From positions 1 through 41,163 of the forward strand of contig CAIYRQ010000239.1 in assembly GCA_903928635.1 (NCBI GenBank): a DNA stretch of 41,163 nucleotides. The letters run 5' to 3'. The position numbers were made by a program, and so were the translations under genes. Positions 1 to 41,163 of this stretch are shown in pieces. The first letter of the stretch is position 1, and each line of letters opens with the position of its first letter. The notes under the pieces are model-generated. The model ran no database searches and had not been told where the DNA came from. It saw only the letters and a list, made by a program, of their open reading frames with translations. Origin of the DNA: an uncultured beta proteobacterium (GTDB lineage: Bacteria; Pseudomonadota; Gammaproteobacteria; Burkholderiales; Burkholderiaceae_C).

Positions 1-1
1 G

Positions 2-481
2 GCCGGCGAATTTGATGCCCGCACCGACAAGCCGATTCTGCGCATCAGCCGCCGCCACCACGGCAACGTCAAGAGCAGCGTGCTCACGCAAGACTTTGTG
101 CACGGCTCCGACTACGCGGCGCTGGCCGAAGCGGCCCACACATTCAAAGACCTGTTGGGCGAAGGCGCACGCGTCATGCGTGGCGAGGGCGAGCGTGCCA
201 AAGAAGAAAAAGTCAGCGATTTCCGCGAAGCCATGGCCTGGCTCATCACCCAAGCCGAAAACGCCACCGCACGCCAGCGTTACAAAGGGCTGGGCGAAAT
301 GAACCCCGCCCAACTGTGGGAAACCACCATGGATCCCACTGTGCGTCGCCTGCTGAAAGTGCAAATCGACGATGCCATCGAAGCCGACCGCGTGTTCACC
401 ATGCTGATGGGCGACGATGTGGAGCCGCGCCGCGAATTTATTGAGACCAACGCGCTGCGTGCGGGGAATATCGATATCTAA
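2..481 (+). CDS. gyrB: DNA gyrase subunit B, C-terminal part (5' truncated by window edge)
   Basis: Open frame from base 2 ([32 protein letters not shown]...), C-terminal toprim/GyrB motifs [23 protein letters not shown] and [14 protein letters not shown]. Confidence 0.93.
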
Positions 482-646
482 GGCGTTGTAGGTTCTCTAT
501 CGCAACCGCCGAATCCGTAGCGCACTACCTTGAGGCTAGCCGTGTTCACGTTTAAATCTTTGGCTTGGGCATGAGTCTTCTCGTGCCTGGTCGGTCACCA
601 CACTGGTCGTCTATATTGAGAATCGCGAGCACCACTGATGATCCTG

Positions 647-1846
647 TCAATCCTTGAGTTCGACCCCCAATTCCCGCGCAACGTCAGCCGAATGTTGACC
701 CGTTTGCGCCGGATGCGCTAGCTGTTGCGACTCAACTGCGGAAAAACGCACGGGAGGCCGTACTTCAATGTATTTGCCCTCGGTAGGATGATCGCGCTCG
801 ACAAATAAGCCAGATGCCTTGAGCTGGGGATCAATCAACAAATCGTCTATCGTGTTGATCTTGCTCGCGGGAATATCAATGTCCGCAAAAACGGTCAACC
901 ATTCATCGGTCGTTCTCTCCGGTAAAACGCGCGCCATGTGTTCATAAAGCCGGTGTGCGTTCTCACGACGGAGCATGAGTGTTGTTAATCCCGGCTCTTG
1001 AAGTACATCGGTACGCCCCACCAATTCAAAAAATTTGATCCAACGTCCGTCCTGATACGGAGCAACGACGATATAACTATCCTTCGTGCGCATCGGCTGC
1101 CGAGTGGGGTCCAGTTGCCTTGCATAGCCACTTGGGCCAATTGCCGGAACAAATGTTTTTTCATAGAGATGATCGACGGTAGTAAAGCTGGCGACGGCCT
1201 CCATCATCGGCACCTCGACATACTGTCCCTCGCCGGTACGTAGGCGATGAATGACGGCTGCAAGGACCGCATAGACTGCATGCAAACCAGACACTTTGTC
1301 AGCCATCGTCATTGGGAAAAAGCGAGGCGCGGGATTTCCGTCGACGCGGGGTAGAAGTGAAGCCACGCCGGAGGCCGCTTGAATAATATCGTCATAGGCA
1401 GGAAGCCCTGAATGGGGACCACGGGTGTCGAAGCCCGCGCAATGGACATAAATAATGTCGGGCCGGAGTTTTTTAACAGCTTCGTAGCCAAGGCCTGCGC
1501 GTTCAATGGCGTCAGGGCGGATGTTATGAATGAAGATGTCGCTACTCTCGACCAACTTGTTCATTGCGCGGCGACCAGATTCCGTTTTCAAATCCCACAC
1601 CACGGAGCGCTTACCCCGGTTCATTCGCATGTGCAGGGCCCCCATCAGCGGGGTTTTTGCGGACTTACCAATATTCCTGGAGATGTCGCCACCCTCGGGC
1701 TCGACCTTGATAACGTCGGCACCCAAATCAGCAAGAATTTGAGTGCAGTAAGGGCCAAAGACGACGGTGGTCATGTCGGCTACGCGCATTCCACTAATGA
1801 GAGACGGCTTCATATTGGATTCCATGTGTTCGACGCCTGAACGCAC
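647..1846 (-). CDS. Type III (CaiB/BaiF family) acyl-CoA transferase; start may be 1846, 1825 or 1813
   Basis: GMRVADMTTVVFGPYCTQILADLGADVIKVEP N-terminus, PAYDDIIQAASG catalytic-Asp region. Confidence 0.88.
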   Translation of the reverse strand: MRSGVEHMESNMKPSLISGMRVADMTTVVFGPYCTQILADLGADVIKVEPEGGDISRNIGKSAKTPLMGALHMRMNRGKRSVVWDLKTESGRRAMNKLVESSDIFIHNIRPDAIERAGLGYEAVKKLRPDIIYVHCAGFDTRGPHSGLPAYDDIIQAASGVASLLPRVDGNPAPRFFPMTMADKVSGLHAVYAVLAAVIHRLRTGEGQYVEVPMMEAVASFTTVDHLYEKTFVPAIGPSGYARQLDPTRQPMRTKDSYIVVAPYQDGRWIKFFELVGRTDVLQEPGLTTLMLRRENAHRLYEHMARVLPERTTDEWLTVFADIDIPASKINTIDDLLIDPQLKASGLFVERDHPTEGKYIEVRPPVRFSAVESQQLAHPAQTGQHSADVARELGVELKD

Positions 1847-1948
1847 CTTGAGCGATGCGCTTGCGGTGTCCAGTTAGGCATAATTGATTAGCCAGCGAGT
1901 GCCATTGCAATCAATCATGGAGCATAGGCCTTGGCCGCCCAGTCGCCA

Positions 1949-1964
1949 TCGTCGAAAGCGACGA
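1949..1964. promoter_or_regulatory. Palindromic operator site 1 (TCGTCGAAAGCGACGA), between divergent CoA-transferase and LAL regulator genes
   Basis: Perfect 6-bp arms. Minus-strand -10-like TATGCT begins exactly 22 nt away (1926-1921); plus-strand GAGAAT begins 23 nt away (1988-1993). Confidence 0.85.
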
Positions 1965-2017
1965 CCAGCATTCAGCCCTTCAGCCGCGAGAATTCAGCGT
2001 CAAGCCATATCGTCTAG

Positions 2018-4711
2018 ATGTCATATAAGAAAACGTCACCTGCAACGCCTCCACGGTCATCCGTTGTAGCTGCGGCAAAGCTGACTCCGCCCGCCATTCA
2101 GACCAGTCAGGTTTCTCGGACGGAACTATTGAATCTGGTCGGGCGAAACTCGGGGGCCAAGCTAATCATGGTGCACTCTGCAGCAGGTTTTGGCAAGACG
2201 ACGCTGATGGCGCAAATGCTGCACCGCTTTCGTAGCGAAGGCGTACGCACTGCTTGGCTCACACTGGATGCCTCCGACAACGATTCATCGCGATTTCTTT
2301 CAAGCCTGAGTGCAGCAGTGGAGTTGCCGTTATTGGATTCAAAGGCGGATTGGAAGCCCAATGACGTTGTCGAGCGTTTGGCCCGGGAGACTGCTCCTTT
2401 CACTTTGTTTTTTGACGATTTCGAAGCAATCGTAGATACGTCCGTGCTGACGGTTGTGCAATCTCTTATCGAGGGACTACAACAGGGCAGTCGAATCATC
2501 ATTGGCTCCCGAGGCTTGCCCGCGCTCCCCGTGTCCCGACTTCGAGCGCGCGGCCAGATGCTGGAAATTGATACGGAATCCTTGCGCTTTAGCTTGGATG
2601 AAGCCAATGACCTGTTTCGAAAACAACTTGGAAACAGTGCTCGAGAAAGTTTTATTCGCCGGGTACACCAGGACACTGAAGGCTGGGTGACAGCGCTGTG
2701 GCTGGCTTCTCGCTCTCTGCCAGGACCTCAAGAACAAGAAACGTACCTCACAGAAAATTTTTCTGGTTCATCGCGTGCGATTGCAGACTACCTTGCGGAC
2801 GATGTTTTTAGCCAGCAGCCTGCAGTCATCAAAGATTTTCTTTTGCGGTGCAGCATTCTTCGCCATCTGGAAATTCCGCTTTGCCAAGCATTGATGCCCA
2901 ATTCCGATTCGGCGTTTATTCTTGAGCAATTAGAGACCCAAAATCTGTTTTTGGTCGCTTTGCCGGGGCCAACGCCTGCCTGGCGCTTTCACCGACTTTT
3001 TGCCCGTTTTCTGCAAAACCGCTTGCTACGTGAGCGCCCTCAAGACATAGAGCGATTGCATCTTTTGGCATCTGCCTGGTATGAATCTGTGGGACGGCCG
3101 GTTCCAGCGGTCGATCATGCAATCGACGCCGGTGATTACCCGGTTGCTCTCGAGTTGCTGACAGTGCATGCGCAGCGGCTTCTGGAAGAGGGGCGGATGC
3201 GTTTGCTTGCTCAGTGGTTTGACGCCATCCCGAAGTCAGCGATAAAGGAACATCCCGTACTGCAAGCGGTTGCCGTGTGGGCTACGCTTTTTACCGGTGG
3301 TCCAGTCCAGGCATCCGAGCGACTGGAAAGTTCAAGTTGCCTGGAAAGCAAGAATGTCGAGGTGCAGGCACACGTCAACGCGCTCCGTCCACTGTTGTTG
3401 ACCATGCGCGACCAGTATGACGAGGCAATCGTACTTGGGAGTGAATGCCTTGCCAAACTTCCATCATGTAATCCGTATGCTGACGGCGTATTGAGAAATG
3501 CAATGGCGCATGCATTCACGGTCGTAGGAGAAATAGGGCGCGCAAAAAAGCTGGTTGATGAAGCCCGGCAACACACAGGCGACACCAACTTCAATCGCAT
3601 GTACGCGGAATCTATTGATGGCATGATCGATTTCCAGGCTGGCCGTTTGCGCATGGCAACCTCGCACTTTAGAGACAGCCTGAATGCGACCCGTGCACAA
3701 AGTAATAACTTTGCCAGCGGGAACGCATGGGCAGGAATTCTTTACGCAGGTGCACTCTACGAAGCAAATGAACTAGAAACGGCGGAGCGACTGGTGGATC
3801 TTCACCTTCCCACTGCTTGCGCGACTGGACTGCCCGGACATATTGGCGCTGGCTATCTCATAAGAGCACGTATTGCGTTTAGCAAGGGGGAGTTCGACAA
3901 AAGCTTTGAAGCACTCACCGAAATGGAATACATGGCACACCACAGACAGTTGCCGCGTATTGTTGCAAACGCCAAGATGGAGCGTTCCAGGTTGCTGCTT
4001 TTACAAGGCGACGCGCAGGCCTCAAAGGAGGAGCTGGACCGGGTCGGGTCGGAGGAATTGCAAGAACGCCTTTCGCGTCAGCGGCTCGCTGCGAATGAGG
4101 TGTATTACCCGGCTTTAGCCCGTGTTTGTTGGACGCTTCACTTTGGCGACTCGCACGCAGTCATCGCTTGGCTCGAGCAGGAGCTCGCAACCACGCTAGA
4201 ACAAAACCGACACCGCCGAGCATTGCGACTGCAAGCGCTTTACAGCCTCGCGCTTCAGCGCAGCGGTAATCCTAAAGAAGCGGCAAAGGTAATGTCCACT
4301 GCGCTCCGGCTCGCAGCCCAGGAAGGTTTTATTCGATCCATTGCGGACGAGGGCCCCGAGGTAGGGCGAATTATTCAGCGCCTTTATTCACTTCAACTCG
4401 AAATGCCTGCCAATCGGAGTGATCCAGCGCGCCTTCAGTTTATGGAGAAACTGCTGAAAGCGTTTGGGCAATTACCGCAGGAATCGTCTCAGCCCGACCA
4501 AAGAAGTAGCCTTGTTGAGGCGCTGACAAGAAAAGAAATCCAGATACTTCAGCTTGTCGCAGAAGGCTATTCAAATGCAAGACTGGCCGAACAATTGACG
4601 GCATCGGACAGCACCATTCGCACCCATCTTCGTAACATCAATTCAAAACTTGGCGCGGGCAGCCGCGCAGAAGCAGTGGTGATTGGAAGGCAATTTGGCG
4701 TCATCCGATGA
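2018..4711 (+). CDS. LAL-type (MalT/AlkS-like) transcriptional regulator: STAND/AAA ATPase plus TPR-like region plus C-terminal LuxR HTH
   Basis: Walker A HSAAGFGKTTLM, FFDDFEAI Walker B-like motif, C-terminal LTRKEIQILQLVAEGYSNARLAEQLTASDSTIRTHLRNINSKLGAGSRAEAV. Confidence 0.92.
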   Translation: MSYKKTSPATPPRSSVVAAAKLTPPAIQTSQVSRTELLNLVGRNSGAKLIMVHSAAGFGKTTLMAQMLHRFRSEGVRTAWLTLDASDNDSSRFLSSLSAAVELPLLDSKADWKPNDVVERLARETAPFTLFFDDFEAIVDTSVLTVVQSLIEGLQQGSRIIIGSRGLPALPVSRLRARGQMLEIDTESLRFSLDEANDLFRKQLGNSARESFIRRVHQDTEGWVTALWLASRSLPGPQEQETYLTENFSGSSRAIADYLADDVFSQQPAVIKDFLLRCSILRHLEIPLCQALMPNSDSAFILEQLETQNLFLVALPGPTPAWRFHRLFARFLQNRLLRERPQDIERLHLLASAWYESVGRPVPAVDHAIDAGDYPVALELLTVHAQRLLEEGRMRLLAQWFDAIPKSAIKEHPVLQAVAVWATLFTGGPVQASERLESSSCLESKNVEVQAHVNALRPLLLTMRDQYDEAIVLGSECLAKLPSCNPYADGVLRNAMAHAFTVVGEIGRAKKLVDEARQHTGDTNFNRMYAESIDGMIDFQAGRLRMATSHFRDSLNATRAQSNNFASGNAWAGILYAGALYEANELETAERLVDLHLPTACATGLPGHIGAGYLIRARIAFSKGEFDKSFEALTEMEYMAHHRQLPRIVANAKMERSRLLLLQGDAQASKEELDRVGSEELQERLSRQRLAANEVYYPALARVCWTLHFGDSHAVIAWLEQELATTLEQNRHRRALRLQALYSLALQRSGNPKEAAKVMSTALRLAAQEGFIRSIADEGPEVGRIIQRLYSLQLEMPANRSDPARLQFMEKLLKAFGQLPQESSQPDQRSSLVEALTRKEIQILQLVAEGYSNARLAEQLTASDSTIRTHLRNINSKLGAGSRAEAVVIGRQFGVIR

Positions 4712-4732
4712 CGTCGATAGATCGCCGCTGAC

Positions 4733-4748
4733 TCGTCGGAAGCGACGA
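4733..4748. promoter_or_regulatory. Palindromic operator site 2 (TCGTCGGAAGCGACGA)
   Basis: Perfect palindrome arms; 22 nt to TATAGT (4771-4776), which lies 7 nt before ATG 4784. Confidence 0.87.
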
Positions 4749-4783
4749 CCTGCTCTACGAGTGGAGTTCCTATAGTTGTTCTC

Positions 4784-6292
4784 ATGAACACATTGCTAGA
4801 TCGCTCGCCGGTAATCATCGGGGTTGGCGAAGTTACCCAGAAGACCAAAGATCTTCAAAAATCCTCGGAGCCCTTGGACCTCATGGAGTCCGCATTGCGC
4901 GCCGCTGAGAAGGACGCGGGCAATGCACTCCTGAAGATGATCGATTCACTGGATGTGATTCAGGAATTTTCTTGGCCCTACGCTGACGCGCCAGCGCAGT
5001 TGAGTGATCGCCTGGGCATCCATCCCAAACACTGCGTCTATGGCCCTGTTGGCGGTGAGACGCCTGTGTATTTCATCCATGAAGCTGCGCTTCGCATCTG
5101 GCAAGGCGAATCCGAGGTGGCTGCCATTGTTGGGGCTGAAGCACAGTACGCCGTGACTTCGGCCCAAAAACAGGGTGCTGCACTTGCATGGTCACCCCGC
5201 GACCCCTCAGCCAAGTTGATCAGGGGCACAGACTACCTCCATCGGATGGCTGTTGAATTGGGGGTTGCTTCGCCTGCGACTGTGTACCCGTTCTATGAAA
5301 ATGCCACCCTGGCCGCGTGGGGGCAGACCCCTGAACAAGCGCGTGCAGAGTCAGGCAAGCTATGGGAAAAGTGCTCGTCTGTCGCGGCATTAAACCCCTA
5401 TTCCTGGCAGCAGCAGTCCTACACCGCTGAAGAAATCGCCAGTCCGAGTGAGGCAAACCGAATTGTGGCTTGGCCTTACACCGTGCAGATGGTTGCCAAT
5501 CCGCAGGTCAATCAAGGAGCCGCGGTTCTTCTGACGAGTCGTGGCAAGGCGAGGCAATTAGGTATTCCAGATGAGCGCATGGTCCATGTTTGGTGTGGTG
5601 CTGCCGCAAATGAGCCAGCCGACTATCTGCATAGAGATCAATATGTGCGAGTTCATTCGCAAGAAGCTGTTCTCGAAAAAATATTGCAACAAGTTGGCGA
5701 TCTGGGCAGATTTGATCAGCTTGAGCTGTACAGCTGTTTTCCTATTGTTCCCAAGATGGCGAGAAGAACACTGGCGCTGGGCGCGGACACTGTTGTGACC
5801 TGCACAGGGGGTCTCAGCTTCTTTGGTGCACCGCTAAACAACTACATGACGCACGCAACATCAGCCATGGTGCGGGCTTTGAGGGGGCAGCAAAACTCAA
5901 TAGGTCTGTTGTACGGTCAGGGAGGATATCTGACAAAGCACCATGCCATCGTTCTGGGAAGCCATGCAAGCGCCACCTCCCGTTTGTCAGCGGATTACAG
6001 CGTCCAAGAGACAGCCGACTCAAGACGACACGGGGTTCCTGCGCTGCAAATGAACTACAGCGGACCGGCGTCCATAGAGTCATTCACCGTGATCTATCGA
6101 AAAGATACCAGCATGTCCCACGGCGTGGTGATCCTGCGTTCGCCGCACGGGACCCGTCTATTGGCAAAAGTAAGCTCGACGGATCAGCGAAGCATGCAAG
6201 TCTTGACCAGCATGCGTAATTCACCAATCGGTATATCCGGCCACGTTTCTATCGGTACCGATGCAATACCTTTGTGGGAGATTTCGCAATGA
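4784..6292 (+). CDS. Thiolase-like protein with C-terminal extension (TLP1-type; annotated in many genomes as acetyl-CoA acetyltransferase)
   Basis: RSPVIIGVGEVTQ N-terminus, GGLSFFGAPLNNYMTHA, ~100-aa C-terminal OB-like extension; the usual NxxCxSG nucleophile region reads GPVGGETP. Confidence 0.85.
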   Translation: MNTLLDRSPVIIGVGEVTQKTKDLQKSSEPLDLMESALRAAEKDAGNALLKMIDSLDVIQEFSWPYADAPAQLSDRLGIHPKHCVYGPVGGETPVYFIHEAALRIWQGESEVAAIVGAEAQYAVTSAQKQGAALAWSPRDPSAKLIRGTDYLHRMAVELGVASPATVYPFYENATLAAWGQTPEQARAESGKLWEKCSSVAALNPYSWQQQSYTAEEIASPSEANRIVAWPYTVQMVANPQVNQGAAVLLTSRGKARQLGIPDERMVHVWCGAAANEPADYLHRDQYVRVHSQEAVLEKILQQVGDLGRFDQLELYSCFPIVPKMARRTLALGADTVVTCTGGLSFFGAPLNNYMTHATSAMVRALRGQQNSIGLLYGQGGYLTKHHAIVLGSHASATSRLSADYSVQETADSRRHGVPALQMNYSGPASIESFTVIYRKDTSMSHGVVILRSPHGTRLLAKVSSTDQRSMQVLTSMRNSPIGISGHVSIGTDAIPLWEISQ

Positions 6293-7092
6293 ACAATACC
6301 GCTTCGCACGCGCCCGCAGGTGAAGCAACGGTTAGCTGTTTCAAGCGGGACGACCATATTGCAGTGGTTTCACTGAACCGGCCTGCCGCAAGAAATGCGG
6401 TCAACAGCGATATGGCACAGGCACTGCATGCCATTGTGGAGCAGACGGAGGAAGACCCTGACATTTGGGTCGTCGTGATTTTCGGTGGCCTTGGTGACGT
6501 ATTTTGTGCGGGCGCTGACCTCAAAGAAGTTGCGGCAGGTCGTGGCGCCAGCCTTTTCACCTCACACGGATTTGCAGGCTTGGTCTATTCGCAAAGGAGG
6601 AAACCCTGGATCGCTGCGGTCAATGGCAAAGCATTGGCAGGTGGTTTTGAAATCGTGCTTTCATGTGATCTGGTGGTCGCTGCTACCGACGCGAGCTTTG
6701 GATTGCCCGAAGTATCTCGTGGCTTGCTCGCCGCTGCGGGTGGGCTGTATCGCTTGCCTCGCGCCATTCCGAGAAATATCGCTGTTGAATTGGTCATTAC
6801 CGCTGACGCGATCGATGCGCATCGGGCTGCCTCGCTGGGTTTTGTGAACAGGGTTGTCGAAAGAGACCAAGTTCTGCCAGAAGCCATTCGGCTTGCAGAA
6901 CGTATCACCCGCAACGCACCCGTCGCGGTACGAGAAAGTTTAAAGGTCGCCCGTCGCATTCACGATCTTGATGAAGAGAATCTACGCCTGTTGACCCAGG
7001 AATGCAGGGAAAATGCCTTCGCATCGGAAGACTTTAAAGAAGGTCCACGAGCGTTTGTAGAAAAACGCGCCCCACGTTGGACTGGCAGATAA
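6289..7092 (+). CDS. Enoyl-CoA hydratase/isomerase (crotonase) family protein
   Basis: VSLNRPAARNAVNSDM, GDVFCAGADLKEV, ALAGGFEIVLSCDLVVAATDASFGLPEVSRG; ATGA overlap with upstream stop; the 6274 start of the ORF track is a GTG. Confidence 0.9.
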   Translation: MNNTASHAPAGEATVSCFKRDDHIAVVSLNRPAARNAVNSDMAQALHAIVEQTEEDPDIWVVVIFGGLGDVFCAGADLKEVAAGRGASLFTSHGFAGLVYSQRRKPWIAAVNGKALAGGFEIVLSCDLVVAATDASFGLPEVSRGLLAAAGGLYRLPRAIPRNIAVELVITADAIDAHRAASLGFVNRVVERDQVLPEAIRLAERITRNAPVAVRESLKVARRIHDLDEENLRLLTQECRENAFASEDFKEGPRAFVEKRAPRWTGR

Positions 7093-7130
7093 ATTGGAGG
7101 CGCGAGGCGACCGGAAATCGTCGCCTTCAC

Positions 7131-7146
7131 TCGTCGAATCCGACGA
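7131..7146. promoter_or_regulatory. Palindromic operator site 3 (TCGTCGAATCCGACGA)
   Basis: Perfect palindrome arms; 22 nt to TACATT (7169-7174), which lies 6 nt before ATG 7181. Confidence 0.86.
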
Positions 7147-7180
7147 TCCAAATTCTGGGTTGGAGACATACATTGAATGC

Positions 7181-8386
7181 ATGAACAATGTATATATCTA
7201 CGATCACGTGCGCACCCCGCGCGGCAAGGGCCGGTTTGATGGCGCACTGCACACCGTGCCGCCTGTCCATCTCGCCGCCACTGTTTTGCGTGCTCTCAAA
7301 GAGCGCAATCAAATAGACCCTGACGATATCGAAGACGTTGGACTGGGCGTCGTGATGCCCATTGGCGAACAAGGCGCGGACATCACCCGGTCTGCGCTCT
7401 TGATGGCGCACTATGGTGAAGATGTTTCTGGTTACCAGCTCAACCGGTTCTGCACTTCCGGTCTTGACACCGTGAAGATGGGATTTGGTCTGATTGGTTC
7501 CGGGCAGGCCGACGCCGTCATTGGGGGTGGTGTCGAATCCATGTCACGCGTTGCGATTGGATCGGACGGCGGATCAGCCTACACCGACACCACCATTGGC
7601 AGGCAGTACCCCTATATCCCCAATGGTGTGTGCGCGGATCTCATGGCGGCATTGGACGGGTTTAGCCGTGACGATATCGACGCCTATGCCGTTGAAAGTC
7701 AGCGTCGCGCTGGAATCGCCCAAGAAGACGGCCGATTTAATGCTTCGTTAGTTCCTGTGAAAAATGCGTTTGGCGAAACCCTTTTGCAGCGAGACGAATT
7801 AGTGCGTCCTGGCACGACGCTCGCGGATCTGGCCAAACTGAAACCGAGCTTTGTCGCAGCGGGGGATTCGGGCTTTGACTCCATTGTTCTTCGCCGCTAT
7901 CCGCAGCTTGAGTCGATTCCCCACATTCACACGGGGGGAACCTCCAGCGGAATCGTGGACGGAGCATGCGCCGTCTTGCTGGGCAGCGACGCATACGGAA
8001 AAAAGCAGGGACTGCGCGCTCGCGCTCGGATTGTTGCGGCAGCAACCTGTGCTTCTGAACCGCTGATCAGCCTTGGCGGCCCCATACCAGTGACAGACAA
8101 AGTGCTGGCGAGGGCCGGACTGAAGATTGAGGACATTGACCTTTTCGAGGTAAATGAAGCTTTCGCAGTTGTACCCATGCGCTACATGCGACATTTCGGA
8201 ATTGATCGTGATCGTATGAATCCCAATGGTGGAGCGATCGCGCTTGGCCATCCTCTTGGGGCTACAGGCGCCATCCTCCTTGGCACGGCGCTGGACGAAC
8301 TTGAACGTCGAGGGAAGTCTCGGGCACTGATTACGCTGTGCGCCGCCGAAGGTCAATCTACCGCAGTGATCATCGAACGCGTCTAA
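7181..8386 (+). CDS. Acetyl-CoA acyltransferase (canonical thiolase)
   Basis: [65 protein letters not shown]; start re-set from 7094 to ATG 7181 ([17 protein letters not shown]). Confidence 0.92.
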
Positions 8387-8397
8387 AGGCCTGATAC

Positions 8398-10569
8398 ATG
8401 AGCAATAACATTCATATGGAAGTCGGTGCTGACGGCATCGCATTGGTGACTCTCGACGTGGCCGCAAGAAGCGTCAATGTTTTCACACCAGAATTCACGG
8501 CAGAACTGAGTGAGGTCATAGAGTCTTTGCGCGATCGCGAGGACATCGTCGGCGCCATCATCACCTCAGGCAAAAAATCGGGCTTTATGGCCGGGGCAGA
8601 CCTGATGGACTTTGTCCACTTGCATGACAAAAATCTCACTCCGACTCAGGCTGCACAAGTTGTTGCGCCGGCTGCTGCCGCACTTCGCCGACTTGAGTTG
8701 TGCGGTAAACCTGTGGCAGCCGCCATCAACGGATTCGCCCTGGGTGGAGGCTTTGAACTTTGCCTCGCTTGCCACTATCGCGTATTGGTCGATAGCGCCA
8801 AAGCCGTCGTTGGTTTGCCCGAAGTAACCGTTGGCCTGCTGCCAGCAGGCGGAGGAACCCAGCGACTACCACGTCTCATCGGGATAAAAAACGCTTTGCC
8901 ACTGCTTCTCACGGGTCGCCACGTGAGTCCGGGCGAAGCGCTCAAACTGGGATTGGTCAACGCACTCGCTTCTGCGGACAACCTCATAAGCCTCGCGCGT
9001 CAATGGGTACTAGAGCACCCCGGCCACAAGCAAGCTTGGGACATCAAGGGCTTTGCTGTACCTGGTGGCGCCGGTGCGATGGCACCGCATTCAAACGAGA
9101 GCTTCAGCGTCGGCATGGCGAAAATCCGGCGCGATACGCAGGACAACGAACCGGCCCCTCTGGCCATCCTCTCGTGTGTCTACGAAGGCACACAACTGCC
9201 GATCGACGCTGGCCTGAAGATTGAATCGGGATACTTTGGTCAACTATTGGCAGGCCCTGTTGCACGCAATCTGATGCGAACCATGTTCATTCATCAAGGC
9301 GCTGCGCGCAAACTCAGCAAACGGCCGGCTGGCATTGAAAAAACTACGGTTCAGAAATTGGGGGTTTTGGGTGCAGGAATGATGGGCGCAGGGATCGCCC
9401 AAGTTGCAGCCGCTGCGGGTATTTACGTGGTGTTGTTGGATGCCACCCAGGCCTCTGCAGATGCGGGGAAAACGCGTGCTGCTAACGGCTATGCCCGTGA
9501 CGTCAAGGCAGGTCGGGGCTCGCAGCACGAAGCAGATGAAAAACTCGCTCGCATCCATGCCACCTCTGAATTTGAGGCATTGAACGGATGTGACTTCATT
9601 GTCGAAGCAGTGTTCGAAGACCGGGCCGTCAAAGGGGAGGTCTACAAAAAGGCGGCTCTTGCGTTGGGACAGCTGCCCGAAGGCTTTGTGATGGCGACCA
9701 ACACCTCCACTTTGCCCGTCACAGGCCTCGCGGAACTGTGGATAGATCCACAGGAATTCATCGGCTTGCACTTCTTTTCACCGGTTGAGCGGATGTCACT
9801 GGTCGAGATTATTCAGGGACGTCAGACATCCGCACATGCCCTGGCAAGAGCCCTCGATTTTGTAGCGCAATTGGGCAAGGTTCCGATCGTCGTGAACGAC
9901 AGTCCAGGGTTCTACACGAGCCGAATATTTTGCGCCTATATTGATGAGGGAATGGCGATGCTGGCTGAGGGAGTGTCCCCAGCACTGATCGAAAATGCCG
10001 CGCGTCAGGCGGGATTCGCCACGCCACCGCTTGCGGTCACGGACGAAGTGTCACTGGATTTGCAGGAGCGAGTCATCGGTCAAGCCATTGCGGACGGTTT
10101 GGAGCCAAAATTCCTTCGGCAGCATGCCCAAGCGGTGGTCGCTGCAATGGTCTCAAAGGGACGTCTGGGAAGGAAAAGTGCAGGCGGGTTTCATGATTTT
10201 CCAGCCGGACAACCGAAGCGACTATGGCAAGGCTTGTCGGAATTATTTCCGCCGGCAGGAACCCAACCCGATGTACAGACCGTAAAGAACCGCCTTTTGT
10301 ATATCCAGGCGCTTGAATCAGCCCGCTGTGTTGAAGAGAGCGTGGTACCCGAGGCTTCCGACGCGGATCTTGGTTCCATATTGGCCTTGGGTTTTCCTAA
10401 ATGGACGGGAGGAACACTTTCGTTCATCGAAACCATTGGAGCCGCTGCGTTTATTACGGAATGTGACCGTCTCGCGGGGCTTTATGGAGAGCGCTTCCGC
10501 CCGTCATCTTGGCTACGTCAACGAGCCACATCACGTCAGGCCTTTTATCCGTCGCCCGCACATGTTTGA
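8398..10569 (+). CDS. Bifunctional enoyl-CoA hydratase / 3-hydroxyacyl-CoA dehydrogenase (FadB/FadJ-like)
   Basis: N-terminal crotonase (GFMAGADLMDF, ALGGGFELCLACHYR) fused to HAD (KLGVLGAGMMGAGIAQVAAAAG, GLHFFSPVERMSLVEIIQG). Confidence 0.94.
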   Translation: MSNNIHMEVGADGIALVTLDVAARSVNVFTPEFTAELSEVIESLRDREDIVGAIITSGKKSGFMAGADLMDFVHLHDKNLTPTQAAQVVAPAAAALRRLELCGKPVAAAINGFALGGGFELCLACHYRVLVDSAKAVVGLPEVTVGLLPAGGGTQRLPRLIGIKNALPLLLTGRHVSPGEALKLGLVNALASADNLISLARQWVLEHPGHKQAWDIKGFAVPGGAGAMAPHSNESFSVGMAKIRRDTQDNEPAPLAILSCVYEGTQLPIDAGLKIESGYFGQLLAGPVARNLMRTMFIHQGAARKLSKRPAGIEKTTVQKLGVLGAGMMGAGIAQVAAAAGIYVVLLDATQASADAGKTRAANGYARDVKAGRGSQHEADEKLARIHATSEFEALNGCDFIVEAVFEDRAVKGEVYKKAALALGQLPEGFVMATNTSTLPVTGLAELWIDPQEFIGLHFFSPVERMSLVEIIQGRQTSAHALARALDFVAQLGKVPIVVNDSPGFYTSRIFCAYIDEGMAMLAEGVSPALIENAARQAGFATPPLAVTDEVSLDLQERVIGQAIADGLEPKFLRQHAQAVVAAMVSKGRLGRKSAGGFHDFPAGQPKRLWQGLSELFPPAGTQPDVQTVKNRLLYIQALESARCVEESVVPEASDADLGSILALGFPKWTGGTLSFIETIGAAAFITECDRLAGLYGERFRPSSWLRQRATSRQAFYPSPAHV

Positions 10570-10618
10570 ACGCACCAGAGACTGAATTCCCGACAATTTC
10601 ACGGATGGAGACCTTTTG

Positions 10619-12262
10619 ATGACCCCCTATGCCTATCCCTTGCTCATCAAGCAGCTATTGGTGAGCCCTATTGCACAGCGTTCACGCAAGGAAATTGTGT
10701 ACCGGGATAAGGTACGGATGGACTACCCGGGCCTCATCCACCGAATTGGGAGGCTGGGAAGCGGACTGTTATCGCTGGGCGTGCGTTCAGGCGACACCGT
10801 TGCAGTTTTGGACTGGGATACACACCGCTATCTGGAATGCTATTTTGCTATTCCAATGATCGGCGCCACGCTCATGAAGACCAACATACGTTTGTCGCCC
10901 GAGCAAATCGCCTACACCTTGGAGCATTCCGGCGCGGAGACCCTGCTGGTCAACGTTGATTTTGTTCCGCTCATTCAGCAGATACGCCATCAACTCACCC
11001 ATGTCAAACGCGTCATTTGTCTGAGCGATGAAGGCTTTGTTCCTGAGGGTGTGGAATGGACAACCGAATACGAATCACTGCTTACCACCGGGAATCCAGA
11101 CCACGAGTTTCCGGACTTCGATGAGGAAACGCGCGCCACGCTTTACTACACCACGGGAACTACCGGTGCACCTAAGGGTGTGTACTTCAGCCATCGCCAG
11201 TTAGTGCTGCACGCACTGACAGTGTTGGCAAGCGTATCCCAGGCGGGCGAAAACGGTCGGTTCTCTCGCAATGACGTGTACATGCCGTTGACGCCTATGT
11301 TTCACGCACACGCTTGGGGATATCCCTACATTGCAACCCTCTGCGGCTGGAAGCAGGTATATCCAGGCAAGTTTGAGGCTTCGCATGCGGTGAAACTCGC
11401 CCTGCAAGAAGGCGTGAGCTATTCCCACTGTGTGCCAACGATTTTGGATATGGTGCTTTCGGCGCCAGAAGCGCAGGGCGTTAATTTCAATGGCTGGAAG
11501 ATCCTGATTGGTGGCAGCGCCTTGTCGCGCACCTTGTGCCAAAAGGCGATGGATCGCAACGTGGACGTGTACTGCGGCTATGGCATGTCGGAAACAGCCC
11601 CGCTTCTGACCCTTGCGCAATTGAAAACAGACACGCTAGAAGACGCACAAGACAGCGCTGAGAAAGGTATCGATTTGCGCATCACACAGGGCATGCCCAT
11701 CTTGATGGCGCAGGTTCGGGTAGTCAATCAGGACATGCAAACCGTTCCGGCGGATGGGAAAGCCGTTGGAGAAGTCGTAGTTCGAACACCTTATCTCACG
11801 CAGGGATACCACAACAATCCAGAGGCCTCTGAGCAGCTTTGGGAGGGAGGTTGGCTGCACACCGGCGATATTGGTCTCTTTGATCAGGATGGCTATTTGC
11901 AATTGGTGGACCGCCAAAAGGATGTCATCAAGAGCGGTGGCGAGTGGATTTCCTCGATTGCACTGGAAGATCTGATAAGCCGACATCCCGGAGTGAGCGA
12001 AGTTGCGGTTATCGGCGTTGTTGACGTCAAGTGGGGAGAGCGTCCTTTGGCACTCGTTGTCCCCAAACAGGCCGACTCTGTCAGCGCAGATGAACTAAAA
12101 AAGCATTTACGCGCGATTGCCGCCACCGGAAGTATTTCGACATTTGCGATTCCCGACCAATACATCTTCGTCGATCAAATTGCCAAGACGAGCGTTGGCA
12201 AACTTGACAAGAAGCGACTCCGTGAAACATTCGGTGCAGAAGTCTCACCCAAGGCGCAATGA
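10619..12262 (+). CDS. AMP-dependent fatty-acid--CoA ligase
   Basis: YYTTGTTGAPKGVYFSHRQ P-loop, YGMSETAPLL, GWLHTGDIGLFDQDGYLQLVDRQKDVIKSGGEWIS; ATG 10619 preferred over TTG 10616. Confidence 0.93.
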   Translation: MTPYAYPLLIKQLLVSPIAQRSRKEIVYRDKVRMDYPGLIHRIGRLGSGLLSLGVRSGDTVAVLDWDTHRYLECYFAIPMIGATLMKTNIRLSPEQIAYTLEHSGAETLLVNVDFVPLIQQIRHQLTHVKRVICLSDEGFVPEGVEWTTEYESLLTTGNPDHEFPDFDEETRATLYYTTGTTGAPKGVYFSHRQLVLHALTVLASVSQAGENGRFSRNDVYMPLTPMFHAHAWGYPYIATLCGWKQVYPGKFEASHAVKLALQEGVSYSHCVPTILDMVLSAPEAQGVNFNGWKILIGGSALSRTLCQKAMDRNVDVYCGYGMSETAPLLTLAQLKTDTLEDAQDSAEKGIDLRITQGMPILMAQVRVVNQDMQTVPADGKAVGEVVVRTPYLTQGYHNNPEASEQLWEGGWLHTGDIGLFDQDGYLQLVDRQKDVIKSGGEWISSIALEDLISRHPGVSEVAVIGVVDVKWGERPLALVVPKQADSVSADELKKHLRAIAATGSISTFAIPDQYIFVDQIAKTSVGKLDKKRLRETFGAEVSPKAQ

Positions 12263-13032
12263 TGGACTTGGCATCGCTAATAAAGTCCAAGCACGTCTTA
12301 GTCACCGGCGCATCTTCGGGCCTTGGCGCTCACTTTGCACGACTTTTTGCAAGCTGTGGCGCGCATGTCACGGTTGCCGCAAGACGCATGGAAAAGCTAG
12401 AAACATTTGCCAGTGAACTTGAAAAACTCGGTGCCGCAAGTGTGCTGCCGGTCGCCATGGATGTCACGGATGCCGAATCGGTCAAGCAAGCGTTTGCGGC
12501 CATGTCCAATCACCAAACTCCGCTGAACGTTGTTGTCAACAATGCCGGCATTTCAGGTGAGGCCCTCGCTCTGAAGCAAACCGCGGATCAATTCGACGAA
12601 GTGATTGCGACCAACCTGCGGGGTGTCTGGCTGGTGGCAACCCAGGCCGCGCGCACATGGAAGGATGCGGGGCACGGTGGCTCCATCGTCAACATTGCCT
12701 CCATACAAGCAGAAAGGGTAGCGCCCGGGCTGAGCGCTTACTCCGCGTCGAAAGCGGCGGTGGTGCATCTGACGCGAAGCCTGGCGCTGGAGTGGGCACG
12801 CTATGGCATCCGGGTCAATGCACTTGAGCCTGGTTACATTCACACAGAAATCAACAGTGAGCTGTGGGACCAAGACTATGGCAAAGAAATGATCCGCCGG
12901 ATTCCCATGCGCCGCCTTGGTCGAGCTGAAGACCTGGATGGAGCGCTGCTTCTTTTGGCTTCGTCTGCTTCGTCATGGATGACTGGCTCTACGCTGGCTG
13001 TCGATGGAGGCCACCTGGTTTCTGGACTTTAA
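12259..13032 (+). CDS. Short-chain dehydrogenase/reductase
   Basis: VTGASSGLGAHFARLF, NNAGIS, YSASKAAV motifs; ATGA overlap with upstream ligase. Confidence 0.92.
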   Translation: MMDLASLIKSKHVLVTGASSGLGAHFARLFASCGAHVTVAARRMEKLETFASELEKLGAASVLPVAMDVTDAESVKQAFAAMSNHQTPLNVVVNNAGISGEALALKQTADQFDEVIATNLRGVWLVATQAARTWKDAGHGGSIVNIASIQAERVAPGLSAYSASKAAVVHLTRSLALEWARYGIRVNALEPGYIHTEINSELWDQDYGKEMIRRIPMRRLGRAEDLDGALLLLASSASSWMTGSTLAVDGGHLVSGL

Positions 13033-13048
13033 CAATTACATCTCCAAA

Positions 13049-14218
13049 ATGGACTTCTCACTATCCGCACCTCTTCTGGAGTTGCAAGCCCAAACGCGCC
13101 GCTTTATCGCAGAGCAAGTGATACCCCTTGAAAATGACGCTCGACAGTCATCTCATGGCCCAGACGAGGCATTGCGCCGCGAACTTGTCGAAAGGGCTCG
13201 CTCCGCGGGACTGTTGACTCCGCACGCCTCCATTGAAATGGGCGGCTTAGGCTTAAGCCACATCGCCAAGGCGATTGTTTTTGAAGAAGCTGGCTACTCT
13301 TGGCTTGGGCCGACGGCATTGAACATTCATGCGCCGGACGAAGGCAATATTCATCTGATGGAAGAGGTTGCCTCGCAGGAGCAGAAGGAACGTTGGCTGC
13401 GCCCGCAGGTTCAAGGTCATACACGCTCGTGTTTTGCCATGACGGAACCTGATGGCGCAGGTGCTGACCCCACCATGCTGACCACCACCGCACGTTTGGA
13501 TGGCGATGCATACGTCATCAACGGAACGAAATGGTTTATCACAGGCGCTGACGGAGCTGACTACGCCATCGTCATGGCACGTATGGAAGACGGATCTGCC
13601 ACCATGTTTCTGACGGACATGAGAAAGCCAGGAATTACGTTGGAACGTAGCATGGATGCAATGGACCGCTGCTTTACAGGAGGCCACGGCGTATTGCGTT
13701 TCCAGGATTTGCCTATCCCGGTCGGAGATGTCCTCGGTGAAGTCGGAAAGGGTTTTCGCTACGCGCAGGTGCGCCTCGCGCCGGCCAGGCTTACCCATTG
13801 CATGCGATGGCTAGGCCAAGCGCGGCGGGCACACGATTTGGCCGTCGCCTATGCCGCACGGCGTCACGCTTTTGGAAAACCCCTGGGTGAACACGAAGGT
13901 GTCGGCTTCATGCTTGCTGACAACGATATGGATCTGCAGACTGCACGCCTTCACATCCTGCACACCGCATGGCTGTTGGATCAAGGTCAGAAGTGCAATT
14001 TTGAGTCCAGTCGCGCCAAAGTGATTTGCTCAGAAGCCCAGTGGAGAGTCGTAGATCGTTGTGTTCAGATTTTGGGTGGGCAAGGAGTCACCGCCGAAAC
14101 GGCCGTCATGCGCATATTCACCGACATGCGCGCATTCCGGATCTATGACGGCCCCAGCGAGGTCCATCGCTGGAGCATGGCACGCAAGATCCTCAGTGCG
14201 GTCGGATCTGCGAAATGA
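13049..14218 (+). CDS. Acyl-CoA dehydrogenase family protein, ACAD10/ACAD11/LvaC-like
   Basis: FAMTEPDGAGADPTML, RLAPARLTHCMRWLGQARRAHDLAV, C-terminal IYDGPSEVHRWSMARKIL; start set at ATG 13049. Confidence 0.88.
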   Translation: MDFSLSAPLLELQAQTRRFIAEQVIPLENDARQSSHGPDEALRRELVERARSAGLLTPHASIEMGGLGLSHIAKAIVFEEAGYSWLGPTALNIHAPDEGNIHLMEEVASQEQKERWLRPQVQGHTRSCFAMTEPDGAGADPTMLTTTARLDGDAYVINGTKWFITGADGADYAIVMARMEDGSATMFLTDMRKPGITLERSMDAMDRCFTGGHGVLRFQDLPIPVGDVLGEVGKGFRYAQVRLAPARLTHCMRWLGQARRAHDLAVAYAARRHAFGKPLGEHEGVGFMLADNDMDLQTARLHILHTAWLLDQGQKCNFESSRAKVICSEAQWRVVDRCVQILGGQGVTAETAVMRIFTDMRAFRIYDGPSEVHRWSMARKILSAVGSAK

Positions 14219-15240
14219 GTGAGCAAGCAGTCGCCGAATCCAGAGTTGCCGAGTACCTTCGGAACGCAGGGCTTATTGAGAGCGCTAAGGTGCAGTTGCA
14301 GGCCATTGCGGGAGGGCAATCGAATCCCACGTATCTTTTGACCGCCGGTAGTTTTAAGTCCGTTCTTCGCACCAAGCCACCAGGGGCGCTATTGCCCTCT
14401 GCACACGCAATCGACCGCGAATTCAGGGTGATGAAGGCACTTGAGGGTTCTGGAGTCCCTGTTCCAAAGATGTTTCTTTACTGCGACGACACCGCGGTGT
14501 TTGGGCGCCATTTTTACCTCATGGAATTTGTCCAAGGGCGCACTTTTGTAGAGCAGTCCTTGCCTGGGCTCGAGGCTGATCAAAGACGGGCGATTTATGG
14601 CGAAATGAGCCGTGTCATATCGCAACTGCACTCGGTGGACTACAAGGCCGTTGGCCTGGAAACCTACGGCAAGCCCGGAAGCTATTTTTCGCGTCAAATT
14701 GCGCGCTGGTCTCGGCAATGTCAAGAATCTAGCCTGCCAGTCAGCGATGCAATGCAACAGTTGATGGGCTGGCTTCCCGCGCACATTCCTTCGGACGATG
14801 AAACCACACTGGTTCATGGCGATTACCGTCTGGATAATCTTATTTTTCACCCCACCGAACCTCGGATTCTGGCGGTTTTGGACTGGGAGCTTTCGACTCT
14901 GGGACATCCCATGGCTGACTTCGCCTACCACTGTATGTCTTGGCGTATTCCGGCGAGTCTCTGGCGAGGCGTTGATGGATTAGACCTGCGCACACTTGGC
15001 ATCCCCATGGAGCACGACTACGTAAATGCCTACGAGCATCGAACTGGTCGCGAAGCTGGCAAGCACTGGGAGTTCTACATGGCCTACAACTTATTTCGTA
15101 TGGCGGCCATTCTTCATGGCATCGGCGAGCGTGCAGCACAGGGGAACGCCACAGCGAGTAACGCGTCTGAGACTGCCGCAGTGGCAGTACCGCTTGCGCA
15201 AATCGGATGGGAATGCGCGAAACGCTACGACGCCAGCTAA
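14215..15240 (+). CDS. Phosphotransferase family protein (APH fold; ACAD10/11 N-domain / LvaA-like)
   Basis: LVHGDYRLDNLIFHPTEPRILAVLDWELSTLGHPMADFAY; ATGA overlap with ACAD. Confidence 0.9.
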   Translation: MSEQAVAESRVAEYLRNAGLIESAKVQLQAIAGGQSNPTYLLTAGSFKSVLRTKPPGALLPSAHAIDREFRVMKALEGSGVPVPKMFLYCDDTAVFGRHFYLMEFVQGRTFVEQSLPGLEADQRRAIYGEMSRVISQLHSVDYKAVGLETYGKPGSYFSRQIARWSRQCQESSLPVSDAMQQLMGWLPAHIPSDDETTLVHGDYRLDNLIFHPTEPRILAVLDWELSTLGHPMADFAYHCMSWRIPASLWRGVDGLDLRTLGIPMEHDYVNAYEHRTGREAGKHWEFYMAYNLFRMAAILHGIGERAAQGNATASNASETAAVAVPLAQIGWECAKRYDAS

Positions 15241-15275
15241 TCTGCGCCCCCAAAAGCCGTTCTCCATGGTGCATT

Positions 15276-15291
15276 TCGTCGAAAGCGACGA
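15276..15291. promoter_or_regulatory. Palindromic operator site 4 (TCGTCGAAAGCGACGA)
   Basis: Perfect palindrome arms; 22 nt to GAAAAT (15314-15319); upstream of the ADH-ALDH pair. Confidence 0.84.
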
Positions 15292-15399
15292 GGGACCTGT
15301 TCTGGTCAGGCGAGAAAATTGTCGTAGGAAAGTGAGCACTGACCCTTGATTTGGGGATAGCGCCCATTTACGTTGCGTTTCAACCTCACGAGGACACCT

Positions 15400-16506
15400 A
15401 TGAAAATCCTGGCAGCAGTTGCTCCAAGCGCGGGCGCGCCATTTGTCAACAAGTCGCTCAACCTGGACGATCCGCGCGACGATGAAGTGCTTGTTCGCAT
15501 ACAGGGGGTCGGTGTTTGTCACACCGATTTGGTGGCACAGGCAGGCGTTCTTCCGCTGAAATTCCCTGCTGTTCTTGGTCACGAGGGCGCCGGGATTGTC
15601 GAACGGGTCGGGGCCAAAGTGCGCAAGGTGAAGCCCGGGGATCAAGTCATATTGAGCTTTATGTCCTGCGGACATTGCCCGAGCTGTGAAGACCACGAGC
15701 CTGCATACTGCTACCAGCTCACCGCGCTCAATATGGGGGGGTCGCGCCCCGACGGCAGTCATACGCTGCATGACGGCGACTCTGTGGTCACCGGCAGCTT
15801 CTTCGGACAATCCTCCTTCGCCAACTATTCACTGGCGCAAGAGCGCAACATCGTCAAAATTCTTCCCGGCGTTCCACTGGAGATCGCCGGAGTCCTGGGG
15901 TGTGGGGTCCAAACAGGCGCAGGGGCAATCCTGCGCTCGATGGATTGCAAGCCGGGCGCTTCGCTTCTAGTGATTGGCGGTGGAGCAGTCGGCTTGAGCG
16001 CGGTCATGGCAGCCAAGGCACGGGGCTTGTCGCGAATTCTGCTGGGCGAACGCCTGGACTCGCGCCGGGACATTGCCAGAGAGCTCGGCGTTACAGATTT
16101 CGTCAACCCACCGGATGGAAACCTTGCGGACGAGGTTCTGCGCCTGCTGCCTAACGGGGTGGACTATGTGCTGGATACCACAGGTGTTCCTTCGCTCCTC
16201 GAACAAGTTCCTCGCCTGATTGCGCGACGAGGGACCTTTGGATTTGTCGGGCTACCACCCGGCTCCCATACAGCGATGACTCTCCCGTTCGGCCTGATGG
16301 ATGCCATGCGGCGCGGACTCACGCTGCGGGGAATTATCGAGGGTGACTCCGATGTTGACGGGTTCATTGAATCACTGATGGAGATGTACCTTGCAGGAAA
16401 TTTTCCGTTTGACAAGTTAGTTCGTACGTTTCCCATGGCAGAAATCAATGCCGCTATTGAAGCGCAACACCAAGGTGAATGCGTAAAAGTCGTTCTGATT
16501 CCCTAA
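15400..16506 (+). CDS. Zn-dependent alcohol dehydrogenase (MDR family, aryl-alcohol-dehydrogenase-like)
   Basis: GVCHTDLVAQAG, GHEGAGIVERVG, CGHCPSCEDHEPAYC structural-Zn cysteines, VIGGGAVGLSAVMAAK; ATG 15400 preferred over TTG 15373. Confidence 0.92.
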   Translation: MKILAAVAPSAGAPFVNKSLNLDDPRDDEVLVRIQGVGVCHTDLVAQAGVLPLKFPAVLGHEGAGIVERVGAKVRKVKPGDQVILSFMSCGHCPSCEDHEPAYCYQLTALNMGGSRPDGSHTLHDGDSVVTGSFFGQSSFANYSLAQERNIVKILPGVPLEIAGVLGCGVQTGAGAILRSMDCKPGASLLVIGGGAVGLSAVMAAKARGLSRILLGERLDSRRDIARELGVTDFVNPPDGNLADEVLRLLPNGVDYVLDTTGVPSLLEQVPRLIARRGTFGFVGLPPGSHTAMTLPFGLMDAMRRGLTLRGIIEGDSDVDGFIESLMEMYLAGNFPFDKLVRTFPMAEINAAIEAQHQGECVKVVLIP

Positions 16507-16519
16507 AGAAGCTAAATAA

Positions 16520-17941
16520 ATGAACAGCAACACACAAGCCTACCGCATGCTCATTGACGGACGCCTGGTTTCCGGCAATTCGACCATTCCCGTCGTAAAT
16601 CCTGCAAAAGAGGTCGAGCTTGCACACGCACCGGATTGCTCCGACGAGCAACTGGAGGAAACGATTTCTGCGGCACGCAAGGCGTATCCGAGCTGGCGGG
16701 ACCTTGGAATTGAAGGCCGAAGAGCTTTGATTCAACAGATGGCACCGCGCATCGAGGCCCAGGTTCCCGAGCTGTCTAGACTGATGACGCAGGAGCAAGG
16801 AAAACCATTAGCAGCTGCTGTGCGTGAATTTGACAGCACTCTGCGTTTTATGCGGGGGCTTGCAAGCCTTGATCTCCCCGAGGTCGTGAACGAAGATACA
16901 GACGTTCGTTTGAGCGTTACCCGCCGGGTTCCGATTGGCGTCGTTGCAGCGCTTTCACCGTGGAATTATCCGGTTCTCTTGTCGTGGTGGAAGGTCGTTC
17001 CCGCATTGCTGGCAGGTAATACGGTTGTTCTGAAGCCGTCACCGCTCACTCCGCTGACCGTTCTACGTATCGCCGAACTGATGGTCGACCTGTTGCCTGC
17101 TGGCGTTCTGAACGTGATCAGCGGAGGTGACCATCTAGGCCCGAAGCTGACGGTACACCCGGGAATCGACAAAATCAGCTTCACTGGCTCCACACCCACA
17201 GGTCGCAGGATCATGCAGAGTGCGTCCAGCACGCTGAAACGAGTGACGCTGGAGCTGGGAGGGAACGATGCGGCAATCGTTTTGCCAGATGCCGATATTG
17301 AAACGGCGGTTCCTCAAATTTTCTGGGCAGCATTCGGCAACAGTGGCCAGGTTTGCGTCGCCTCCAAACGCATTTACGTGCATCGGGATAAGTATGACGA
17401 ATTCGCCAAAAAATTCGTCGAGTATGCAAAGACAGTCAAAGTCGGTGATGGTTTAATTCCAGAAAATTTGTTGGGGCCTCTTCAGAATCGCCGCCAATAT
17501 GAATCTGTCAAAGCTCTCATTGCGCGTGCGAAAGCACAGGGCCACAAAGTGCTTTTTGAGGGGCAAATTCCTGAGGGACCCGGCTACTTCCTTCCCGTTA
17601 CTATTTTTGACAATCCGCCAGAGGAGAGTGAGTTGGTATCGGAGGAGCCATTCGGACCCGTACTGCCACTGCTGAAAGTGGACTCCATTGACGAGGCCAT
17701 TGCGCGCGCAAATGCCAGCCCCTACGGACTCGCTGGTTCCGTGTGGTCAAAAGATCTGACAGCGGCCATGAAGGTCGCAGGACAGCTGGAGACAGGCACC
17801 GTGTTCGTCAACGAACCGTTCTATTTGTCTCCCTTTGCGGCGTTTGGCGGTCACAAGCAATCAGGCGTTGGCATAGAGAACGGACTCGATGGACTGTTGA
17901 GCTTTACCAACCCCCTGACGATCATGTTGCGGCGCAGCTAG
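16520..17941 (+). CDS. NAD(P)-dependent aldehyde dehydrogenase
   Basis: SPWNYPVLLSWWKVVPALLAGNTVVLKPS, TLELGGNDAAIVLPDAD, NSGQVCVASKRIYV. Confidence 0.95.
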   Translation: MNSNTQAYRMLIDGRLVSGNSTIPVVNPAKEVELAHAPDCSDEQLEETISAARKAYPSWRDLGIEGRRALIQQMAPRIEAQVPELSRLMTQEQGKPLAAAVREFDSTLRFMRGLASLDLPEVVNEDTDVRLSVTRRVPIGVVAALSPWNYPVLLSWWKVVPALLAGNTVVLKPSPLTPLTVLRIAELMVDLLPAGVLNVISGGDHLGPKLTVHPGIDKISFTGSTPTGRRIMQSASSTLKRVTLELGGNDAAIVLPDADIETAVPQIFWAAFGNSGQVCVASKRIYVHRDKYDEFAKKFVEYAKTVKVGDGLIPENLLGPLQNRRQYESVKALIARAKAQGHKVLFEGQIPEGPGYFLPVTIFDNPPEESELVSEEPFGPVLPLLKVDSIDEAIARANASPYGLAGSVWSKDLTAAMKVAGQLETGTVFVNEPFYLSPFAAFGGHKQSGVGIENGLDGLLSFTNPLTIMLRRS

Positions 17942-17975
17942 CTCGCTACGCAAAAACGCCCAGACGGTGTGCAAG

Positions 17976-17991
17976 TCGTCGCTTCCGACGA
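17976..17991. promoter_or_regulatory. Palindromic operator site 5 (TCGTCGCTTCCGACGA)
   Basis: Perfect palindrome arms; 22 nt to TAGGAT (18014-18019); upstream of the ABC substrate-binding protein gene. Confidence 0.86.
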
Positions 17992-18086
17992 TGAGCTTCC
18001 AAGGGCACGAACCTAGGATGCGCTCAATTCGCCATAAGGCGGATCACTCAATTAGAAACCTATTCGGACAGAAAGCAGGAGCACTC

Positions 18087-19292
18087 ATGAACATGTCAAA
18101 ATTTACCCGTCGCAGCATTTGCATCGCGATCGCTGCGACGTGCAGCGTTGGTTTTGCCCAGAAAAAATACGACGAAGGTGCCAGCGACACTGAAATCGTC
18201 ATCGGCAACATTGCCCCCTATTCCGGTCCAGCATCCTCCTACGGGGCAACGGCAAAAGCCTCTGCCGCGTACTTTGAAAAAATCAATGCGGAAGGCGGAG
18301 TTAACGGGCGCAAGATTCGATTCATCTCACTGGACGATGGATACAACCCCGCCAAGACCATTGAGCAGGCTCGCAAACTGGTCGAACAAGAAAAAGTGCT
18401 GTTTCTAATGGGCACAGTGGGTACTTCGCCCAATAACGCCATCCACCGGTACATGAACCAGAAAAAGGTTCCCCACCTTTTGGTCGGCAGCGGTGCGTCC
18501 AAGTGGAATGATCCGAAAAATTTCCCATGGACCACGGCTTGGGTTCCCAGCTATGAAAACGAAGGGCGTTTCTACGCCAAGAACCTGCTTGAGACGCGCC
18601 CCAATGCCAAGGTCGCCATCCTGTACCAGAATGACGATTTCGGCGCAGATTACATTCGCGGCTTCACGGCCGGCCTGGGTGACAAAGCCAAGCAAATGAT
18701 CGTTGCGCAAGCAGGTGTCGAGCAAACCGATCCCACCGTAGACAGTCAGATTGTTACGCTGAAGGCCTCAGGTGCAGACACCATCATGTATTTCGTGCCT
18801 GTCAAACAGGCGGCGCAGGGCATTAAGAAAGTCGGCGATTTGGGTTGGAAGCCAACGCAGTACATCAGTGCCGTTTCCAACAGCGTAGACAGTGTTCTCA
18901 AGCCGGCTGGTGTTGACTATGCCAAAGGCGCTATCTCGCAACAGTACATGCGTGAGCCGGGCGATCCACGCTGGAAATCGACACCTGAATTCACTGAGTG
19001 GGCTGCATGGATGAAGAAGTACAACCCCACGGCAAGTCTTACTGACAACTTTGGTGTCTACGGCTATTCCATGGCCCAGGTCGCCGTGCAGATTCTGAAG
19101 CAGTCTGGGGACAATCTCACCCGCGAAAACATCATGAAACAAGCGGCTTCTATTGACATGAAGCTTCCCATGCTGCTGCCCGGTATTGAAGTGAAGACTT
19201 CTCCCACAGACTTTGCAACGATCAGCCAGGTCCAGCTGATGAAGTTTGATGGCGTCGAATGGATTGCAGACGGTAAGGTTTACGGTAAGTAA
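18087..19292 (+). CDS. Liv-type (branched-chain amino acid family) ABC transporter substrate-binding protein
   Basis: Signal peptide SICIAIAATCSVGFAQ, EIVIGNIAPYSGPASSYG, INAEGGVNGRKI; start set at ATG 18087. Confidence 0.92.
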   Translation: MNMSKFTRRSICIAIAATCSVGFAQKKYDEGASDTEIVIGNIAPYSGPASSYGATAKASAAYFEKINAEGGVNGRKIRFISLDDGYNPAKTIEQARKLVEQEKVLFLMGTVGTSPNNAIHRYMNQKKVPHLLVGSGASKWNDPKNFPWTTAWVPSYENEGRFYAKNLLETRPNAKVAILYQNDDFGADYIRGFTAGLGDKAKQMIVAQAGVEQTDPTVDSQIVTLKASGADTIMYFVPVKQAAQGIKKVGDLGWKPTQYISAVSNSVDSVLKPAGVDYAKGAISQQYMREPGDPRWKSTPEFTEWAAWMKKYNPTASLTDNFGVYGYSMAQVAVQILKQSGDNLTRENIMKQAASIDMKLPMLLPGIEVKTSPTDFATISQVQLMKFDGVEWIADGKVYGK

Positions 19293-19312
19293 GCTTTAGT
19301 ACCCACCAAACT

Positions 19313-19351
19313 GTCCACCAACCCGGTTGAACCAGGTTGGTGGACTTTTTT
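19313..19351 (+). terminator. Rho-independent terminator
   Basis: GTCCACCAACC - 11-nt loop - GGTTGGTGGAC followed by TTTTTT; 11-bp perfect stem 21 nt after the stop codon. Confidence 0.93.
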
Positions 19352-19381
19352 ATGTGCGCCTATCTTTCAAAGGAAACATTC

Positions 19382-19804
19382 ATGTCAGAACTTCATGGCG
19401 GCTGCCTTTGTGGCAACGTACGTTACCGGGTGATGAGCCCTCCGAAGTCAATTTCGGTGTGCCATTGTCGGAATTGCCGTAAACAATCCGGTTCCCATCG
19501 CTCCCTGAATTGGTTGATACCGGAAGATGCCCTGATCATCGAAGGTGATCTGACGACGTTCAGGGATAGCGGCGATTCTGGAAAAACGGTGCTGCGGCAA
19601 TTTTGCGGGAAGTGCGGATCACCCATCAGGACCTTAGCGGAGCTGCTTCCAGGCCTTGCCGTTCTTAAAGCCGGGACGCTTGACCTCACCCCGGAACAAG
19701 CACCCAACTATGCTTTGTATTCCGTCAACGCAGCACCATGGGAATTGAACGTGCTCGATTGTCCAAAATTTGAGGGAATGCCAGTGGCGCCTAAGTCCAC
19801 CTAA
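19382..19804 (+). CDS. GFA/CENP-V family (glutathione-dependent formaldehyde-activating enzyme-like) Zn-binding protein
   Basis: GGCLCGNVRYRV, CHCRNCRKQSGS, FCGKCGSPI; start set at ATG 19382. Confidence 0.9.
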   Translation: MSELHGGCLCGNVRYRVMSPPKSISVCHCRNCRKQSGSHRSLNWLIPEDALIIEGDLTTFRDSGDSGKTVLRQFCGKCGSPIRTLAELLPGLAVLKAGTLDLTPEQAPNYALYSVNAAPWELNVLDCPKFEGMPVAPKST

Positions 19805-19813
19805 GGGAATCCC

Positions 19814-20815
19814 TTACCGAGCTTGCACTGCAGTGCCGGCTCGTAACCGGTTGATGAGTCCCATCACACCCTTGGGCATTGCAAAAACCAGCAAAATAAG
19901 TACCACGCCATAAACAGCCCAGGCGGCGTCCTTGGACACTTTCTCAGCGATTTCCGGTACAAACATAATGAACGTTGCGCCGAAAAATGCACCCCATAGC
20001 GTGCCGATTCCACCCACAACAACGCCCACCAGAAGCGATATTGACAAAAACATCGTAAAGGAATCGGGCGACACAAATTGCACCGCAAGCGCCGAGAGTG
20101 AACCACCTACGCCCGCAAAAAACGCGGAAACCGCAAAGGTCATCGATTTGTAGTGCTGGTGATTGATGCCCATGGAGGTTGCCGCCATCTGATGATCGCG
20201 AATCGCGCGGATCGCGCGTCCCGTTCCGCTGTCAATGAGATTGCGTGCGATCAGGAACATGGCACAGGTAACAAGCAGAGCAAAAAGATAAAAGTATTGG
20301 TCCGGCGTCAGTGGCAAACCCCACGGCGCATCCGGTTTGGTCAGTACGATCCCGCCTACGCCTCCTGTCCAGGGCTGGAGGTGCTTGTACTTCAGCAATT
20401 GCGGTAACACCACGCTCAGCGTGAAGGTTGCAAGAGCCAGGTACAGACCTTGGAGCTTCAGTGCCGGGCGTCCAAAGGCGTACCCTGCAAGCATCGAAAC
20501 GGCGCCTGCAATCGGAATTGCCAGCCAATAAGGAACATCCCAGTTCATCAATATCGCCAAAGCGTAGGCGCCGATTGCAAAAAAGGCTCCATGCCCAAGA
20601 GAAATCTGGCCGTTATAGCCTGTCAATAGATTGAGCCCTACCAGTGCGACCGCATACGACAAGACCATGGTGGCTTGAAATAGGACATAGCCCTTCGCAA
20701 AGAAAGCCAACGATGATGCAATTACAAACAGCATCAGGATGCTGCGCAGCGACATAGAAGTGAAGGCAGTTGCAGACGGTTTCGTGTCCTTGGACAGGGG
20801 GGGCGATACTTGCAT
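19814..20815 (-). CDS. Branched-chain amino acid-type ABC transporter permease (LivM-like)
   Basis: LVGLNLLTGYNGQISLGHGAFFAIGAYA, AIRDHQMAATSMGI; start set at ATG 20815. Confidence 0.92.
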   Translation of the reverse strand: MQVSPPLSKDTKPSATAFTSMSLRSILMLFVIASSLAFFAKGYVLFQATMVLSYAVALVGLNLLTGYNGQISLGHGAFFAIGAYALAILMNWDVPYWLAIPIAGAVSMLAGYAFGRPALKLQGLYLALATFTLSVVLPQLLKYKHLQPWTGGVGGIVLTKPDAPWGLPLTPDQYFYLFALLVTCAMFLIARNLIDSGTGRAIRAIRDHQMAATSMGINHQHYKSMTFAVSAFFAGVGGSLSALAVQFVSPDSFTMFLSISLLVGVVVGGIGTLWGAFFGATFIMFVPEIAEKVSKDAAWAVYGVVLILLVFAMPKGVMGLINRLRAGTAVQAR

Positions 20816-20825
20816 ACAAATCTCC

Positions 20826-21698
20826 TTAGACGCGTTGGACGGTGCGGCGGCCCAACAGTCCCGCAGGACGGACAACAAGCACCCCCACTATCAGCACCAA
20901 TGCCACGGTCAGCTTCAAGTCGGTGCCTACGACGTAGGTACCCAACAGATTCTCCAGAACACCCACCAAGAATCCACCGACAATGGCACCCAATGGGCTG
21001 TCAATGCCGCCTATGAGTGCCCCGGCAAAGGCATAAATCAATACACCCGTCATCATCCCAGGGTCTAGAAAAACCACGGGTGCAACCATCATTCCGGCCA
21101 CAGCGCCAATAGCCCCGGCAAGGCCCCACCCAAGCATAAGCATCCGGCCAACACGAATACCCAATAGACGCGATGATCCAGGGTTTTGCGCCGCAGCACG
21201 CATCGTCAGGCCTAAGGTCGTGTGCTGGAAAAAGGCAAAGAGCGCTGCAACGATACAAAGTGCAACGAATATCGTTCCCACCTGATGGGGAGACATCAAA
21301 CTTCCTCCAAACCAGGCATCCTTAGAAAAAGGACTCGGAAACTCACGAATCTCCGATCCGAATACCCAGCCCGCAACACTGTGAAATATCACCAGCAAGC
21401 CAATGAAAACAGCAACAACACTGAGCTCAGGGGCTTTATGCAGAGGGCGAATAACCGCAAACTCCAAGGCCGCGCTGGCGATGAATGAAATGACGATCGT
21501 TGCAAAAAATGCAGCCCAGTAACCCAGTCCGGCCTGCATCAACGTCCAGGCCAAAAAGGTGGAGAACATCGCCATTTCGCCCTGCGCGAAATTCACATGG
21601 TGTGTTGCCTGATAAATCATGACCAGCGCTAGCGCAAGACAGGCGTAAATGCCGCCACTGGCCAGACCGACGGTTACCTGTTGAATTAAGGTTTCCAT
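20826..21698 (-). CDS. Branched-chain amino acid-type ABC transporter permease (LivH-like)
   Basis: GLASGGIYACLALALVMIYQATHHVNFAQGEMAMFSTF, ALIGGIDSPLGAIVGGFLVGVLENL. Confidence 0.93.
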   Translation of the reverse strand: METLIQQVTVGLASGGIYACLALALVMIYQATHHVNFAQGEMAMFSTFLAWTLMQAGLGYWAAFFATIVISFIASAALEFAVIRPLHKAPELSVVAVFIGLLVIFHSVAGWVFGSEIREFPSPFSKDAWFGGSLMSPHQVGTIFVALCIVAALFAFFQHTTLGLTMRAAAQNPGSSRLLGIRVGRMLMLGWGLAGAIGAVAGMMVAPVVFLDPGMMTGVLIYAFAGALIGGIDSPLGAIVGGFLVGVLENLLGTYVVGTDLKLTVALVLIVGVLVVRPAGLLGRRTVQRV

Positions 21699-21701
21699 TG
21701 T

Positions 21702-22418
21702 TTACTCTCCAAGGTATGCACGTCGCACAGCATCATCATTGCGCATCTCTTCACTGGGGCCATGCTTGACAATGCGCCCGGTCTCCAACAAGTAAGCGGT
21801 ATCGGCAAGTTGCAGCGCGATCCGAGCGTTTTGTTCTACCAACAGGATGGACACCTTTTGCTCCGTACGAATGCGCTTCATGATGGCAAATATGTCTTTG
21901 ACTACCAGCGGCGCAAGTCCAAACGAAGGCTCATCAAGAAAAAGCAAAGAAGGCCTTCCCATGAGTGCCCGAGCGATGGCAAGCATTTGTTGCTCACCGC
22001 CAGACAATGTTCCGGCCTGTTGCGCGTGTCGCTCCTTGAGGCGCGGGAAATAGTCATACATCCGATCAAGGTCGGAGGTAACTGCAGCCTTATCCTTACG
22101 TGCATGACACCCCAAACGCAGGTTCTCTTCCACCGTCATCGCCTGGAATGTTCCACGTCCATCAGGGACATGGCCAATTCCCATGGCCGCGATCTCTTCA
22201 GTGGACTTTCCATCGATGCGATCACCGCGGAAGGTAATTGAGCCCCCTGTCTTCACTTGGAAATGACAAAGCGCACGCAAGGTGGTGGTTTTACCGGCAC
22301 CATTGGCTCCGAGCAAGGTAACAACCTTGCCTTCGTCCACATCAAGGTCGATGCCGTGAAGCACCTCGGTCGCTCCGTACGATGCATGGAGGCCACGGAC
22401 TTCGAGCAAACGGGTCAT
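21702..22418 (-). CDS. ABC transporter ATP-binding protein (LivF-like)
   Basis: LLGANGAGKTTTLRAL, LSGGEQQMLAIARALMGRPSLLFLDEPSFGLAP. Confidence 0.94.
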   Translation of the reverse strand: MTRLLEVRGLHASYGATEVLHGIDLDVDEGKVVTLLGANGAGKTTTLRALCHFQVKTGGSITFRGDRIDGKSTEEIAAMGIGHVPDGRGTFQAMTVEENLRLGCHARKDKAAVTSDLDRMYDYFPRLKERHAQQAGTLSGGEQQMLAIARALMGRPSLLFLDEPSFGLAPLVVKDIFAIMKRIRTEQKVSILLVEQNARIALQLADTAYLLETGRIVKHGPSEEMRNDDAVRRAYLGE

Positions 22419-23215
22419 GCTTCAACTCCTTCGTCTTCGCCGAGGTAAGCACGAATCACTTCTGGGTCGTTACGAACCTCTGCAGGTGTTCCATCGGCAA
22501 TTTTCTTACCGAAGTTAAGTGCAACGATCCGATCACAAACGCCCATTACCAGGCCCATGTGATGTTCGACAAGAAGCACCGACAAATTCAGACGCCTGCG
22601 GATATCCAGAATCAGCTCGCTCAAGCCACTCAGTTCCTCATGGTTGAGCCCACATGCGGGCTCATCTAAGAGCAACAGTGTCGGTTCACATGCCAGCGCA
22701 CGGGCCAGTTCCACCCGTTTTTGGGTACCGAACGGAAGATCTGCGACCACCTTGTCTGCAAACCTTTCAAGTTTCATGACCTCCATGGCCTGATCTGCGC
22801 GTTGAACCGCAGCCCGTTCGGCACGCCTTGAACCAGGAAGGCGCAATGCGTCACTGAAAAATCCCACATGGTGATGCGCATGGGACCCAATCAGGACGTT
22901 CTCACGCACAGTCATCGTGCCGAAAAGCGCCAAGTTCTGGAATGTCCTGCCGACGCCCATTCCAGCGATACGATGTTGCGGCTGGTTTGACAGCACTTTT
23001 CCATCAAACTGAATGGAGCCGCTATCGCAGGAATAGAGACGCGATAGGCAATTGAACAATGTGCTTTTCCCAGCGCCATTGGGGCCGATCAACCCACGGA
23101 TCTCACCGCGGCGAACGTCAAAGCTGACGTTGTCGAGTGCGACAATTCCGCCAAAACGTACCGACACCTTGTCGACGACTAGCAGCTGGCTGTCTCCAGA
23201 GTTTCTATTTTCCAC
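22415..23215 (-). CDS. ABC transporter ATP-binding protein (LivG-like)
   Basis: GLIGPNGAGKSTLFNCLSR, GVGRTFQNLALFGTMTVRENVLIG, LLLDEPACGLNHEE; ATGA overlap with LivF-like gene. Confidence 0.94.
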   Translation of the reverse strand: MENRNSGDSQLLVVDKVSVRFGGIVALDNVSFDVRRGEIRGLIGPNGAGKSTLFNCLSRLYSCDSGSIQFDGKVLSNQPQHRIAGMGVGRTFQNLALFGTMTVRENVLIGSHAHHHVGFFSDALRLPGSRRAERAAVQRADQAMEVMKLERFADKVVADLPFGTQKRVELARALACEPTLLLLDEPACGLNHEELSGLSELILDIRRRLNLSVLLVEHHMGLVMGVCDRIVALNFGKKIADGTPAEVRNDPEVIRAYLGEDEGVEA

Positions 23216-23319
23216 TTGAGTCTCTTATGTTTGGTTCGGAAACCGAGCTAATCTGGCTGCACCACAGGGATGAGCCTACTCTTGAGTACGCAGTCTAAAG
23301 TTCAAGGCCTTACGCACCA

Positions 23320-23335
23320 TCGTCGAAAGCGACGA
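23320..23335. promoter_or_regulatory. Palindromic operator site 6 (TCGTCGAAAGCGACGA), bidirectional
   Basis: Perfect palindrome arms; identical TAGACT hexamer exactly 22 nt away on both sides (23358-23363 plus strand; 23297-23292 minus strand). Confidence 0.9.
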
Positions 23336-23388
23336 GAACAAGCCACACCCCGAGGCCTAGACTCCCGATTGAAAAAACGGAGTCGACT

Positions 23389-24189
23389 ATGCGGGAAATC
23401 GTTTCCCATCTTCTAGATGAATGCCGCAGCCTCGCAGCCCTTTGTGAGGAACTGACACCAGAGCTGTGGTGCAGGGCAACTGACTTTTACCGTTGGACAC
23501 CGTGGGACGAAATTGCCCACCTCGCATACTTTGATGAAACTGCGTTGCAGGCCGTCCAAGACCCGGCCACATTTTTATCACGCAGAGAAATTTTGCGCGG
23601 ACAGCGGGCTCGTGGAGAGGAGATCAGCAGCATTGCGCGAGAGCGCTTTTTGCAAAAAGACGGCAAGGAAGTTCTCGATTTCTGGCGCCTTCAGTTTGAA
23701 TTTCTTTGCTCCGCGCTGATCGAAATGGACCCCAAAGCCCGCCTGCCGTGGTACGGCCCTGAGATGAGCGCGCGCTCATTTGCCACTGCTCGTTTAATGG
23801 AAACATGGGCCCATGGTCAGGATATACGAGACATGCTCGGTCGGAACCATTGGACTAGCTCCGGGTTACGTCAGATCGTGCACCTGGGTGTCAACACCTA
23901 TCACTGGACATTCAAAAACCGGGGACTGTTACCACCGGAACCCGTTCCGTATGTCGACCTTGAAGCTCCTGATGGCACCCGCTGGACATGGGGCGCACAC
24001 TCATCCACCGACTACGTGATGGGTTCGGCTTATGACTTTGCTCTTTTGGTGACGCAACGCAGGCACCGGAGTGATACAACGCTTCAATGGCGCGGAGAGG
24101 GAGCAGAGCGTTGGACCCTGATCGCGCAATGCTTTGCAGGCGCACCTTCAACTGGACCCGCAGCCGGTGGGCGCAGACGCAGTAACTGA
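23389..24189 (+). CDS. TIGR03084/MDMPI-like (mycothiol-dependent maleylpyruvate isomerase fold, DinB-related) protein
   Basis: MREIVSHLLDECRSLAALCEELTPELW...WTPWDEIAHLAYFDETALQAVQDPATF, METWAHGQDIRDML. Confidence 0.75.
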   Translation: MREIVSHLLDECRSLAALCEELTPELWCRATDFYRWTPWDEIAHLAYFDETALQAVQDPATFLSRREILRGQRARGEEISSIARERFLQKDGKEVLDFWRLQFEFLCSALIEMDPKARLPWYGPEMSARSFATARLMETWAHGQDIRDMLGRNHWTSSGLRQIVHLGVNTYHWTFKNRGLLPPEPVPYVDLEAPDGTRWTWGAHSSTDYVMGSAYDFALLVTQRRHRSDTTLQWRGEGAERWTLIAQCFAGAPSTGPAAGGRRRSN

Positions 24190-24196
24190 CCACAGA

Positions 24197-25075
24197 ATGC
24201 AAAAGGCTGACCTTGGGGTAGAACTCCGCTTGGACTTGGCGCCAAGAATAAGCTCGCTGCTCAAGGTGCGAATGGCCAGGGCTGGGGAAACGGCCCTCGC
24301 AGAACTTACATTCGCAAATTTGTGGCTATTCCGGCGACCGCATTGCTGGAATTTTTATGACGGCGATTGGCCTTGCATCAGTGGAATCGGCTATGACGGA
24401 CTAAAGCATGCTGTTCCTCTTTTTGATCTTCGCAACGCGCCGGTCGCAATCCTTGATGATCTTCTGCATCGCTTCGGTTGCCTTTTCCCACTGTCAGACG
24501 CGGAAGTGCAGGGGCTTGATACACCTCGACACCAGCTCACTTCCCAGGTGCACGACTCAGACTATCTCTACCCAGCAGACCAGTTCCGCGAATACCGAGG
24601 AGCGATGCTTCATAAAAAAAAGAATCTCATGTCACAGCTGCTCGCTTCCTACGAGATGACTGTCGCCGCCTATACGCCCTCACTTCAAAGGGAGGCCGAA
24701 CAGATCCTCCGAGATTGGTTGCAAGACAAGCAACTTGAAGCAGGTGACGCAGATGAACAGCCCTGTCGCGAAGCGCTCGCCCTAAGCAATCAGCTGGGCC
24801 TAGAAGGATTCATGTATTTCGCGAATGGCCGCCCCGCCGGATTTCTACTTTCCGAAGAGCTTCAGCCTGGCGTGTGGGTTATCCGATTTGCCAAGGGATT
24901 GGTCCGCTACAAAGGAATCTCGCAATTCATGTTTCACCACTTTGCATTGCGCACCGACCGCCAGATGCAATGGCTGAACTTTGAACAGGACTTGGGCATG
25001 CCGAATTTCCGCAGAACCAAGTTGAGCTATCAACCTTCCGCTCTTATAGCCAAGTGGCGGCTGCAATTTTCTTAG
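24197..25075 (+). CDS. DUF2156-like (GNAT-related, PG lysyltransferase C-domain-like) protein
   Basis: LTFANLWLFRRPHCWNFYDGDWPCISG, LYPADQFREYRGAMLHKKKNLMSQLLASYE, GLEGFMYFANGRPAGFLLSEEL; ATG 24197 avoids overlap with the upstream gene. Confidence 0.7.
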   Translation: MQKADLGVELRLDLAPRISSLLKVRMARAGETALAELTFANLWLFRRPHCWNFYDGDWPCISGIGYDGLKHAVPLFDLRNAPVAILDDLLHRFGCLFPLSDAEVQGLDTPRHQLTSQVHDSDYLYPADQFREYRGAMLHKKKNLMSQLLASYEMTVAAYTPSLQREAEQILRDWLQDKQLEAGDADEQPCREALALSNQLGLEGFMYFANGRPAGFLLSEELQPGVWVIRFAKGLVRYKGISQFMFHHFALRTDRQMQWLNFEQDLGMPNFRRTKLSYQPSALIAKWRLQFS

Positions 25076-25091
25076 GCCAGTTCCTGGCAAT

Positions 25092-26177
25092 TCAAATCAG
25101 GGATTGCAGTTGAGCGGCATGTCTTCGCACTTGCTGTGGACTTCCAAAGAGCTGTCTATCAGTTCCGATTCGCTTGAACCAAAAATGGAGTCCCAGTTCA
25201 TCGGTGATGCCCATTCCGCCATGAATCTCGGTTGCGGTGCGGGCAACAAAATTCCCTGCGTCTCCCAGAATCGATTTGGCATGTGCTGCGCACAGCGCTG
25301 ACTCGTCAGGCAAATTGTTAAATGCATACGCTGCGTACCAAACCAGGCCTCGCGTAATCTCCATTTCTGCAGCCATTTCAGAACACATGTGCTTGACCGC
25401 CTGGAATGACCCAATTTGCCGACCGAATTGGCGACGCTCATGCGCGTAGGCCACGGACTTATCGATCATTGCCCATCCTGCGCCAAGAACGTCTGCCGCC
25501 AACATCACCCAGGCTGCGTCGCGTAGGCGGTTTAAAACGCCTTCGTTCCCATTAGGTAGTAACTCAGCTTTTGCTCCAGCAAGGTGAAGCTTGACGAAGG
25601 GGCGGGTCGAATCCAATGCCGGTAAGGCTTCACGCTCGACGCCTTCGCCGTCTGCATCCACCCAAAACAAAGAGCGATCACGGGTCGCTACCAAGTAGTG
25701 GTTTGCCAGCGCACCATCGAGCACAAAAAGCGCGCTGCCATACAGCTTGCCATCACGGACTTCAAGACCGGCACCATCAAAAGCGCCACCTATCGCCTCG
25801 GCCAACGCGACCCCGACCACACTTTCCCCATTCGCAATGGCCGGAAACCAACGGGCCTGCTGCTCTGGGGTGCCCGCATAAAGCAGTGCCAGGGGCGCGA
25901 TGACGCAGGACCCCAAAAATGGCACTGGCGCTACGACGCGACCCAACTCTTCAGACGCAAGTGCCATGTCCAGAAGCGAGAGTCCGAGCCCACCATGCTC
26001 CTCAGGTACCAGTATGGCGGGGATGCCCAACTCACAGACGGTCCGCCAGGCAGTTGCATCCCAGGCAAATCTTTTGGAGGCGACCTGTCTAACTGCGTCA
26101 AGGGTTGAAGCACGCGCCAATGCGCTACGCAGACTGTCCTGCATGAGAGTCTGGTCAGGAGAAAGTGCAAATTCCAT
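25092..26177 (-). CDS. Acyl-CoA dehydrogenase family protein (small-subunit type)
   Basis: ALSPDQTLMQDSLRSALAR, ILVPEEHGGLGLSLLDMALASEELGRVVAPVPFL, YAHERRQFGRQIGSFQAVKHMCSEM, EIHGGMGITDELGLHFWFKR. Confidence 0.92.
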   Translation of the reverse strand: MEFALSPDQTLMQDSLRSALARASTLDAVRQVASKRFAWDATAWRTVCELGIPAILVPEEHGGLGLSLLDMALASEELGRVVAPVPFLGSCVIAPLALLYAGTPEQQARWFPAIANGESVVGVALAEAIGGAFDGAGLEVRDGKLYGSALFVLDGALANHYLVATRDRSLFWVDADGEGVEREALPALDSTRPFVKLHLAGAKAELLPNGNEGVLNRLRDAAWVMLAADVLGAGWAMIDKSVAYAHERRQFGRQIGSFQAVKHMCSEMAAEMEITRGLVWYAAYAFNNLPDESALCAAHAKSILGDAGNFVARTATEIHGGMGITDELGLHFWFKRIGTDRQLFGSPQQVRRHAAQLQSLI

Positions 26178-26233
26178 GGGTATTCAGTCTTGAGGTAAAT
26201 CGAACCGCTTTTTTGTCCGTCAAATTCCAGGAA

Positions 26234-27424
26234 CTATGCAGCTGCCCGAGGTTCACGTGGGAGGTTGAGACCACGCTCGGCGATGATGTTTTTTTGAATC
26301 TGGGCCGTTCCGCCGCCTATCACCAAGCCCAGGTCGAAACCTTTTCTTTCCTGCCAAATTCCGTCAGCGCGCGTATGCTCACTTCCTTGTAACAGTAAGC
26401 CGACTTCGCCTAGTGCATCAACCGCCAGACTCGACAGCTGAAACCGAATTTCGCAACCCTGAAGCTTTGTAATCAGTCCTGCCAGCAGGGGATCCTGCCC
26501 TTTATCGGCAAGGGTGAGCAGTCGCATTCCATGACACCGCTGGGCCAATACGCGGCCCTGCAGCTCCATCAGTCGATCCATCAGAATCGGATCTGCAATG
26601 GCGGGCACTCCCGACAGGCCCTTCCCCTGCATCAGCTTCGCCACTTCGGCATAACGCTGAATCAACATGCCTGGATTAGCCAAGTAGGCGCGCTCGTGTT
26701 TGAGCGTTGCATTGGCCACCTTCCATCCGTCACCCCGCTTGCCGACGATTTGATGCTTCGGTACGCGCACGTCCGTGAAAAACACCTCGTTGAACTCTGC
26801 ACGGCCGGTCATAGTCTTCAATGGCCGCACAGAAATTCCAGGTGTTTTCATGGAAAACAGGAGATAACTCAGGCCTTGATGCTTTAGCAAATCGGGCTCG
26901 GTCCGCACCAGGCAAAAAATCATGTCGGCGGCGTGGGCAGTGGAAGTCCAGATCTTTTGGCCATTGATTAAAAAGTCTTCCCCGTCGTCCACCCCCCGCG
27001 TCTGGATTGCTGCCAGGTCAGAGCCGGCACCGGGCTCAGAATAGCCTTGACACCACACCAGCTCGCCCCTCAGCGTGTGGGCAATGTATTCCCGTTTCTG
27101 CTGTTCTGTTCCGAGCTCCAACAGCGTCGGGACGAGCATGGAGATACCCTGATTTCCGATACCCAGTGCGACTCCTGCTCGGGTGAATTCCTCAACAATA
27201 AGATGCTGCTCCATCACGTCAGGTTCTGCGCCATATCCCCCATAGTGTTGTGGAACGGTTCGACCGGCATACCCGTGTTCCAACAGCAATTTTTGCCAGG
27301 CAAGCAATGCGGTATTGGGTCGATCGCCAGGAATGGTTGGCGCCGATTGATGGCCATGGAGCTTCAAAAATTCACGGATCTGAGCCCGCAAAGCTTCGTG
27401 CTTGGCACTGAGTTTTAAGTCCAT
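26234..27424 (-). CDS. Acyl-CoA dehydrogenase (large-subunit type)
   Basis: CQGYSEPGAGSDLAAIQTRGVDDGEDFLINGQKIWTSTAHAADM, VIGGGTAQIQKNIIAERGL; ATG 27424 preferred. Confidence 0.93.
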   Translation of the reverse strand: MDLKLSAKHEALRAQIREFLKLHGHQSAPTIPGDRPNTALLAWQKLLLEHGYAGRTVPQHYGGYGAEPDVMEQHLIVEEFTRAGVALGIGNQGISMLVPTLLELGTEQQKREYIAHTLRGELVWCQGYSEPGAGSDLAAIQTRGVDDGEDFLINGQKIWTSTAHAADMIFCLVRTEPDLLKHQGLSYLLFSMKTPGISVRPLKTMTGRAEFNEVFFTDVRVPKHQIVGKRGDGWKVANATLKHERAYLANPGMLIQRYAEVAKLMQGKGLSGVPAIADPILMDRLMELQGRVLAQRCHGMRLLTLADKGQDPLLAGLITKLQGCEIRFQLSSLAVDALGEVGLLLQGSEHTRADGIWQERKGFDLGLVIGGGTAQIQKNIIAERGLNLPREPRAAA

Positions 27425-27441
27425 CTTTATTTCTCCATTTT

Positions 27442-28590
27442 TCAAAGGGAGCGCCAGATAACTTCTTTCATGATTTCGCTGGTGCCACCATAAATTCGCT
27501 GAATTCGAGCGTCGATGAACATGCGTGCAATCAGGTATTCGTTCATGTAGCCGTATCCGCCAAACAGCTGAACGCAGGTGTCAACGACCCGACCTTGCGC
27601 CTCTGAGCCCCACAGCTTTGCCATCGACGCGGTGGCGGTATCCAGCTTTCCTTCCACGAGTGCCAATACGCATTGGTCAATGAAGGCCCTTCCAACCTTT
27701 ATTTCTGTTGCAATTTCAGCAAGCTTGAACTTGGTGTTCTGAAAGTCCGAAACGGCTTTGCCGAAGGCTTTTCTGTCTCTCACGTAGTCAAGTGTTGCCT
27801 CGTAGGCGCCCTCCATCGCCGCAAGCGCGGTCACACCAATGATCAGCCGTTCATAAGGTAAATCTGCCATCAGCTGGTAAAAGCCCTGGCCCTCACGTCC
27901 ACCCAGAAGATGCGCTTCGGTCAACTCGACATCATCAAAAAATAGTTCCGATGTGTCCTGGGCCTTGAGTCCAACTTTGTCCAACAGTCGCCCTACGCGG
28001 TAGCCGGGGCAATCCTCTGTTTCGACAATGAAGATGGACATTCCTTTCGCACCTTGCGTGGGGTCTGTTTTTGCAACCACCAACACAAGCCCCGCCAAAT
28101 ACCCGTTGGAAATGAACGTTTTTGATCCCTGAATCTTCCAGCCCGAAGGGGTACGTTCCGCTTTCGTCTTGATACCCTGAAGGTCTGAGCCAGTACCGGG
28201 TTCTGTCATCGCAATTGCTCCGACCAGCTCTCCGGCGATCATCTTTGGCAGGTAACGTTGCTTCTGCTCCTGCGTCCCATGATTGAGGATGTAGTGCGCC
28301 ACGATCGTATGCACGGACGCATTCATCCCGGTCAGACTTCTGCGGGCCATTTCTTCGTAAAACACAGCCTCGTGACGGAAGTCACCGCCGACGCCACCCC
28401 ATTGCTCTGGCACATCGGAGCACAGCAACCCAAACTCACCGGCCTTACGCCATATTTCGTGCCCGACGTGGCCGCGCATGCGCGCCGCTTCATCATCCGG
28501 GACCATGTGCTCCTCGATGAATCTCACAACGGTATCCCGGTACAGGTCCAGATCTGAATCGCTCCATGAGCGTGTGGTATTGAGTGTCAT
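27442..28590 (-). CDS. Acyl-CoA dehydrogenase (long-chain type)
   Basis: AIAMTEPGTGSDLQGIKTKAER, YVRDRKAFGKAVSDFQNTKFKLAE, QLFGGYGYMNEYLIARMFIDARIQRIYGGTSEIMKEVI. Confidence 0.95.
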   Translation of the reverse strand: MTLNTTRSWSDSDLDLYRDTVVRFIEEHMVPDDEAARMRGHVGHEIWRKAGEFGLLCSDVPEQWGGVGGDFRHEAVFYEEMARRSLTGMNASVHTIVAHYILNHGTQEQKQRYLPKMIAGELVGAIAMTEPGTGSDLQGIKTKAERTPSGWKIQGSKTFISNGYLAGLVLVVAKTDPTQGAKGMSIFIVETEDCPGYRVGRLLDKVGLKAQDTSELFFDDVELTEAHLLGGREGQGFYQLMADLPYERLIIGVTALAAMEGAYEATLDYVRDRKAFGKAVSDFQNTKFKLAEIATEIKVGRAFIDQCVLALVEGKLDTATASMAKLWGSEAQGRVVDTCVQLFGGYGYMNEYLIARMFIDARIQRIYGGTSEIMKEVIWRSL

Positions 28591-28624
28591 GGCCGCATTG
28601 TTGGGCAGTCATGAAAAATGTTTC

Positions 28625-28640
28625 TCGTCGGATTCGACGA
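28625..28640. promoter_or_regulatory. Palindromic operator site 7 (TCGTCGGATTCGACGA), bidirectional
   Basis: Perfect palindrome arms; 22 nt to AACAAT on minus strand (28602-28597), which lies 6 nt before ATG 28590; 22 nt to GAACAT on plus strand (28663-28668). Confidence 0.85.
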
Positions 28641-28764
28641 TTTCCTCCTCTTCAACAATGGTGAACATCGCCCCATCGGCGTCTTGAAGGTGCGTCTATT
28701 TCTTGTGCACGAGCCATCGATTTCGACACTCTCATTCGTCAACACTCACCCACATTGGAAAGAT

Positions 28765-29835
28765 ATGGCTGGACCCCTTGCTGGACTTAAAGTTTTGGAA
28801 TTTGCAGGAATCGGCCCAGGCCCCTTTTGCGCGATGGTCTTGGCCGATATGGGTGCAGATGTCATCCGCATCGCCAGGCCCAATACCCCGGTTGATGTCC
28901 GTGATGTCACGACCAGAAACCGCCGATGCATTTCAATGGATCTGCGCGACCCTCAGGCCGTGCAACAGGTTTTGCAGCTCATGGTATCTGCCGACTGCGT
29001 CATTGAAGGTTTCAGGCCAGGGGTCATGGAGCGTTTGGGTCTAGGACCAGAAACGTGCTTAGCCCTAAATTCGCGACTTGTTTACGGAAGAATGACGGGC
29101 TGGGGCCAAACGGGCCCTTTGTCCAAGGCGGCGGGGCATGACATCAATTACATCGCCATTTCCGGCGCTCTCAACGCAATCGGGCGACCTGATGACTCGC
29201 CGCCCCCACCACTGAATTACATCGGCGATTTTGGTGGTGGAGGCATGCTGCTGGCGGTTGGATTACTGTCTGCCCTCTTTGAGGTCTCAAGGGCTGGTCA
29301 AGGCCAGGTGGTTGACGCCGCCATGACAGATGGAAGCGCGATGCTCTCTGCCTTCTTGTATGGCATGAAGGCCATGGGGCAGTGGAGTAATGAACGCGGG
29401 GCGAATCTGCTCGATGGTGGCGCGCATTTTTATGACACTTACACCTGTGCGGATGGAAAGTTCTTGGCCATCGGAGCCATTGAACCCCAGTTCTATGCCG
29501 AGTTGCTGCGCAGGATAGGCATCGACGACCCTGCGTTTGACAGTCATATGGACGCCACTCACTGGCCCGCCTTGAAAGTCAAATTAGCACAAACTTTCCG
29601 CACCAAGACGCGCGATGAATGGAGTCAACTGCTGGAAGGCACAGACGCGTGCGCAGCAGCCGTGTTGGATTGGGATGAAGCTACGAACCATCCCCACAAT
29701 GTTGAAAGAGGCACATTCATTCGCGTCGATGGAGTGATGCAACCCGCTCCAGCGCCTCGCTTCTCGCGTACGGGCAACGACTCTCCCATCTCTGCGCAGC
29801 AGATTACATTCGAAGAAGCGTTGCGGCGCTGGTAG
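28765..29835 (+). CDS. Alpha-methylacyl-CoA racemase-like type III CoA-transferase family protein
   Basis: [84 protein letters not shown]; start set at ATG 28765. Confidence 0.92.
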
Positions 29836-30021
29836 ACGGACTAGCGGGTGATAATCTTCTGTCCGGAAGAAAATGCGCAAGTTCAACCTTCGAAAGTATT
29901 TAGGCGTTTGAGGATTTTTGCATCTTTATGAGAATTCGATCGCCGCATATTCTCTAAACGAATGCAAAGACCATTGATTTCCCGTACTCCGACTTTTCAC
30001 TACTTCTGAGAACCTACATGT

Positions 30022-30300
30022 ATGAAAGCAGTTTGGAAAGACACCGTCATCGCCGAGAGCGACGCAACCGTCTTGGTGGAGGGCAATCACTATTTCCCCG
30101 AGGCCTCCGTGAACCGGCAGTTCATTAGCTTCAGCAACCACAAGACCAGCTGCCCCTGGAAAGGGCAGGCAAGTTATTACTCGCTCATCGTCAATGGTGA
30201 CCTGAACCCCGACGCCGCGTGGTACTACGCCGAGCCCAAAGAGGCGGCCGCCCATATCAAGGGCTACGTGGCGTTCTGGAAAGGCGTGCAGGTTAGCTAA
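30022..30300 (+). CDS. DUF427 domain-containing protein
   Basis: MKAVWKDTVIAESDATVLVEGNHYFP, CPWKGQASYYSL, AWYYAEPKEAAAHIKGYVAFW. Confidence 0.9.
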   Translation: MKAVWKDTVIAESDATVLVEGNHYFPEASVNRQFISFSNHKTSCPWKGQASYYSLIVNGDLNPDAAWYYAEPKEAAAHIKGYVAFWKGVQVS

Positions 30301-30302
30301 AG

Positions 30303-30442
30303 CGCGAGCAGGCTATTCTGAGGCGATTGCCGACACGGCCTTTGTGATCGGCTCGGCAGTTCCACACGCCCAGCGGCTGGCCTTGGGCGAAGCGGGCATC
30401 CGCAACCGGGCGCAATTGCTGCGCCAGCGGAACAAGTTGTAG
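30303..30442 (+). pseudogene. Possible C-terminal coding remnant (...YSEAIADTAFVIGSAVPHAQRLALGEAGIRNRAQLLRQRNKL stop)
   Basis: Protein-like translation without a plausible start codon, directly after DUF427; family not recognised. Confidence 0.25.
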
Positions 30443-30452
30443 GGCAGCTCAC

Positions 30453-31241
30453 TCACACCGCCGCAGGCAAGGTCACCGGCTTGGCTCCCAGGTGCATGCC
30501 GGAGTCCAGCAAGAGGAATTCACCGGTCACGGTGTGTGCAGCATCCAGCAGCCAGATGATGGACTCGGCTACGTCCTCGGCGGTGCAGGCGCGCTGCAGC
30601 GGTGTGGAGCGTTCGTAAGACGCTTTGACCGCCTCATAACCCTGCTGGCCAATACCCTCTTTGAACCAGCGGGTGGTGATCAGCCCCGGGCACACCGCGT
30701 TGACGCGAATGTGGGGCGCAAGCTCTCTAGCCAGGTGCAGCGTCATGGAATTGACGGCACCCTTGGACGCCACATACGGCACCGACGATCCAATGCCCAG
30801 CGCACCCGCCACCGACGAGACGTTGACGATGGCCCCCTGATTTGCCTTGAGGTGGGGCACAGCTGCGCGTGTCATTTGAAACGTGCCCACCACGTTCACG
30901 CCAATGATGTTTTGAAACACGCTGGCGTCCAGCGCGTCCCAGTTGCCGGCACCCGCAAAGGTGGTAATACCCGCGTTGTTGACCAGACCGTCCAGTCGCT
31001 GCCAGCGCGAAACGGCGGCGTCCACCATCGCGCGGCAGGCCGCGTCGTCCGCCACATCGCCTTGCACCAGGAGTGTGTCGGCACCCGCAGCGCGGCATGC
31101 GGCCTCGGTCTCTTGGGCCTCGGACAGGCTCTTGGAATAGTTGATCAGCACGTTGTAGCCCCGGCGCGCCAGGCCCAAAGCGGTGGCTGCTCCGACCCCG
31201 GTGGCCGATCCTGTGACGATGGCTGATTTGCGTTGGTTCAT
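30453..31241 (-). CDS. SDR family oxidoreductase (FabG-like)
   Basis: IVTGSATGVGAATALGLARRG, NNAGITTFAG, VPYVASKGAVNSMTLHLARELAPHIRVNAVCPG; start set at ATG 31241. Confidence 0.93.
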   Translation of the reverse strand: MNQRKSAIVTGSATGVGAATALGLARRGYNVLINYSKSLSEAQETEAACRAAGADTLLVQGDVADDAACRAMVDAAVSRWQRLDGLVNNAGITTFAGAGNWDALDASVFQNIIGVNVVGTFQMTRAAVPHLKANQGAIVNVSSVAGALGIGSSVPYVASKGAVNSMTLHLARELAPHIRVNAVCPGLITTRWFKEGIGQQGYEAVKASYERSTPLQRACTAEDVAESIIWLLDAAHTVTGEFLLLDSGMHLGAKPVTLPAAV

Positions 31242-31293
31242 GTGTCTGTCCTTTATTGGGGGTTGAATCGGCCGCATTGTGCCTCTCGACTCT

Positions 31294-31413
31294 CTACTTA
31301 CCCCAGTCGAGCCGCCAGTCGCCCGCTACCAGCGCACGCAAGAAGGGGCAGGGGTTGCCGGAGGACACCTGCGCCGCAGGTGATGTGGTAGCGGAACTGT
31401 GAAGTATGGTCAC
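31294..31413 (-). pseudogene. Possible gene remnant or small ORF VTILHSSATTSPAAQVSSGNPCPFLRALVAGDWRLDWGK (GTG start)
   Basis: Translation of the intergenic region between the SDR and phosphoesterase genes; protein-like but short. Confidence 0.25.
31323..31394. repeat. Nested inverted repeat
   Basis: Outer CCGCTACCA (31323-31331) / TGGTAGCGG (31386-31394); inner CACCTGC-GCC-GCAGGTG (31366-31382). Confidence 0.5.
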
Positions 31414-31432
31414 AACCTGGACGTCTAGGCGA

Positions 31433-33118
31433 CTAAAAGTTCAATGCGTTGCTCAAATCACCCATTGGCTGACCGCCAGCTGCTTTGAGCGCAGCGTCTC
31501 GTTGCGCAATGCCAGGCAGTGTAGGCAGCCCATGCACTCGGCTAATAAGCCGCAGGACGGACGCCGTGTCATAGACGGTGTGGTCCACCGTGCCCTTTTT
31601 GGCAAATGGCGACACCACAATCGTGGGTATGCGCGTGCCTGGGCCTAAGAGGTCGCCTTTGGGTGGCGCCACATGGTCCCAAGCGCCTCCAAATTCGTCA
31701 TAGGTGATAACGACGACCATGTTTTTCCACTGCGGGCTGGATTGGAGCTTGGATACCAGATCTGCAATTCGTTCATCCCCGTCGGCCAAATTGGCATAGC
31801 CGGGGTGCTGGTTGTAAACGCCCTCAGGCTTGTAAAAAGCCACGGAAGGCAGAGTTCCGGCGGCCGCGTCCTGAACCAGGTCGGTGTAGTCTTGCAAATG
31901 GCTTGCGCGCGCTTTGGCGTTGCTAGCCGGGTCGAATGCAGCGTAGTAGTTAAACGGTTGGTGGTGGGCCTGAAAATCCACCTGGTGGTCCGAGGCCACA
32001 CCCTGCGCATTGGTCGCGTAAATCACACTGCGAGGCGTCGTCGGTGCTTGCATTCCATCGGCAAGCGCTTGCTTCCAAGCCCCGGCGTACCACTTCCAAC
32101 TGACATTTTTGGCGCTCAGCAGATCGCCAATCGTGGTGGCTGTTTGGGCCGGCAGCGTCGTGGCGCGTGTGGGGTTGGCATACAGGGCCTTGTCACCATC
32201 CGCGTCTTGGGGTGGATTGCCACTGGGCTGATACAACGGCTGCATGGTGTTGACCGCATAGAACTTGCCGTCACCAAAATAATTAGCCGGCGTAATGTTG
32301 CCGTTCGACACAAATTTTGGCGCTCCATCCAGCGCCGACACCGGGCTTTGTGGCGTGGTGCTGAGTTGGCTGGTGTAACGCCCATTTGCGTCTTTGTTCA
32401 CCACCGCAATGGTGGGGTGTGCGGCCGCTGTATCCGCATGGGCGTACTCCGGGGCGCATGCGCAAATCAGGTACTGGTGGTTCAGAAACGAGCCCCCAAA
32501 CGCGCCTTGAAAAAAATGGTCTGCCAGCACGTACTGTTGTGCGAGCTTGTAAAGCGGCGAGGTGCTGTAATCAAAATGGCCCAAGGCCAGGCCCCCAGCG
32601 TCCGACCAGGCGGCAAACATGTCATTCTTGCCGCCATTGATTTGCATTTGATTTTCAAAAAACCGGTGAACCAAGTCGCGTGTGGCGGTGGTGCGCGACA
32701 GGGTTGCGCCAGCGCTGGCCTGAAATGCGGTTTCAATGGAAAACGGCGCGTTGGGCAGACCGGTGCTTTGCGCTTGACTGACCGCGGGCGTCACGCCGCC
32801 AGAAGTCACACCCGACCAGGTCGGCGGTAAGGTCGCCAAGGGCGTCACACCATCGCGATCCTTTTGCGGAACGTAGGCAGCCAGGGGCTTTCCATTGGCG
32901 TCCAGGACGGTACGCAGTCCATCGGCGCCCGCAAACTTGCCGTACAAATTATCAAACGAACGGTTTTCCGCATAGATCACCACCACGTTTTTCACCTTGT
33001 CTTGCAAGGGGTCTGCAGCGGCGGCGGTGGCTATTACAAAGACTGCAGCAACATATAGCGCCGAACGCAAGCGTGTGTGTGAATGCCGATTGAAGGGCAA
33101 AAGAACATTGAGTTTCAT
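31433..33118 (-). CDS. Alkaline phosphatase/phospholipase C-type phosphoesterase (AcpA-like), secreted
   Basis: KVKNVVVIYAENRSFDNLYGKFAGADG, VVVITYDEFGGAWDHVAPP, GPGTRIPTIVVSPFAKKGTVDHTVYDTASVLRLI; signal peptide; start set at ATG 33118. Confidence 0.9.
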   Translation of the reverse strand: MKLNVLLPFNRHSHTRLRSALYVAAVFVIATAAAADPLQDKVKNVVVIYAENRSFDNLYGKFAGADGLRTVLDANGKPLAAYVPQKDRDGVTPLATLPPTWSGVTSGGVTPAVSQAQSTGLPNAPFSIETAFQASAGATLSRTTATRDLVHRFFENQMQINGGKNDMFAAWSDAGGLALGHFDYSTSPLYKLAQQYVLADHFFQGAFGGSFLNHQYLICACAPEYAHADTAAAHPTIAVVNKDANGRYTSQLSTTPQSPVSALDGAPKFVSNGNITPANYFGDGKFYAVNTMQPLYQPSGNPPQDADGDKALYANPTRATTLPAQTATTIGDLLSAKNVSWKWYAGAWKQALADGMQAPTTPRSVIYATNAQGVASDHQVDFQAHHQPFNYYAAFDPASNAKARASHLQDYTDLVQDAAAGTLPSVAFYKPEGVYNQHPGYANLADGDERIADLVSKLQSSPQWKNMVVVITYDEFGGAWDHVAPPKGDLLGPGTRIPTIVVSPFAKKGTVDHTVYDTASVLRLISRVHGLPTLPGIAQRDAALKAAGGQPMGDLSNALNF

Positions 33119-33293
33119 GGTGCGGAGCCAATCGAGCGGAGTGGAAATAGCATGGAATGTAGCGCAGCGTTGTGATGCGGACCTGGTTTCCAAGGCCGCA
33201 ATGTCCCGCAGCGGCGTTGTTGCCACGCTTGCCCCTTAAACTGAACAGTGGCGTGCCCCGATGGTGGCGCCTTATTTTTGTTTCTGAACCGGA

Positions 33294-34589
33294 TTGACCA
33301 TGCCCATGTTCCAAACCCTTCCTCCCTTTTCTGCCAGTCGCCAAGCCAAATTCACCCTGACCACGCTGGCGCTGGCCGCATTGCTGGCTGCTTGTGGCCC
33401 CAGCGGTGCGCCGTCTGCGGGCGGGCCCGGCGCAGGAGGCGGCGCACCCCCGCCCGCCGAAGTCGGGGTCGTGACGGTGAGCACTGGCGACGTGGGCTTG
33501 ATTACCGAGTTGCCGGGCCGTCTGGAGGCCTCGCGCGTGGCCCAGGTGCGGGCGCGGGCGGCGGGCATTCTGCAGCGACGCCTGTTTGCCGAGGGCAGCA
33601 GTGTCAAGGCCGGTCAACTGCTGTTTGAAATCGACGACGCCCCCTACAAAGCGGCGCTGGACAGCGCGCTGGCCAATGTGGCCAAGGCCGAGGCCAATCT
33701 GGGCCAAGCCAGTGCCCTGGCCAAGCGCTACGAGCCTCTGGCTGCCGCCAAGGCCGTCAGCCAGCAAGAGCTGGTGGCCGCCCAGGCCGCCCAAAAGCAG
33801 GCCGAGGCCGATGTGGCCGTGGCCAAAGCGGCGGCACAAACCGCGCGCATCAACCTCAACTACGCCGCTGTGACCGCGCCGATTGCAGGCAGCATTGGCC
33901 GCGCCTTGGTAACCGAAGGTGCACTCGTGGGCCAAGGCGAAGCCACGCCGCTGGCGGTGGTGCAGCAGATCAACCCGATGTACATCAACTTCACCCAGTC
34001 CGCCGGGGATGTGATGAAGCTGCGCCAGGCCTTGGACGCCGGCAAGCTCAAGCGCGCCAATGGCAGCCAGGCCGCCAGCGTGCGCCTGGTGATGGAAGAC
34101 GGCAGCGAGTTTGCGCATGCCGGACGCTTGCTGTTTTCCGACTTAACAGTGGACGCCACCTCGGGCCAAATTACGCTGCGCGCTGAAGTGCCCAACCCTG
34201 AGGGCACGCTCTTACCTGGCCTGTATGTGCGGGTGCGGGTGGAGCAGGCCCAGGCCAGCAATGCGATTTTGCTGCCGCAACAAGCCGTGACGCGCTCGGC
34301 CCAGGGTGACACGGTGATGGTGGTGGGCAGCGATGGCAAGGTCAAACCGCGCCCGGTCAAGGTGGGCGCGCAGCAGCGCAACCAGTGGGTGATTTTGGAA
34401 GGCCTGCAAAGTGGCGAACAGGTGATGGTGGATGGCTTTCAAAAGCTGCGCGGTGATGCGCCAGTCAAGGCCGTGCCCTGGGTGCCGCCAGGCAGCAAAC
34501 CCGCCGCACCCGCCAGTGCAGCCAGTGCCGCAGCGCCTGCCGCCAGTGCGGCACCGGCCACCCCGGCCGCATCTGCTGCCAGCCGCTAG
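33294..34589 (+). CDS. RND efflux periplasmic adaptor (MexA/AcrA family) lipoprotein
   Basis: Lipobox LAALLAACGPSG, GRLEASRVAQVRARAAGILQRRLFAEGSSVKAGQLLFEID, Ala/Pro-rich C-terminus; ATG at 33294 and 33300/33306 nearby, exact start uncertain. Confidence 0.93.
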   Translation: MTMPMFQTLPPFSASRQAKFTLTTLALAALLAACGPSGAPSAGGPGAGGGAPPPAEVGVVTVSTGDVGLITELPGRLEASRVAQVRARAAGILQRRLFAEGSSVKAGQLLFEIDDAPYKAALDSALANVAKAEANLGQASALAKRYEPLAAAKAVSQQELVAAQAAQKQAEADVAVAKAAAQTARINLNYAAVTAPIAGSIGRALVTEGALVGQGEATPLAVVQQINPMYINFTQSAGDVMKLRQALDAGKLKRANGSQAASVRLVMEDGSEFAHAGRLLFSDLTVDATSGQITLRAEVPNPEGTLLPGLYVRVRVEQAQASNAILLPQQAVTRSAQGDTVMVVGSDGKVKPRPVKVGAQQRNQWVILEGLQSGEQVMVDGFQKLRGDAPVKAVPWVPPGSKPAAPASAASAAAPAASAAPATPAASAASR

Positions 34590-34601
34590 GACGCATACAC
34601 C

Positions 34602-37600
34602 ATGGCCAAATTCTTTATCGACCGCCCGATCTTTGCGTGGGTGATCGCACTCTTCATCATGGTGGCGGGCGCGGTGTCCATCACCCAGCTGCCTATCGCC
34701 CAGTACCCGCCAGTGGCACCGCCCTCCATCGTGGTCAGTGCGGTCTACCCCGGTGCCTCGGCGCAGACCTTGGAAGACGCCGTGCTGGCGGTGATCGAGC
34801 GCGAAATGAACGGCGCGCCCGGTCTGATTTATATGGAGTCGGTTGCGCAGGCCGATGGCTCGGGCACCATCACGCTGAGCTTTCAGCCCGGCACCAGCCC
34901 CGACTTGGCACAGGTGGAGGTGCAAAACCGCCTGGGCCGCGCCACACCGCGTTTGCCGCAAGTGGTGACGCAGCAGGGCGTGCGGGTGGACAAGTCGCGC
35001 AGCAACTTCCTGCTGTTCACCATCCTCAATTCCGACGACCCCAACTGGGACCCGGTGGCCCTGGGCGACTACGCCGCGCGCAATGTGCTGCCCGAGTTGC
35101 AGCGCGTGCCGGGCGTGGGCCAGGCGCAGCTTTTTGGCACCGAGCGCGCCATGCGTGTCTGGATCGACCCGGCCAAACTGCTGGGCTACAAGCTGTCGGC
35201 CAACGATGTGAACAACGCCATCCGCGCGCAAAACGTGCAGGTGTCGGCCGGTGAAATCGGCGCGCTGCCCAATGTGGCTGGCCAGGGTGTGGCGGCCACG
35301 GTCATCGTCAACGGCCAGTTCAGCACCCCGGCGCAGTTTGGCTCCATCGTGCTGCGCGCCAATCCCGATGGCTCCACCGTGCGCCTGCGCGATGTGGCGC
35401 GCATTGCGCTCGGTGGGCAAAGCTATGCCACCTCGGCCCGCCTGAACGGCAAGCCCTCCACCGGCGTGGGTGTGCAGCTCTCGCCCACCGGAAACGCCAT
35501 GGCCACCGCCAAAGCAGTGCGTGCGCGCATGCAGGAACTCGAGAAGTTTTTCCCCAAAGGCATGGGCTGGACGATTCCCTACGACAGCTCGCGCTTTGTC
35601 GATATTTCTATCCGCCAGGTGACCGAAACCTTGCTTGAAGCGGTGGCGCTGGTGTTCTTGGTGATGTATTTGTTCTTGCAGAACTGGCGCTACACCGTGA
35701 TTCCCACCATCGTGGTGCCGGTGGCGCTGCTGGGGACTTTTGGCGCGCTTTTGGCACTGGGTTTTTCGATCAACGTGCTGACCATGTTTGGCATGGTGCT
35801 GGTGATCGGCATCGTGGTGGATGACGCCATTGTGGTGGTGGAAAACGTCGAGCGCATCATGAGTGAAGAGGGCTTGTCGCCGCTGGAGGCCACGCGCAAA
35901 GCCATGGACCAGATCTCGGGTGCCATCATCGGCGTGACCGTGGTGTTGATCTCGGTGTTTGTGCCGCTGGCGTTTTTTGCGGGCTCGGTGGGCAATATTT
36001 ACCGCCAGTTCTCTGCCGTCATGGGCATCTCGATTGCGTTTTCGGCGCTGATGGCTTTGTCGCTCACGCCAGCCTTGTGCGCTACGTTGCTGCTGCCGGT
36101 GGAGAAAGGCCAGCACCACGCCAAAGGCGGCTTTTTTGGCTGGTTCAACCGCGGCTTTGCGCGCACCGCCAAGGGCTATGAGCGGGGAGTTGCCCGCATC
36201 CTGCCGCGCGCAGCCCGCTACCTGGTGATTTATGCCGCCATTGCCGGTGCCGCAGGCCTGGTGTACGTGCGCCTGCCCACGTCTTTCCTGCCCAACGAAG
36301 ACCAGGGCACCATGCTGATCAACGTGCAGTTGCCACCGGGTGCCACGCAAGAGCGCACCCGCGAGGTGATCCAGCAAGTCGAAGGCTTCATGCTCAAGCA
36401 ACCCGAGGTGCAAAGCATGGTGGGTGTGCTGGGCTACAGTTTTGCTGGCCTGGGACAAAACGCGGCACTGGGCTTTATCACGCTCAAAGACTGGAAAGAG
36501 CGTGCAGGCCCTGAGCACTCGGCGCAGGCCCTTGCGGGGCGCGCCTTTGGTGCGCTCTCGGGCATTCACGACGCGTTCATCTTTCCGCTGAGCCCGCCGC
36601 CCATTCCGGAGTTGGGCAACGCCTCGGGCTTCACCTTCCGCCTTCAGGACCGCGCAGGCTTGGGCCACGACGCGCTCTTGGCTGCACGCAACCAGCTGAT
36701 GGGCATGGCGTCCAAAAGCAGCGTGATCACGCAGGTGCGGCCCGACGGCCTGGAAGACGCGCCGCAGTTGCAGCTCGACATTGACCGCGACAAGGCGCAA
36801 GCCCTGGGTGTTGGCTTTGACGCGATCAACACGGTCATTGCTACGGCGTTGGGCTCGGCCTATATCAACGACTTCCCCAACGCCGGACGCCTGCAGCGCG
36901 TGGTGGTGCAAGCCGATGCGCCTGCGCGCATGCAGCCCGACGATTTGCTACGCCTGAGCGTGCTCAACAGCCGTGGTGAGCCGGTGCCTTTCTCTGCATT
37001 TGCCAGCACGCGCTGGATCAAGGGCGCTATGCAAACCGTGCGCTACAACGGCTACCCCGCCATGCGCATTGGCGGCAGCGCGGCACCCGGCTTTAGCACG
37101 GGTGACGCCATGGCCGAGATGGAAAAACTCGCCGCCCAATTGCCCGCAGGCTTTGGCTTTGAGTGGACCGGCCTGTCGCGCGAAGAAAAACTGGCCGGAT
37201 CGCAATCGCTGATTCTGTACAGCTTCGCGATTTTGTCGGTGTTCTTGTGCTTGGCCGCGCTGTACGAGAGCTGGTCGATTCCCTTGGCCGTGGTGCTGGT
37301 GGTGCCGCTGGGTGTGTTGGGCGTGCTGCTGGCCACTTTGCTGCGCGGGTATGCCAACGACGTGTATTTTCAAGTAGGGCTGATCACCATCATCGGCCTG
37401 TCGGCCAAGAACGCGATTTTGATCATCGAGTTTGCCAAAGACCTGCAGGCACAGGGCATGGGATTGATCGAGTCGGCGCTGGCGGCGGCGCACCTGCGCT
37501 TTCGCCCCATCGTCATGACGTCCATGGCGTTCACGCTGGGTGTGTTGCCGCTGGCGCTGTCCACTGGCGCGGGCTCGGCCAGCCAGCGCGTGATTGGAAC

Positions 37601-37757
37601 GGGCGTGATGGGCGGTATCTTGACCGGCACCACCTTGGCGGTGGTGTTTGTGCCCGTCTTCTTTGTCGTGGTGCGCGGCTTGTTCAAGGGCAGCGCGCGG
37701 CAGCACGAGGTGCACGCAGCACAAGCAGCGCACATGGGAGTGCACAACGATGAATAA
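34602..37757 (+). CDS. RND multidrug efflux transporter (MexB/AcrB family)
   Basis: MAKFFIDRPIFAWVIALFIMVAGAVSITQLPIAQYP, GIVVDDAIVVVENVERIM, TLSLTPALCATLL-type region. Confidence 0.96.
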   Translation: MAKFFIDRPIFAWVIALFIMVAGAVSITQLPIAQYPPVAPPSIVVSAVYPGASAQTLEDAVLAVIEREMNGAPGLIYMESVAQADGSGTITLSFQPGTSPDLAQVEVQNRLGRATPRLPQVVTQQGVRVDKSRSNFLLFTILNSDDPNWDPVALGDYAARNVLPELQRVPGVGQAQLFGTERAMRVWIDPAKLLGYKLSANDVNNAIRAQNVQVSAGEIGALPNVAGQGVAATVIVNGQFSTPAQFGSIVLRANPDGSTVRLRDVARIALGGQSYATSARLNGKPSTGVGVQLSPTGNAMATAKAVRARMQELEKFFPKGMGWTIPYDSSRFVDISIRQVTETLLEAVALVFLVMYLFLQNWRYTVIPTIVVPVALLGTFGALLALGFSINVLTMFGMVLVIGIVVDDAIVVVENVERIMSEEGLSPLEATRKAMDQISGAIIGVTVVLISVFVPLAFFAGSVGNIYRQFSAVMGISIAFSALMALSLTPALCATLLLPVEKGQHHAKGGFFGWFNRGFARTAKGYERGVARILPRAARYLVIYAAIAGAAGLVYVRLPTSFLPNEDQGTMLINVQLPPGATQERTREVIQQVEGFMLKQPEVQSMVGVLGYSFAGLGQNAALGFITLKDWKERAGPEHSAQALAGRAFGALSGIHDAFIFPLSPPPIPELGNASGFTFRLQDRAGLGHDALLAARNQLMGMASKSSVITQVRPDGLEDAPQLQLDIDRDKAQALGVGFDAINTVIATALGSAYINDFPNAGRLQRVVVQADAPARMQPDDLLRLSVLNSRGEPVPFSAFASTRWIKGAMQTVRYNGYPAMRIGGSAAPGFSTGDAMAEMEKLAAQLPAGFGFEWTGLSREEKLAGSQSLILYSFAILSVFLCLAALYESWSIPLAVVLVVPLGVLGVLLATLLRGYANDVYFQVGLITIIGLSAKNAILIIEFAKDLQAQGMGLIESALAAAHLRFRPIVMTSMAFTLGVLPLALSTGAGSASQRVIGTGVMGGILTGTTLAVVFVPVFFVVVRGLFKGSARQHEVHAAQAAHMGVHNDE

Positions 37758-39159
37758 GCACAACTCAACCCTGGTCCACCACGGTCTTCGCCTGAGCCTG
37801 ATTGCTGGCGCACTGGCCTTGTCGGCCTGCAGCACGCCATCTATTTTCAAGCGGCCTGCCGTACCGTTGGCAGCGCAGTGGCCCGCCAGTGCCCAGGTGC
37901 CACAAACCGCCCCTGCAGGCGACCTGCTGCCTTGGCGCACATTCTTCACCGATGCCACCCTGCAGTCCTTGATTGCGCAGGCTTTGGAGCACAACCGCGA
38001 CTTGCAATTGGCCGCGCTCAACATTGCCCAAGCCCGGGCGCAACTCGGTTTGCGCAGTGCGGACCAGCTGCCCACCTTGAACGTTGGCGCGGGCCTGACT
38101 CGCGCGCCCAACACCGTGGGCAATATGGCCACCACGCTGAATGCAGGCCTGGTGGTCAGCAGCTATGAGTTGGACTTTTTCGGCCGCGTGGCCAGCCTCA
38201 AAGAACAGGCGCTGGCCCAGTACCTGGCGTCTGAAGAAGCGCGCCGCACTGCGCAAATCAGCCTGATCGCCACTGTGGCCCAGGCCTGGATGGGCCTGGG
38301 TGCGGACGAGCGCCAGTTGCAACTGGCGCAGCAAACGCTGGCTTCGCGCGAAGAGTCTGCGCAGCTGGTTGCCTTGCGCGTGTCGCATGGCGCATCGAGC
38401 GAGCTGGACTTGCGCTTGGCCCAGTCCCTTGTGCAGGCTGCGCGGGTAAGCGTGGCCCAGTGGCAGCGGCAGCGCGCATTGGACGAAAACGCTTTGGTCC
38501 TGTTGCTCGGCCAGCCTCTGGCGTCGCAACATGCAGCGCAAATCGCCAGCGGGCTGGACGTGGCCTTGCCTGCATTGCCTGCAGGCTTGCCGTCTGATCT
38601 GCTGACGCGCCGCGCCGACATCCGCCAGGCAGAGCAGCAACTCGCAGCGGCCAACGCCAATATTGCTGCGGCACGCGCCGCCTTCTTCCCGCGCATTGCG
38701 CTCACCGCCAGCGCAGGCAGCGCCAGCAGTGAGTTGGGTTCGCTGTTCAAAGACGGTTCCTGGAGCTATACCTTTGTGCCGCAGTTGCTGCTTCCTATCT
38801 TCGACGGCGGGCGCAACGAGGCCAATTTGGCCGCCGCCAAAGTGGGTTTTGACATTGCGGTGGCGCAGTACGAAAAAGCGATTCAAAGCGCGTTTCGCGA
38901 AGTGGCCGATGCACTGGCCGCGCGCAGCAGCTGGGAGCGCCAGCTCCAAGCCCAGACCGCGCTGGTGCAAGCCGATAGCCAGCGTGTAGCGCTCACCCGT
39001 TTGCGCTTGGACAACGGTGCTGCCAGCCAGCTGGATTGGCTCGATGCCCAACGCTCTTTGTTCACCAGCCAGCAGGCACTCATTGCCGTGCAGCTTGCAG
39101 CCTTGCAAAGCCAGGTGACCTTGTACAAAGTGCTGGGCGGCGGGGCAGAGGCTCCTTGA
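37750..39159 (+). CDS. Outer membrane efflux lipoprotein (NodT/OprM family)
   Basis: Lipobox LALSACSTPS, SYELDFFGRVASLKEQALAQYLASEEARRTAQISLIATVAQAW, DLLTRRADIRQAEQQLAAANANIAAARAAFFP; start overlaps RND gene. Confidence 0.94.
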   Translation: MNKHNSTLVHHGLRLSLIAGALALSACSTPSIFKRPAVPLAAQWPASAQVPQTAPAGDLLPWRTFFTDATLQSLIAQALEHNRDLQLAALNIAQARAQLGLRSADQLPTLNVGAGLTRAPNTVGNMATTLNAGLVVSSYELDFFGRVASLKEQALAQYLASEEARRTAQISLIATVAQAWMGLGADERQLQLAQQTLASREESAQLVALRVSHGASSELDLRLAQSLVQAARVSVAQWQRQRALDENALVLLLGQPLASQHAAQIASGLDVALPALPAGLPSDLLTRRADIRQAEQQLAAANANIAAARAAFFPRIALTASAGSASSELGSLFKDGSWSYTFVPQLLLPIFDGGRNEANLAAAKVGFDIAVAQYEKAIQSAFREVADALAARSSWERQLQAQTALVQADSQRVALTRLRLDNGAASQLDWLDAQRSLFTSQQALIAVQLAALQSQVTLYKVLGGGAEAP

Positions 39160-39175
39160 TGCGCGGCCCCCATCC

Positions 39176-40033
39176 ATGAGCGCCCGCTTGACTCGGGTGT
39201 TCCCGCTGCTGTTCGTCGTCCTGTGGTCCACCGGCTTTATCGGTGCGCGCTTGGGGCTGCCCCACACTGAACCACTGACCTTTTTGTTTGTGCGCTACGT
39301 GGCCGTGGTGGTCTTGATGCTGGCCATTGCGCTGGCCACCCGCGCGCCCTGGCCCCAGGGTTGGCGCGCCTGGTTTCACATCGGCGTGGCCGGTTTGCTG
39401 CTGCATGGCGTGTACCTGGGCGGCGTGTTCATTGCTATTTCGCTCGGCCTGCCTGCGGGCGTGGCAGCGCTGGTGGTGGGCGTGCAGCCGCTGCTCACGG
39501 CCATTGGCGCGGGCTGGCTGCTGGGCGAGACGGTGCTGCGCCGCCAGTGGGTGGGCCTGCTGTTGGGCTTGGGCGGTGTGGCGCTGGTGGTGGCCAACAA
39601 ATTGGGCAGCGGCTTTGGCTGGCAGGCCATCGTACCGGCCGTGATCGCGCTTCTGGCCATCACCGCTGGCACGCTCTACCAAAAACGCTTTTGCCCTCGC
39701 TTTGACTGGCGCAGCGGCGCGGTGGCGCAGTTTGTGCCCACGGCCTTGGCCACGGGCTTGTGCGCATGGGTGTTTGAGACCGGCCGCATGGACCTCACCG
39801 GTGAAATGGTGTTTGCCCTGGTCTGGCTGGTGCTGGTGCTGTCGGTGGGTGCCGTGAGTTTGCTGAACTGGCTGATCCGCCAAAGCAGCGCGGTGAACAT
39901 CGCCAGTCTTTTCTACCTGGTGCCCCCCTGTACTGCGGTAGTGGCCTGGGCCCTGTTTGGCGAATCGTTTTCGCAGCTCGCGCTGGTGGGGATGGCGCTG
40001 GTGGTGGGCGGGGTCTATCTGGCGCGCAAGTAG
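39176..40033 (+). CDS. EamA/DMT-family transporter
   Basis: Ten hydrophobic segments, LLFVVLWSTGFIGARLGLPHTEPLTFLFVRY. Confidence 0.92.
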   Translation: MSARLTRVFPLLFVVLWSTGFIGARLGLPHTEPLTFLFVRYVAVVVLMLAIALATRAPWPQGWRAWFHIGVAGLLLHGVYLGGVFIAISLGLPAGVAALVVGVQPLLTAIGAGWLLGETVLRRQWVGLLLGLGGVALVVANKLGSGFGWQAIVPAVIALLAITAGTLYQKRFCPRFDWRSGAVAQFVPTALATGLCAWVFETGRMDLTGEMVFALVWLVLVLSVGAVSLLNWLIRQSSAVNIASLFYLVPPCTAVVAWALFGESFSQLALVGMALVVGGVYLARK

Positions 40034-40040
40034 TTGCGCC

Positions 40041-40499
40041 TCAGCGGCACGCATCCACCCACACACCGCCCGTCACCTGTGCCATCAGCGCTGGGCTGAT
40101 GCGCACAGCGCTATTGACCGAGCCCGCTGCAGGCAGCACTTCGTCAAAGGCTTGCAGGCTTTGGTCTAGAAACACGGGCAGGTCTTGGGCCAGGCCGAAG
40201 GGGCACACACCGCCCACAGGGTGGCCCGTCAAGGCCAGCACCTCCTCGGTGGGCAGCATCTTGCCTTTGCCAAATACCTGTTTGAACTTGGCGTTGTCAA
40301 TGCGCGCATGGCCCGCGGCCACCAGCAGCACCACGCGAGCGTCGCCCAACCGGAAGGCCAGCGTTTTGGCAATGCGTCCGGGCTCCACGCCATGGGCCAA
40401 CGCGGCAGACTCCACCGTGGGCGTGAGTGCCTCGGTTTCCAGTATCGGGAGGTTCAGTTGGTGTTGCGCAAAGAAAGCGCGCACAGACGCCAGGCTCAT
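40041..40499 (-). CDS. YbaK/EbsC-type aminoacyl-tRNA deacylase
   Basis: RIAKTLAFRLGDARVVLLVAAGHARIDNAKFKQVFGKGKMLPTEEVLALTGHPVGGVCPFGL. Confidence 0.92.
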   Translation of the reverse strand: MSLASVRAFFAQHQLNLPILETEALTPTVESAALAHGVEPGRIAKTLAFRLGDARVVLLVAAGHARIDNAKFKQVFGKGKMLPTEEVLALTGHPVGGVCPFGLAQDLPVFLDQSLQAFDEVLPAAGSVNSAVRISPALMAQVTGGVWVDACR

Positions 40500-40514
40500 G
40501 GTGCAGCCCCCGTT

Positions 40515-41153
40515 TTAGGTGCCGCCCACATAGGGGTTGCGCACGCGCTCCACGCCAAAGCTGCTCTCGGGGCCGTGGCCGGGAATGAACACTGTGTCGT
40601 TGCCCATGGGCCACAAGCGCTGGGTGATGCTGTTGATCAAGGTGTCGTGGTCGCCACGCGGAAAGTCGGTGCGGCCAATGCTGCCGGCAAACAGCACATC
40701 GCCCACAAAGGCGCGCTGAATGTCGGGCGAATAAAACACCACATGGCCCGGCGTGTGCCCGGGGCAGTGCCGCACTTGCAAGGTGTAGGGCCCCAGCGTC
40801 ACGGTGTCGCCATCGTGCAGCCAGCGTGTGGGCGTGAAAACGCGCGAAGGCGGAAAGCCATAAGACGCCGCCGCCATGGGCATGCCGTCAATCCAAAATT
40901 GGTCTTCCGGGTGCGGTCCGATGATGGGCACATGCAGCAACTCGGCCAAATCTGCGGTGGCGCCTGCGTGGTCCAGGTGCCCGTGGGTGATCCAGATTTG
41001 CTCCAGCGTCACGCCCAAACGCTTGACCGTGGCCAGCAGCAGCTCCAGGTCGCCACCGGGGTCAATGATGGCCGCCCGCCGCTCCTCATCGCACCAGACG
41101 ATGGAGCAGTTTTGTTGAAAAGCGGTGACCGGAACGGTTTCGTAGTGCAGCAT
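40515..41153 (-). CDS. MBL-fold metallo-hydrolase (glyoxalase II-like)
   Basis: IWITHGHLDHAGATADLAE, VRHCPGHTPGHVVFYSPDIQRAFVGDVLFAGSIGRTDFPRGD. Confidence 0.94.
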   Translation of the reverse strand: MLHYETVPVTAFQQNCSIVWCDEERRAAIIDPGGDLELLLATVKRLGVTLEQIWITHGHLDHAGATADLAELLHVPIIGPHPEDQFWIDGMPMAAASYGFPPSRVFTPTRWLHDGDTVTLGPYTLQVRHCPGHTPGHVVFYSPDIQRAFVGDVLFAGSIGRTDFPRGDHDTLINSITQRLWPMGNDTVFIPGHGPESSFGVERVRNPYVGGT

Positions 41154-41163
41154 GTGGAGGGCA

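Follow-up and report, generated by a model that had tools for sequence, protein, structure and literature searches.

A conserved 16-bp palindrome as the probable activator box of a LAL/MalT-type regulator in a putative acyl-CoA catabolic gene cluster

The window analysed here, a stretch of 41,163 nucleotides from an uncultured beta proteobacterium (Burkholderiaceae_C), carries a cluster of lipid-type catabolic and transport genes interspersed with seven copies of the palindrome TCGTCG-N4-CGACGA, which consists of two inverted hexamers 4 nt apart (6-N4-6; Table 1). A sequence-only reading of this DNA had reported the seven copies, and all were located where it had placed them. Once orientation is normalised, the centre is AAAG in three copies, GAAG in two and GATT in two. 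That reading also took every copy to be intergenic; this stands with plausible start codons 3' of the copies at 7131, 17976, and 28625 (7181, 18087, and 28765, respectively), with the caveat that mechanically called ORFs with upstream alternative starts overlap these three. Its count of three copies lying between divergent genes was likewise correct (1949, 23320, and 28625).

Table 1. Coordinates of boxes, promoter-like hexamers and genes in the window (positions count from its first nucleotide)
Feature	Position	Strand	Remarks
Box 1 TCGTCGAAAGCGACGA	1949..1964		divergent: CoA-transferase (-), regulator (+)
-10-like TATGCT	1921..1926	-	22 bp from box 1, facing CoA-transferase gene
Weak -10-like GAGAAT	1988..1993	+	23 bp from box 1, facing regulator gene
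Family III CoA-transferase (PF02515)	647..1846	-	
LAL regulator (MalT-like STAND ATPase + TPR + LuxR/GerE HTH)	2018..4711	+	proposed box-binding activator
Box 2 TCGTCGGAAGCGACGA	4733..4748		promoter of thiolase-like protein + enoyl-CoA hydratase genes
-10-like TATAGT	4771..4776	+	22 bp from box 2; ATG 4784 7 nt on; predicted leaderless
SCP2-thiolase-like protein (TLP1) + enoyl-CoA hydratase	4784..7092	+	
Box 3 TCGTCGAATCCGACGA	7131..7146		
-10-like TACATT	7169..7174	+	22 bp from box 3; ATG 7181 6 nt on; predicted leaderless
Putative operon: thiolase, FadJ-like, acyl-CoA ligase, SDR, acyl-CoA dehydrogenase, APH-fold kinase	7181..15240	+	
Box 4 TCGTCGAAAGCGACGA	15276..15291		in-register hexamer GAAAAT 15314-15319
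Zn alcohol dehydrogenase + aldehyde dehydrogenase	15373..17941	+	
Box 5 TCGTCGCTTCCGACGA	17976..17991		-10-like TAGGAT 18014-18019
LivK-type solute-binding protein + GFA-family protein	18087..19804	+	
Liv-type ABC transporter permeases + ATPases (LivM, H, F, G)	19814..23215	-	
Box 6 TCGTCGAAAGCGACGA	23320..23335		divergent; TAGACT each side: 23292-23297 (-), 23358-23363 (+)
MDMPI/DinB-fold protein + LPG_synthase_C protein	23389..25075	+	
Three acyl-CoA dehydrogenases	25092..28590	-	LCAD-like one = 27442-28590; ATG 28590 predicted leaderless
Box 7 TCGTCGGATTCGACGA	28625..28640		divergent; in-register AACAAT 28597-28602 (-), GAACAT 28663-28668 (+)
Alpha-methylacyl-CoA racemase homologue	28765..29835	+	start uncertain, 28684-28765

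The regulator encoded at 2018-4711 combines an N-terminal STAND ATPase, whose Walker A motif AGFGKT is invariant at nearly every position among 21 orthologues, with a MalT-like TPR region (PF17874, E 9.5e-34) and a C-terminal GerE HTH (PF00196, E 2.4e-15) at approximately residues 835-888, the recognition helix of which reads STIRTHLRNI. Comparison with MalT (8bob) by phmmer gave E 7e-41, and the score against the NCBIfam MalT equivalog (341.6 bits) fell below the cut-off of 537. In the window genes that were scanned, it is the only transcription factor identified. The most conserved neighbours of the regulator are the LCAD-like dehydrogenase, which ranks top, and the alpha-methylacyl-CoA racemase, and their conservation suggests that the cluster serves a putative methyl-branched acyl-CoA catabolism; at 1e-90, NCBIfam named none of seven cluster enzymes.

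A pattern search of the whole 2.83 Mb genome recovered exactly seven copies of TCGTCG-N4-CGACGA, all within the cluster, while the reversed control pattern had no match in the same genome and 100 dinucleotide-preserving shuffles yielded no copy. One-mismatch forms of the looser TCGTC-N6-GACGA numbered 199 in this genome (178 for the control), and weak sites are therefore not callable in it. The single match sharing a centre in the same-genus genome lay inside an acyl-CoA ligase gene, in a genome without the regulator, and was set aside as chance.

Across the window and 20 orthologous regulator loci, TCGTC-N6-GACGA ranked first of all 1,024 5-bp inverted repeats (44 vs 28 for the runner-up), and it did so again (104 vs 56) across 44 named loci whose regulators are 39-51% identical. 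The invariance of the 6-bp arms claimed earlier holds for all seven copies in this genome but not elsewhere, where the arms relax to this form. Nearly all sites in relatives (131/133) fall outside recognised homologous CDS. In high-G+C relatives, counting TCGTCGNNNNCGACGA by itself was uninformative because the reversed control was often equally frequent; adding the -10-like hexamer described below cleared this background. Box plus -10 occurred in 18 of 22 regulator-positive but only 5 of 179 regulator-negative genomes of the family (p=1e-17, a nominal value inflated, like the one below, by sequence relatedness), the five being close to the reversed-control background (7 genomes). These counts cover family genomes; outside the family, the class-level sample contained too few clade members for the comparison.

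The site also follows the recognition helix. All 43 box-bearing regulators carry T[VI]RTHLR and belong to one 51-member clade (SH-aLRT 99), and none of 22 tested regulators outside that clade has the box. The perfect box was absent from the examined stretch in seven helix-bearing clade members and in one further relative (L143), which the tree left out. We looked for an operator in relatives with other recognition helices and found none that was clear. From these comparisons, TCGTCG-N4-CGACGA is a conserved site to which a protein is predicted to bind. Exclusivity to the cluster, conservation near orthologous regulators, co-occurrence and the helix correlation bear out the sequence-only proposal of a candidate regulon site and its link to the 2018-4711 product. 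That reading had named two kinds of evidence against itself, and both were looked for: genome-wide abundance outside the cluster is absent (7/7 copies lie inside), and near orthologous genes the site is conserved.

One feature of the locus, the promoter register, had been overlooked in that reading. Among 119 non-redundant sites, 59 of 238 sides have a -10-like hexamer TANNNT at a box-to-hexamer distance of exactly 22 or 23 bp (42 + 17), compared with a mean of 0.6 at other distances. Within the window, NANNNT is in register on all ten gene-facing sides (six of them TANNNT) and on none of the four other sides (nominal p ~2e-11); four of the ten hexamers are weak (GAGAAT, GAAAAT, GAACAT, and AACAAT). 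The window holds no TTGACA-N16-18-TANNNT pair of -35 and -10 elements, and no TTGACA-like consensus adjoins the box. In three genes (4784, 7181, and 28590) the ATG lies 6-7 nt past the -10, at the expected transcription start. The hexamer being fixed at 22-23 bp, the box centre falls near -42.5, the position of a class II activator, and two class II traits are seen: a site near -41.5/-42.5 at a set distance from the -10, and a poor -35. Judged by these predicted start sites, the box is most likely an activator site rather than a repressor operator. Of the earlier description as an operator heading transcription units, the regulon site thus stands, and 'operator' gives way to an activator box, which fits the fixed register better. 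On the side facing the regulator gene, the in-register -10 is missing in most relatives, which makes positive autoregulation doubtful.

Together, we consider it probable, at roughly 85%, that the LAL/MalT-type regulator encoded at 2018-4711 binds the 16-bp palindrome as its activator box and works by class II activation from about -42.5. The regulator would be switched on by ATP and a small inducer, conceivably one of the pathway's acyl-CoAs, and its paired GerE/NarL-type HTH domains would bind the two arms of the box. Spanning approximately -50 to -35, the box would substitute for a -35 element, and the bound regulator would bring sigma-70 RNA polymerase to the -10-like hexamer. Since the box is symmetric, a single copy can drive promoters both ways, and the copies at 1949, 23320, and 28625 each face two divergent promoters. 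In this manner the seven boxes would control ten predicted transcription units, with genes for a transporter, a CoA ligase and beta-oxidation enzymes, among the last the alpha-methylacyl-CoA racemase.

The palindrome could instead be a repressor operator, occupied by the regulator, or by an unlinked protein of the TetR/GntR type, which would obstruct RNA polymerase until an inducer arrives. Palindromes near promoters are typical of repressor sites, and the Streptomyces LAL protein SCO6993 represses its own targets (PMC9628970). We nevertheless find this unlikely: the distance from box to -10 is fixed at a class II activator position, whereas repressor sites are usually more variable; a TTGACA -35 is absent from the window; and the site tracks the LAL protein and its recognition helix, with no other regulator gene identified in the window. 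An activator encoded elsewhere in the genome is more improbable still. Binding cannot be deduced from linkage and co-occurrence alone, but the box follows orthologues of 2018-4711 and a particular recognition helix closely.

An RNA hairpin in leader transcripts, acting as terminator or attenuator, has very little in its favour: the palindrome could fold into a 6-bp stem closed by a 4-nt loop, but the box, having the -10 on its downstream side, precedes the predicted start and is untranscribed from that promoter; no T run follows the box; and the arms change without compensation in relatives, as in CCGTCGCTTCCGACGA. Least credible of all is an origin from a dispersed repeat or mobile element, since the 16-mer is all that the copies share (30+30 bp flanks, mean identity 32%), no copy occurs elsewhere in the genome and the box keeps its promoter register across genera, although the cluster itself may have moved, given a G+C content below that of the right flank and the lack of the regulator in the single congener examined.

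The seven boxes appear to turn on ten gene groups in all, whose predicted role is the breakdown of fats or isoprenoids. There is about an even chance that the cluster exemplifies an undescribed regulon of alpha, beta, and gamma proteobacteria, in which the T[VI]RTHLR clade of LAL proteins activates the catabolism of alpha-methyl-branched acyl-CoAs (from isoprenoid, steroid side-chain or similar acids) via TCGTC-N6-GACGA at -42.5, the box often serving two divergent, sometimes leaderless, transcripts. The mechanism is already known; the regulon is apparently new. A non-exhaustive search of the open-access literature, covering the box sequence, LAL regulators of side-chain catabolism, and naphthenic or isoprenoid catabolism, turned up no earlier description, in agreement with the earlier label 'undescribed'. 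Box, spacing, -10 and recognition helix form a sharp, predictive code readable from sequence, by which the regulon can be predicted in Variovorax, Hydrogenophaga, Cupriavidus, Marinobacter, Bradyrhizobium, and others; it could help to trace the inducer and substrate of an unassigned lipid-type catabolic pathway and supply a biosensor promoter.

Among known systems, MalT of E. coli, from the LAL/LuxR-MalT family, shares the regulator's architecture, from the STAND ATPase through the MalT-like TPR region to the C-terminal GerE HTH. The MalT box, with a 10-bp form GGGGAKGAGG, is asymmetric, unlike the single 16-bp palindrome described here, and this form shows no enrichment across the window, where one-mismatch matches number 1 vs 4.6 expected. 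ComA of Bacillus subtilis is a response regulator, whereas the present regulator is a STAND protein, and both have a GerE/NarL-type HTH. The canonical site of the ComA dimer pairs two inverted hexamers 4 nt apart and lies upstream of where RNA polymerase binds (PMC4797271). This is the same 6-N4-6 geometry as in our box, with the hexamer TTGCGG in place of TCGTCG. SCO6993 of Streptomyces coelicolor, also a LAL protein and a repressor, footprints on short palindromes that include one in its own promoter, and the study describing it was unable to extract a consensus (PMC9628970), in contrast to the sharp one obtained here. AlkS of Pseudomonas putida GPo1, a LuxR/MalT-type activator of an alkane catabolic operon with positive feedback (PMC3664771), resembles the regulator, by description, as an activator of hydrocarbon or lipid catabolism; no alkane hydroxylase, the AlkS-type partner, was identified among the scanned cluster genes. 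TeiR/TesR of Comamonas, described as a membrane protein that acts via kinase activity (PMC6678751), is by description a further parallel, as a LuxR-type regulator of a catabolic cluster, for steroids, in the Burkholderiales.

The palindrome is real, and the mechanism read from it ordinary. The seven copies of TCGTCGNNNNCGACGA recovered in the window lie exactly where the sequence-only reading had placed them, and the pattern did not occur in 100 dinucleotide-preserving shuffles of the window. A scan of the 2.83-Mb genome returned seven occurrences, all in the window, and no match to the same pattern read backwards as a control. The copies have only the 16-mer in common, the 30 bp on either side being unrelated (mean best identity 32%). 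Mechanical ORFs with upstream alternative starts overlap three copies; each of these three has a plausible start further downstream, and therefore all seven are intergenic, as originally proposed. Between them, the seven boxes stand at the head of ten predicted transcription units, and no second transcription factor besides the LAL regulator was identified among the scanned window genes.

Features of the window and of relatives' loci (L-numbers); search, Pfam, NCBIfam and PDB sequence search
Feature	Position	Basis or detail
Palindrome copies	1949, 4733, 7131, 15276, 17976, 23320, 28625	
LAL regulator (MalT-like STAND and TPR, LuxR HTH)	2018-4711, + strand	search
Family III CoA-transferase		search
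SCP2-thiolase-like protein, crotonase		search
Thiolase, FadJ-like, acyl-CoA ligase, SDR, acyl-CoA dehydrogenase, APH-fold kinase		search
Zn-ADH, ALDH		search
LivK-type binding protein, GFA protein		search
Liv ABC transporter		search
MDMPI-fold and LPG_synthase_C proteins		search
Three acyl-CoA dehydrogenases		search
Alpha-methylacyl-CoA racemase homologue		E about 4e-129 to M. tuberculosis enzyme
L219 boxes	2351, 12879, 17441	TAAACT/TAGACT in register
Further box-headed genes	L098 17692-17764; L116/L120/L121/L141 about 14400-14550; L090/L095/L103 left ends	by eye

Orthologues of the regulator (39-51% identity) are found across some 20 genera within the same family, and homologues of the cluster's enzymes lie around them. 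When all 1,024 5-bp arms were counted in the arrangement arm-N6-reverse complement across the window and 20 orthologue loci, TCGTC ranked first (44, with GCGCG next at 28), showing that the box is kept near orthologous regulators. It again led (104 versus 56) among 44 named genomes whose regulators are 39-51% identical and, by a small margin (22 versus 20), among 16 whose regulators are 33-38% identical; below 33% identity it did not exceed background. Named carriers include Variovorax, Hydrogenophaga, Ramlibacter, Noviherbaspirillum, Cupriavidus, Marinobacter, Pseudomonas migulae, Zhongshania, Steroidobacter and Bradyrhizobium. Among relatives, 131 of 133 sites fall outside recognised homologous coding sequence, though 44% of bases lie inside it. 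By eye, other box-headed genes there resemble DUF1302-type outer-membrane, OYE, nitronate monooxygenase-like and nitroreductase-like genes. One relative's locus (L081, 11614-12180) carries the palindrome CCCCGC ten times at a spacing of exactly 61 bp, which looks like a CRISPR array.

The box also tracks the regulator. Of the 22 family genomes that have a close orthologue (E below 1e-150), 18 contain the composite of box, 22-23 bp and TANNNT; of the 179 that lack one, 5 do (Fisher p=1e-17, nominal, as are all p-values of this association, owing to relatedness); these five represent background level, since a reversed control composite gave single matches in 7 genomes. In a tree of 79 regulators, all 43 box-bearing members fell within one clade of 51 (SH-aLRT 99), and the box was absent from 22 of 22 tested regulators outside it. 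In the recognition helix, the signature T[VI]RTHLR occurs in 43/43 box-bearing regulators and is missing in 22/29 box-less ones; near relatives outside the clade with TVKTHLR, TVKSHLR or TVRSHLR helices have no box. Such a distribution would be expected from a helix-base code.

Across 160 sites, TANNNT lay exactly 22 bp from the palindrome end 51 times and 23 bp from it 28 times, versus 0-4 times at any other distance. With redundancy removed (119 sites), the counts were 42 and 17 (mean 0.6 elsewhere), and for NANNNT 87 and 46. In the window, NANNNT stands at 22 or 23 bp on 10/10 gene-facing sides and 0/4 sides without a gene (nominal p about 2e-11); the in-register hexamers are TATGCT, TATAGT, TACATT, TAGGAT, TAGACT and TAGACT, with GAGAAT, GAAAAT, GAACAT and AACAAT weaker. 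The window contains no TTGACA-type promoter with TANNNT. With the -10 at this hexamer, the palindrome spans about -50 to -35, its centre near -42.5, the position of a class II activator. The genes at 4784, 7181 and 28590 have their ATG 6-7 nt after the hexamer, at the expected transcription start; this independently supports the -10 assignment, and their messages are probably leaderless.

The best reading is a ligand- and ATP-dependent class II activator acting on a symmetric box. The HTH dimer of the LAL regulator would sit on the 6-N4-6 inverted repeat and contact sigma-70 polymerase, one box serving one or two promoters. Positive autoregulation is uncertain, because most relatives lack a -10 on the regulator-facing side.

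Across 60 relatives' loci, two neighbours are the most conserved: an LCAD-like acyl-CoA dehydrogenase, with identity of at least 50% in 34 loci and 84% at the highest, and the alpha-methylacyl-CoA racemase (27 loci). The closest solved relatives of the dehydrogenase at 25092-26177 are Tcur3481 and the chain in 4x28, both steroid side-chain enzymes. We infer from these genes that the core pathway is likely methyl-branched acyl-CoA oxidation, with variable uptake and entry steps. At 13004-15240 an APH-fold kinase follows an acyl-CoA dehydrogenase, the domain pair of ACAD10/11, which act on 4-hydroxy acids. At 23389-25075, inside the beta-oxidation cluster, an MDMPI/DinB-fold protein adjoins an LPG_synthase_C (MprF-type) protein.

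The cluster may have been acquired horizontally as an island, because its G+C (0.546, 600-30000) contrasts with that of the right flank (0.640, 33000-41163) and a same-genus genome (G126) lacks the regulator and has its gyrB and RND-pump homologues on different contigs. The regulon may also move between strains, since Cupriavidus necator N-1 plasmid pBB1 (L219), typed as conjugative, carries the regulator and three boxes.

The regulon is apparently undescribed, as the sequence-only reading had suggested: we found no description in the open-access literature. A Streptomyces LAL protein binds palindromes from which a consensus was not derivable (PMC9628970), and AlkS is a known LAL activator of catabolism (PMC3664771). 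The geometry of the box matches the ComA site, a TTGCGG-N4 inverted repeat, and ComA likewise has a GerE-type HTH (PMC4797271).
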